Part shown: positions 1 through 64,000 of the stretch, in pieces | How positions within the stretch are numbered: the first letter of the stretch is position 1 | Layout of the letters: each line of letters begins with the position of its first letter | Assembly (NCBI GenBank): GCA_934045905.1 | Contig: OW203767.1 | Coordinates: 20,029,073-20,093,072 of the forward strand | DNA from: Leuctra nigra | Lineage: Eukaryota > Arthropoda > Insecta > Plecoptera > Leuctridae | Reading direction: 5' to 3' | Length of the DNA stretch: 64,000 nucleotides | Position numbers and translations under genes: made by a program | Notes under the pieces: model-generated | The model's input: the letters and a program-made list of their open reading frames with translations, nothing else | What the model was told of the DNA's origin: nothing | Databases searched by the model: none

Positions 1-716
1 TCTTTTGTATCAAAAACTCAAAAAATTCCCTGCGGGGCCAATGGGGGTTCTATAAAAACAAATAGTTATTATATTACATTTGTCTAAAGTTTCCATAGAA
101 AATTGCATATGACACATTGTAAATTTCTTTGAAAACAATGGCAAAATAGCTTCACATTCGATTCTTTTGTATCAAAATCATTGTCAAAAAAGGCCCTGCG
201 GGGCAAACTGAGGGGCGCGTCCCCAAGACCTCCTTGTATTGGCAAACTTCAAATTATCGGGATTCATTGATCCAGATAATTTTGACCCCCCCCCCCCCCC
301 ACTAAGTTCCTACGCGCCTGTATCTGTTAATGCTTCTTATAGCATTAGCAAATAAATATTGCATTTAAAAGTACTAATTCTTGTCACTGATTTTAATTAG
401 CATTTTTCCATGGAAGAATAACTGCTCTAATATCAGGTGCTATTTTTTATTTTTAAATTACCGCACATTGGTAATTTACCCGGTAATTTACAGCGTAATT
501 TACCAAATTATAAATTACCGGTAATTTCCCAACACTATCAGCACTAGGTATGATCACCAGCGTCAAGTATTTTTCAGCAAACAGCTAAAGCACAAATCCA
601 GAGGTAGAAAGCATTTCAATGAAGGCTATTACATATAGGTAGCCTGATGAAAAGTTAATAAGCAGCCTACACATAAAAAGCATTAACATTGAACACAAAA
701 AGAAGATTGTATTAAC
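1..716. other. Intronic sequence of the ATRX-type gene with repeat debris
   Basis: No coding segment is seen. Direct repeats of TTTTGTATCAAAA plus CCCTGCGGGGC lie at about 1-40 and 165-205. A poly-C tract lies at 287-300. About 455-535 holds palindromic GGTAATTTACC-type motifs ending in TTTCCCAACACTA, which looks like one end of a hAT-type element whose other end I cannot find. Confidence 0.4.
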
Positions 717-3700
717 CTTGATTTCTTGAGTTGAATGGCCGTCACGTCTTCGTCACTGGAACTAATACAAGAACAAGAAGTTTATAAACAAAGTACACAT
801 ACTGTGGCCTTAAGCTGTGGTTTGCGGTTTTTTGCTTAAGGCCGATCACACTAAGAACTTTTGGTTGATCAACTTGGTTCTGCACATGGCAGTCACTTTA
901 TTGGCAACAAATGACACAGCGCACGAGCAGAACCAAGTTGATCAACCAAAAGTTGCTAGTGCGGATTGGCTATTATAAACAATTACAAGTCCAGAAGAAA
1001 CTGCTCCCTGCAGACTTTTAGTAATTGGTTAATAGAAAAAAATGCAAATTGATGTACAGTGGAACCTCGTTAGTACGTTTTTGAAGGGACCAGGTTAAAA
1101 AAACGTACTAAAGTGAAAAACGTACTATAGAAATTTCATAAAAAAGGGGTCTAGTCGCGGGTCAATGTTTTTTTTGAAGATCAATATTTTTAGATTGGGT
1201 TTTAATGTCTTATCTCCCGTTTGAAATGGAAAAAACACTCAAGAGTGGGCCCCCTCTACTCAGTCCTGAAGTGTTGATGGATGATAATGTTTTAGGGTTG
1301 GGCGAACCGGTTCGTTTTCGAACCGAACCGGCTAGCTAGGTTCGAAAAACGAACCTCTAAGGTTCGTTTTCGAACCTCCCGCCTTTTTTTCCCGCCTTTT
1401 TTCATTCAAACAATGCGACCAACCTCTTGTCACTGGACTAATCTCTTGCCTTTAGTGGTACAGTAAAATGGTAAAACCTTGGTAAATAGAGCCCCTGTAA
1501 GCCGAAATCCATCATAAATCAAAGTAAACTCAAATCCCGCCACACTATAGGGTGTTCCATGTTAAAATAAATGTTGAACCGAATTTTTCATGCCGTAATT
1601 CGAAGTGCTATTTGGTCCCAAGTCGCAAAGTAGCATTGATTTCAGTTTAGAAGTCGAAGTAATTTCCTTGTTAAAGTAAAATTTTCGAAGAATAAAATGA
1701 AATAATATGATTGTTGCGATCTAAACTGTGCTGTACTTTTGGAACAGAGTGTAGTTTTGGGGTTGCATCTGCTTGCTAGCAGGTACCTGACCCTTGCGGA
1801 AGGGAGGATTCTTTTGTTTGTCTCTGTTGTAAGGTCTGTGAATTCGCAGTAATCAGATGACAAATAACTTGACTTGACGGCATATTTTATTGTATTTTGA
1901 TGATATTGTATGTTTATGGTTATTGAATAAATAATAGTGGTCATTGAGAAAACCTTTTGCGATCTAATCACTAATGAAGGGTAGATTATCACGCAAAAGT
2001 TAAAAAATAATGGTGTACAATTGAGCTTTCCAAACTTCATTGTAACGCAATGCAAAATAAAAAATAGTATGACGATTGACGAGATAATTTTTGAAGAATA
2101 TTGAACTTTTATTTTCGCGTAAAAATGCAATGTATTTATGGAGTATACAATCAAAGGATTACCATCCCTCAACTTGGGCAAGTATTTTCGAAATGAAATT
2201 CCATTGTGGCATTGAAGAGAGGAAGAAAAGTGTTGAAATATATTTAAATTTCGAGCAATATATTTCGCGTTTTTGTTCCAATTATATTATTATGTCAATG
2301 TCCCTGTATAGGTACAAATAAAAATAATATCTGCGTAACAAACACCCCATCAAACAGCTGTTTTCAAGTGTCTAACCACTTGACATGTGAGAGGGAGGGG
2401 GGAGATTGGTGACTGGTGCTTACGCGTGCTTATCTTTACTACACATCTGGAAAACATCATTTTCTGAAAAAAAAAGAGGTTCGGTTCGTTTAAGGTTCGA
2501 AATTTCGAACCTTTTGAAAAGGTTCGGTTCGACGTTCGGTTCGAAAAAAACTGAGGTTCGCCCAACCCTATAATGTTTCAATAAATTTTAAAAGACACAC
2601 TATTCATGTTTCCCCCTTCTCAAGATAACAGCTGAGGCCAACCCATGTCAAGTACTCAAAGGACCTGTCACTCAACTCAAGTGTAAAATAGATGGAAGTA
2701 TAGTCTGGTCCTGACAAATGATTGTTTTTTCCCCATATCCCCATGGTTTATTTTCACATACAAAGTGTTTTTGTCAAAAACAGACTTCCAAAAACTGAGG
2801 TGTGTTTTCTGACATTAATTATGTACGAAAATGGGTTGAAAATGGAATGAAAAACGTACTATTCTTAGTAATTTGCTTCAAGGGACCAGAATTTTTAATG
2901 TACTAACGCGAAAAACGCACTAGCGAGAAACGTACTAAAGAAACAATTTTTCATGTGTTCTTATGGGGGAATGCCAGGACCTTTTGAAAAAAACGTATTA
3001 GGGTGAAAAACGTAATAAGGAGAAACGTACTAAGGAGGTTCCACTGTATGTGAATACATCTTTATTCTAAAATCGAAACAACATCATTATAGATCTATGT
3101 TATCCTTAAGGCCGTGAAATGATATCAGACTAGAGGTCAGTAGGGTACCCGGGTACAAACCGGACGCCATTACCCGGGTACAAAATATTACCCGAATCCG
3201 ACCTCTATATCAGACCAAAATGATTTCGTTTTCGTTAGAGAATAAGACCTAGGTCCTTAATCTACAACTATTTAACAAATTCATTTGTATTTCAGTGGTA
3301 CAATTTCACAGCCATAAGGATAACTTGTATATAAAATGATTTCATTCTAGTTGTTATAGAATAGAGGGTCTGGTGGACTTGGGACTGATACGAGGTAAAC
3401 TAGGCACAGTAACTATGATTGGTGAATGAAGTACGAGAAGGAGACCAACTCACTTGCTGCCGGAGCCGTTCTTCTTGGCCTTAGCCTCCTCCTTTGCCTT
3501 CTCCATGCGCTTCTTCACGTTCTTCTCTCTGCGCTCCTCGTCACTGGAGTCAGAGAGGCTGAGGCGGCCGCGTAATAATCTGTTGTTCCGCCATCCCTTG
3601 CCCTTCTAGAGGTGACAAACCAATCTTTAAAATCAAACCCAGCGAACAATCGTACATGCAAGGTTGGGTTATATGTGTTAGCCTCTATGTAGGAATAGTA

Positions 3701-6700
3701 GGGCTGGGGCTTGACATCGAAGTGAATGTAAATATTAGGGATGTCGGCGGGTACTCGGGTGGTTTAGGGTAATCAATGGGCTGGGCCACTCGCGTTCAAG
3801 GACACAGCCACTGAATGAATGGGGGTGTGAGGAGGATGGGCAGAGGGGTGTATTCAAGTGGAAGGAGCATTTTCATTTTCAATCACAGGCTGCAGGCCAG
3901 AGTGAAAGTTGATTGCTGCGCTGATGCAAAAATTACATAAAATCGTTTTTTTTTTCCGACCCGCCGACTTCCCTAGAAAATACTGAGTTTTGATTTGACT
4001 TTCTTTTCAATTGGTTGTATTATTATAGATGTTCACATACAAATAGAGGTACATTAAATGGTGAGTGCTTTAAAAAAAGAAACTCAATCCAAATTGTTAC
4101 CAGAAACAAAAAATAAACTTTCAATTTTGCAATGTATATACCTACTTAATGTCTAGATAATTCAAAACTAATGCATTTTCAAATTAATTTATAACACTGG
4201 TTTAAGTTTTATGTAGAGTACTACTTGAAAGTTGACTTCCCAATTATATAATGACTTCACATTATTCAGTCCAAGATTTTGACATGTGTCGCGTCCCAAA
4301 AAAAGTTTACTGGGTTTGACTGTATGCCTGCCTAATAAATTCAGTAAGAAGGGAGTAAGGGACCTACATACCTTCTTTTTAGAAGTCCTCGAGCTATCGC
4401 TTTCGGAGTTATCCTTTTCCTTTTTTCCCTTCTTCTTTTCTTTCTCATCATCAGAGACTGAATCCTTCTTATTCTCCTCTTCCTCTTTATCATCTCCAGA
4501 CTCCGCCTTCTTTTTCTCCTCTTTTTCTTCATCACCATCTGACTCCTCCTTCTTTTTCTTCTTCTCTGACCTCTTCTTCTTGTCCTTCTTCGGGTCATCA
4601 TCCTCGTCAGAGTGAGCATCGTCCGGTGACGTATCTCCGAGATTCTTCTTCCAGAAGCCATCGATGCCGACTACGGGCGGGGTGAAGACAACTTCCGGCG
4701 GTGGCAGCGAGTCAATCGTGTCATTCGGAGGAGGGCTGTCGTATGCATCCGAGTCGCTTGCTGAAACCATCGACTTGGAGTGAGTTTACACTTAGAAAAT
4801 GGTGTTGTGTAACATCTTGGCGGAAGAACTATTGGTGAACATAGGTGAGAAATATTTCAAAATGAGCGTAAAAGTTCTTTCAAGTTTTTTCTTGAATTGG
4901 GTGAAGGTGTGTCCAATCTAGAGGTCAGTTAGGGTACCCGGGTACAAACCGGGTACCCGGGTACGCCATTACCCGGGTACAATGGCGGGTACTCGGGTAT
5001 CAAAAAAATAAACATTTTTTTTTTTTTTTTTTTTTTTTTAGTTATTAGTAGAGATGGGCCGATACCACATTTTCACCGATACCGATACTTGTACCGATAC
5101 CTACTTTATGATTTTCGATTCCGATACTATCGCCGATACTTTTGTTACCTTAATTTTTATAGATTATGTGCACCAAATCTAAATTCTGTTTGCTTACATG
5201 TTTATGTGTGAGATTTCAGGGTTAGGTACACCAAAGTAAGTTCTCATTTTCACTATGTACTCAACAAAACAAATGCATTAGGCAACAAAATTCAGTTTGA
5301 AATCATGTTTTATAGTAAAGTGTTTCCAGACACCACTTTTATTCCGTTTGGAACACATCACATTACAAATAAGTTATAACAAAACAAAATAATGCAAGAC
5401 GCCATGAAAGAAGTTGAAACTTAAAAGAACTGCAGGGAACCTTGATCAAAGCGGCGCTCTGATTGGTCGATGCTCATTGTACATAAGCCAATGGTGTTTT
5501 AGCTTCTATAATGGTGTGTCGAGCAACAGCCAATGGGGAAACAGTGTTTGAGAAACGCGGGAAAATTCAAAAGTATCGGTTCAAAAGTATCGCCAAATAT
5601 GGCCAAAAATAATGAAGTATCGCGATACTCCGATACCTATGGTATCGGTGGTATCGCGAGTATCGGTATCGGTATCGGCCCATCTCTAGTTATTAGGTTT
5701 GTTTGCATTATTTGCGAATGCTGCCACTTAATCACCAGGGGCTGGATTCACAAAAGGTATTATCTGCTAATACGTATTATCTTTTGATTTAATACCAAAA
5801 ACACCATGTTAAATGAAAGATAATACCAAAGATAGTACGTATTAGGAGATAATACTTTTTGTGGATCTGGCCCCAGCTGCATTGTTTATAGTTATATAAA
5901 CTGAATTTAATATTTATTCATATTTCCCAAATCTCAACAATCCCAACCAATAATTGGTTTGTAAATTCATTGTTAGTAATTTCATGAGAATGCTGGCGAG
6001 TTGAGGATGGATTATTGATGGAGGGGATGCATTGTGTTCAACCTTCCATTGTATGGACGTTGTGTATCTCTCCCCAAGGACACGGATAGGGCGGCGGGCT
6101 CAATGCAACAAATTTCAAAACATTTTCAAAAAAAATAATTTTTTTTTTATTTTTTTTTTTAGTTATTTATTACCCGGGTAATTACCCGGGTAATAAACCC
6201 GGGTAAAGCGGGTACCCGGGTACAAAACATTACCCGAATCCGACCTCTAGTCCAATCTCATAAAATGTTGGTTCCAAGAAAATGCAAAATTTAAACCTAG
6301 GTAGTTTCACCATACATCATTGTAAATTTTCATTCATAGTAATCTACCTATGAGGTTTTCTCCGATCATCATAAATCAAATAATACCACAGTATGTAGCA
6401 GAGTTCTACGTTCTACTGCAGGCAGGTCTCCGTATTAATATTTTCACCTTTAAATTGTTGCGCATTACTAAACGAACCCTCCCCTCAGCCACCCCACAGG
6501 ATATGAACAATACAAGTGCAAATGCATATTTCTTACATTTATTCAAGAAGTCCACAGGACGTAGTTCTGGAGATTTCTCCTTCTTCTTCGCCTTGGTCGG
6601 AGTCTTTGCCTTGCTGGTTCCTTCACCAGCCGAGGAAGGAGAATCAGAAGAATTGCGTCGCCGCCTTTTGCCTCGACACAAGTTTTTCAAGTTCGTCAGG

Positions 6701-9700
6701 CTGCAAATCACAAATGAGTATCAGTCATGATAAAACGTTAATATTGAATGGGTTTCAAAATTATTTAAGGTTGAAAAAGATTGATTTTATTTTTAGAATT
6801 TGGATGCACAACTCACCGGGTAATGGAAGCATCACTATCACTTTCGTCTTTCCCTCCTCGCTTCTTGCGAGACTTGGCAGCGTTTTGTAGAGCAATCTTG
6901 TGCTCCTTGAGAATTTCTTCATTGAGAACGGAAATCTGTACAGAGCAGCCGTCGGAGAGCTTGGAGTCTTTAAATGTCGTCAGATCGATATCAACACCGC
7001 TCTTTGACTTGTCTTTCTTCTTGCTCTCTCTATCCTTCTTTATATTGGAATCTACGCGACCTTTCCTCTCTTTAGAAACTTTCATTTTTGTCAAGGTCAC
7101 ATCATCATCACTAGAGCTCTCTCGATTTCTTTTCCTGGTAGGTCCTTCCGTGTCAGACGTTTTCATCTTCAAGGTCTCATTTTTCTTCTCTGTGCAATCA
7201 TCATCATCATCCTCACTAGACAAATCAGCAAAACATCGTAATTTAGCCTTGCGCTGATCTTCAGTTAACTTCATTTTATCATTTCCTGTATCATCTGTCT
7301 TCAAGATACGTTCTGCTGCATTGACTTCGTTCACCGTTGATACGTCACACATGCTTGCTGAAGCGTCTGCCTCAGGGGCGACAGATTCACTATCATTTAG
7401 CGTCAACTCGTCAGACGATTTACGCCTTTGAGTACGACTCTTTGGCCCAGCTCTAACTTTTGTTTTGGACTTTGATGTTGTTTCTAGCTCATCAAGAACG
7501 AGTTCATCGGACACATTTTGCACCGGCTCATCAACAGAGAAGGGATCAGGGGAGTTCACTCTCACCTTATCCTTTCCCAGTTTTTTCTCAGATGGTTTTG
7601 TGGTTTCAAAATCGTCATCGAATGATTTGTTAGCATTATCACTGTCGTCAACTGCTTTAGGAGCTTGAACATCGTCATCAGAGACCGCTTGCGTACGGAC
7701 ACGAGTAGAGGATGGGTTGTTTTCCTTATCTTCGTCACAAGATTTACTTTTCTTCCTTTTCCTTGGTGAACGAGTTTTGCTTTTTGGTCCAGGTCTGCTC
7801 TTTTGCATTGCACCATCAGATTCATCGTCTGATTCTGAACCAGGCGTTGTGCGGCTGCAACTTGCCTGTAACTTTAGTAGTGACGACGGCTTCTGGGTTT
7901 CCATCGGGAAATCAGAAGAGTCCGATGAGTAGTTTGAAGCATCGGGATTGGCAACATCTCTTTTCTTGTCGTGAGGTTTCAGCAGAAGGTCGTATTCCTG
8001 AGTGGTGCCGCCGTCTGTGGCATTTTCATTCGGGGTTCGGTCGTCATGGTCCGAATCAGATCCACTACCTTTATCTCTCTCCGATATCACAGACTTGTCA
8101 CCCTCATTTTCACCTAATTCAGCTGCTGAAACATTGCGAGTGGATGTTTCCGATATCACGGACTTGTCAACCTCATTTTCACCAAATTCCGGTTCTGTAA
8201 CATCACGAGTGGTGTTCTCTAGAAGCGACACATCACTCACTGAAAGTGAGTTTTTGCTATGGTCCAACACTTCAGACTCACTGTCAGAATCACGAGATTT
8301 ACTTCCTACTATGCTAGTCTGGCTAGTGCTTTTCTTGCCTACTATAATTTCTTCGAAACTTGTATCTTGATCACTCATTGATTTGTGGGTAACATCCTTT
8401 GAATTCCGTTGCTCTTTTCCTGAAGAATCTTCATGTTTTTCTATGTTCTTTTCCTCAGTACTAGGACAGGGACTATCATCACGCTGCTTCTTCCTTGCCT
8501 TCTTCCCCGCTTTACGTCGGTCGTCGCTGCTACTCCACGATGCACGGCTCTCCATCTCCAGCTTCTCTTCTTCCCACTCAGCCGTTTTCTTCTCAACGTC
8601 ACTAGTGGACAACGGTGAAGAATCAACTTTCTTCTTCTTCGGCAACTTACGCTGAGCTTTGGCTTTGGAGATTACCTTCTTAGTCCAGATCTTGGTGTGA
8701 GTGCTTACGTCTGTCTCAATAACTTCAAGAGATTTCTTAAGATTACCTGAAAACAACTCTAATTTCCCTGTCAAACGGATAAGTTTTGCTGGATCCTTTT
8801 CGTCGGATATCTTTTCACGCTTACTGTCCAAGTGCTGAATGATCTTTGTAGACTTTTTAATTAATTTCTTGAGGGCCTTAAACTCACTATCAAAGAAATT
8901 GAGTGAACTCTTTGCAGCTTCCATGTCAATTTTCTCCGGCAGGGCATCATCATCTGCACTGTCCCTTGAAGAGCTGTTGATATCTTCCGTCACATTCTCA
9001 GACACTGGTGGAGTCGGTTTGTTTACGACCGCTTTCTTGTCAGTATTATTCACAAGCTTTTCATTCACTAAAGGTTTCTTAGAAGTAAGCGGATCTTTGT
9101 CATCATCATTTGAAGTATCAGAAGCTTTTTTAGAGGTTGATAATGAATTTTTGTGTTTTAAAATCACTTCATCATCCGAGGAATCAGTTTGCTCCTTCTT
9201 CAGATCTTTAATTTTCTTCTTGTTGCTAGATTTCGACATTTCAACATCTTTTGTTGCACTCGATGTAACTCGGCTACGGTCCTGGTCCTTCTTAGCTTTC
9301 GGTTTGACAAAATCATCATCAGACGTTAAGTCCAGGACGATAAGATCGTCCTTCTGACGACTTGGCCCAGCTTCGGACCTCGACTTGTACTTCAACTTCC
9401 CGCCCCTCCTCGAGCTACCGTTCCTCACGACATTCTCTTCCTCACTTGAACTGCTGTCCTTCCTCCTTATCGATCTGTTATTCCTGCGGGACGACCTCAC
9501 GCTCCTCTTCTCGCTGTCGTCTTCGGAGCTCGAGTCGCAGCCCCTCCGCTGCAACCGTGCGGGTTTCTGCGGCGTCGTCTTCCGCTTCACCATGGAGGTC
9601 AGCTCGTTGGTCGTGAGCTTGCGTCGGGTTTGCTTCAACGAGTTGATGTGGGTCTGAGCCGCCCAGCAGATCGCCCGCAGGTCCCACAGAGGCCGGACGT

Positions 9701-12700
9701 TGCACAAGAAACAATCCCAGGAGTCGGCGTCCTGCACTTCCCGGAATTGGGTTCGAGAGAGGTTGCGTTTTAAGCAAGCCTAGAACAATGTTACATAGCC
9801 AAATTAGATTGACCGAGTTTTACCTAGTAGGTATACTTTATCCATACATACTACCCTGTAATTTTCTTGCACACAACAATAAAACAAATGTTGATTTTGC
9901 TATTATTTAATTAAGTTAAGGAGGAAAACTACAGCTTTAGGGACTTGTCAAGTTAAATTAATGATCCAACTTTATGGCATTGCTACCTACCTGAAATAAA
10001 ATAAAATAGGCTGTACACTTCGTTATCTTACCTTGCAAAATGCACTGGTACACGAGGAGCAGCAAAACATCTCGCCGCCTTGTCCGCACCAGCGACAGTA
10101 CTTGTCACTGCCATCTTCGTCCAGGGAGAAGTCTCCGTTAGAATAGTATGAGCTGCATTTCTAAAATGAACAAGATACGCATTTTAAACAATTGTTGTCG
10201 TGCTCTCAGATTCAAGGTTCCCGAACTGTCAATTAAATCACTCTGTGCTTTTTTAGTGCCATCTCTACTTTTGTATGTGAAACTAACTTGCCCAAACATT
10301 TATAATTTCTTAAATCAAGTCACAAAAGAATATTCTACATAATGTTCTATGTAGGTACACTCGGCCAAACAAAACTTGAACGTTGACCAAATTTGAATGA
10401 CTGGTAATGTCCCATAACCAATCAAAGCTTGTTATTATCATTGAAATGTGAGGTCACCTACTAGAGTGAGACAATGAGATCGCTTAGACTGACTTCTGAT
10501 GGTGCGATCTTACATTTATCAGCCTGAGATTTATTGAAGTTCAAGTTTTGTTGGCCAAATGTACAATTCAAATTTCTAAGTTTTTATAATTTATTGTATT
10601 TTTCTAAAATTAATTATTCCAATTTTCTATAACAGAAACTAATAATAGGTAGTCTTTTTAAGTGTAATGATATGTTGGCAGGCTACGTAAAATAACTTTC
10701 TGGTGCTCTGTCACCATCCTTGGCATTGTATGCGGTGGTGACATCTTACCTTGCACATGAGCACCTGCAAGAACGGGTTGAAGAATACCGGCTGTCCCAA
10801 CTCCACGAAACACTTCATGTCGGCGCCACATGACGTGCAGGAAACAGACTCTCTCTTCACCTTGGAAACATCTGAAAATGACAAGTGAATGTTACTAAAA
10901 AAAAATAAAAAGATACTGATCAATGATTCTATTCGTTTGTTTGGAACGACCGTGTGAATCGGCCTTATGATTGGTGGTGGTACCTACTTATCATAAGAAA
11001 CAAATAATAAGCAAATGGAAATGAGAATGGATGTAGGTATGGAAGATCAACGAGTCAATTGATTAATATATACCAATTGAGAGGTACAGTCTGTTTTTTC
11101 ACTGTATGAACTCTCACCAGATGGAGCCGCAGTCAGTTCAAACATAGTAGAGAGTTCAAACATAGGAAAAATTAACTGTATATTCAAGTGCTCAATCACT
11201 CACTTATTTGTACCAACTTATTGTCACCTAAAAATTAAAAAAAAAAATAGGTTACATTATATTTTTATCTTTGTGCCTTGTAAATAAACATAATTCTACA
11301 AAAATAAATACAATTTTAAGGATTACCTATTATATTATAAAATCAAATATTTAGTACAATTAGCTAGGTACCCAAATGTAGTACAAAAATTGAAGGTTTT
11401 GAACACTCAACAAATCATAAAACGGTTTGAGCGAAAAAGATTGGCTGGTGTTCAGGTTCCTTGAAAATCAATCATTGTTATAAGTAGGTAGGTTCTATCA
11501 ATGAAATCAGAGCTCACCTACTAAAGTTAGGTGACTAGTAAGCATAGACTTCATCAGATGATGCTATCAAATCTTTTTAAGCCAATCTAAATCGAATAGA
11601 ATTTAAGCCAAGCCAATCTTTCGAATCTACCGTTTTATTATATTTTGTTGGGTGTACATTTTTATAACACCGTCTCTCACGAAAAGAATAAGATGACTGT
11701 CATAAAACAGTTTGACAAAGACATTCCGCGCGACATTCCGCGCAGGTGGCTCAATGCCGAGCGCCCTAATGAGGGGCGTTCATCGTCAAAAGAAAAACAA
11801 TGTTCATCTTTCAGCGTCGAGCATCTGCATCAAAATGTAGCGCAGCTTGATTCTGCACGCACAGTGCACGTTTCAAACATTCATTGATCAAGTAAACCAA
11901 CCTGGGTATTTTTCACAGCGATAATCCAGTTCGTCTTGAGACGGCTCCTGAACGAGAGAGGTGGTGTCACGCAACTTCTTTCTCGCTGGCGACGGCTCAT
12001 CTTCCGAAATGCTCTCTAAAACATGCACAATTAATTCAGTCTTACCTACTACGTAGTATTAAAGGTGGGCTGTCATGGTCAACAAGTCTAAAATATTGTA
12101 TAATATATTGTAACCAGAAGATGAATGTCGAAAACGCGAACGCGATGTTTAGTTCAGGCGCTAGAGCCCTGCGAAGTTTGAAAAACCTGGTTGTTGTGAC
12201 GTAGGTCCCACCCAACCTTTGCCGGCTTTTACGGCTGAGTTGGGTGTAAATGACGTGTTTCCCACCCCCTATCCGCCTTCGCTGCGCTGTAACTTTGTTT
12301 AGGAATAACCTACAGAGCTCTAGTTTTAGCCGCTGTGATTGCATGCCTAATGACATCATGTTTTTTGAATAATAAAAAAATGGGTCTCAACCGTGATAGC
12401 CCACCTTTAAGTAAACGTTGGTTCAGTGGCACAAGTAAAATTAAAAAACATTACAGTCGGGGCGCCGAATGTCTGAACTCTCACCAGATGGAGCCACCGT
12501 CACTTGTTTTGTTAGGCCGAGAAAGACGTCATTGCAATGTAGTGCGCAATGAAGTCTTTCTCGGCCTAGCAGAAAAACTGCCTAACAGCGCATTCTGTTG
12601 AGAGCTCAAACACTCGGTGCCCCGACTGTACTAGGTACACTTTTATCTTTAGGTTACAATAGAGACAACAGTAGTGTAGCAGTAGAGCCAACTCGTACCT

Positions 12701-13276
12701 ATCATTAATCATTCTAGGTAAACATGGAGATCACACCCAGAAACCTAGAATCTATTAACTACCTGGTATTACCTGTAGGTAGGTACAGCCATATTTTTTC
12801 AAAGTACCTAGGTACTACCTACCTATAGGTACCTACCTAGAGGCAACAGTTAATAGGAAGAGCACAAAATTGGCAAGTGATTACTGATTAGTGAAACTTT
12901 TTCCTTACCTAATATTATTTTTTAGTTTACTAGGTAAGACAGGGCTACGACCGGGCTAGTTGCTATGGTGACAATGTTACCTAACATAACTCTTATGGCT
13001 AAAACGTTTTAAAATTAAGGCTGCAGTTTCTCTCAGACCTCCATTTCTAATCATCCCAATCATCCTTTTCTCCTCCATTGCCTTCCGCATACCAACCAAC
13101 CCCAAGCTCCTCGGTCATCCATACTTCATTCTGTACTAAGGCCGATAAATCATGTAAATTATAATAGTAGATAGGTACTACATATATTTACCAGAGCTGC
13201 TAACTGTACTTGTGTGTCCTGGCATCCCCACTGAAGAAAATCCACTTCAGAAGACGAACTTGGGCCACATTTTCCG
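717..13276 (-). CDS. ATRX: ATRX/ADD-domain chromatin protein, partial (open at both ends)
   Basis: Exons read from splice sites, right to left: 13192-13276 (doubtful), 11902-12015, 10750-10871, 10032-10160, 6817-9779, 6537-6700, 4372-4760, 3454-3605, 717-761. From 11902 leftward every junction I checked keeps frame. The ADD domain (GATA-like finger plus PHD) spans three exons: CTSCGADMKCF, then KYCRWCGQGGEMFCCSSC and AFCKAC, then WDCFLCNVRPLWDL. The ADD domain of ATRX binds histone H3 tails with unmodified K4 and trimethylated K9 (family knowledge). A ~1,000-residue acidic Ser/Lys/Asp-rich linker follows, with a SUMO-interaction-like DLIVLDLTSDDD near 9,320. Later exons (SDSDAYDSPPP, LSLSDSSDEERR, SSDEDVTAIQLKK) continue the linker. 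The SNF2 helicase, if present, lies beyond the left edge. The 13192-13276 exon is open but its phase does not match the next exon, so an exon is missing or it is not real. The Met start is not seen. Confidence 0.85.
840..969. mobile_element. Palindromic MITE, family 1
   Basis: Inverted arms of about 50 bp flank a short centre: AACTTTTGGTTGATCAACTT on the left and its reverse complement on the right, with outer GGCCGATCACACTA versus TAGTGCGGATTGGC. A related copy lies at 57,972-58,520. There is no coding capacity. The class is uncertain; the 3-bp flanks resemble the PIF/Harbinger-like copies at 31.2 and 50.3 kb. Confidence 0.6.
1057..3046. mobile_element. Tigger/pogo-like non-autonomous DNA transposon (interrupted)
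   Basis: The left end CAGTGGAACCTCGTTAGT and the right end (reverse complement CAGTGGAACCTCCTTAGT) differ at one base and are flanked by TA on both sides. TA duplication and CAGTGGAACCTC ends are typical of the pogo/Tigger branch of Tc1/mariner. Multiple AACGTACTAA-type subrepeats fill both ends. No transposase is readable. A hAT-type element (1293-2570) sits inside, so this is the older insertion. Confidence 0.75.
1293..2570. mobile_element. hAT-type non-autonomous element nested in Tigger-like element
   Basis: The ends are TAGGGTTGGGCGAACC and GGTTCGCCCAACCCTA, flanked by a perfect 8-bp duplication TAATGTTT (1285-1292 and 2571-2578). Both ends carry many GGTTCG/CGAACC motifs. The interior holds open frames (for example 1642-2181 minus) with no recognisable transposase. 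The 8-bp duplication is the hAT hallmark. Confidence 0.85.
3131..3207. mobile_element. 77-bp minimal hAT-type MITE
   Basis: It runs from TAGAGGTCAGTAGGG to CCGAATCCGACCTCTA and is flanked by a perfect 8-bp duplication TATCAGAC (3123-3130 and 3208-3215). It contains three TACCCGGGTA-type motifs. It shares both ends with the 1.3-kb element at 4919-6249, so it is essentially two ends joined. Confidence 0.85.
5049..5688. mobile_element. hAT-type element with CCGATAC subterminal repeats, nested
   Basis: It begins TAGAGATGGGCCGATAC and ends GGTATCGGCCCATCTCTA, with a perfect 8-bp duplication GTTATTAG (5041-5048 and 5689-5696). About ten CCGATA/TATCGG motifs lie near the ends. The short open frame at 5533-5787 is made of this repeat and is not a gene. 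Confidence 0.85.
5738..5874. mobile_element. Palindromic MITE (GGGGCTGGATTC type)
   Basis: The ends GGGGCTGGATTCACAAAA and its near reverse complement TTTTTGTGGATCTGGCCCC enclose complementary TAATACGTATTA arms. The whole 137 bp can fold into a hairpin. Similar GGG..(T/G)GATTCT hairpins lie at 14,612, 25,971 and 26,111. Confidence 0.6.
6817..9779 (-). CDS. ATRX: Giant ATRX exon: end of ADD domain and acidic linker
   Basis: This single 2,963-nt exon codes for about 987 residues. It opens at acceptor ctag|GCTTGC with ACLKRNLSRTQF and the last Cys pair of the ADD PHD finger, and closes at donor CCCG|GTGAGT. After the first ~60 residues it is low-complexity: many DSSSEDD, SDDD and KKKK clusters suited to CK2 phosphorylation and nuclear import. 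A short internal duplication is visible at about 8,085-8,200, where DKSVISE and GENE are each repeated. The opposite strand carries long Ser/Phe/Leu-rich open frames that are shadows of this composition. A long acidic linker between ADD and helicase is typical of ATRX; the linker itself evolves fast, so only the ADD end gives identity. Confidence 0.85.
10355..10564. mobile_element. GTACACTC-type MITE, copy 1
   Basis: The inverted ends are GTACACTCGGCCAAACAAAA and its reverse complement. The interior shares GAGGTCACCTACTAGAGTGAG and GTTATTATCATTGA-like segments with copies at 11,400, 13,577 and 35,543. It lies in an ATRX intron. Confidence 0.6.
11400..11656. mobile_element. GTACACTC-type MITE, copy 2
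   Basis: It runs from AACACTCAACAAATC to TTTTGTTGGGTGTAC. The interior shares GAGCTCACCTACTA and CATCAGATGATG segments with the other copies. It lies in an ATRX intron. Confidence 0.55.
12059..12410. mobile_element. TTAA-flanked MITE (piggyBac-like target site)
   Basis: TTAA on both sides encloses AGGTGGGCTGTCATGGT and ACCGTGATAGCCCACCT, a 17-bp inverted repeat with one mismatch. TTAA duplication is the piggyBac signature, although these ends do not begin with the usual CCC. No transposase is seen. Confidence 0.6.
12454..12628. mobile_element. TA-flanked mariner-like MITE
   Basis: TA on each side encloses CAGTCGGGGCGCCGA and TCGGTGCCCCGACTG. The interior holds a GAGAAAGAC..GTCTTTCTC hairpin and the phrase GAACTCTCACCAGATGGAG. 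That phrase recurs at about 11,108 in a shorter relative (11,087-11,182). Confidence 0.6.
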
Positions 13277-13576
13277 CTGCAATAATGGAAAAGAATAAAA
13301 TAAAAAATAAAACTTTATGTCCAGTTTTTTAATGCTTTGTTAAAACAAGTTGGTAGGTATTTTAAGAATGTTTATTAAGGGATCATTCAAGTAGGTACCT
13401 ACCTAATGCCATTGGTCGTTGCCTTGGCTCAAATTAATAGTAGGTACCTAGGTACCTACCTTTTTTAATAATAAAAAATTATAGAAACACACAATTTATG
13501 TTCACCATCTAGGTACTTAGTAATTCCATAGACATTATTCTATGGTAATTCTCTACATGTTGGTAGTAGAGGTTAG

Positions 13577-13790
13577 GTACACTCGACAATTCATAAAACG
13601 GTATTTGAAATAAATGGATTGTCTGAAAAAAATGTGATGGCATCATCCGATGAATTCTATGCTTTCTCGTCATCTACCTCTAGTAGGTGAGCTCTGATTT
13701 CATTGATAATAACAAGGATTGATTGCCATGGAATCTGACAAGCAGCCAATCTGTTTCGTTCAAATACCGTTTTATGATTTGTTGGGTGTA
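13577..13790. mobile_element. GTACACTC-type MITE, copy 3
   Basis: The ends are GTACACTCGACAATTCAT and ATGATTTGTTGGGTGTAC. The interior contains CTAGTAGGTGAGCTCTGATT and GATAATAACAAGGATTGATT, shared with copy 4 at 35,543. Confidence 0.6.
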
Positions 13791-13799
13791 CCTACATTA

Positions 13800-14611
13800 C
13801 ATACTCCAGACTTTCTTCTATTTATGGTGTTACAGGACTACACCTCAACAACTTTGACGATGATTGTTACGTTCCATCCCAAGGACGCTGTAACGCTCAT
13901 CTAGATACTGATACTAAGTGGAGGGATATCGTAACTGACCCCCCCCCCCCCCCCCCCCCGCAGAATATCTGGCCTAACGGTGCCCAGACTTGTACGGTCA
14001 CCCATCCAAGTGCCAAGAGCTCTCAATGTTGCATAACGCGATTCAAGCGATACCACGTGACTAAAAATATAAATCACGTTATTGGCAAAACTACTGCACT
14101 CAAAGAGTCGAGAGGGTAATTTTCTCATTCAGAAGTGATTCTACAACTCACTGTATCTTTTTTGACACATTATTGTTGTACCATAAAATTTCGACTTATT
14201 TAATTTTGAAAATAAACATATAATTTACTATCGCCACGCCACAAGCACTACAGACTTCCACGAGTGCTCATTTGGTTCACAAAGAATGGGCGGGTGTCAT
14301 GACGGCCCCCAAATTTCAATAACTTCATTCCTACTTTGATTGTAGCTTCTACTCAATCAGTAATATTTTACTCTAAAATCCGGTACGTTGTATATTTTTT
14401 TGTAAAAATTGAAACAAAAAATTAAAAAAGGGGGCCGTCAGCCCATAACTAGATATCTAATGAATATTCTCTGCAAGTTTCGTGTCATTCAGATAAACGG
14501 TTTTGTCTATGAGTGGACTAGAGTAACGTGCATTTTACACATATGAAAACGTCCCGGATTTTTTTGTGGCGCCCAAAAACGACTAATGTCATTTGAAATC
14601 ATATGTTACCA
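13800..14611. other. Non-coding stretch with poly-C tract
   Basis: I see no gene. A pure C run lies at about 13,940-13,960. The rest is AT-rich without recognised motifs. It is probably intron or intergenic sequence upstream of the ATRX exons. Confidence 0.4.
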
Positions 14612-14766
14612 GGGGGCTTATTCTCGAAAAAGTTATCACGTCATAACTACCAAGTTATGATTCATAAGGAGGTTTGTCCTATCTCTCACCATGTTAATAT
14701 TATGACTTTTTTATGATTCAAAAGTCAAAACTTATGACGAGATAACTTTTTCGAGAATACGCCCCC
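14612..14766. mobile_element. Palindromic MITE (GGGGGCTTATTCTCG type)
   Basis: The left arm GGGGGCTTATTCTCGAAAAA pairs with the right arm TTTTTCGAGAATACGCCCCC, continuing through GTTATC/GATAAC and CATAACT/AGTTATG. The ~155 bp forms one hairpin with no coding capacity. Confidence 0.65.
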
Positions 14767-14943
14767 AGCTCCCTCTTACGAAATATGAAGAAAATTAATA
14801 TTGATTTTTTTCCGTCGATTGACCTTAAAAAAAACCGAAGTGATCTTATGAGAACTAAGTTATACAATAGGTACACCAGCCGTTGAGTTATATATCGTAA
14901 ACTAGGTAGTAGTATTAACTTTGTAAATTAAAACTTTGAGGTT

Positions 14944-15240
14944 GTAGGGTCAGTGTCCCAGTTCTCGTCCACGTCCCTAATCTCGACCACCATGAATACT
15001 CCATTAAATTTCTCAAGTGGACGAGATTTGGGTAAGTGGTTTTTTGCTCATTTAAACTGTCAAATAACTTTTCTGATCTCACCCTGCTAGCAATGACCAA
15101 TAATAAATGAATCTGCAAGGTCTAATTTATCATATGGAATGCAGCAAAGTTGTGACATTTCGCAAACAGTTGTTTTATAAATTAGTTTATGCTGAATTAC
15201 CTATGCTAAAGGGTGACGAGGACTGGGACACTGACCCTAC
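14944..15240. mobile_element. MITE with GTAGGGTCAGTGTCCC ends
   Basis: The inverted ends GTAGGGTCAGTGTCCCAGT and ACTGGGACACTGACCCTAC are perfect over about 19 bp. A TA duplication is possible if the outer TA pairs are counted as target. It abuts the LINE that follows. Confidence 0.65.
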
Positions 15241-15333
15241 CCACAGAGTCAAGATGGCTGCCGTATTGAGCAAGCAGTGAATAGTGTCTATGTAATATGT
15301 TAAAATACTAAAAGTAAAGTGATATTAAATAAA

Positions 15334-16866
15334 ATGCGTACACAAAAAGAAAAACGTGGTTGTGCTAAACATTCTGATAAAATTCAAGATGAGTCGGAAT
15401 CAGAAACAGTGAACCTTCAAAGTGAAAATGTTTCAAGTGTGGGGTTAGAAGAAGCACAGCAGGGGAAATCAATGGCGGCAGATGGGAGTCAAAGTACCCA
15501 ACAAGTAAATGAAGTGGAAAAGCAGATACTAGATAATGAGGTAACAAAATGTGGGAGGTGTTCAAGAGGGGATGATGTAGATTCGGATTATATTCTCTGT
15601 GAAGGAAAATGTGAATTATGGTTTCACAGAAAATGTGCGTTTCTATCGGAACAAGAATTCAAAATTCTGAAAAAAATTACCAATGTGCTATGGTTTTGTC
15701 GACAATGTTTCGGTAAGAAAACAGGAAAAGTTTCTACAGGGTCGCAAATGCAACAAGAAATTCTTAATATAAATGCAAAGATCGACAAATTGACCGAGAC
15801 TATTGCGAAGTGTAGTAATGGTGCAGGTCGAATGGAGGAAAACACTGTGGTAAATGTTTCTAACCTCAATCATGTTTACCAGTCGAATCCACATGCAAGC
15901 TACAGTGAAGTATTTAAATCAAAAGATAAAGTGAAGAAAGATAGCGAAAAGATGTTGATTATCAAAGGAAAAGCGGGCAAAGAAACGAATGAAACTATCA
16001 GAAGACTAAAATCAACGGTCTCGCCAGCCAATCTCAAAATAGGAATAACTCAAGTGAAAACAACGGGAAGAGGGGAGCTAATGATTGGTTGCGACACTAA
16101 TGAAGAGGTGGAGAAGTTGATGGATGAAGCAAAGAAGAAGATGGGGGATGATTTTGTTATTCGAAGACATAAACGGAAAGAAATTACAAGAGTCATGGTG
16201 ATTGGAGTGCCACAGGATGAATTGGACGAATGGGAGATGGAAGAAAAAATTGAAGAGCAAAATGGTCTAGTAGGACAAGTGAAAATAGTGTATAAAAGGC
16301 AGAACTATCATGGCAATAGTGTAAACTTAGTAATTGACATGAATAGTAATGAAGTGAACAATATTATGAAAGAAGGAATTAAAGTAGGTTGGAAGAAATG
16401 CAAGGTAGTGGAGGCAGTGTATGTAATGAGGTGCTATAAGTGTGCCGGTTATGGACATAAGAGTGGAAATTGCAGGAACGATCTGGCATGCAGCTACTGT
16501 TCAGGTAGGCATACGTATAGTGAGTGCAAGGCTACTGATGGTGAATCTGAATGTGTAAACTGTCGTAAATCAAACATGAAATTTGGCAGTAATTTCAACA
16601 CGAGGCATGACTCGTATAGTAAGGAATGCCCAAGCTACAAAAGGGCAAGGGAAAGGGTTGTATATAAATTGGACATTGGATATGAGTACAAGAACGAAGA
16701 CCAGGAAGGAAGCTTACAGTTGAGCTTTAACAGTGCAAATAACATTGAAGAAAGAGCAACTGATGATGTGAGAACCGAAGAAGTCGTGAGAAATGAAGAA
16801 AATACACCGAAGAACACGGAAGAAGAAAAACGGGTGGGAAGGATAGAGAATGTATGTAAGAAATAG
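15334..16866 (+). CDS. LINE ORF1: PHD-like finger and zinc-knuckle protein
   Basis: It codes for 510 residues from the first ATG (AAAATGCG); an upstream GTG in the same frame is less likely. A PHD-like C4HC3 finger lies near residues 70-125 (CGRCSRGDD, CEGKCELWFHRKC, WFCRQC). A coiled-coil-like stretch follows (EILNINAKIDKLTETI). Near residues 365-430 are nucleic-acid-binding zinc knuckles, including CYKCAGYGHKSGNC and CSYCSGRHTYSEC. ORF1 proteins of this kind bind element RNA and form the retrotransposition particle. PHD fingers in ORF1 are known in CR1-type elements. No internal stop is present, so this part may be recent or still functional. Confidence 0.8.
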   Translation: MRTQKEKRGCAKHSDKIQDESESETVNLQSENVSSVGLEEAQQGKSMAADGSQSTQQVNEVEKQILDNEVTKCGRCSRGDDVDSDYILCEGKCELWFHRKCAFLSEQEFKILKKITNVLWFCRQCFGKKTGKVSTGSQMQQEILNINAKIDKLTETIAKCSNGAGRMEENTVVNVSNLNHVYQSNPHASYSEVFKSKDKVKKDSEKMLIIKGKAGKETNETIRRLKSTVSPANLKIGITQVKTTGRGELMIGCDTNEEVEKLMDEAKKKMGDDFVIRRHKRKEITRVMVIGVPQDELDEWEMEEKIEEQNGLVGQVKIVYKRQNYHGNSVNLVIDMNSNEVNNIMKEGIKVGWKKCKVVEAVYVMRCYKCAGYGHKSGNCRNDLACSYCSGRHTYSECKATDGESECVNCRKSNMKFGSNFNTRHDSYSKECPSYKRARERVVYKLDIGYEYKNEDQEGSLQLSFNSANNIEERATDDVRTEEVVRNEENTPKNTEEEKRVGRIENVCKK

Positions 16867-19798
16867 CAACTAAATATAGTAAATAGGGATATTATTCTAC
16901 ATATTAACGCACAAAGTCTAATTAGAAATTATAATGAAATAAGGGAAATGATTAGAATAAAAAATCCAATTGTACTAGGGGTAACTGAAACACATGTAAA
17001 TGACAAAATTTATGATAAGGAAATAGAGATACAGGGCTATAAAACAGTGAGATGTAATTCACACTCCAGAAATACTGGTGGGGTGGTTACGTAGGTATGT
17101 TAAAGATGGGAACGAATTTGAGGAATTTCTAAATGTTAATGATAAATGTACAAAGCTTTGGTTTATAGGACTTAAAATGAAATTGTTAGGCAATAACGTA
17201 AAGATATTACCTAATAGGTTATATTTCCCCAAACTGTGTAAAGAAAAAAAGCCTAATTTTTCTAGAGGAGATCCTAGAAAAAGAAGCCAGGGGAAGAAGT
17301 ACAACAATTCTAGTTGGGGATTTAAATTTCAACTGGTTTAGTTGTAATAGCTATGTAAATAAGTTGAAAAATATTATTAGAATAAATGGATTCAAACAAT
17401 TAATTGATAAACCAACAAGAGTAACATGTAAGTCATCAACATTAATTGATGTGGTAATCACAAATGACATGGTGAACGTGGAAGGAAGAGTACTTGAAGG
17501 ATTTGGTATTACTGATCATGAAGTATTAACCATAAACATTAAAGAAAAGGGAAACAGAGAGGATTACAGTAGGATTGAGGGTAAGGTAAAGTGTAAGAAA
17601 GTAGTTGATGACTGGAAGAGCTATGATAAGGATGTGCTAAAAATGGAACTAGTCGAATGTGGCTGGAGTACTGACTTAGAAGATATAAACAAAATGTACA
17701 ATATAATTAGAAGCAATGTTAATGAGTGTAAATCTAAAGCACTAAAGAAAAAAACGGTAAATATAGTGGAAATGTCAGGGAGAGGGGTGAAATGGTTTAA
17801 TGAGGAGATCAGGACTAGTATCAAAAACAGAAATTATTGGTACAAGAGATCCAAAGTGACGGGCTGTACTGAGGACTGGGATCAATATAAGATGAGTAGA
17901 AATCAGGTGACTAAGAAACTGAGAAATGCCGAAAGGGAATATTATGAGAATAAGATTGACAAAGTTAAATCCGACAGTGTTAAGTTATGGGGGACATTAA
18001 AAGGCATTATTTCTACAGAAGATAAAGATCCTAAACGGAGTGAAATAGTATTTGATGACAGAATTATAAGTGAGGACAAGTTGATAGCAAATGAGTTCAA
18101 TAAATATTTTATCAATAGCATTAGGGAAATAATCGCAACTATTACGACAATAGAAGAAGGAAGTGTAAATGAAAGGTATTTAAGAAGAAAGGGTCTAGTA
18201 AATATTGAAGAATATGAAAGAACAGATCATGTGGATACCAGAATGATTGAGTTCAGAGAAGTATCTATTAGGGAACTTGATGAGATAATTAGAAACCTTA
18301 AAAATAAGAAAGGTGATGAAGAGGATATACCTCAAAAGATTCTTGTGGATGCGTATAAGATAATTAAGTATATTTTATTAGATTTTATCAATATTTCACT
18401 CATGACGGGTACATTTCCGGAAGATCTGAAGGAAGCTTTAATAATCCCAATACCCAAGATTAAAGGAACTAATAAGTTGATTGAATTCAGACCTATTAAT
18501 ATGTTAAAAATTATTGATAAAATTCTAGAGAAAGTAGTTCATAGCCAAATATATGAGTACCTTGAAAAGAATAAGTTATTATTTACTAATCAATCGGGTT
18601 TCAGAAGGAATTACTCTTGTGAGACCGCGATACAAAACATACTGATAAAATGGTCAAAAGACAAAGAAGAAAAGATGAATACTATGGCTATTTTTCTGGA
18701 TTTAAGAAGAGCTTTTGAAACAATTAATAGAAATAGATTACTAGATAAGTTAAAGTTTTGTTTTGGAATAGAGGGGAAAGTAAGAAATTGGATTGAGCAA
18801 TATCTTAGTGGTAGGACGCAAAGGGTAAGATTTGGGGAGGTAATTTCGGATAGGTTAAAGTGTGATGTAGGGGTGCCTCAAGGATCCACTCTAGGCCCGC
18901 TATTATTTATACTATATGTAAACGATGTTGCAAAGTGTATGGAGAAATGTTTTATTAATCTATATGCCGATGACATGGTGGTGTCATATAGTGGTGTGAA
19001 TTTACAGGATGTACGTCAGGTGCTAAATGAAGAAGTCAGTAGGCTTAATGACTGGTTAAGAGTAAATGAGTTAAAATTAAACGAGGATAAGACTAAAATG
19101 ATGTTGATAACGGGTGCAAATAATGATGATGTTAGAGTAGTAGATAGTTTAAAGCTGAATGATTGTCAAATAGAATTTGTAAGTGAATTTAAGTATTTAG
19201 GAGTAATTATAGACAATAAACTTAATTTTAAGTCATATTTGAAATTTTTGAAGAAAAAAATGGGTAAAAAGATTGGGTATCTAAAGAGAGTTGGAGGTAA
19301 ATTGTCACAGTGGACCAAGGTGATGATTTACAACACAATCATCAAGCCTCATTTTGAATATTGCAGTACCTACAGTTATTATGGGAATGGGTAATGAAGA
19401 GATGAAAGCATTTCAAACCATGCAGAACAAGGTTATGAGATATATTTTACAAGAGGTGTGGTGCACCAGTCAACTAGATTTGTTAAGGAAGTTGGAATGG
19501 ATTAATGTTAAGGAAACCCTAGATGTAGCTTCATTTACTTTTATTCATAAGATCAAATTAGGATTAATGCCCTGCTATCTCGATCAAATTATTAAACAAA
19601 GGAATGATGGAGGGCACAATTACAATACAAGAAAGAAAACGGACTTATGTTAATCAATGCAAATCAAATTTAGTATGTAACAGTGTAGCATATGCTGGAG
19701 TAAGGGAATACAATAAACTGCCGGAGGAGTTGAAGGAATGCAAAGATTGGAGAGAATTTAAGTTAAGGGTAACATTATTTGTAATAGAATTAAGATGA
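16867..19798 (+). pseudogene. LINE ORF2 (endonuclease/reverse transcriptase), frameshifted
   Basis: The endonuclease start is readable (ILHINAQSLIRNYNE, LGVTETHVND) but hits a stop near 17,093. The frame changes again before ILVGDLNFNW at about 17,315-17,340. The reverse transcriptase is open from about 17,364 to 19,394: IIPIPK, FLDLRRAFETI, GVPQGSTLGPLLF and the catalytic LYADDM are all present. A further frameshift near 19,390 and another near 19,650 split the C-terminus (YLDQIIKQRNDGGHNYNTR, then GVREYNKLPEELK). At least four frame breaks make this copy non-autonomous. Confidence 0.8.
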
Positions 19799-20342
19799 TG
19801 TAAAATACTGACACCTATGTAATGTAATATAATATAATGTATTGTTCTGTAATAGCTGCCAAGCTAAATAAAGATTTTCAAACAAACAAACAACAGAGGT
19901 TACCTTATTTACACTATAGTTAGTAGGTAGAAGTATAAGTTAGTCTAGTGAGCTTGAAATGTACGTTACTCCTTGATTTGTTAATTATGTTGTGAAAAAA
20001 TATCAGTGACTGCACACATCCCATTACATCAACGACTACCTATTTAACTGAAAATATTCGGATTCAGCTAGGTTAGGAATACCTACTAATAGATAGGTTA
20101 GTTTGTCCCTACCTTGGCTAGCATACCTACACCTAGGCATGGAGGTGTAAGCTGACCTAATAATCCTAGGACCTAGGTACAACCTAGGCAGGCCCAAAAA
20201 AGAGGAATGATTCTCCAGATTGATAATTTTTATACAAAATTCCTTCAACACGCAGGACCTTAACCTTGCTTTTTTGGAACATTTCTACGTAGGTAGGTTC
20301 CTTTAACACACAAAATCAATTCTCTGCATCTTGAGTAGAGGT

Positions 20343-20541
20343 TGTGATGTTGGCTAGAACTGATGATCTAGAAGGCAGTGCCAACAGGAAGTGAACATAG
20401 TCTCTAGTGTGACTAGAGTGGTTACATTGTTAGTTGCTGGCTGTTTTAGAATAAAGAAGACTACCACATTATATTCTTATAATTATCTGTTTCAATTAAA
20501 TAACTTATGTAGTTTATTAAGTATTGATTGATAACAACACA
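20343..20541 (+). repeat. 5' LTR of Gypsy-type element
   Basis: This 199-bp LTR is bounded by TG and CA. It contains AATAAAG at about 20,450, which can serve as the poly-A signal. It looks identical to the 3' copy. Confidence 0.95.
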
Positions 20542-20619
20542 TGGTGGCGGCGCGTGAGTAAGAAAACCAGTAAATTTACGCAGTATTACGTTATTTTCGG
20601 TATAAGAAAAGCAAGAAAA

Positions 20620-23600
20620 ATGGTGCTCGGAGATGAGGCCAATGTTCATGTTCAACAACAGCCATTACCTCAAGCCGATTCTACTACTCAATTACAACCA
20701 CCTCCAAAATTCGACTTCACCGATCCACAAACATGGACCAGGTGGATTCGGAGATACGAGCGTTTCCGTATTTCAAGTTGTCTGGACAAAGCAAGTAAGT
20801 CAAGACAGGTCCATCATCTCATTTACTGTATGGGAGATGAAGCGGAGGATATCTTACTTTCTATGGAGCTCACTGCCCTAGAAGAAGATGATTATGAATT
20901 GGTTGTAGAAAAGTTTAATTCTCACTTTGTCAAAAGGAGAAATGTGATATTTGAAAGAGCCAAATTCCATCAGAGGAAGCAAGAAGAGGGGGAATCAGCG
21001 GCTGAGTTTATAACATCATTGTATACATTAGTAAAACATTGTGCGTATGGAGCACTACAGGAAGAACTTATCAGAGATAGGTTAGTGGTAGGTCTTAGAG
21101 ACACCAAGTTATCCGAAACTTTGCAAATGGATGCAGAGCTAACTTTGAAGAAGGCCATCGATAAGGTCCGAGTACATGAAGACATTCGAGGTCAGCAGAA
21201 GATCCTGAGGGGGTTAGAAAGCAATGATGCGAATGTTGATATGGTTAAATCAAATAAACCTAAGTTTCAGCATTCAGGTGCCCGTTCTCACCAGCAACAG
21301 GAACATTTCAAGCCGTCGAGCAGCTACAGTGGTCAGAATAAATCTGCAGACCGCTGTACCAGATGTGGACGCACACCATCTCACCCGATACGAGATTGTC
21401 CAGCGAGGGAGGTGAAGTGCAGAAGCTGTAACATCATGGGCCACTTCGAGAAACACTGCCGCAGTAAGAAGAAGCAGTCAACGGTACACGAAGTGCGAAC
21501 CGGAGGCCAGCAACCCGAAGTATATCTAGGTACGATAGACGGGGACACCACCGACGACCCATGGTTCGTGACACTACTAGTAAATGGTAAGCGAACACAA
21601 TTCAAAATTGACACAGGTGCCGATGTAACTGTACTCTCGGAAGAGGAATACAAATCCAGGTTTTCCAAGCATAAGCTTAGTCCAACGACGAAGACACTTC
21701 TGGGACCAGGACGAGCAACCTTAGATGTCAAAGGTCAGTTTAAAGCAACATTTCAAGTAAAACAAAACAAGTCTGTTCAAGACATCTTTGTGGTCAGCAA
21801 CCTAAGCAGTGCACTACTGGGCCGACCAGCAATCAGAAGTTTAAACCTAGTTCAGCAGATCCACGCGGTAAAGCAGATTGATCCACTGAGCCAAGGAGAC
21901 GTCAAGAAAGAATACCCATCTCTGTTCACGGGATTGGGTGAATTGAAAGGCGAGTACAAGATACGGCTCCAAGCTGGAGCAGAACCATTCGCCATCGCCG
22001 TTCCACGTCGAGTAGCAATACCACTCTTGCCAAAGGTAAAAGAGGAACTTGAGAAGATGGAGAAAGCAGGTGTTATCTCCAAGGTCGACGAGCCAACAGA
22101 TTGGTGCGCAGGAATGGTGGTAGTGCCGAAGAAAAATGGAAACGTAAGAATATGTGTAGATCTTACACACCTGAATAGAAGTGTCCAGCGGGAGCGTCAT
22201 ATTATGCCTGCTATGGAAGAAACCTTGGGACACCTAGGTAGAGCAACTGTGTTCAGCAAATTAGACGCGAATTCGGGATTCTGGCAGATCAAGCTTTCCG
22301 AAGAGTCACGTAAGCTCACAACCTTTATTACTCCCTATGGTAGGTATTGGTTCAACAGGGTTCCATTCGGGATAACTTCGGCACCAGAAGTGTATCAAAG
22401 GAAAATGTCGGAACTACTCGAAGGACTACCCGGAGTAGTATGTCACATGGACGATGTTCTTATCTTTGGGGAAACAAGGAAAGAACACGATCAACGACTG
22501 TCAGCAGTGCTTACAGCAATCAGTAATGCAGGTGTCACACTGAATGAAGCAAAATGTGAATTTGGTGTCAGCACAGTCAAGTTTCTGGGTTACATTCTAG
22601 GAGAGTCTGGAGTGAAAGTTGATCCCAGCAAGACATCAGCAATAAATCTCATGAAAAGTCCGAAAGATGTTTCAGGCGTAAGAAGACTTCTGGGGATGAC
22701 TAACCAACTAATGAAGTTCGTTCCTAATCTGGCAGTAATGACAAAACCAATTCGCGAACTCTTGTCAGGAGACAACTTTCAGTGGGGAGCGCCTCAAGAA
22801 GAAGCTTTTACAAAAATCAAGGAGAAGTTGACGACGACCCCGACGTTAATGTTCTACGACGTCAATAGGGAGATCCGTTTAACGACAGACGCATCATCGT
22901 TTGGTTTGGGATGTGTTCTGGAACAGCTGGACGAGTCCAATGTTTGGCGGCCAGTAGCGTACGCATCCAGATCACTCACCGACACTGAAACCAGGTATGC
23001 CCAGATCGAGAAGGAAGCTTTGGGAATTGTATGGGCATGTGACAGGTTCCAGAATTTCCTCATAGGTAAACAGTTCCATGTACATACTGATCATTTACCT
23101 CTTGTTCCCATAATGCTAAAGAAGTCTCTGAGCGATCTGTCACCAAGAATTCTGAGAATGAGAATGAAATTGATGAGATTTGCATTTACTATCTCGCATG
23201 TTCCAGGTAAAGATCTACATACGGCAGACACTCTGTCCAGAGAGCCGGTAGAAATTGCTTCTGCTCAATGTTGTGAGTTTGAAGCAGAGATAAACGAATG
23301 TGTTGACCAGGTCATAGGAGAGCTTCCAGCAACGGATGCACGTCTCGACGAGATAAGGAAAGCCCAGCAAGAGGATCGTACATCTCAACAAGTCAAAAGA
23401 TACATTGCTGACGGGTGGCCATCGAAGCGAGACCTAGCAGCCAATGCCGCTCCATTCTTTCAAGAAAGAGGTAACCTGACTGTCCAGCAGGGACTTCTGA
23501 TGAAAGACCAACGACTGTACATACCAGGAAGTATGCAGAAGGAAATTCTACATAGAATCCATGAAGGTCACTTAGGGATTAATAAATGTAGAGAGAGAGC

Positions 23601-24570
23601 CAGACAGTCAGTGTGGTGGCCAGGAATGAGCCAGCATATTATAGATGTAGTTAACAAATGTCAACATTGTTTGGAACACCGGGAAAATCCACAAGAACCG
23701 TTATTGACAACACCTTTGCCAGAGCGAGCATGGCAGAGAGTAGCCATGGATTTGTTTCAACTCAAGGAACACAAGTATTTGATAATTGTAGATTATTACT
23801 CAAAGTTCCCTGAAGTATTATTGTTGGATAAAACCACCAGCAAGTATGTCATCAATCGCATCAAGTCGGTATTTGCGAGGTATGGAATTCCGGAAGAAGT
23901 TGTTTCAGACAACGGACCGCAGTTCAGCTCAGACGAGTTTCGAAGATTCGCAACAACCTACGGATTCAAGCATGTGACCAGCAGCCCAAGATATCCAAAG
24001 GCGAACGGACTTGCGGAACGGACAGTGAAAACCATGAAAGGTATCCTGCAGAAGTCAGAAGATGTATATCTCGGAATGCTAGCATACCGATCAACACCAC
24101 TAGCATCAGGGCGTAGTCCGGCGCAGATGCTAATGAGCCGACAGCCAAGAACAACGCTAGTAACTGCTTCGGACAACCTACTACCTAATCAAATCAACAC
24201 CCAAGCGTGGAGAAGGAGGGAAGAGGCTAGGAAAGCGAAGCAGAAGCACGATTACGACCGAAGACATCGTGCCAGAGAGTTACCACCGTTAGAATTAGGT
24301 TCACATGTATATGTTACAGATCAGAAGAAATATGGCCAGGTGATAGCAGCCGGTACCACTCCGCGGTCATATCATGTAGAGACATCAGAGGGGACACTCA
24401 GAAGAAATCGAGTCCACCTCATGCCATCACCGAAACCAGATGTGCCCGGTCCGGCAGCAGCGGACGAGCCACAGGATGAACCACAGGATGAACCAGCAAC
24501 ACCACCCGGAGCATATCGTTCTAGGCGGGGCAGAGTCATTCAAAGACCACAAAGATTCAATGATTATTAG
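20620..24570 (+). CDS. Gypsy-type Gag-Pol polyprotein (single frame)
   Basis: It codes for 1,316 residues from the ATG in GAAAAATGG; the frame is open further upstream into the LTR but without an ATG. Domain order: gag-like N-terminus; two zinc knuckles near residues 246 and 266 (CTRCGRTPSH, CRSCNIMGHFEKHC); aspartic protease (DTGADVTVLS, about 331); reverse transcriptase (FNRVPFGITSAP, HMDDVLIF, about 610); RNase H (TTDASSFGLG, about 755); integrase HHCC finger (about 980-1017); and catalytic D1044, D1097, E1133 with D-35-E spacing. The order RT-RNaseH-IN is that of Ty3/Gypsy elements. Gag and Pol are fused without a frameshift. All catalytic motifs are present and no stop breaks the frame. 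Confidence 0.95.
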   Translation: MVLGDEANVHVQQQPLPQADSTTQLQPPPKFDFTDPQTWTRWIRRYERFRISSCLDKASKSRQVHHLIYCMGDEAEDILLSMELTALEEDDYELVVEKFNSHFVKRRNVIFERAKFHQRKQEEGESAAEFITSLYTLVKHCAYGALQEELIRDRLVVGLRDTKLSETLQMDAELTLKKAIDKVRVHEDIRGQQKILRGLESNDANVDMVKSNKPKFQHSGARSHQQQEHFKPSSSYSGQNKSADRCTRCGRTPSHPIRDCPAREVKCRSCNIMGHFEKHCRSKKKQSTVHEVRTGGQQPEVYLGTIDGDTTDDPWFVTLLVNGKRTQFKIDTGADVTVLSEEEYKSRFSKHKLSPTTKTLLGPGRATLDVKGQFKATFQVKQNKSVQDIFVVSNLSSALLGRPAIRSLNLVQQIHAVKQIDPLSQGDVKKEYPSLFTGLGELKGEYKIRLQAGAEPFAIAVPRRVAIPLLPKVKEELEKMEKAGVISKVDEPTDWCAGMVVVPKKNGNVRICVDLTHLNRSVQRERHIMPAMEETLGHLGRATVFSKLDANSGFWQIKLSEESRKLTTFITPYGRYWFNRVPFGITSAPEVYQRKMSELLEGLPGVVCHMDDVLIFGETRKEHDQRLSAVLTAISNAGVTLNEAKCEFGVSTVKFLGYILGESGVKVDPSKTSAINLMKSPKDVSGVRRLLGMTNQLMKFVPNLAVMTKPIRELLSGDNFQWGAPQEEAFTKIKEKLTTTPTLMFYDVNREIRLTTDASSFGLGCVLEQLDESNVWRPVAYASRSLTDTETRYAQIEKEALGIVWACDRFQNFLIGKQFHVHTDHLPLVPIMLKKSLSDLSPRILRMRMKLMRFAFTISHVPGKDLHTADTLSREPVEIASAQCCEFEAEINECVDQVIGELPATDARLDEIRKAQQEDRTSQQVKRYIADGWPSKRDLAANAAPFFQERGNLTVQQGLLMKDQRLYIPGSMQKEILHRIHEGHLGINKCRERARQSVWWPGMSQHIIDVVNKCQHCLEHRENPQEPLLTTPLPERAWQRVAMDLFQLKEHKYLIIVDYYSKFPEVLLLDKTTSKYVINRIKSVFARYGIPEEVVSDNGPQFSSDEFRRFATTYGFKHVTSSPRYPKANGLAERTVKTMKGILQKSEDVYLGMLAYRSTPLASGRSPAQMLMSRQPRTTLVTASDNLLPNQINTQAWRRREEARKAKQKHDYDRRHRARELPPLELGSHVYVTDQKKYGQVIAAGTTPRSYHVETSEGTLRRNRVHLMPSPKPDVPGPAAADEPQDEPQDEPATPPGAYRSRRGRVIQRPQRFNDY

Positions 24571-24652
24571 CATTGTCTAATTCTAACATTTGTACTATTA
24601 GTTTGAAATTTCATAAGTTGTATTCATGTTTGTTAGTACCCAAAAAGGGGGA

Positions 24653-24851
24653 TGTGATGTTGGCTAGAACTGATGATCTAGAAGGCAGTGCCAACAGGAA
24701 GTGAACATAGTCTCTAGTGTGACTAGAGTGGTTACATTGTTAGTTGCTGGCTGTTTTAGAATAAAGAAGACTACCACATTATATTCTTATAATTATCTGT
24801 TTCAATTAAATAACTTATGTAGTTTATTAAGTATTGATTGATAACAACACA
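24653..24851 (+). repeat. 3' LTR of Gypsy-type element
   Basis: This 199-bp copy matches the 5' LTR at every base I compared. It follows the polypurine tract at 24,641-24,652 and is followed by target duplication GAGGT. Confidence 0.95.
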
Positions 24852-24856
24852 GAGGT

Positions 24857-25362
24857 TACACAAAAAAAGGCTATTAGGTTTGTAGGCTTCTATCTAGAGG
24901 TAGGTAACATCCTACTTGCTATGTGTAGGTAGCCTACATTTATTTACGTGTATAACTTATAATAATTACCGTCATCCAGCGTACAGCAAACTAGGTAATC
25001 TCCTGAGCAGTAAACAATCGCAATTCAGGATGAAAGGAAGGTAGGACGTAGTAGAAAGAAATTACCTAGCAAGAAATTAGTGAAGTTTATAGCACTTTTG
25101 CACATTCAACAGTCCACTTAAATACAAAATGGCCGATAGTAGTACACCGGTCGGCGGTCTTTCTCTTCGCTCATTGGCGGGAAAATTTTTGACGTTTCAC
25201 AATCAGGTCTACCAACATAAAAATACATATTTTAAGTTGGTGCGCCTTATTGATTAGTTTTCAGGTGGCCGTGTTTCTAGCGCGTTTGTTTCAAAATCGC
25301 AATCATACAAGATTTTTTGAGTACTAGGTACCTCCACTTTTTCAACATAATCAAGTTTTAAA
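24857..25362. other. Upstream region of the small membrane-protein gene
   Basis: It contains a CATTGGCGGGAAA-type motif near 25,175 and an AAAATGGCCGATAG segment at about 25,125. Both are common near insect promoters, so this may hold transcription start sites for the 75-residue gene. A short ATG frame (about 40 codons from 25,128) is probably not coding. Confidence 0.35.
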
Positions 25363-25681
25363 ATGGGAGCTGGAAAAGGTGGAAATCCTCTATTTTGTTT
25401 CCTTTGGTTCCTTGTACTATGTTGTGTCTCACTTTGGCTAGCAGGCTTCTGCTGTGGTTTTTATATCATCTGTTCTGTATTTGCAGCATGCATCGAACCG
25501 TGTGGGGTACAGAAACATTATTACCTACTCCTACTGAACTAACTATATTGATTCTTATTTTGAACTTATAGTCACTCTAAAACATTTTTTTCACCAGGAT
25601 GCGGCTGACTTCTTCATGAAAGGAATAGAATTTCCTGGATACTGTGCCAAAGCGATGGTAGGATGCAAGAGCTGTAATTAG
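25363..25681 (+). CDS. Small 75-residue membrane protein, two exons
   Basis: Exon 1 is 25363-25506 (48 codons, ending CGG at donor GGG|GTACAG). Exon 2 is 25598-25681, after acceptor TTTCACCAG. The junction is phase 0. The protein starts MGAGKGGNPLFCFLWF, has one or two hydrophobic segments (residues ~8-42) rich in Cys, a short CIEPCG turn at the junction, then DAADFFMKGIEFPGYC and ends KSCN. I recall similar short insect proteins beginning MGAGKGGNP of unknown function; no name is assigned. AATAAA lies about 70 bp past the stop (25,751). The exon-joined frame with canonical sites is the main support. Confidence 0.75.
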
Positions 25682-25970
25682 AATAATGAAGAGAACAACA
25701 TGATGCGTCAGCGTAACTGTTCTTCCCATTGTTGAGCTGATTCAAATCAGAATAAAGAAACTGCTTACCTACTCTCAAAACTATGAAGAATTTTTTGATA
25801 TTTTGTTCCTTATACCTTGTGGATTCTTCATTCGATATTGTATTGAAATGGAGAAGTAGGTTACCTATCTGCAAAACATTGTAGAGTATGGATGCCTAAA
25901 GCAAAATTAAATGTCTTATTGAGATTGAGGAGTACATTGTCTTTGTTTCATTAACCTACAAGTGGTCACC

Positions 25971-26110
25971 TGGGGGGTTATTCTAAATTCCCTTGTCGTC
26001 TCGTTTCACGTGATACGGGCTCACTGCACACTGAAGTGCTATCTATTTAACATGGCAGTGACGCCGTATCAATTGATACGAGACGACAAGGAAATTTAGA
26101 ATCACCCTCC
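25971..26110. mobile_element. Palindromic MITE (GGGTTATTCTAAATT type)
   Basis: The arms TTCTAAATTCCCTTGTCGTC and GACGACAAGGAAATTTAGAA pair over about 35 bp, with outer GGGGGGT versus ACCCTCC. The remaining ~70 bp is loop with partial pairing (GATACGGGC/GCCGTATC). Confidence 0.65.
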
Positions 26111-26220
26111 TGAGGTGGGATTCTATAACTCCATTGCGATCACTTAGCAATTTCTTCCATAAGGATTAACATTAAAATTATTGCTAAGCGGTCGCAATGG
26201 AGTTATAGAATCCCACCTCA
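26111..26220. mobile_element. Near-perfect 110-bp palindromic MITE
   Basis: TGAGGTGGGATTCTATAACT pairs with AGTTATAGAATCCCACCTCA, continuing through CCATTGCGATCACTTAGCAA. It sits directly next to the previous hairpin. Confidence 0.7.
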
Positions 26221-26303
26221 GGGCGGTGGTCAGACCCCAGCCTTGCAATATTTTTGTTTATTTAGCAGCACTTTAGGCAATTTTCATCTCAGTGACCTTC
26301 AAG

Positions 26304-27539
26304 TAGGGCTCCCATAATCTAAATGTGAAAAAGCGGGACAAAAAAATTCCAGATATGCGGGTCCGGGGCGCATAGCCCCGGGAAAAATTTGAAGTTCATA
26401 ACATGATTTAGAGCAATTCTATGCACTTTTGACAGGAAATAAACTGTGTTTATTTTTATTGAACGTGCGTAGTTTTGTTTCCTTGAATGGGTACCTACTA
26501 ATTATATTATCATGTACTTATTACCTACCTATTTTAAGGTGGCTGCATATCACGTGACTTTTCAACCAAAAAGCTACACATTTTCATTTGGAAGGGTTCA
26601 GTTTAGCAAATACTTCTCACTCATCAGATAAGTTAGGACACATCAGTTGGAACTTATCTACGCAGAAAAGAACTGCGAAAATAACATATTAGATGATTTA
26701 ACTTCCTTGCACCTAAATATTCTCAAATCAAGACCTGAAGTTTAAGGAAATCCTATGAGTTGCCAAGAACAGCAAACTTTAATCTAATAAAAGGGCACAT
26801 ATGCATCACAAACCTGACACAATTTTGCCAACAAAACATGCGCTCTTTCTTCATCTTTCCAACGAAATGTTGAGATATAAATTATATCCACTATTATGAA
26901 TGTAATATTTAAAATAACAGCACTGGGTTTTGACAGCTTTCAAACGCGTACGTATACACGATAATTGTGTTGTTTTTATTATAAAACCACTGCAAAATTA
27001 AATAATATTGTCTGCAAATATTGATAAGCTCCAGTATGCAGTGAAATTCCTTCATAAATCACCTTGGATTACTCAGCATGAACGATGTAAGGTATGTACT
27101 CATAGGTAACTATTTCTTTTGATCGGATGTAGAGAAATAAAGTCACGTGATATGTATTGGCCTTAAATGTCTCCAAAGAGGTTACGTTTGTTTTGTATAA
27201 AAGATGAGGGATAAACCGAAGGAAGTCAATGACAATCATGATTTAGATAATATTTATAATATAATTTTTATACATAATAGTTATTATGAATGTGTTAAAT
27301 TATTGAATAATCTTGATAATCTCAAGGATTGATGTACGTCTCTGACTTGTTAATAATGCAGAGTGCATTTGAATGAAAATGAGCGAGATTTTTGACTTGT
27401 TAGAAAAGCGGGACAAATACACCGAGCTGAACCTAGCCTTCCATCCTCCAGCCTGTTTTTTTAAATGTTGTGGGAACAACGGGACACTACCTCAAAAGAA
27501 GGGACTGTCCCGTCAAAAACGGTACGGATGGGAGCCCTA
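26304..27539. mobile_element. hAT-type element with GGGACA motifs
   Basis: It begins TAGGGCTCCCATAATC and ends GGATGGGAGCCCTA, with a perfect 8-bp duplication CCTTCAAG (26296-26303 and 27540-27547). GCGGGACA/TGTCCCG motifs recur near both ends. The interior is AT-rich with no transposase; the 27373-27624 open frame is only its right end. Confidence 0.8.
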
Positions 27540-28089
27540 CCTTCAAGTCACTAGTAGACAAGACAAACAATGCTGCAAACCTAAACAAAAATCATTGAGC
27601 GTCAAACACTATAAATATTGCTAAATAACTATACTCAATATTTAGCCCCGACGAACATTATGAGAACCAAAATGATCGACGGGGATGTGCTCAAGAGAAC
27701 AACGTTTATTGGAATCGGTTATCTTGATTTCTTTTGAAATTACAGCGAGTTTTGCAAGAGCTTACTTGAGCTATTTTTACCAATCAGGATCAGGTTCAAG
27801 GTCATGTTACTTGAGAAGAGTGAATCTGAAAAATTTGAAAAAATTTATTTGATCTCAACTAGTATTGAGTTACAGCTTTGAAAATTTTGAAAATTATAAA
27901 AAATCATGCCGCAACGAATTTTTGTAAATTGGACGATTTTCAATGGAACAACTCCTATGCTAAACGCATTGGAAATTACGCATAATTCAATGACCATGGA
28001 AGCATAATATGTCACCTTATTTATCAATCAATATATATTTTCCTATTAAATATGATCAATGTATCCATAGTGTATGTATGTACGTAGGA

Positions 28090-28960
28090 CAAATAAAAAT
28101 ACTAGGAAAACGCTCTGAGTAACGCGTTGATGAGCGAGCACGGATACGCAGAACACCTCGAACCGAAATTCTGTCTATCGAAAATATCATTAAAAGCCAA
28201 TAATTCTTGAATTTCGTCAGACTTGAATAAAAATCTATAAATATTCCCAAAATGTTAGTATCAACCTTTATGATTGAACTGTTCCTTGTTAATATTCAAA
28301 AATCACAGGATCTCTTTAAAAAAATATACCTGGGACCACTCAAATCATATGATATTAGCTTGTGTACACAATATCAGATCAATCTGTTGAACGGTCATTA
28401 TAGTTTCATTTCGTTTGAAACTTTCTGCTCTAACTACCTTGCCTTGAACTGAAGATTCGAAGTCGCCGTGAATTTGACAGCCAACACGCAAAATGTCCCT
28501 AAAATTACAAAAACTTTTGAAAATAACGACAGATTTGACTGAAAATTGGCAAAAATACCTTAAATGTTGGTACCAATGACCATGCAAAGTTTTTAGTTTG
28601 TCGGTCAATCGGTTCTAGTTTAAATTTCAAAAATCACAGGAAAAATGGTTTCAAATTTGAACCAATTATGATTAGGTACAATGTTGGTTGCAATGACTTT
28701 GCTAAATTTCAAATTGATAAAACCAACCAATCGAAAGATAATTTTTTTAAAATTTGAACCAATCAGGGGATTTCAAAAAAATTAGGGTCTGCAACGCCCG
28801 GAAATGGTCAGTACATGTGTGCAAATTTTCAGCTTGATCGAAGAAAAACTGTGACTTGTATATCGTCAGTAACAGAAAAAAAAAACAGAGAAAAAAAACA
28901 GAGGTCTGTGCCAAAAGAGCCAAAAGGAGACGCTCGCTTCGCTCGCTCAATAATAAATGA
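28090..28960. repeat. Interspersed repeat, copy 1 (reverse of 57.0-57.5 kb)
   Basis: Phrases here, such as CTAGGAAAACGCTCTG and the GATCAATCTGTTGAACGG region, recur in reverse complement at 57,000-57,460. It is AT-rich, non-coding and ends near GACGCTCGCTTCGCTCGCTC (28,930). The class is unknown. Confidence 0.5.
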
Positions 28961-29159
28961 CACTCAATTTTCTGATATAAATAATATATTTAGGTACTAT
29001 GTAAAAAAATAGCAAGGATCAACTAAAATTTCCTATTTTTCCAGCTTTTCATTTTTTTTTATTATCACATATTTATTTACATTAATAAACACTTAAATTC
29101 CACACTAAGTAGAGTAAATTTCTTATAGGCTAAATACATTTAGTAATGCCAGCTAGCCA

Positions 29160-29230
29160 GGCCCGTCACATTTGTCTTCCTTCTCATCCTCTTCACCCTC
29201 CTTCCTTTCTTCCTTTCTTCTTCCTCTTCT

Positions 29231-29277
<47 letters not shown>

Positions 29278-29290
29278 TTCTTCCTCTTAT
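29160..29290. repeat. CTT-rich microsatellite
   Basis: A pyrimidine-only stretch of CTT/CCTCTT repeats lies 3' of the ionotropic receptor gene. The open frame over it is Phe/Leu low-complexity and not a gene. Confidence 0.8.
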
Positions 29291-29500
29291 TAAATTTCAA
29301 AAGTTTGAAAATTTCTAAATTTGAACTAATCACTTCCTATATTTATTATTTTAGTATTGACTCGTATTGAGGTCGATGTTTTCATCGTAGCCATCGAGCG
29401 ACCTTAAATAGCATTAATTCAGCTTAAGATATGCATCACTCTTAAATATTACAATACAATTTACCATAAAGCTTAGTTTAGAAATTGAAAAGCTACATCT

Positions 29501-32500
29501 TTATTTATGTTGAACTAAACGAACCCAATGCAATCTAGTACGTCGTTTCATGCGGATGCGTAAACCACGATTAATGCGAAGCCGCGTCTTCAACCGGTTC
29601 CACCAATACCGACCCAGCATCTCCGTGAAGAGTAGTAAACTGCCGATGGTAATGCCGGCCACCATGATGGAGAATATGGGAGTGACCGCCTCAAGAGAGA
29701 CGCTGATGAAGATGCTCCCGGCTTCCGGCATCGACGTCGACCAGGCATTCACACGCAGACGGTTCAGAACACCTGCGTTGCGGAGGTATTGAAGACTGCA
29801 GAGGGAGAGAAAACATATCTTATGAAGATACATATCACGCAGACGGTTCAGAACACCTGCATTGCAGAGGTATTGAAGACTGCAGAGGGAGAGAAAACAT
29901 ATCTAATGAAGATACATATCACGCAGACGGTTCAGAACACCTGCATTGCTGAGGTATTGAAGACTGCAGAGGGAGAGAAAACATATCTTATGAAGATACA
30001 TATCACGCAGACGGTTCAGAACACCTGCATTGCAGAGGTATTGAAGACTGCAGAGGGAGAGAAAACATATCTTATGAAGATACCTATCACGCAGACGGTT
30101 CAGAACACCTGCATTGCAGAGGTATTGAAGACTGCAGAGGGAGAGAAAACATATCTAATGAAGATACATATCACGCAGACGGTTCAGAAGACCTGCATTG
30201 CAGAGGTATTGAAGACTGCAGAGGGAGAGAAAACATATCTTATGAAGATACATATCACGCAGACGGTTCAGAAGACCTGCATTGCTGAGGTATTGAAGAC
30301 TGCAGAGGGAGAGAAAACATATCTAATGAAGATACATATCACGCAGACGGTTCAGAAGACCTGCATTGCAGAGGTATTGAAGACTGCAGAGGGAGAGAAA
30401 ACATATCTAATGAAGATACATATCACGCAGACGGTTCAGAACACCTGCATTGCAGAGGTATTGAAGACTGCAGAGGGAGAGAAAACATATCTAATGAAGA
30501 TACATATCACGCAGACGGTTCAGAACACCTGCATTGCAGAGGTATTGAAGACTGCAGAGGGAGAGAAAACATATCTAATGAAGATACATATCACGCAGAC
30601 GGTTCAGAACACCTGCATTGCAGAGGTATTGAAGACTGCAGAGGGAGAGAAAACATATCTAATGAAGATACATATCACGCAGACGGTTCAGAACACCTGC
30701 ATTGCAGAGGTATTGAAGACTGCAGAGGGAGAGAAAACATATCTAATGAAGATACATATCACGCAGACGGTTCAGAACACCTGCATTGCAGAGGTATTGA
30801 AGACTGCAGAGGGAGAGAAAACATATCTAATGAAGATACATATCACGCAGACGGTTCAGAACACCTGCATTGCAGAGGTATTGAAGACTGCAGAGGGAGA
30901 GAAAACATATCTAATGAAGATACATATCACGCAGACGGTTCAGAACACCTGCATTGCTGAGGTATTGAAGACTGCAGAGGGAGAGAAAACATATCTAATG
31001 AAGATACATATCACGCAGACGGTTCAGAACACCTGCATTGCAGATGTATTGAAGACTGCAGAGGGAGAGAAAACAAATCTTATGAAGATACATATCACGC
31101 AGACGGTTCAGAACACCTGCATTGCAGAGGTATTGAAGACTGCAGAGAGAGAGAAAACATATCTAATGAAGATAGGAGCTTGGCATCGAAGTTAAAACTT
31201 GTAACTAAAGCCCGATTTACACGGTACAATTTCTTGAACAACTTATGTGTCGCATTCCCATTTTTCATACAATTTTGCATTTACACGAAGCAACTTTCTG
31301 TCACCGAACTTAAAACATGTTCTAATTTCCTTCAAGAAATGTGACAAAGACTGTGCCAAAGACTGTGACACAGAAGTTGTTCAATAAATGTGACCGTGTA
31401 AATAGGGCTTAAGGTTGAAATGTTGTTTGAATTTAATAAAGTTTGGGTTTTTACTGCACACTTGTGGTGGCTCCTCTACCATTCATCTGATCAATCTAAA
31501 ATTTGGCACATATGGACATCTTTTATTTGTCTGGGCCTTAACGTCGCACTGTTCTGCAGCGAGGCTAATGGCGACGGAAATATGGACGGGCATATGGACA
31601 TCATTGCATAAAATCACCTGCCTGGTTTTAAATCCGTTTGGCTCTTTTAGGTTGAAAAGTCATAGGGTCGTTCCACCGGAATTAGACCAGTGGTCGTTGC
31701 GGCACTATTTAATACAATTTTCTAACTTTGCTCACAGAAACATATATACTTATGAATGTAAAAACGATTTTTTGCATATTTTTTACTTTTGTCGTTTAGA
31801 AGATACGGGCCTTAGAGGTTTGGAGAACAAGCAAAATAAGGGTAAACGGCAAGTCTTACATTTGTACCAAAAACAAAGATAATTGTGTTCCACCAGCGTT
31901 GTTAGATTCAGAAAATGTTCATCTTTCAATAAAAAAATTCAACATTTGATTTGGGAAACTCTAACTGTGCAAATTTGGGGTGCATATTTTCGGCGGGAAA
32001 TCGTGTTTTTTTTTATTTTTGAGCCAATGTTTTTCGTTCAATGTTAGTTATTTCAAAACAAATATTTTTGTGTATGAACTACATACCAAGTGGTATAATA
32101 ATTAGCTGATAAACATTTAAAATTATTCCATTAACCTAGCTAAAAAAATATTCAAATATTTGGGAATTCAATTTTTTCCCATTTTCAAGGTCATCGTACG
32201 GAAAAGGGGGACCTCGTATAATCTGGTGGAACATACACTAAGATTGGCGAATATAAGGTTGATAATTACTGAAAGTTTTGTTTTGTATATTGGCTTGGTA
32301 TAGAAGTTACGATACTGTCCTTGTGGTCAAAATTGAAAATAAATTAATTTTTGACATTTTTGAGGTCATAGTACGGAAAAGGGGGACCACATATATTCTG
32401 GAAAGAGATGCGCTTACATTCACGTATATAAGGTTAGTAATTACCGAAAGTTTTGTTTTGTATATTAGTTTGGTATAGAAGTTAGGTATCATTGATGAGG

Positions 32501-35500
32501 TATTCACGGCTCAAATTTACTTCTGATTCAGATTTTATAAAAAAAAACATTAATGATGCACATTTATGATATATGCATGATTATTATTTTAATTTTTACT
32601 ATATAAATATCAACGATCAAGATTTCATCGCTTTAGATGATTTAAAATATTAGCCCTAATATTAGCCGAAGATAAATAAATATAATAATTTTGAATCTAT
32701 TGTCAGTTTTAAGTTAACATGATATACAAAACCAAACATTGAGAAATTAAGAACATTAACATCACCAATTCAATCGTAATTTTTTACAGAATTAATGAGG
32801 TCCCCCTTTTCCGTACTATTACCTACAAAATGCCAAAAATTAACTTATTTTCCATATGCAGTACCTCATCAACGTTACTGTAACTTCTATACCAAACTAA
32901 TATACAAAACAATACTTTCGGTAATTACTAACCTTATATACGTGAATGTAAGCGCATCTCTCTCCAGAATATACGTGGTCCCCCTTTCCGTACTATGACC
33001 TCGAAAATGTCAAAAAATATTTTATTTTCAATTTTGACCCTAAGGACAGTATTGTAACTTCTATACCAAGTCAATATACAAAACAAAACTTTCAGTAATT
33101 ATCAACCTTATATTCGCCAATCTTAGTGTATGTTTCACCAGATTATACGAGGTCCCCCTTTTCCGTACGATGACCTTGAAAATGGGAAAAAATTAAATTC
33201 CCAAATATTTTGATATTTTCTAGGTTAATGGAATAATTTTAAATGTTTATCAGTGGTATTTATTATACCACTTGGTATGTAGTTCATACACAAAAATAAT
33301 TGTTTTGAAATAACTAACATTGAACGAAAAACATTGGCTCAAAAATTCAAAAAAACACGATTTCCCGCCGAAAATGTGCACCCCAAATTTGCACAGTTAG
33401 AGTTTCCCAAATCAAATGTTGAATTTTTTTATTGTAAGATGAACATTTTCTGAATCTAACAACGCTGGTGGAACACAATTATCTTTGTTTTTGGTACAAA
33501 TGTAAGACGTGCCGTATACCCTTATAAAACTTGTTCTCCAAACCTCTAAGGCCCGTATCTTCTAAACGACAAAAGTAAAAAATATGCAAAAAATCGTTTT
33601 TACATTCATAGGTATATATGTTTCTGTGAGCAAAGTTAGAAAATCGTATTAAATAGTGCCGCAACCATTTTTCTTAAAATTGGTCTATTACTGGTGGAAT
33701 AAGCCCATATGAATCAGGGAATTTTGCAAGGTGCAATATTAAAATTTTCTTTTATATATTTGAACCAAATTACTCGATAAAATGTACCTACTTGAATGAT
33801 ATGATAATCAGTATCACAAGGCAAGAAGATTAATCCACACAAAAAACTAAATATCATGGGGAAAAATATAAATATATTTCTCTTTTTTTTGTACATTCTT
33901 TTTCTTCTTTTGTGGCAGATGTGATAACTTCTAAATTCTTCTGATGCATGATCCAAGGCATTTGGGACATAAATGGTCTCAAAATTGTAAAAGAATCTAT
34001 CCGTATCAATTATCTACCAACCCTCTCATACTAACTTGAAATTGAAGAGTCCTCGATACGGACTCCCCTTGGGAAGTACCATGCCGGCCGCATCTGGCAG
34101 CGCAGCGTTGGGAAGCGCCACCAGCCGGCAGGGCAGGAGGCCCTCCAACATGCCCAGGGCGATGTCGTACGCGGTCATGAACGAGTACTTGTTCTTCTTG
34201 CACACGTCGCGTAGACCCTCGATCACGCTCGTAGGCAGAGTCTCCTTGTACGGCAGGAGAAGCTTCGTGTACAGCTTCTTTAGAAGAGCATCTTCTGTTT
34301 GCTGAGATAGAAGTATGTTGCATTCATTCACTGCAAATGTATTCTAATTAGAAATTAAATGTTCTATTTCTTGGAATCGTCATTAGTTTTTCACAGCGTT
34401 TAAGTTGTTTGGCTTCCAAGGGAACTTTTACAACTTAAATCTGTACAAATTCTGGTACCTAATTATATTTGCTCTTGGTAGAGATATCTCTAATACTACA
34501 AGAATAATCCAGAAAAAGCAAGGAAAATGTCAAAAATTGACAAAAAAAGTATTAACGCCGAGGTAATAATTACCTTCATCTTTGAACTTACAAATACCTA
34601 TGTAATATTTAATTTTAGATAGGGATTGTCAAATATTCTCATAACTTCAGCAAAACTAGGCAATAATGAGTACAGGGACCCGAACCTTTATGAATAAAAG
34701 TTCGGGTTCCGGTTCCACAATTTTATTTTATAAAGGTTCGGGTTCCGGTTCAGAAACAAATATTCTTAAAGGTTCGGTTCCGGTTCCTGCATAAAGGTTC
34801 CGGGTTCCGGTTCTAAATTTTTAAATCAAACTATATTATAAAACTTCAGTATTACCATATGTCAAATTTAATGGAATTATTGGATTTGGATTTTCCTATG
34901 AATGCAATCTCAGGTGTAGGCAGTGTCTGTATAAAATTCACAGGATGGTGCGCAGAGTAAATATCAGAGGAGACAGTATAGTGGCTGCAATTTTCTCCAT
35001 AAGACAACGTAAACATTCATTTTTCCTGAGCTATCATATTCAAATTGTCGGCAATGCAGTTCTCATCGCAGTAGTCAGATTCAAAAATTGAGAACTCGAG
35101 CAGCGTTTGCATAATGAAGAATTATATTTCTTATCAAGAATTAAAAATGTCTACAAAAATACATTTTGGAAATTTTATCAAAAAATAAACTTTATACAAC
35201 TTTGTGAATAATTATCCAAGTGATATCCATGTTTTTTTTTATTAAAAGAAGGAACCTTATATAACCTTTAAGAACCTTTAAGAACCTAATTGATTATAAA
35301 GGTTCGGGTTCCAGTTCCGGTTCTTTGGGAAAAAAGTATAACGGTTCCGGTTCTGGTTCCGAAATTATAGAGGTTCATACCGGTTCTAGGTTCCGGTTCG
35401 GGTCCCTGAATGAGTAAGTACCAGGACCTTCTTTAATTTCATAATATGCTCATTTTACAATTGTCTGTACTACGAGCTTTGAGGGCCCTTTTGATATGTA

Positions 35501-38500
35501 TACCTAGCTTCTATTCGCCTTCTTTTGTGACACAGACAGTAGGTACACTCAAACAAATAAAAATCGGTACTTGAAAAGAAAAGGATTGGCTGATTAACGT
35601 GGCTCAACCGATCGAACATTCCAAAATATTTATTTTTTGAAATTACCATCACGAATTACTTTTTCCAACATTTCAACTATATTTAAGTATAAACAAACCA
35701 TAAAATGTAATTTAACTTGCAACTCCTGTCTTACAGCGAGGTTTCAAATTATTGCCTTCCGAGAATGAACAAAACTTTAACACAGGAGGTATAGGAAAAT
35801 TATTGCGTTTTTCGTTTATAGCTTCTAAAAAAGCACACGTTGGTATTGTTTTGAATTTTTTCCTTAATAGAATATAAATACATATATCTACCAGAAAAAA
35901 AGTTTTTTGATCAAAGTTGGGACTACATAAAAATTAGATCTTCATTATTAGCCTAAATGTGACACGATTTTACTTGGCTGCCATAAGATAACATGGGGAA
36001 GAAAACTCAATTTATCTCAGAAACTAGACACGAGAAGTGTTTAATTTTTTCAATGATTGTGTATGGCATGATTATCAATAAGTAGACAAAAAATTATGAA
36101 AATCTGAGACTATGCCCGATTGGATGAGCCACCTTAAGGTTTGATGGCATTATCCCATGAAGGCTGTGTCTTCTATCTTATACCTCTAGTAGGTGAGCTC
36201 TTATTTCATTGATAATAACAAGGATTGATTGTCAAGGAACCTTACCAGCAGCCAATCCTATTCTTTTCGAGTACCAATTTTTATTGGTTTGAGTGTACAT
36301 ATATTACAAGCATGAACACTGTCAAGACTGACCTCCAGAAGGTTGAGTTTCCCGGACTTGGCGAGGACCGTGAGTCTGTAAGAGCCGTCCTTGAGCATGC
36401 CGCTGAATGAATTGAACGGCAGCTCGGTGCCCTGGATAGTGAGCGATGAGACGAGACCTCCCGAGTATGCAGCTAACACGATGATCGACATGATGCCGGC
36501 GAGGAGGTGGACCGTTCGACTGGAGATGCCTCGTGGCGTCACGCAATCACCTGCAACGTTACTGAGGATTTTTAAAAAGATCAGAGATTCAAACGTGTTT
36601 CAAATATTTTAACTGATTTTTAGTTTAGGTAGTACTGTTGCAGTTTGACTGATGTAAACATACACAGATATATTGAAGTTTTCTCTTACACAATGACTCA
36701 TGAAAAATATAATTGGAATAAGGTAGAATGACTGGTTTTTGAGCTCACCACAAGAATCACAAATTAAATCATAAAGTATTTTGCACACCGAATTGGAATG
36801 GTTTATCTGAAACAGATTTTAGTTAAGCTGCTTTCACACTACACTATTGCCCCGGGTTGAAACCTCAGTCCGACCCGAGTCAAGAAATAAAACGTGTTTA
36901 CACCTTGATCGCTCCGGGTCCAGCCCGCGGAAACTATAACCCCAGTCCATCCTAGGGTTTCAACCCGAGGCGAATTTGACCCGAGGCGAAACTGGTTACC
37001 TTCTCATCCACGTGAGCTCTGTAATCTTATCATTTTACTTGAAACACAAAATAATGGAAATGTTTGCATGATACTGCATTAATAAATAAACTACTTAATA
37101 AATTATTACCTTTATTATCCAAAGAATCAACAAACTGTGCCGATCATTGCTACATTTTGATTTTGACAGCGGCATTTGACGTTTGAAAAAGAAAAAAACA
37201 AAGAAATCTTACGGTATCCACTGCCTTCTTGATTGGTTTTGTTCAAGGTCCACTAAATCTCCGCTCCTACTAGCGCGCAGCACCTCACGGTGCTAATTAG
37301 GTCGTTGCACACACTTCCACTATGTTAAGTCCTCCATTGCGGAGCCAAACGGAAACCGGAAGACGTCACGCATGCGCAAGACAGCTTAGCTAACATCTGA
37401 ACTGTCAGATGCAGTGTCCGTCAGTAAGTCGGCATAGTCACAAAATAGTATAAATTGATGTTTACCTTTTGTTTGATATTGATCAGTTTCATCGTCTTGG
37501 TTTTAATGTAGTATGAGCGATCAATGTTATTCAACAAAATTTACTTCCGTTTCCGCTTTACTTCCACTTGATTACATCCGCTTGATTTTACTTCCGCTTT
37601 ACACCGTAATGGCGTCAGATGGAACGACCCTATTTGGCGGTTCGCCTGTTCTCCGCTAGGAGAAGATTTAGTGGACCAGGGTTTTGTTCAATGACAAAAG
37701 CTGTAAATACATCGTAGTGTCATGTAGTGTAAACACATTCAATTTTTTGACCCCGGTCAAGCCCAGGGTCCAGACCCGAGTCGTAAACCCGTGGGTTTGA
37801 CCCTGGGATTAAGTGGTGTAGTGTGAAAGCAGCTTTAGTGTATTGTTATCCCCAATTTACCTTGCTGGCAAAAGCAGCCAAATATAGAGAACAGCGAATA
37901 TCCGAAGCTGTATCGTGGGGGTCCATCACAATCTGCATTGCCAAAGTAACGACCGGTGTGGTAGGCAAAACTCAGGATTGCGCCTAGCACGACGATAGAC
38001 TCGATGACGGCAAACCATAGGCTCTTTTCGAACGGCTCTAGAAAGTTATTCCATCGTAAGCTCACCGGCTGAGGTTGACGGATGAACACACTGCTCCTAG
38101 AAAATAAATGTGATTCTTATTCAAAATTAAGGGGAATGTGCTGTGATAATTTGCCAATTTTGAAATTTTTCGTTTTTTTTACCATTATTTAGATTAAATT
38201 GTTAATTACATGTCAAAATTTGGAATTTTTTAGCCTTTTATTTATGTTGTAAAAAAATAATTTTTGCATGTTTGTAGTATATAGCTTTGAATATAGTTAA
38301 AGTTTGAATGCTGTTATCTCCGGAACTATTTTTCTTCACATTGACTGTTGCAATTTCCTACTTCTTTTGAATAATTCAACTTAGAAGGCTGATTTTCTTT
38401 TGGTAAGTGTAGTTATTTGTGATGAACAAAAATTGGCATTTTTATTGTTTATAAAATGAATAGAGTACTAGAGTGCCACGCCCACTAGGCACTTCCGGAT

Positions 38501-41500
38501 TATTTCTGGATTTCTTCTTATGGAAAATAACATGGGGACTTACTTCGATTGCTGGTCATTTATAAACAAAACAGAGTTAAGAAAATCGCAATACACCACC
38601 ATTAAATTCAATCTTTCATTTATAATATTATGTCAACACATCTCTTCAAATATATACCAAATTTAAACTGTTCCAAGTTAAACAACACACTACACAGGGT
38701 ATGACGTCACGAAAGTGTACACCGGTGCAAGATGTAAATTCAATGAACTGTCAGTCTACATTTCAACAGCTCATTACATGATTACATCTCGTTTTATGGT
38801 ATCCTGAAATCAAAATAACTATTATAATGAACTTGATTCAGTGTATAAACTCGAGGAGCACAGAAATACTTCAGTTTTGTTTACTTTTCGTCAACAATCA
38901 AAAATTGACGTGCAAGGTCTGGCATCATTGTTGAAAATTGTTTCATTTGTTTTTCATTTTTGTAAAGTCGCAGTTGCCAGCTCGCTACCCAGGACATCGC
39001 GCTGCGCCGTGTTACAATTTATTATTGATGTAGATTGCAACGTCGCACTTTGGAGCTGTTTAATAACTTAAACAGATTAACTATGGTATATATTTGAAGA
39101 GATGTGTCGACATAATATTATAAATGAAAGATTGAATTTAATGGTGGTGCATTGCGATTATCTTAACTCTGTTTTGTTTATAAATGACCAGCAATCAAAG
39201 TAAGTTCCCATGTTATTTTCCATAAGAAGAAATCCAGAAATAATCCGGAAGTACCTAGTGGGCGTGGCACTCTAGTACTCTATACATCTTATTAAAATAA
39301 TTAGGTAAAGTGTTAATTACCAATAAAAAGTGTAAAAAAATGTTTTTTATTTTTTATTTATTTTTGCAAACTAAAGTACCTATTACACTAAAGTAAATTT
39401 GGAATGCCAACTTCATTAACCCAATTGAAACCTGCGGGATTTGGCTCAGAGGGTAGAACACAAAGAATCAGCAATATTATAATTTGTTTATTACAGAGAA
39501 AATAAATGTTCATTGATGTGAAAAGAGCAATCAAAAATTATGAAACAATATTACGTTCGATACGTCGGCAGTAGTGATGATGTCGTCTGGTTTGTTTACT
39601 TCCGCGTAAACAAGTGGATGGCGTTGACTCTTGCGTAGTGTGTCCCGTGAACTCCAGTCCACCAGCAGAATGAAATGACTGGATATGTCACCTCCTTCAG
39701 CTGCGATGCGATGATGTTGTCTAATAACCCCTTGGTTACCAGGACGTCCAGCAGTCCGTGCACAAGGAGTGACCTCCTCGAGCAGTTGGATCAAGTTGGC
39801 TCAGGCTGATGACGTTCGTGGCTGCAGACTCGTCGGTTTCTCCCGGAGTTGCAATTCACTAACTTTTATACTTTAACATTTACTGACTTTAATGTTGAAA
39901 CTGTTCAGTTGATCACTTGTAACTTGAAATTGTCTTAATGCGATATTATTTGCCTCAGCATTAGGCTTGAAGTTTGAATTTACTGGGTTGACGTTTATAC
40001 AAAAATGTTATTTTAATGTTTACCTTCGATCACATCGGCACTGTCTCGCTGAAATTATACTATGTTGCGTGCACAAGGCTTCACGGTTCGCGAGGCAGGT
40101 CTCACTGCTCTGAGAAAACTCCGACTGATGAAGTTTGGCTGGTAGCCTGACGTTTTATACCCTCTGACATCGTTTTCCCTCCAAAGAATCTGATTGGTTG
40201 GTTTCGTACACGTGATAGCTAATTTTAGACATTCTGTCATTTCTAAAGCCCGCGAAACGACTTTCTTTCTGCGCGTAGGCCCATGCTCTTCTTGGAATCA
40301 CTGAAAACTAGTCTGGCTGACTGGTTTTGTAGCGTTATCACAATGACTGGTTCACTTGTTATTACGTGGTGACATCACAATTTAGGTAAGGTCACATACT
40401 TATTATATGGATTCACTCACTTTCTTGATATAATTGCACATTGTTAAACTTATTTGATTGCTCGTTATATTTTTGTCTATATTTTGATTGCTGTTGCATT
40501 TTAAGATTGTAAGTTTACATAATGATTCTAATTAATTACTTTGTGTTCAGTTAACCTTGACTCTAAGAATGCCATGCTACAAGCTTGTTCATTCTTTAAA
40601 CCTATTTCAAGCAAACATTATTATTTTTAAAGTTAATTTTCTAACCTAGATAGGCCAACTTGTTACACAATCATTTGTGAACATAAAAATAAAAAAATAA
40701 ACAATGTAGGTCAAGGAATATAAATGTAGTAGGGATTTATCGTAATACATCTTTTAATAACTAATTAATTAATACAAATTTGAAAAATTAAAAAATATTT
40801 TTTTTTTGTATTTTTTTTATTAGTTTTAGGCAACTCTTGATATCTTCTCAAAATTTCAATATTGTATTACCTAAATTCATAGAGATAGAAATTTCACAGC
40901 ATATTCCCCTTAAATAAGAAATATTTTAATTACAATTATCTTTAACTCCGGCTAATAATCTTGAAACCACGATAATCTTGTAAGGTGTAATATTTTAAAA
41001 TGAAAAGCGGTGAATAGCCAGACAATGGCTTACCGAGTGAAAATGAGAGGCAGGAGAGTATCAATTGCGCTGGCCCGACCGAGCGTCATAGAAAACTCGT
41101 TGATAGCAATGTCCACTTCATCGCGCATGATCATGGCAATCATTCCGTTCCATGAGCCGTTGGGGAGTTGCGAGCCATATGCCTTGTCAGGAGGCAAGTA
41201 GTACGACGATCTGCAATTTCAACAGAGACACGTTGTTGAGACCGCATATGTGGCACTAAATAAAAGAGTGTGTACAGATATTGACAAACTGAGTGCAAAC
41301 CAGGGTATGTGATTATTTTCATTTTTTTAATAAAATAAAAAAAATCAGATTTATTTGATTTAAATCGATTTTTAAGATTAATTTGATTTAAATCATATTT
41401 TTATTGATTAAAATCGGATTTATATTGATTTAAATCAAAAAAATAATATAAAAAAGTGCAGAAGACGAATGAAATATTTGGGAAAGTAGGAAGGTACTTT

Positions 41501-44201
41501 ATTATTTATTAAAGTACTACTGTTTGTATACGAATGAAATATTTGTGAAAGTAAAATATTTGTGAAAGTAGGTACTTTATTTTCATTCGTCTTCTGCACT
41601 TTTTTTATATTTTTTTATTTAAATCAATATAAATCTGAATTTAATCAATAAAAATCTGATTTAAATCAGATATAATAATAAATATAAAAATAAATATAAA
41701 AAACTTGATTTGAATCAACGATTTTAATTTAAAAAATCATTTGATTTAAATCTGATTTAAATCATATACCCTGGTGCGAACTGATAAATTGTACATATTT
41801 GGTACAACTTAAAGCAAACAAAACCTACGTGAAATTCATCCTCTCCTCCAAGACAGTCCACACATCACCGAAGTATCCCTGCACCGTTGCCGATACTCCG
41901 AGCTGTTTATCGGCACTTTGGTTTTTCTTCGGTTGGAATATGATGATAGGTGGACTCTGAAACCCAAAAGTAACATCTTTATAGGAATCCTGCTCGTGAC
42001 GTCACAGTGGTAGAAAAATGGAGGCTGCTATGGTAGGGGAAATGTGTCAAAGCTCTAAATAATAGCAATAAATCATATTTATCAGATGAATATTTAACTT
42101 GAACATGTGTAAAGATAAATATTGCGTATTATTATTAGCTTGTACTTACTTAAATATCTTTCTTTCACAAGTAATCACTTAAAATATGAGTTTTGGATTG
42201 CCGCTGTCAGATTTGTTTTTCCCTATACTTTTGTATTGGTTACTATGGCAACCTTTTCTCACGCAGGATGCCTATTGTATTTCTATCTTATATTTAACAT
42301 GAAAACAAGAGTTACATACATTTAGAGTTGCAGTTCTCATTATGTATCCTTGGAGATTGTGTCTGCGTTCGTACAGTGTAAGTCCATTATGTCGAAGACC
42401 ATGAGCCTCACTCCAGTTCCCAAATACTTCAATATTCAGTGGCAAATCCCTGTGAATGCTGAAGAAATGAATTTATTAATTGATAAATTATAATCATGTT
42501 TTATTGACATTTATGTTCAAGGTCTCTCTATTCGTATACAAGACAACATACCGATAAACTTCAGTTACGACAACTTCATTCGCTTGAGATTCATCAACAT
42601 TGGCAATGATAAATTCACAGTCGTAAGGAATGTTGACATTCTCCAGTAATTCCCCAATCGGTGGTAATGTGGAGTCGACAAATATCAACCAGCGCGGATA
42701 CGACGGTATCTGTGGAAAGCAGAGCTTTATTGGCTAATTTATCATTTTTACAATGTCCTGAACTTTTAAAATATTCTAGATAGGCATCTTTTTTGAAAAG
42801 CTGGATCAATGTATTGTGAGGATAATTTAAAGTGTTTTTATTATTAACTAAAATTATTGGTTTATCAAAGACAAACTCTCTTCTGGTTTACCTCACCAAT
42901 GGACTGCCACCTTGACGCGGTGGTGGGGCTTAAGGGACCGGCTCGCATAGCGAGTTGGTCCCAACCAAGTGCAGTCCAGGGTCGGCCTAGTCCCATGCCC
43001 TCCCTTGAATTTGCGGTTCCCTCGGGCCGGCCTTCCCCCTCGAGATGGTGATCCCCCTGAAATCGGGTCCCACCGGCCCGAAGCCTCCCCCCCCCCCCCC
43101 CCCCCCCCCCAGGTCCGTCACCATTCCGGCCTGGCCTTCCCACCAGTGCTGGATTCCCCCGGATCGTGTCAGTTAGGTCGACCTCCTCCCCATGCCCTCC
43201 ACTTATTTTCAACAAAGTTAAAATATAAAAATTAATGTGCGCAATATAACCTCGTCGTTGACGCGCCGTTAAACCCTAATAATCTAATCTAATCTAATCT
43301 TCTGGTTTAAGTTATTTCTTTCCCCTGTTCCCTCGAGCCACATTCTTGGTCAAGTGCGAACCGGACGGATTTGACACGTAACTTGTCATCGAGAGCTCTA
43401 CTAAGAGCCAAATCCTTTGCCTGGTATGAGAGAGGGTCCAGCAGTCACATATCTTCATTTCTTGCACACCTACATTCCATCCTGTCTCAAAAGGTGCTCA
43501 AAACAAAGGTTTTATACACCCCCAGTAAATAATCATTATTCAAATTCAAATTCAAATAGATTTATTTTTCAACTTAGGAGCAGTTACATCATAAATAACA
43601 AAGTAGGTATGTTGTATGTTACATTACAGGCCTCCGGTTGTTGAAGAAGTAAGATTATGAAGATATTCAGTTGAAAGTGTACAAATATAACTTGTTGATT
43701 CTTTGCACAAAATTAAAAACTAGTAACTAGTAAAAACTTAGTTAAAAAACTTAGTTGCATTTGGAACATTGAAATTATGGATCCTCAAAGTTTATAGTGT
43801 CTTCTTAGAAAGAAGTAAATAAGAAAATGAAAAGAAGTAGAAAATATTTGTTCACTCACCTCTTTCAATTGACGAATCAACTGTAATGTCTCCTGAGGAC
43901 CAGCAATAATGACAATTAACGGCGGATTATGTTGACAGTACATTCTATCGAACACGTTACTAAGAGTTTGAAACGTGAACTGTGCGGTGGACACACCGAC
44001 ATCGAAGAGTCGCTGAGAGACACGTGAAATAAAGTGAGACAACTGCAACCCTGGATCATCCGGAGACACGATGATCGTGCATCCAGCGTGGAACCATTCG
44101 TGAAGATCGGCGATTGTTCCAGCGTAGTGTTGTGGCGACAGCGTTTGATTATCACAAAGAGACGGTGATAGAAGAAGTAGAAGTACTACGCAGTTGTACA
44201 T
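29501..44201 (-). CDS. Ionotropic receptor (variant iGluR chemoreceptor), nine exons
   Basis: Exons: 43860-44201, 42552-42709, 42320-42449, 41829-41956, 41034-41210, 37861-38096, 36333-36550, 34036-34343, 29501-29795. All phases close and give 663 residues. A signal peptide (VVLLLLLSPSLC) opens the protein. The extracellular part holds the first ligand-binding lobe, with SWNGMIAMI and TLGRAS. The first membrane segment lies near residues 334-353, the pore loop (YSLFSIFGCFCQQG) near 378-391, the second membrane segment near 401-425 (AAYSGGLVSSLTI), then the second lobe (LPFNSFSGMLKDGSYRL; SPYRGLFNF). The third membrane segment is near 603-625, followed by a basic tail. This order defines arthropod IRs, cation channels of sensory dendrites. 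It is not obviously IR25a, IR8a or another co-receptor; I read it as a divergent tuning IR. The last acceptor lies in a minisatellite. Confidence 0.88.
29754..31174. repeat. 84-bp minisatellite (17 copies) containing the last IR splice acceptor
   Basis: About 17 tandem 84-bp units. Read on the minus strand, each unit is ~40 bp of intron end (pyrimidine-rich, ending CTCTGCAG) followed by ~44 bp of the start of the last IR exon (TCTTCAATACCTC...CGTCTGCGTG). The copy nearest the exon has CGC AAC where the array has TGC AAT. Because 84 is a multiple of three, a 468-codon frame runs through it on the plus strand; that frame is a by-product. Confidence 0.95.
31209..31409. mobile_element. PIF/Harbinger-like MITE, copy 1
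   Basis: A TAA duplication on each side encloses AGCCCGATTTACACGGT and ACCGTGTAAATAGGGCT. Inner arms GTTCTTGAACAACTT-like pair as well. A close relative sits at 50,280-50,438. It lies in the last IR intron. Confidence 0.7.
31663..33709. mobile_element. 2-kb foldback element with ~0.85-kb inverted arms
   Basis: The left arm (31,663-32,510) and right arm (32,865-33,709) are imperfect reverse complements; both encode the same meaningless peptide (RNIYTYECKNDFL) on opposite strands. The ~350-bp centre is AT-rich. Each arm carries repeats of about 175 bp with GTACGGAAAAGGGGGACC, five times in all. No transposase or target duplication was found. It lies within the last IR intron, so pre-mRNA would fold into a long hairpin. 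Confidence 0.75.
34673..35408. mobile_element. hAT-type element with GGTTCCGG motifs
   Basis: It begins CAGGGACCCGAACC and ends GGTTCGGGTCCCTG, with a perfect 8-bp duplication AATGAGTA (34665-34672 and 35409-35416). Many GGTTCCGGTTC repeats lie near both ends. It lies in the IR intron between exons 7 and 8. Confidence 0.85.
35543..36298. mobile_element. GTACACTC-type MITE, copy 4 (enlarged)
   Basis: The ends GTACACTCAAAC and GTTTGAGTGTAC match the other copies. The right part has CTAGTAGGTGAGCTC and GATAATAACAAGGATTGATT. About 0.5 kb of unrelated AT-rich sequence in the middle makes it longer than copies 1-3. Confidence 0.6.
36826..37834. mobile_element. TTA-flanked element with CCCGGGTT subterminal motifs
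   Basis: TTA on each side encloses AGCTGCTTTCACACTACAC and GTGTAGTGTGAAAGCAGCT. Subterminal GACCCGAG/CCCGGGTT/CAACCCGAGG motifs are numerous. A second element sits inside at 37,247-37,679. The 3-bp target fits PIF/Harbinger. It lies in the IR intron between exons 6 and 7. Confidence 0.7.
37247..37679. mobile_element. Nested element with GGTCCACTAAATCT ends
   Basis: The inverted ends GGTCCACTAAATCT and AGATTTAGTGGACC sit between two copies of GGTTTTGTTCAA (37235-37246 and 37680-37691), a 12-bp direct repeat. A duplication of 9-12 bp would suggest a Mutator-like element. No coding region is present. Confidence 0.6.
38461..39282. mobile_element. MITE with ~210-bp terminal inverted repeats
   Basis: The left arm starts TAGAGTACTAGAGTGCCACG and the right arm ends with its reverse complement; pairing continues past GTCATTTATAAACAAAACAG and GATGTGT at ~95% identity by eye. 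The centre is unrelated. It lies in the IR intron between exons 5 and 6. Confidence 0.75.
39427..40377 (-). mobile_element. Possible solo LTR
   Basis: On the minus strand the segment starts TGATGTCACCACG, has GGGTATAAAACGTC (TATA-like, ~40,155) and ends near a TAATAAAC signal and CAGGTTTC. CAATT occurs at both borders (39422-39426 and 40378-40382), a possible 5-bp duplication. No internal coding region is present. The outer bases do not give a clean TG...CA, so the borders may be off by a few bases, or this may be another repeat type. Confidence 0.4.
41301..41773. mobile_element. hAT-type element with GATTTAAATC motifs
   Basis: It begins CAGGGTATGTGATTA and ends AATCATATACCCTG, flanked by GTGCAAAC (41293-41300) and GTGCGAAC (41774-41781), 7 of 8 matching. 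GATTTAAATC palindromes dominate both halves, and a TGAAATATTTG..AAAGTA direct repeat lies in the centre. It lies in the IR intron between exons 4 and 5. Confidence 0.75.
42901..43300 (+). repeat. Retroposon-type repeat with TAATC tail, copy 1
   Basis: It runs from GGACTGCCACCTTGACGCGG to CGTTGACGCGCCGTTAAACC and ends in (TAATC)n. It is GC-rich, unlike the surroundings, and has a C run at about 43,087-43,110. A second copy lies at 59,672-60,104. The short-repeat tail suggests the 3' end of a non-LTR element. It sits in an IR intron. Confidence 0.65.
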
Positions 44202-46709
44202 ATCAGTACAATTAATACAATGTGTCTAACAATCTTCAAAAATATTATTTATCAATAAAATTAGACTGCATTGAGTCGCACTTATTCATAATAGCAACAC
44301 AAATTTGAAGCTTTCACTTAAAAATATTATTTTTTAATTTGATAATTGAATGCAGACGCAATAATCATTCCTTGAGATTGTTTCAACGTAACTGACCCGC
44401 TCCGACTGAAGACTTTACGTAGGTTTTGATTGACAAATTGATTATAGTGGACAGAGAATGTAAATGCGATTGCTACTCTCACAATACAATCTACAGTCAG
44501 TGACACTTAACACCCATGTAGCGATAACAAGCAGTTTGCTGAGTTGCTCTTCACGAAGTTGCTATTGTGCAAGAATACCAAATACCCATGTTAATAGCCA
44601 TTAAATTCCAAGAGGAAAATCACTTTCAATTTCAAGACTTCGAGATTGAAGAATTCACTGAATTTTTATTAAATACAGAACATGAGTCACTCAAGAGAGT
44701 GAATCTGACTACCATCAACAATGTCATGGCACAAACCTATAGAAGTCCTTATCTATTGGCCAAATTTGATGATTATTTTCAAAATCCCCAATAAAATCAA
44801 TAACAGTCAATTTAGTGCCAGTAAGAGTGAATTTGACAAAGCAACTTTTCTTGTGACTCTAATCAATAATGTTTGCTTTCATGGAGCAATCAGATATGTT
44901 AATAGTAAACTGTCATTTTTATACTGAAGGAGGTTGTCAGTGAAAAATGATGCTTTGACAGAAAGATTAATTTAATACTAGATGATTAACAAGGTGGCCA
45001 ATCAACTTGTCACGAACTGTATGTAAATAACAAAGCAGCTGAGTAGCAAGACAAATACTATTGTCACATTGATTGCCAACAAAGTCAAGCAGGTATTCAG
45101 TGTGAATAAAGAAAAGAAAACTGACCACTTACAAATGTAAGTATCAATCTGGTGTCAATCATAACTTAAATACTTTCACATTCAGTGAACTAAATTTGTG
45201 TTGAGTGTTACATGACTTGAAGAAAATTTATCCAGTAACAATTACTTTATTGATGAGTAGCAGAATGCCACTTGAAGAGCCACATATCAGTACCTTTAAA
45301 GGTGTATTTGTAAGGCAAGAGAAGGTAATATTACAGTCAGCACAAATAGAATTGTCAAAAGTCCATTTAGAAGTCTGATAAACTTGAATCTTTTGACTTC
45401 AAGTCGACTTAAGACAATTACAAGCATCTTGAAGTCATTTGCAGGTAGGAAAGGAACTAATTATCTACTCAAGAATTTAGAATCAGGTTGTTATTTACGC
45501 TTCCGTCAACATTTTATTAAAAAAATAAATCTGTTGGAGATTTAGAATGATAATAAATCCAAAGAAAAGTTTATTCAAAATCTGGTTCAAATAAGATGAG
45601 TAAATATAATATCATATCATATAAATGTTCTGTTAAACGTTACCGATATAAAGTAGCAATTATACGGTTTTCTTTGCCAATCATACTTATAACTAAGATT
45701 TAAAGGTTAATCAATAATCTATAGTGTTCTATCTAACAACAATGATGTAATTGGGTCAAGTGTACAGTTAGAGGTATTTACTAAAGTTGGACCCTGTCAA
45801 TGAAGATGGAATGGAACAAAAAGTTTACAAACAATGTTTCTATAAATTCTCAATTACGGTTATCAACCTCATGTATTGTTTTATTACTTTCAGGTAGCGA
45901 GAGTCCACTTGTCCTATAAAGCTGAACTAAGGAAAAAATAACGATTCCATAGCTACCTACTCAATCAAATACAACATAAAAGATAATAGATCTTACTATG
46001 TAGGTACATATGTACTCTACTCTCACAATTTCATGTTTTATTAAATTGATATTAGAAGTGGTATTCTTCAGTTAATCGCAGTAAAAAGAATACAAAAGGC
46101 ATTGCATGCATATATTACCGTTACGGCTATAAAGTAGATATTTGAATTTGAAAAAAAAGCAATAGGTAGATAGCTTTGATGTGAGTCACATTTTATAAAA
46201 TTAATTACTATTATGTTGAATATTATCCCCATTTTAAAATACTATGCCCCTTACAAAAAATAACCATTTCAGAGTTACGTATCTGTACACAAGCATAAGA
46301 TTTTTTTCTGCTCCCCACCCTATTGATTAACCTTAATAAATAATAGTAATATGATGACTATGAGATAAATAATTTATCCCTAAATTTCAAAACATGTTGC
46401 ATTGATTTTCTCAAAGAATAAAACATAAATTCACCATTACTTCTCAAAATCAATTTTATCATAAATTGTGGATACATACAAACAACTAAAATAAGAAGAA
46501 TAAAAAGGTATATATTTTGTAAATTGAGTAGCAAGTGCCTTTGCAAATTAATTGGTATAACGTTCCATGCACAGAATGGTAAGGTACATACTAACAAGAA
46601 CTGTCCTTCAACGGGAATTTTATTAGGATACTAATATTCGTGATGAGTAAACCAAGTATTTAGGTATTAGGAATAATAATAGTTTGAGGTCTCGCCTTTG
46701 GAAGACGTC
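44202..46709. other. Gene-free stretch between the IR and MARCHF5 genes
   Basis: I see no supported coding segment, tRNA or terminal inverted repeat. It should hold the promoter and 5' UTR of the IR gene (right of 44,201) and the 3' UTR of the MARCHF5 gene (left of 46,710). Base composition is AT-rich throughout. Confidence 0.4.
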
Positions 46710-49700
46710 TTAGGAGCGAGCAAGGTTAACACTAGCGCTTGTAGGTCTAACAATCGGTGCTTCTTGGTTATAGTCCAGTATTTTCCGCTGTGACTGTCTA
46801 ATGTACTGCTGTTGTTTGTGATAGATCTTTAGCGCTCCTTTGATCGCAACGAAAGCAATCCCGCCCTGAAAATAAGGGATTGTATGTATTCAAAGAATTC
46901 CTTAGGAGTATGGACTTTCAAAAACCTACCGTGACCAAATACATAAGCTCAGTGTTAGATTGAAAGGAACAGAAAAACATTCCATTCCTACGAAATAACT
47001 GCATTTTGCAGCGGGTGTGAATTTGTTTAAGAAACGCGAATGTAACATTATCCTTCCCTTATTATGGACATTCCTAAATTCTGTTCATACTTCTAAATTG
47101 AATATGTACAAGCTCATTAAAATTATATCTCTGGAACAGTATCTCTAATTTACTCGGTAACCACTTTTCCATTTACCTGATCGAACATCCAACAGCTAAC
47201 CTTTGGCCTAACTTTTGTTTTATTATTAGTATTAATTCATTATTTGTATCGGACTGACAAATACGGGGGTTTTGTGTAATACATACTATGAAATAGAAGA
47301 GTTCCAATGGCAAATGTTGGTATTGTACTACGTAGCCAAGCTAATGGCTCATTTTAAGCTACTTTGTAATTATATTATTATTACATAGTGATAGGTTTAC
47401 CGTTTGATATGAAAAGTTGGATTGCAATTAATATCAATGTATCAAAAGGAGAAGAGTACTGTTTAATAAAATGTAGGGGTGTGCGAACCTTGATTTTTCA
47501 AGTCGAACCGAACCTCGAACCGAACCTTGAAGTGTTCGAACCTTTTCAAACCTTTACAGGTGTATAATCGATTTTTGCATTCAGTGCTACCAAACAACTT
47601 TCAATGAAATCCGAAGGATGAAAGTGAATGGTTACATAACACACATGAATGGATTTATCATACATACTATTTGCATTTCATTTTCAATAGGATGCTGGAC
47701 AAAATCTTAAAGAAAGTTATGTGTTTAACACGTTCTGGCTGTTTTCAAAATGCTTCCAGATACCTATTGCTGCTGACAGAGACAGGTGTTGTTAACTTGT
47801 TTAAAATTGTAATGAAGTGTTTTTTTATACTATCAATTTGTTGTGTTGCAATTTGTTCTTGTAAGCTTGCACCTTGCCTAAAAACGGTTCTTTGTTTCAT
47901 CAACTAATTAGGGAGGAAGGTAACGAAAATTATGTCAATAGTTTTATGCAAAATGGGCTAATAGTACTCATCATGACGTGAGACAGAAAATAAATATAAC
48001 TTATTTAGGATCATCAACATCACTAATATTTACATGTATTTATGACATAATAATGTAAATTTCATGAATAACAAACCTTTGAACCGAAACATAGTTAACT
48101 AAAGATTGATTACTACAGAAGAATATACGCGATTTTGCGTGAAAAATGACGCCATTTGAGGTTAAAATCTCGAATTCAGAAGGCTGTGGTGACGCGCGGG
48201 AAAAAGGGCGGGAAGGTTCGAAATGGTTCTATTTCGAACTTCTCATAATAATTTTCGAACCTTCAAAACCGGTTCGGTTCGGTTTTCGAACCGGTTCGCA
48301 CACCCCTAATAAAATGTATAGGTACCTAAATACCTACAATTAAAATTTTAATGCACATTCTATGAAAGGTTTCATATCGACTCTCCAATGAGAGATGATA
48401 AGTGGTGTGGTATAAGAAGTGCCACTTTCACCTAAATAAATACGTAATAGGTACAAAGAAAATGGTCCCTTCTCTAAACTTTGAACTCTCGGAAGAAAAG
48501 GCAAAGTCATGACTCACCAGCAGGGTCCTTCGGAGATTTGACGGAACGGTGTCGAAGAATATCTTCCCGAAGATGCTAGCCACAGTCGGCATGAGCAGAG
48601 CACTGCAGAGAACTCTGGTGGCCGACACGGCATCTGTCATCGGAGGCATGTCCGACGGAACGCGGTTTTCATCACTGCAACAAACAACAATTCAATTACA
48701 ATCGGCGATTATCTTTATTGACAAAAAGGTTACCTTCTTAAACCCATTTTAGAAATTAGCACAGTTTTGAAAAACTAGCCCTAAAACTAACAAGTATGTA
48801 TGTATTCATTCATGATTGTGATTAAGAAAATAAGTCAAAATATTTAAAATTGATTGCATGACAAAAATCATTTTAAAAAAATCAATAGTTCCTCGAGCGT
48901 CAATGAAAGGACCGATGACCTTGACCTTATATAATATTAATATTTCAAAACGGACTTCAAAATACGATATTATGGACATGTAGTGGATTAACTTCTTGCT
49001 GTTGACTTCGAGTTAAATAAGAAAATCATCTTCCTCAGTTAGAATCAAACCACTACCATGTAGCTACCACATTTTAAATAATTTCTGAACTGGAACTGGA
49101 TAATTCCTTCAATTTAGTTATTATAAGTACATAGCTATAATATATTCAAGCTATACGTACAAGAATACGATGAATGAACCAACCTGTATGCGGGTAAAAC
49201 GTAATTGAGCAGGGGTAATTTGTATGAGTGTTTCCTAAGGAAGTGCAGTGCGGTTTCTTCCCAGCGCACCATCTTGCCGAGGATCAGCATGATCGGTATC
49301 GTCGGCAGTCCGACGAGCAGCACCAGCGGGTCGGCCTGCTCCATCACTTGCAGACCTTCCTTGTGTCCGACAACCTGGAACATTGCAGCAATGTTGACAA
49401 TGAGTGATGGGAGGCGGAAAAGTCTCGAGGCAAAATTATTCCGCAGAATTTTCCGATCCTTCTTTTCCTGTGTTTTTGGGAAAGTTTATTTTAGGTATAC
49501 CACAATTTGGAAGACTCTAACTTAGTGTTTACTTTAGCAGAAATGTGCAGAATTACAACATTTCTTGAAAATAATAGTGTTTTTTTGCCACTACTGTTCA
49601 AGGTTTAAGGTTCAAGTCCAAGTTCAAGTTTCAACCTTTAACCAACCTTTACTTTACAAGGTTACTGTTCAAGGTACCTCTACAAAAGCTCAAGGCATCC

Positions 49701-52700
49701 TCTATCTAACGCTATCAAGAACTTTATCTGGTACTTGCTAACTTTCGCAAGAGGTACAAAAACTGGCTCTTACTTACTAACTTTTTTATTACCTTCCATT
49801 TTCCAATTAGTGTTATAGTGAGTAGTGACAGTGTAGGTGTTCCAAAACAATTGAAAAATCCAAGAAAGCGGAAAATGTTTAATTTTTAATTTTTAAGTAC
49901 CTATACTACCTCTACCTAGTATCTGCACTAGAATGAAGTTGTAACAAGACCAGTTATTTCTTTGCAAAAAGTCGAATTATAAGAAATCTACACCACTAGA
50001 GTTCACGAAGAATAGAAATTGATCAGTTTACCTGCATAACCGTGACAGCTCCGTAAGTGACAGCCGACCAATAGATGGAGCCAACCACAATCCCGGCAGC
50101 AGCGAAAGGGCACACCTACAGGCAAATCCAAAAACAAGTGAGCTTGTTGACGTCTCTCAGAGATGTCAAATAAATCTGGTGGATGATACGTACTTTGTAT
50201 ATGACGTTGTCAGCTGCATCCAACAGCGCAACCACAGGACCTGAAACAAGTATCAGTACATTTAGTTGCTAGTTACTAAAGCCCCATTTACACGGTGCAA
50301 TTTCTTGAACAATTTCTATTCCACAAAAGTTCTGCACATGTGCAGAGTCACTTTATTATCTCAAAAGTGACATTGTGCACGAGCAGATAAACTGTGGCAC
50401 AGAAGTTGTTCAAGAAATTGCACCGTGTAAATCGGGCTTAACAGCGGTAGAATTAGCCCGTCACCGGGCATTGCTGTAGAAGTCAAAAAAACTTTTCTAA
50501 CACATTTCTTTTCATGAAACTATAGGTTCGGTCAAGTAGGTAAAAATTAAACACCCAAAATAGGGTAAAAATGACACACCTAAATAATGGACTATTCATA
50601 ATATACCTTTAAATAATAATAATAATAATTTAGGTACCTACCTAATAAAAAATATAAAAAATCCCCTGAAGAAATACACATTTGTGCCGCCACGTGACCC
50701 TATATCAGTCTCTCACTATAGTTATTACATTCATTACGCGAGCGTCATCCATCACAGAAGGTATCTACCTACTCAATTAAATTAGGTACTCATATAAATT
50801 TACAAATCTTTGATTCCACATTTTTTTAAGTACTGTGCCTATTGACCTATTTAGTTGTCATTTGAGAGTGAAGGTAATTATTTTCTCGGTTTCATCAACT
50901 TTGCCGTAAAAATTTAAGAACCTGAGAACATCATTATGTACACACTGTACGACGCATTCCACTCACACATTGCATGTGATGATCTTGTATTTTAAAACCC
51001 ATCTCTAAAAGTTATCATCCGTGAATGTCGTTCACGGATGATAAATGTAGTTGAATGTAGTGAATGTCGTTAAAACCAATTTAACATTGCACATTCATGC
51101 CAACAATGTGTGCATACAATTACAATGCAACAAGTGGTAATTCATTGAAAAATATGAAAATAAGTTAAAATGGCAGTGATTACCTACATGAGTTCCCTAT
51201 TATGAGCCAAACTTACAATAAAATGTTATTAATTCTTCAAAGAAATTATTATTCTCACTATTTTCCTGACCTAGTGCGAGGCCGAGGGCTATCCTTTGTC
51301 GAGCGAGCTTTGAAGAGCTCGTGATGTATTAAATGTGATTTTTTTAACGTCACTATAAAGGAGAAGAATAATTTATTGCTTCTTTAATGGCATTATGCAT
51401 TTAGAATTGTTTGTACCTACTTAATCTATTTTTTAAGTGTCCCTTTCAACCCCATGGTCGGGGTTGAAAGGGACAGACGCAGACTACTTTTTAAATGGCT
51501 GCTGCTTAACAATGGAGGCTCCAACAATGATGTTAATTTTTAATATAGTGGGTAATAGTCCAATGTTCTTATTAAAACAGGTAAAGTAGTACCATCGATA
51601 GTCCACGTAATTCAAGTCAGTGACTCACAAATTAAATAAAAAATCAATGAAATAAATATTTTACAACTTTATTTTGCATTGTTGATGAATATCATAAGAT
51701 TACTTTGTAGAAATACGATATTTTATAAAGAATTTACAATTATTTTAATTAATTTCATGAGTACGAATTAAGTACCTACTTGATTTGATTTTAAGCAGTT
51801 TCAAGTAGAAACTGGCTAAATTAGGGTATTATTCTTGATTACCTTTCTCTTTATTTAATCCCGTACCCCCGCATTTTTTTACGGCTAAAATACAGAAAAA
51901 AAATCGGCCTTTAAAATGAAATCAATATTTTTACTTTGTAGTTTATATTACGATTTCTACAGAAGATATTTACCTAAGTGTAATTTTAAAGCTTCACCAT
52001 GTTATCTTATGGGAAATTAAGATAAAGATTAAGATTAAGATTTATGGGCAAGATTTCCTTTTAAGATATCTCTTAAATTAATCCCGTGACACGTGCTTTT
52101 CTTTTCGTATTTGCAAATGGTATTGCTCGAGGCATAGAGGAAAATTTGAAGCATTTCTATTTAACAAGGACTTTTGATGGAAGTACTTTAAATCAATCCT
52201 GGAAAGTTGAATGTTGAAGAAAATAATTGTTTTATGAAAAACGTCCCTTCCAACCCCGGCTCCCCTACCGACCTACTGGGTTTAAGAAATTTGAAGTGGA
52301 ACACATGAACTATTTTCTTACCCATATTGGGGAAGACTATATTGTACTCAGTGTTACACTGCGGACACAATACTTTGCCCGTCGTATTGCCCTTCTGCTT
52401 CTCGTCGACCCAACGTTGTATACAGCCCTGGTGGACCCACTTCGTAGTTCCTCGGCAATTGCATGGCTGTACCCACGCCGCCTCCTCGTCCTCTTCATCG
52501 GTGGCAAAACACACCCAGCAATAGCGTCTAAAATTGTTACAAAAACAATTCGGTAACTATGTAGTAGGTATTAACAAATTATTTATATATCAAAGTACGT
52601 TTGCCATGGAATTTGCAGCAGAGAAAACATATTTTCTGTTTGAAATTCCTACTTAACATGCCTATTTTGGCTTTATGGCACTGCCTCTTTCTCCCCCATA

Positions 52701-53810
52701 ACAATGTGCAAATTCCACCCCCAATTTCTGAGGGGTAGGTAAAGTTCGTTCACGATAAGAATATCACTGACGTTTTAGTCGATCACGTCGTTCATTGGTC
52801 AGTCACTTGAACACTGCCCTGTCAATGGCAAGACTTTCTTCTTTGTATTATTGAAATTGTATAAATTATGTCAAATACACAATTTTTAATAGTAGTAAAT
52901 ATTATAAAAATTCAATAAAATTGATTTATTTTTATCTACAGCCGTATTATACAAATTTTTTGATTATTATATTGATATTTACATGTTTAGGTATACGTTC
53001 ACTTGACTACGGTAGTACACGCCGCCATTACGTCTTGCTATTCTAATCGTGAATGAACTTTAGGTCCGACATATTGTTGGCATAAATGTTGTGTTCTAGA
53101 ATTTACCCATAGGCACTGAATATTCCATGACATACAGAGTAATAGCAAGTAATGCACTACAAAATAAAAAAGAAAACAAGGTAGGTAGGTATGTAAATAA
53201 AAAAAAACTTATTTAGGCACAGTCAGACCATGTGACCCACATTGATTTCTATACCTAGTCCACTTTATACGCAATAAATTCATGTGAACAGTGATTTTTT
53301 CCCCAAAATTATTCATTTTATTACCTATATTTTCTGTTGACAATGCATGACTACGTTTAACAACATTGCAAGAAATTAGTTTTAAGATGTCAGGCTAAAA
53401 TGCTCCCATCATAAAATCAGCAATTGTATTTTAAAAAAAACAAGAAACAAACTGTCCTAGTACCGTATACCTTTACTCATTGTAAGCTAGAGTAAATATA
53501 ACTTGTCATTTCAGGTAGGTAGGTGAAATCTAGGGGTGACGTAATAGTGGTTCACAACTGTAAAGCTTTCTGAAAGTAAGGTTTCATTGAAACAATTTCC
53601 GATGTAAACAAAATATATTATTTTACAACCTATTGAATAAAGTTCAGAGATGCCTGGCACACCAAAATCACATGCACACATGGTGTACGCGCCTGCTTAA
53701 GAAGTACTACAAATAGGCACTCACTTGTCGTCATCATTTGAAGGTAAGTTTATATTTTCTTCTGGGGTATTAGGTTTCTCTACTAAAGTCGGGGGATGTT
53801 CTTCTTCCAT
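46710..53810 (-). CDS. MARCHF5: MARCHF5-type mitochondrial E3 ubiquitin ligase, seven coding exons
   Basis: Coding exons: 53725-53810, 52322-52527, 50194-50240, 50032-50115, 49184-49374, 48518-48674, 46710-46865; phases close throughout to give 308 residues. The RING-CH finger is complete (CWVCFATDEED, CNCRGTTKWVHQGC, CPQCNTEY). Four membrane segments follow, with family signatures CPFAAAGIVVGSIYW, VVGHKEGL, GLPTIPIMLILGKM, VSATRVLCSALL and GGIAFVAIKGALKIYHKQQQ. Known MARCHF5 sits in the mitochondrial outer membrane and ubiquitinates fission factors and other clients. The N-terminus (MEEEHPPTLVEKPNTPEEN) is longer than in vertebrates. The ATG lies in an exon starting after a TTTTTTTTCAG acceptor at ~53,830, so a noncoding 5' exon exists upstream. 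Confidence 0.95.
47474..48308. mobile_element. hAT-type element with GGTTCG motifs
   Basis: It begins TAGGGGTGTGCGAACC and ends GGTTCGCACACCCCTA, with a perfect 8-bp duplication ATAAAATG (47466-47473 and 48309-48316). Subterminal CGAACCGAACC motifs resemble those of the 1293-2570 element, but the interiors are unrelated. It lies in the last MARCHF5 intron. Confidence 0.85.
50280..50438. mobile_element. PIF/Harbinger-like MITE, copy 2
   Basis: A TAA duplication encloses AGCCCCATTTACACGGTGCA and TGCACCGTGTAAATCGGGCT. The long inner arms with TTCTTGAACAA are shared with the copy at 31,209. It is only 40 bp upstream of a MARCHF5 exon. Confidence 0.75.
50440..52321. other. Long MARCHF5 intron without recognised content
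   Basis: It is AT-rich. A TGAATGTCGTT-type direct repeat occurs near 51,020-51,075 and CCCCGACC/GGTCGGGG palindromic phrases near 51,450-51,475 (CTTTCAACCCCATGG... GGGGTTGAAAG). No coding segment is seen. Confidence 0.4.
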
Positions 53811-53829
53811 GGCAATACCAGCTCCGGGC

Positions 53830-54847
53830 TGAAAAAAAATCAGAATCTCACAAATGCTGTGTTTACCGTCATCTTTCCAGCAGACTAATACAAACAAAAA
53901 CGTAAAAACGTAAAAACGACAAAACGTTTTTAGTTGCAAACAAAAACGCCAACCAACCAATCAACCGACAGTAGGTAGGTAGGTACACCTATCTATAGCT
54001 AGGTACGAATGATCAACAAGCTTTGTATAATTATGCCGAAATCAACACTGCGCTGTTAATGAGCATTCATAGCAATAAAAACAGGTTCTGCTACAGAGAA
54101 TGTGTTTTTTTCTGTATAATTTACATTTTGAAGAAGAAAAACAAACATAACCATACTTATTATTCATAATTAATGAGCAAAGGTTACAGCGGCCAGTAGA
54201 GACTGACAGTTATATATCACGTACTTCAATAAAATCTAATGAACGAGTTTTAAGATAAGATTTGTTGGACAATATTTAATTAATTCAATTATAAAAATAC
54301 TTACGATTCAAAACTGGAAAATGTAATTTTATACGTGGTTATGACCCCGGGCAAATTGGCATTCACATTGCATTTTACAGAGAGTAATAGATACTATCTA
54401 CAGACAGCCAATATGCATGATAAGGTAAAGATTACACCTAATTTTCAAATGGATCTACACATTTATTTATATTTATGTAGGTACAGACCAAAACAGTCAT
54501 TGATCAAAAGTCAAAATTATTCGCTGACATGACACTCTACTTTTTACGATGTTACCAACTCAACATCATTTAATTCATTCATGGCTGCCAATATGCCAAG
54601 TACAAAGCGGGACTTTTAAAAACCTTTGATTATAACATTTTTCACACTTTCTTTTCTCTAAGTCTATGATATCTAAAATATGTGGACTTAGAGAAAAATA
54701 CTTGCTTAATAATATTATGTAATGCCAGTGGACACATACAATTGCAATAAATAGTATACACATTGATATTTAGAGTAATGTAGGTAATTTAAATTGAGAA
54801 GATTCCAACCAAGTATAATACCACAAGTACCACTACTTTTGTCTATA
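53830..54847. other. MARCHF5 upstream region
   Basis: It follows the polypyrimidine tract before the exon with the MARCHF5 start codon. No open frame of interest. It probably holds a noncoding first exon and promoter, which I cannot place. Confidence 0.35.
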
Positions 54848-55150
54848 TTATGAGATGTCTTGAGTAAAGGTGTCATCTATTTGTGTTTGTGTGCCTTCAG
54901 AGCTGATGGTAGCTGGATCCAGTGGCACATCCGTGGGGTACAAGTAAATCCATGAGAACATTGCGAAAACGAGGAGAGCCAACAGTACCGCCGCAACAAA
55001 TACACTGAGAATGATGATCAGCTGAAAACCCAACGATTCGAAGAAATCGCTGGAAATTAAAAACGAAATTACACTTTGTAGGGACGAAATAATACTTTTA
55101 ATCAGAGGAGAACGATACTCGGAGTCCACGAATTGTTGGAATTGTTTCAT
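54848..55150 (-). CDS. Unrecognised 100-residue single-pass membrane protein
   Basis: The frame starts MKQFQQFVDSEYRSP and ends TFTQDIS. One strong membrane segment lies near residues 43-68 (LIIILSVFVAAVLLALLVF), followed by an acidic Thr/Asp-rich tail (DVPLDPATISSEGTQTQIDD). An acceptor-like TTTTTAATTTCCAG lies inside the frame at ~55,050, so the true protein may be a spliced one sharing only the part from DFFESLGF onward. I know no family for it. It lies between MARCHF5 and the Cys-rich gene, all on the minus strand. Confidence 0.5.
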   Translation of the reverse strand: MKQFQQFVDSEYRSPLIKSIISSLQSVISFLISSDFFESLGFQLIIILSVFVAAVLLALLVFAMFSWIYLYPTDVPLDPATISSEGTQTQIDDTFTQDIS

Positions 55151-56301
55151 TCAAATGGACTTTTTGTTGTTCTTCCAATGCCCTACCCTTGAAATACTTT
55201 GATCTGTGATCAAAGACGATACACAAGACGATATAACGGTAATATTATCCAGTAAAACATGCTCAATTGACCAATGAAGGTGGGCGTTGCCTTATGAAAG
55301 ACAAAAGTATTACCATGGTAACTCCAGGGTTCTTAGAAATAACAATTTTTCATTCAAACAAATGAAATTCAGAAAGTCAAAGAAATAGCTCACACGTGTT
55401 TAATAGTTTAATTTACCACTTGAAATAGTGCAATCAATATATTTCAACTCATATAAATCATGTTTGATGATATGCTGGACAATTATTACAGTGGTACAAC
55501 GAAACAAATTATATTTTGTCAGGTATGTTGCCAAATGGTTTTACTTTTTAATGGCTTCTCTCACTGGATTGTTTCGTCAACTTAAAAAGGCCTTACCTCT
55601 CTTATGATAAGTTAATTGAGACTGAACAATATTCAAGTAAATAGTTTAAATCATTGCTATATTATTAATGGCAATTTGTACCTAGATTGTAAAACTGTTA
55701 AATTCTGTAAGAAACAGCTGTTTGCTGTTAACTGACAGTTGTTTGGTCACTGACAGCTGTCAGTGTCCAAACATTGACTTTTGTTTTATGACGTAGTGGG
55801 GGGAGGAGATCTACATTGGTCAATTTATGGGATTATTTACGTGTTTTTGTCAAAAATCACCTATTTCAAGTTTTATTTTTTTCACTTTAAAAGCAATTTG
55901 GCAACAAGGTAGGTATACAGACGACCAATCAAACTACTGTGGCACTACAGGGGATTTTTTTGACAATATAAAAATTAAAATGCGTAAAAAAATGGAAAAA
56001 ACGCATATTTTCCCGGAAAATAATTTCCTTGAACTGAGCATTTTTTGCGATTATTTTTCTCTCGTAGTGAATACCTACTTCTTTGCTTCCAAATTTTCAT
56101 CGCTGGCGGTAATAGTATGTAAAAAATCATCCATGTTTACCACGTATTCCGATTTTATTACGCCTTTTTACATAACAATGAGAAAGAGTGATATAAAATT
56201 CAACAAGATATGTTATTATATTATATAGATATCATGTCTTTCAATTACAATAATGACGATTTCACACCTTTGTTACCTCACACAACGTAAAAATTCAAAA
56301 T

Positions 56302-59300
56302 TTAAACATTCGAAGTCTCCATCTTGTTTTCATTCCTAACGGCCGTGTCGTAATCCGGAAGGCCTTGGTCAAGGTCGTCAGATGGGATGTTGAGATTGAC
56401 ATCATGCAGGGTAAGAGGATGCGATGTTGCCGGTTTCGCAGATTTGAAGAAGCGAGTCACTTGGATGTTGTTATTGTCGGTTGTTCTCACTCGTACAGGG
56501 TTGCGATCACATAGCTCCAAGCCGCGATCCGGCAACACTGCACGTCGAGTACTCTGGGCTAGAACTGAGTCAAAAGTTTATTGAGCGAGCTTTCACTACG
56601 GTACTCTAAGGGCCGGTATAACCAAAGTTAATCTGAGCCGGATTAACTAAATATTGGACTAAATTGGCGGCACAGCCAATCAGATACCTCAAAATGAGTG
56701 AAACAATGGAATTTAATCCAAAAGTTAGTTAATCCAGCACTACCATGTTATTGTAACCATTATTGTGTAATCATTATTGTGTAACATTATTGTGTAACAT
56801 TATTATTGTGTTGTGTAACATTTGTGTAATTATTGTGATTATTGTGAGTATTGTAATTATTGTGTAACATGTGTAACATTATTGTGTACATTGTGTAACC
56901 ATTATTGTGTTATTTGGCAACCATGTTATTATGGCAGTGTTTTTACAATTAAGTCTCTCTCTCTTGGTTATTCCGGGCCTTATGACACTTTCTCTGTGTG
57001 CTTTTTGAACTTTTTGCCCCGTTCAACCAATCGATCTGAAATTTTGCACACACACTAATTATATCTAAGCGGTCTCGTGTATAGTTTTTAACAGGATACT
57101 GTTTTTGTTTAAAAATTTCAACTGGAACCGTTTGACAGACCAATTTTAAATTTTGCATGGTCATCAAGACAGTCATTTTAGGTGTTTTTGTAAAATTTTA
57201 GAGTCATCTGTCATTAACTTCAAAAGTTATTGACACTTTACGGACATTATAGGTGTGTGGTTGAGTTTGTAAAATTTCATGAAGGAAGTGTCAGATATTT
57301 TATCACTGCTTCTTTGACTCATTTCGTTTCGGCTCTTTCCAAGCTAATAATTCGCATGCAGTACGAAGACTATCGCCTTAGCTATCGCGTTACACAGAGC
57401 GTTTTCCTAGTTACAAAATATTTTGCTTTCGGTACAAATACTCTACTATCACAGGAATAAAATGTGTAAAACTGAATACCTATACCGACACCGACCCTAC
57501 AGACATCTATACATTCCTATACTTCAAGAGTGCTACGTATTATATTATGATAATCGCTCTGTATGGGATTTACTTTCGAAGTTGTTGAAGGCCGCACTTC
57601 TTTACCAAATTCTGGCTGTTATAAAAATATACCTACTATTATTAATTATGTTTACGATTAGATCATGCACAATGACTGGATAAGAATTAAGAAGCATATT
57701 GTTGTGCTGTGTCAAGTTTTTCTGCAATCGGGTAAAATGTAAGACGATCTCAGCCGTTCGTAACGGAAAAATTGACCTTGGTCCTTTGCGATATGACGCG
57801 ACGGCGGCAACTTTGTCTGAATACATCGTTGCAAATCCCAAACAAAGAAGCGTTTGTCAATGGTTAAAAAAATCTACTAGTTAAAACAAATTAATTTAAC
57901 AATCATTTACATAGTAAGTAGAGAGAAATAGTTAAAGTAGTACCTAAGAAATATTACATGACTAATTTTAAGCCCATCAGCAACTTTTGGTTGATCAACT
58001 TGGTTCTGCACATGTGCAGAGTAACTTTATTGTCACATAAGTAGTGATGGCCAATTAAAAAATTTCTGAAAAATGGAAATTTTCAAAAAAAATTAATGAC
58101 TATTGAAATTTTTTTAAATTTTAAACAAAGTTTAAATAAATTATATTTTATTTAATAAATGTATGGGCATACTTGGGATGCATACTGAACTCTATTATGA
58201 TGCGTGTTGTTGTCTGAGTGGTAAATGTGCTAAAATATCCTTAAATACAGCATTCAAATTTCCCGTCTACTTAGAAATTAATGTTTGGCCAAAATTACAA
58301 TGCAGAAAAACTGAGATGTGGGCTTTTATTTTGATTTTGATTTTACGCTTTTTTTAGACATTATTAACAATTGTGTGCAATAAAGCAATAAATAAAAGCA
58401 ATTTAAAAAAATTTCAATGCATTGAAAATGTTCATGAAAATTAAAAAAAAAAAAAAGAAAATTGCCATTACTACACATAAGTGACTGCACACGAGCAGAA
58501 CTAGGTAGAAACAAGGTTGCACTACCACCTCTGTTGTCCGAGCGATCACAACTGGCTGCGTTAGCGGCGACACCACGAGGGCGATATCGGAAGATGCAGC
58601 CGTACTTGATGATCAGGTAGATCAGGAGGAAAGCGGCTAGGAGGCAGGACCCCACGACGATGATCGACACCATCATGTCCTTGTCTTTCTGGTCTTTGCT
58701 GTGAGAGATAGAATAGTGCTACAGTGACAATACAAGCATTCCAGTTCACCTCAAAGAACTTTAGTTTAGTTGCAGAATAGTGCGACGTTAATACAGCTAC
58801 AATGTAAGCTAAATGTTCTCAAAAGTCTTCTTTAAAGTCCAGTAATACACTTGAGACATTTATTTCTTTTAAAAAGGCCCATACACAGTCAATCTTGCAT
58901 GACAATCTTACTTGACAATCCTGGAAAAGTTTGATCTGTGTGGTGCTTTAAGTGAAGCTTGAAGGCATTCAAACACGGACAGAAATCTTTCATTCCTGGA
59001 GGCCAAGTCTTGAAACTTACGCTTTCAGGACGCAAACGCTTTCGGACGTCATAAAGTCCCATTTACTGTAAGAATGATGACCTTGAAATCTTCCTTTAAC
59101 TGTTTAGCTTAATTTTGAATAAGGTTTTATGACTGTATAATATCTGTAATAATAATTATAATGTTAATAAATTGTTTACAGTAGATTGCTGGATGACAAT
59201 CAAATAAGTGGCTTGACTTTATGTTTCAATGTCGATCACTCTTACAGTAAATGGGACTTTATGACGTCCGAGAGCGTTTGCGTCCTGAAGGCGTAAGTTT

Positions 59301-60499
59301 CAAGACTTGGCCTCCTGGGCTTCATGTCAAGGTCACCCAGCTTGACATGCAAGTCGTCAAGTAAGATTGACCGTGTCAAGTGGGAAGGAGACGTTCGTGG
59401 CTTATTCGTAGGCGACATTCCAGAATTTGTTTCTTGACTGAAATTAATAGGTATAGGTACCTACTACGAAAAATACTTTTTTTGTCTGGGGCTTAACGTC
59501 GCACTGTTCTGCAGCGAGGCTAATGGCGACGGATGAATGATGATGTTGATGATTGGGAGATATTGGTGAAGAGTAGATAAGGATGGAAGGTGGGAAGGAG
59601 GCGGTCGTGGCCTATTAGTAGGGTAACTTCCCAGCATTTGCCTGTCGACTGAGGGAATATACCCCACCGACGGCTGCCACCTTAACGCGGTGGTGGGGTT
59701 TGTGTTGGCCAATGACCCATTGCAGCTACGCCGGCGAGCATATGCTCATGTGTAAGGGCTACCCATGCCGGACAGATCAGTGGTGAGGTCCAGACAAAGA
59801 GCAGCCAGGGTCGACCTATCCATACCCTCCCTTAATTTGCGGTCCCCTCGGGCCGGCCTTCCCCCTCGAGATGGTGATCCCCCTGAAATCGGGTTCCGCC
59901 GGCCCGAATCCTTACACCCCTCGGTCCGTCCCCCTTCCAGCCTGGCCTTCCCACCAGTGCTGGACTCCCCCGGATCGGGCCCGTTAGATCGACCCCTCCC
60001 CATGTCCTCCACTTTATTCAACAAAGTTATAAAGTAAAAATTAATGTGCGCAATATAACCTCGTCGTTGACGCGCCGTTAAACAATAATAATCTATTCTA
60101 ATCTGAGGGAATACCACGAAAAAAAACCTGTCAGGAAGGGCGGCCGCGGGAATCGAACCCGGGCCTCCGGAATACAAGTTCAGAGCGTTACCACTTAGCC
60201 ATACCTGTTCCGTGTGAAAAATACTCATTCGGGAACGACAGCCGCATGAATCGAGCTCGAAACCTTCGGCGTTCAAAAATGGTTGCAAATTGAAAATACT
60301 ACTATACATAGAGCCTATTTATGTGTAATCTCTCTGTACTAGGTTATGCTTGTAATTATGTTTGTGCTCACGCCTGAGGATTGTCCAAGGGCGTGACGAC
60401 CATGCCGACATACACAGCAGTCTGGTCGCAGCAATATCCATTGCCACATCGCCGCCAGCCCGTCTCGCACTCCACATTCGGCGGCTGTTCCTCCGTCAT
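56302..60499 (-). CDS. Cys-rich single-pass membrane protein with LPxY motif, three exons
   Basis: Exons 60372-60499, 58529-58698 and 56302-56558 join in frame into 184 residues from the ATG at 60,499. An N-terminal Cys cluster (CETGWRRCGNGYCC) precedes a membrane segment (VSIIVVGSCLLAAFLLIYLII, ~residues 52-72). A basic stop-transfer (FRYRPRG) and a cytoplasmic tail with DLDQGLPDYDTAV follow. The tail motif resembles LPxY sites bound by WW domains of Nedd4-type ligases; Shisa and WBP1-like adaptors have similar plans, but I cannot assign a family. No signal peptide precedes the Cys cluster. An acceptor-like TTGATCTAG at ~60,520 would allow a further 5' exon carrying one. It lies divergent to the transporter. 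Confidence 0.7.
56757..56935. repeat. TTATTGTGTAACA tandem repeat
   Basis: Imperfect repeats of ATTGTGTAACATT vary in length (ATTGTGATTATTGTGAGTATTG in the middle). It is non-coding and lies in the second intron of the Cys-rich membrane-protein gene. Confidence 0.75.
57000..57460. repeat. Interspersed repeat, copy 2
   Basis: It is the reverse-complement relative of 28,090-28,960: GTTACACAGAGCGTTTTCCT versus the reverse of AGGAAAACGCTCTGAGTAAC, and the CGATCTGAAATTTTGCA region. AT-rich and non-coding. Confidence 0.5.
57972..58520. mobile_element. Palindromic MITE, family 1, interrupted copy
   Basis: The left arm AACTTTTGGTTGATCAACTT matches the copy at 840-969. The right arm (GCACACGAGCAGAACTAGGT) is degraded. 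It is split by the hAT-type element at 58042-58472. Confidence 0.6.
58042..58472. mobile_element. hAT-type element with TAGTGATGGCC end
   Basis: It begins TAGTGATGGCCAATT and ends AATTGCCATTACTA, with a perfect 8-bp duplication CACATAAG (58034-58041 and 58473-58480). Subterminal AAAATTTC/GAAATTTTC motifs replace the GC-rich motifs of other families. Nested in a family-1 MITE. Confidence 0.8.
58880..59385. mobile_element. Nested MITE pair with TTGACATG arms
   Basis: The outer arms pair CAATCTTGCATGACAATCTT with its relative near 59,340-59,375. An inner element (about 59,000-59,318) has ~85-bp inverted repeats: GAGGCCAAGTCTTGAAACTT and AAGTTTCAAGACTTGGCCTC, continuing to TAAAGTCCCATTTACTGTAA. 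Non-coding. Confidence 0.6.
59672..60104 (+). repeat. Retroposon-type repeat, copy 2
   Basis: It shares with 42,901-43,300 the phrases GCCACCTTAACGCGGTGGTG, GCCGGCCTTCCCCCTCGAGA and GTCGTTGACGCGCCGTTAAA. It ends with TAATCTATTCTAATC. The segment just upstream (59,486-59,530, GGGGCTTAACGTCGCACTGT) also recurs at 31,528-31,575. Confidence 0.65.
60134..60206 (-). other. tRNA-like / SINE-type pol III promoter remnant
   Basis: The minus strand reads TGGCTAAGTGGTAACGC (A-box-like), then a pairable CTCTG...CGGAG arm, then GGTTCGATTCCCGC (B-box). The acceptor stem does not pair and the anticodon loop is too long for a tRNA. It is best read as a tRNA-derived SINE head or tRNA pseudogene. Confidence 0.5.
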
Positions 60500-60748
60500 C
60501 TCCTCAAGAAGATCTCTCTTCTAGATCAACCACATCACGTATGAAGAATTTTGTAGAAAAACCGTGTAAATTTGTTAAAATATCCCATTTGCAATCGTAA
60601 AACAGTCGGGAAATAAAGATCTTGGATGGAAAAGCAAAGACGGCTGTGATAAAACAAAAATATTGCAACTGATTTTTTCTTCGACACGAAATGACAGCAA
60701 GTGACGTTTATCGTTCTCGTTGAGATCTAAATTTGTTGATAACTTCGC
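60500..60748. promoter_or_regulatory. Divergent intergenic/5' region
   Basis: These ~250 bp separate the presumed starts of the minus-strand Cys-rich gene and the plus-strand transporter. It may be a shared promoter if neither gene has further 5' exons, which I cannot exclude. No TATA box is obvious. Confidence 0.35.
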
Positions 60749-63700
60749 ATGGCAGAACCAGATCCAACGAAGGCATCTAGAGTCCCCCAGTACGGCGCTG
60801 CTCTTGCTGGTGAGAACGTGTTCATACTTTGTAGTTTGATTTCTTGCCAATACTACTTGCCATTCTTTTCTTAAAATACATTTGTTGCATTTAAATATCA
60901 CTATATATTTTCCAGTGCTGAATTTGTAGATCATTATTTAGGTATCTATAGTTGTATCTCTCTCTTACAAGTGCTTTTAAACGGAGTGTTTTTTATGTCT
61001 ACCTCCATCAGAAATGTTATTTCTCACATTTTGTGTACCACAAAATTACCCATTAGGGGTGCATTTTACAATGGACACTTTGGGCACGTGGCCTCAACTT
61101 GCCGCGTTAACAAACGAGGTCAAACTTGGCTCCAACAGTTTGCCCAATAAAATACCGTGAGCGTTGTACCGTGATCCATGTATTTTCATTCGAATCAAGG
61201 TCATCCTATATGAAATAATAACACAGCAAGTATAGGGAAATCTGCGTGATGCGCCGTCATGTTTGTTCTTCCTAGCAACTCTTGGCGGCTTCGCCCTGGG
61301 CACTTGTCTTGGATGGAGTTCGCCCGTGGCAGATGAGCTAGAGGCCCATGTCGGGGGGATGCCAAGGGATGGATCGGCAGTGTGACTTGTTTGTTCTTGT
61401 CACAGCGACACTCGGCGGCTTCGCCCTGGGCACTTGTCTTGGATGGAGTTCGCCCGTGGCAGATGAGCTAGAGGCCCATGTCGGGGGGATGCCAAGGGAT
61501 GGATCGGCAGTGTGACTTGTTTGTTCTTGTCACAGCGACACTCGGCGGCTTCGCCCTGGGCACTTGTCTTGGATGGAGTTCGCCCGTGGCAGATGAGCTA
61601 GAGGCCCATGTCGGGGGGATGCCAAGGGATGATTCGGCAGTGTGACTTGTTTGTTCTTGTCACAGCGACACTCGGCGGCTTCGCCCTGGGCACTTGTCTC
61701 GGATGGAGTTCGCCCGTGGCAGATGAGCTGGAGGCCCATGTCGGGGGGATGCCAAGGGATGGATCGGCAGTGTGACTTGTTTGTTCTTGTCACAGCGACA
61801 CTCGGCGGCTTCGCCCTGGGCACTTGTCTCGGATGGAGTTCGCCCGTGGCAGAGGAACTGGAGGCCCATGTCGGGGGGGATGCCAAGGGATGGATCGGCA
61901 GTGTAACTTGTTTGTTCTTGTCACAGCGACACTCGGCGGCTTCGCCCTGGGCACTTGTCTCGGATGGAGTTCGCCCGTGGCAGAAGAGCTGGAGGCCCAT
62001 GTCGGGGCGAGGAGGCCAAGGGATGGATAGGCAGTGTGACTTGTTTGTTCTTGTCACAGCGACTCTCGGCGGCTTCGCCCTGGGCACTTGTCTCGGATGG
62101 AGCTCCCCTGTGGCAGATGTCGGGGGGAGGCTAAGGGATGGATCGGCAGTGTAACTTGTTTGTTCTTGTCACAGCGACACTCGGCGGCTTCGCCCTGGGC
62201 ACTTGTCTCGGATGTAGTTCGCCCGTGGCAGAAGAGCTGGAGGCCCATGTCGGGGCGAGGAGGCCAAGGGATGGATCGGCAGTGTGACTTGTTTGTTCTT
62301 GTCACAGCGACACTCGGCGGCTTCGCCCTGGGCACTTGTCTCGGATGGAGTTCGCCCGTGGCAGAAGAGCTGGAGGACCATGTCGGGGGGGATGCCAAGG
62401 GATGGATCGGCAGTGTGTTGGCGCTAGGCGGCGCCAGTGTCTTCTTCCCGCTCTCCTACTTGCTGGACCGCTTCGGCAGGAAGATGATCATGTTGGTCCT
62501 GGTGCCTCCCTTCTTCCTTGGCTGGGCGGTCATCATCGCCGCCAGCGAGATTGCCAACAAAGACGCCGCAACAGTTGCGTACGTCCTGGGCAGGTCAGTT
62601 GGGAAAACAAATGTTTGATAAGCGATTGCTGTATGCTTTTGGAGAATGTTTGGATATAATATTATATATTATTATCTTATATGTAATTTAAAGAAAAAAA
62701 AATTACTAGGAAATTGCATGCTCGTTTATTTTCTGAACATAGTATGAGGCCATTCACATATCTGGGGTTTGCGTTTTAAGTTTTGCGAGTTTATGTGACA
62801 TGGCTAAAAGGTGTATAGTGCCAGCCTTTATTCAGCAGAAATGGGGACAAAGTTTGGGAAAATTAATTTGAAGATATATAATTGTTCCACAGTATTGGGA
62901 TTGGTTTTAAAAGTTTCAGAACACTAAATAATCATATGAATGCATGACTTGATTATTTTTGCCAAATATTTTGCAAAAATTGATCACAAAATAATCACGA
63001 GCAGGAAAATCGGAACGAAAATATCGATATTTTCTCCACTTCCGTTCAGAGATTTTATGTTTTTGTTAACCTAAATGTATTTGTTAAATTCTAAGAAATT
63101 ATGATTCGGGTTTGGCCTCTTTGTGCAGTATATCATGTGTGTCGTGTATTGTATTGCGACCAGAAATTAATAACATTATCATTATTCATTATCAATCACA
63201 TACACGGTGCATTTTCAATTAACAGCTATAAATAACTTTTCAGTCCACTCAGAGATAAACATAATTATACACTACTTCTTGTGATAGACTTGATCATTTA
63301 CTTGATATCACTGAAGACGGAGCAAAGTCACGTCATGTGTCCTTCAAGTTATTTACATTTATCTTGTGGAGTGGTCGCTCCACCCAGCCAAGTATAGAAA
63401 AAAAGAAATCTAAAAATTCAGCTCTGAAAAGTAGTGATATCAAAAAATGGGCCAAGTCAAAACTTAATTTTAAAAACAAAAATATACTCGGCGCATCGTT
63501 TTAAGGGCATTATAGTGCCCTTATAGTATAGTATATATATATATTAATTAGTAAATTTTTTGGCAATAGCTTCTTTATATACACGATGCGCTAAGTATAT
63601 TTTGGTTTTTAAAATTAAGTTTTGACTTGACCCATTTTTTGATATTACTTTTCAGTGCTGAAATTTTAGATTTCTTCTATTTTTTTATAATTGAAGAGAC

Positions 63701-64000
63701 ATGGCTGGTATTTTTACACGGAGTGTTTTTTATGGTGATACTTTTTAAGCTTCTTCTTGCATAATGTGGAAATAAAAAATATTTACACAAAACTTCAGAA
63801 TATAAATTTCCCGAAATTTTATATTATCCCAGGGTTGTCAAATTGCGATCCGTCACTTGCGATCGGACCCTTAATGATTGGTATTAGGAGTTAGGATCAA
63901 GCAAGAATATACCTTTGTGAATCTGGTGCCAAATTCTAAAATCAATGATATTATTCGTTCAGATTCATCACCGGCTTCTGCGGCGCTGCCTTCTGCGTCG
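60749..64000 (+). CDS. MFS sugar transporter (Tret1-like), 5' part
   Basis: Exons: 60749-60809 (GCATGG start, MAEPDPTKASRVPQYG), 62308-62593, and 63963 to the window end; phases 1 and 2 close properly. The protein reads AALA-ATLGGFALGTCLGWSSPVA in the first membrane helix. It then has GWIGSVLALGG, the family loop motif DRFGRK between helices 2 and 3, and YVLGRFITGFCGA in helix 4. These are signatures of the insect Tret1/GLUT-like branch of the major facilitator superfamily, which carries trehalose or hexoses across the plasma membrane; substrate cannot be told from this part. The intron before exon 2 contains eight decoy copies of the exon 2 start. The remaining helices lie beyond the right edge. 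Confidence 0.88.
61251..62420 (+). repeat. ~130-bp minisatellite (9 copies) containing the transporter exon-2 acceptor
   Basis: Acceptors end at 61275, 61405, 61535, 61665, 61795, 61926, 62059, 62174 and 62307 (spacing 130, 130, 130, 130, 131, 133, 115, 133). Each unit has TTTGTTCTTGTCACAG then exon sequence from CGACACTCGGCGGC to GGATCGGCAGTGT. Only the last copy runs on into the unique exon. Copies 1-5 have six Gs in GTCGGGGGGATG where the exon has seven. Confidence 0.95.
62594..63962 (+). other. Transporter intron 2
   Basis: It is AT-rich and non-coding. An inverted repeat pairs about 63,405-63,500 (TCTAAAAATTCAGC, AAAAATGGGCCAAGTCAAAA) with 63,590-63,680 around a TATA-repeat centre, probably a MITE-like hairpin. 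Confidence 0.5.

Follow-up and report, generated by a model that had tools for sequence, protein, structure and literature searches.

Results

The analysed window, which is the whole 64,000-nucleotide stretch, contains two genes with a tandem array at an acceptor, and these two arrays had the highest Tandem Repeats Finder scores among the tandem arrays of the window. Array 1 (29752 to 31174, minus strand) is located at the last acceptor of an ionotropic-receptor-like gene and consists of 17 copies of 84 bp, as determined with Tandem Repeats Finder (period 84, 16.9 copies, 98% match, score 2727), by splitting the units at the junction, and by edge analysis. Its 17 acceptors follow at a constant spacing of 84 bp, and each unit is made up of 35 bp of intron end (..CTCTCCCTCTGCAG), the acceptor, 44 bp of exon start and a 5-bp joint. 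Copy 17 is joined to the intact last exon (29501 to 29795), whose true acceptor ends at 29796. The preceding exon (34036 to 34300, upstream end approximate, donor ..TTCAA/GTTAGT) and two earlier exons (36330 to 36555, ends approximate, and 37878 to 38108, upstream end not fixed), all on the minus strand, are without arrays. These three further recognised exons were counted against the exon-edge explanation discussed below.

The exon-joined copy of array 1 has the phase required by the donor of the preceding exon. The predicted spliced protein matched Lig_chan over residues 24 to 190 (E 2e-12), and its alignment with GluA4 (E 6e-18) was ungapped over the splice joint, where NFNLQYLRNAGVLNRL was aligned with NLAVLKLSEAGVLDKL. 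Other identities for this array were tried and rejected. Because 84 is 3 x 28, a 518-amino-acid ORF is open on the plus strand over the array (29639 to 31195), but the homology sits on the minus strand, and the Pfam matches of the ORF did not include a single passing stretch. A dispersed repeat or transposon-borne satellite was rejected on the basis of a genome search scoring the best candidates, in which all 17 matches to the unit lay within the array itself. An in-frame coding repeat was rejected as well; the period is divisible by 3, yet most inner copies contain a TAG in the frame of the gene.

Array 2 (61260 to 62417, plus strand) is located at the acceptor of the second exon of a sugar-transporter gene and consists of nine copies of approximately 130 bp (115 to 133 bp) by Tandem Repeats Finder, unit split and self-BLAST. 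Tandem Repeats Finder reported 61284 to 62417 (period 130, 8.8 copies, 93% match, score 1923), and the full extent was obtained by self-BLAST. The nine acceptors are spaced by 130, 130, 130, 130, 131, 133, 115 and 133 bp, and the unit contains approximately 18 to 22 bp of intron end (..TTCTTGTCACAG), the acceptor, and approximately 108 bp of exon start. The first, distal copy has its own diverged acceptor (TTCTTCCTAG; 61260 to 61275, TGTTTGTTCTTCCTAG), and its start reads CAACTCTT in place of CGACACTC, a synonymous difference. Exon 1 (60749 to 60809, MAEPDPTKAS.., donor GTGAGA) precedes the array, the body of exon 2 (62308 to 62593, true acceptor ending at 62307, donor GTCAGT) is joined to copy 9, and the start of exon 3 (63961 to 64000) leaves the window and continues in L033; all are on the plus strand.

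The phase of the exon-joined copy of array 2 matches exon 1 (..GCTG/CGACA..). Joined exons 1 to 3 gave a Sugar_tr match over residues 43 to 314 (2.6e-45) and an MFS_1 match beginning at residue 23 (1.4e-18), directly past the joint, which lies at residue 21; the joint therefore rests on the phase together with this homology. For the N-terminus, a protein search of 74 candidates gave none at E 0.001, and a PDB search gave no match.

Tandem Repeats Finder and the unit split at the junction confirmed that both arrays of the earlier note are real, and the phase in both, along with the GluA4 alignment and the MFS_1 and Sugar_tr matches, agrees with its proposal that the exon-joined copies are coding-competent. 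Its 20 to 40 bp of intron per unit fits these arrays, but its 45 to 95 bp of exon is wrong, given the measured 44 and approximately 108 bp.

Recurrence of the arrays in the genome

In a position-chosen sample of the 536-Mb genome (22 stretches of 10 kb), exon-edge arrays were found in five genes. Of the arrays in the first 20 stretches, 11 had three or more copies and a period of 60 bp or longer; five of these were exon-edge arrays, one was coding and in frame, and five were other arrays, which were not exon-edge as far as could be judged. L019:8383-9761 (129 x 11) and L013:4140-4399 (94 x 2.8) were left out of the counts. With the density of junctions assumed to be 0.06 or 0.1 per array, the finding that 5 of 11 arrays span splice sites in recognised genes has a probability of 2.6e-4 or 2.8e-3, respectively. 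Counting by gene (3 of 9) gives weak figures, with p values of 0.014 and 0.053 at these two densities.

Scans for conserved motifs showed tandem clusters at 8 of 178 listed loci compared to 1 of 97 in the control, which is not significant when pooled (p 0.11). For the protease motif the figures were 6 of 67 against the same control (p 0.019, or 0.062 without the control's dispersed family, 32 by recount). All six of the clusters that were read, out of eight seen (C2:13977317 and C2:22305805 were left out), proved to be exon-edge arrays. Together with the five genes in 22 stretches, this supports a process that recurs in this genome, as the earlier note suggested, over two coincidental cases.

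The verified total is 18 arrays in 14 genes, with 14 arrays at acceptors and four at donors. In view of the donor arrays (in 3 of the 14 genes), the proposal that 3′ splice junctions are the underlying principle is not supported, and an acceptor-only rule was rejected. A kringle gene carries an array at all five of its exons recognised within 30 kb. Genes with arrays were identified by Pfam or PDB matches as zf-AD, Kringle, EGF, Pkinase, Sugar_tr, TRPC and Trypsin. The identities of L039, L040, L042 and L043 come from a motif or a general likeness; the L039 exon, which we had taken to be a Methuselah-like GPCR, received no support from Pfam for that identity and gave no match in a PDB search. 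L024 contains the insect cuticle protein domain Chitin_bind_4 (5.8e-19), on which the description of the genome as that of an arthropod is based.

Anatomy shared by the arrays

The 18 arrays lie at either end of exons, and their units, which combine an intron part and an exon part, are 61 to 168 bp long and present in 2 to 48 copies. Edge analysis of 12 arrays showed that the intron homology of the edge copy extends 2 to 35 bp and, in the arrays with a sound measure, the exon part 37 to 136 bp; the automatic value was unsound for four of the 12, namely CUB, where a copy was compared with itself, and TRET, SUG13 and K4, where there were indels or a cut edge. In 7 of the 12 the two parts fall 5 to 40 bp short of the period, the remainder being filler, and in one, the TRP array, they overlap by 5 bp of microhomology. 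The joint sequence differs in every array, and the units are unrelated from gene to gene. The mostly exonic make-up of the units may be partly a matter of ascertainment, because exon-rich arrays at exon edges are easier to recognise.

Only 3 of 17 periods are divisible by 3, which is no excess, and an in-frame coding repeat was rejected as the nature of the arrays on this basis. Of 10 acceptor arrays tested, 9 would lose the frame or run into a stop if the next-distal acceptor were used; in ZAD the frame is shifted by 1 (121 mod 3 = 1), and in CUB, where copy 1 has a net deletion of 5 bp, a stop follows CRNPVRG. In array 1, use of this site would add 28 residues in frame. The authentic exon copy and the reading frame are kept, as indicated by frame and homology in arrays 1 (IR) and 2 (TRET) by the Pfam or PDB matches of the exons in the seven families named above, and by a motif or a likeness in L039, L040, L042 and L043, with L042 to L044 read short of their far end.

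Copies of the same array differ from one another in graded variants that several of them share and in deletions nested within each other. The first copy is the most diverged in TRET (12 mismatches), SAD (9), K2 (4, a number also reached by an inner copy) and K3 (2); it is not the most diverged in IR, K5 and TRP. CpG methylation was rejected as a targeting signal, as the observed/expected CpG ratio ranged from 0.54 to 1.30 in 12 arrays compared to 0.89 in the sample.

Discussion

In the available parts of the report on amphioxus "mirages" (PMC3087553), the same structure is described for the globins BflGb6 and BflGb9, Adh3, PGBD5 and troponin C, that is, minisatellite-like arrays in which an intron end together with the beginning of an exon, or else the end of an exon, is repeated in tandem, at both 5′ and 3′ boundaries. 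As in our arrays, an authentic copy remains with the exon and AG and GT signals are kept in some copies, and the amphioxus units, at 10 to 160 bp, are of similar size. Edge copies are more diverged in some amphioxus arrays, and in ours the first copy is the most diverged in some arrays but not in others. BflGb6 has 3 to 6 copies, far fewer than the maximum found here (PMC3087553 and PMC3902484, both in their available parts). Splicing and instability were tested in amphioxus, where mirages are characterised by undisturbed regular splicing and by copy numbers that differ among haplotypes or in the soma, variation in copy number being reported for Adh3, whereas the arrays described here are known from the sequence of one assembly; our arrays differ further in their arthropod host, the five arrays in one gene, and the 14 genes obtained from a small search. 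Two other systems are comparable as far as the accessible text describes them. In human segmental duplications, tandem repeats that lie on exon-intron boundaries can likewise alter splicing, but their units are approximately 30 bp long and occur about four times, in primate genes that were duplicated recently, giving new introns or altered transcripts, whereas ours have longer units and more copies and lie in single genes (PMC2812944). The AGGT model of intron gain also copies splice signals by tandem duplication, but it places a new intron inside an exon, whereas our arrays duplicate the border of an intron that already exists and do no more than lengthen it (PMC4974935).

Our data indicate that these are probably mirage-like minisatellites that arise by tandem duplication, expand, and are retained by selection for a working splice site. 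The repair of a break would create a tandem duplicate of approximately 60 to 170 bp, mostly one exon end along with a little of the adjacent intron, and the filler or short microhomology at the joint would resemble end-joining or template-switch repair. Unequal exchange or slippage may then enlarge the duplicate and make the inner copies uniform. Selection would retain arrays whose unit bears a working splice site, because the surplus copies then lie towards the intron and the copy abutting the exon body can still be spliced. An array fully within coding sequence would survive only if in frame. The extra copies are apparently tolerated because they are confined to the intron, and the suggestion of the earlier note that tolerance follows from one splice site remaining next to the intact exon is consistent with the data.

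A chance origin, in which a minisatellite-rich genome places some arrays on exon edges and two in one window are an after-the-fact coincidence, agrees with the five other arrays among the 11 of the sample, the pooled p of 0.11 and the existence of one control cluster. It is improbable in view of the share of sample arrays over splice sites at either assumed density, the kringle gene and the six clusters read. Seeding specific to acceptors, in which the pyrimidine tract, the branch region or splicing itself starts the duplication, is unlikely, although somewhat less so; 14 of 18 arrays are at acceptors, and the ratio is still 12:4 after removal of the two arrays of the window (two-sided p 0.077). 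However, four arrays in three genes are at donors, the position-chosen sample with its extension gave 6:3 (p 0.51), and the motif scans are biased towards acceptors because the motif lay mostly just inside an acceptor in the clusters read.

A rolling-circle origin, in which small circles from transcribed exons are amplified and reinserted beside their source to give an array in one step, is given as little weight as chance. The unit sizes and exon richness of the arrays resemble those of microDNA, and the arrays reach 48 nearly identical copies, but nothing here tells this route apart from stepwise unequal exchange, and the arrays of two and three copies (CUB, TRP and L040) resemble early stepwise stages. 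Still less probable is a selected function, with extra acceptors or donors regulating splicing or repeats adding protein segments. It would fit the 28 residues of array 1 and the minisatellites tied to alternative splicing in worms, as described in the available text of PMC4039745, but not the lack of excess of periods divisible by 3, the frame breaks and stops at next-distal acceptors, or the unrelated units. An assembly artefact is hardly credible. A run of N interrupts the L011 array, and one amphioxus mirage was misassembled in a draft (PMC3087553, available parts), but shared graded variants and nested deletions are unlike software copying, and every array has a different joint.

Beyond the mirage-like origin favoured above, it is possible, although we consider it doubtful, that in this arthropod lineage a germline process targets tandem duplication to exon edges genome-wide, at approximately thousands of exons and independently of the cephalochordate mirages; a candidate cause would be breakage tied to the transcription or splicing of the genes. 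If true, this would mean that introns grow, and that decoy splice sites and new introns arise, from a hidden source. New here are the arthropod host, the frequency (on the order of thousands, with a wide error) and the several arrays in one gene. Mirages were earlier reported as an oddity of a handful of amphioxus genes, and their repeated occurrence in an arthropod suggests a general, repeatable type of mutation. The arrays make testable the passage of the spliceosome over tens of near-perfect decoy sites, a possible fragility of exon edges, and a possible contribution of such arrays to intron gain. For annotation, arrays of exon pieces can lead to exons and paralogues that are false and to gaps in the assembly.

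Two arrays at acceptors in the window

Two tandem arrays stood out in the window when it was searched with Tandem Repeats Finder. Array 1 (29752-31174, minus strand) lies over the last acceptor of an ionotropic-receptor-like (IR) gene and contains 17 acceptors at a spacing of exactly 84 bp. Each unit is made up of the last 35 bp of the intron, the first 44 bp of the exon and a joint of 5 bp. The exon before the array has the 3′ end TTCAA|GTTAGT, with a phase compatible with the exon-joined copy, and the spliced protein matched Lig_chan and gave a gapless alignment to GluA4 through the splice joint. A plus-strand ORF of 518 aa with a 28-aa repeat (29639-31195) overlies this array and is a by-product of its 84-bp period.

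Array 2 (TRET; 61260-62417, plus strand) is located at exon 2 of a sugar-transporter gene, and its nine acceptors are spaced by 130, 130, 130, 130, 131, 133, 115 and 133 bp. When exons 1, 2 and 3 were joined, matches to Sugar_tr (2.6e-45) and MFS_1 (1.4e-18) began immediately past the exon 1-2 joint, the joint itself being based on phase. An earlier note had described both arrays as repeats of an intron end, an acceptor and an exon start; the arrays were confirmed, with exon shares of 44 and about 108 bp in place of the 45-95 bp given there. The first copy of array 2 (61260-61310, plus strand) has an acceptor that differs from that of the other eight copies and three synonymous changes within its first three codons, as though it once served for some time as the start of a coding exon.

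Recurrence in position-chosen stretches

The genome (536 Mb, 144 contigs) was sampled at 5 Mb and at 15 Mb on each of contigs 1-10, giving 20 stretches of 10 kb whose positions were set before any sequence was seen. Arrays were counted if they had at least three copies and a period of at least 60 bp; two-copy arrays, periods below 60 bp and simple repeats were excluded, and one array was counted at its full extent. Five of the 11 arrays counted were exon-edge arrays, that is, tandem copies of a unit straddling a splice site beside an intact exon. They belong to a zf-AD gene (ZAD, L011; 121 bp, at least 20 copies), a TRPC channel (TRP, L013; 70 bp x 3) and a kringle gene (L016; three arrays within the original stretch). 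If the probability that an array is of this kind is assumed to be 0.03-0.1, the chance of 5/11 is p 1e-5 to 3e-3, and the same estimate per gene (3/9) is p 0.002 to 0.05. An EGF-domain gene (CUB, L025) carried a two-copy exon-edge duplication in addition to the 11.

Two further 10-kb stretches were later added, one each on contigs 11 and 13 at 5 Mb (contig 12 omitted); L039 had a 77-bp array on the donor side and L038 had no exon-edge array. Five genes in 220 kb correspond to about 12,000 loci genome-wide (Poisson range about 4,000-28,000), from which we assert only an order of thousands.

Among the remaining sample arrays, one (L023:3744-4588, minus strand; 69 bp x 12) repeats in frame within a transposon-like ORF, presumably a Helitron. 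The other five were unassigned or dispersed (L012, L013:2234, L017, L019, L024). A 118-bp unit is common to L017:2184-3068 and L024:4771-5306, on two chromosomes; in contrast to the exon-edge units, it forms a dispersed family resembling a satellite. The L019 array (8383-9761, plus strand; 129 bp x 11), with a weak Hisat_C match that fails the cut-off (E 0.0015), could be another array of the exon-edge or coding type.

The kringle gene was followed by lengthening its stretch both ways. Arrays were found at all five exons recognised in the 30 kb covered, between which unrecognised exons may intervene: K1 (168 bp x 34, donor side), K2 (145 bp x 31, acceptor), K3 (128 bp x 22, acceptor), K4 (71 bp x about 21, donor) and K5 (116 bp x 48, acceptor). 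Exons 1 and 2 form one kringle and exons 3 and 4 another (Pfam 1.7e-18 and 9.6e-14); the fifth had no Pfam family match.

Motif scans and family search

The whole genome was scanned with degenerate DNA for conserved protein motifs, tandem matches being counted as clusters. The kinase motif HRDLKP gave 47 matches (39 loci, one cluster), the homeobox motif WFQNRR 80 (72 loci, one cluster) and the serine-protease motif GDSGGP 452, with 67 loci and six clusters among the 100 matches listed; the reversed patterns matched 13, 5 and 24 times, respectively. A control, reversed GDSGGP minus one base, gave 128 matches, with 97 loci and one cluster among the 100 listed, 32 of which came from one dispersed family. 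Among the matches listed, the pooled clusters (8/178 loci) compared with the control (1/97) at p 0.11, and the protease clusters (6/67) at p 0.019, or at p 0.062 once the dispersed family was removed from the control (1/65). These counts are suggestive, not decisive. GDSGGP matched far more often on the forward strand (362) than on the reverse (90), a hint that at least one very large array may sit outside the 100 places listed.

Six of the eight clusters were read, and all were exon-edge arrays, five at acceptors (L037, the kinase-motif array SAD; L041; and L042, L043 and L044, read at the intron-side end only) and one at a donor (L040). A family search over six Sugar_tr loci, the window's gene included, added an acceptor array with a 65-bp period and at least 21 copies (SUG13, L032).

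Acceptors and donors

The verified total is 18 arrays in 14 genes, five of these genes coming from the 22 position-chosen stretches, and it supports the recurrent process that the earlier note had proposed from the window's two arrays. Its restriction to 3′ splice junctions was not supported. Fourteen arrays are at acceptors (IR, TRET, K2, K3, K5, TRP, ZAD, CUB, SAD, SUG13, L041, L042, L043, L044) and four at donors (K1, K4, L039, L040). Without the window's two arrays the ratio is 12:4 (p 0.077); the position-chosen sample, extension included, gives 6:3 (p 0.51). The motif scans are biased toward acceptors because the motif mostly lay just inside the acceptor in the clusters read. A preference for acceptors is possible, though not shown.

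Anatomy and proposed origin

Analysis of 12 arrays gave an edge copy with a homologous intron part of 2-35 bp and an exon part of 37-136 bp, values that are unsound for TRET, CUB, SUG13 and K4. The two parts fell 5-40 bp short of the period, leaving a filler, in IR, K2, K3, K5, ZAD, SAD and K1, and overlapped by 5 bp of microhomology in TRP. Such fillers and short microhomology suggest that the first duplication arose by end-joining or template switching. Neighbouring copies share variants and nested deletions are present, which points to later unequal exchange or slippage. Adjacent nicks, R-loops or microDNA are possible contributors.

Periods were divisible by 3 in 3/17 arrays with one clear period, which is not above chance (p 0.13 for so few). 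Use of the next-distal acceptor would break the frame or meet a stop in nine of the ten acceptor arrays tested, whereas in array 1 it would add 28 residues. Judged from these sequence features, the extra copies probably behave as intronic sequence, and this would be why they are tolerated.

Relation to known systems

Arrays of this kind are already known from amphioxus. PMC3087553 describes minisatellite-like duplications in globin genes, of the 3′ intron end with the 5′ part of the exon or of the 3′ exon boundary, under the name "mirages" from earlier Adh3 work; it reports undisturbed splicing as judged by RT-PCR, somatic instability at Adh3 and a possible role in intron gain. Other papers add PGBD5 and mention troponin C (PMC3902484), describe human repeats at exon-intron boundaries (PMC2812944) and tie worm minisatellites to alternative splicing (PMC4039745). 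No exon-edge array in arthropods was found among the literature matches listed, which covered few subscription papers, and this absence is weak evidence of novelty. What is new is their frequency in an arthropod genome and the presence of several arrays in one gene.

Other elements in the window

A LINE-like element (15304-19394, plus strand) has a PHD-finger ORF and an endonuclease-RT ORF (RVT_1 4e-35), and the plus strand at 16001-20000 is very rich in G and A (GC skew 0.41 and 0.35). An open frame of 1349 aa (20521-24570, plus strand) is gag-pol-like, and from its motifs we take it to be that of an LTR retrotransposon. Tandem duplications of 69 bp x 2 (8080-8216, minus strand) and 42 bp, about x 2.3 (4439-4559, minus strand), lie inside long ORFs, and both periods are multiples of 3, as expected for arrays retained within coding sequence.
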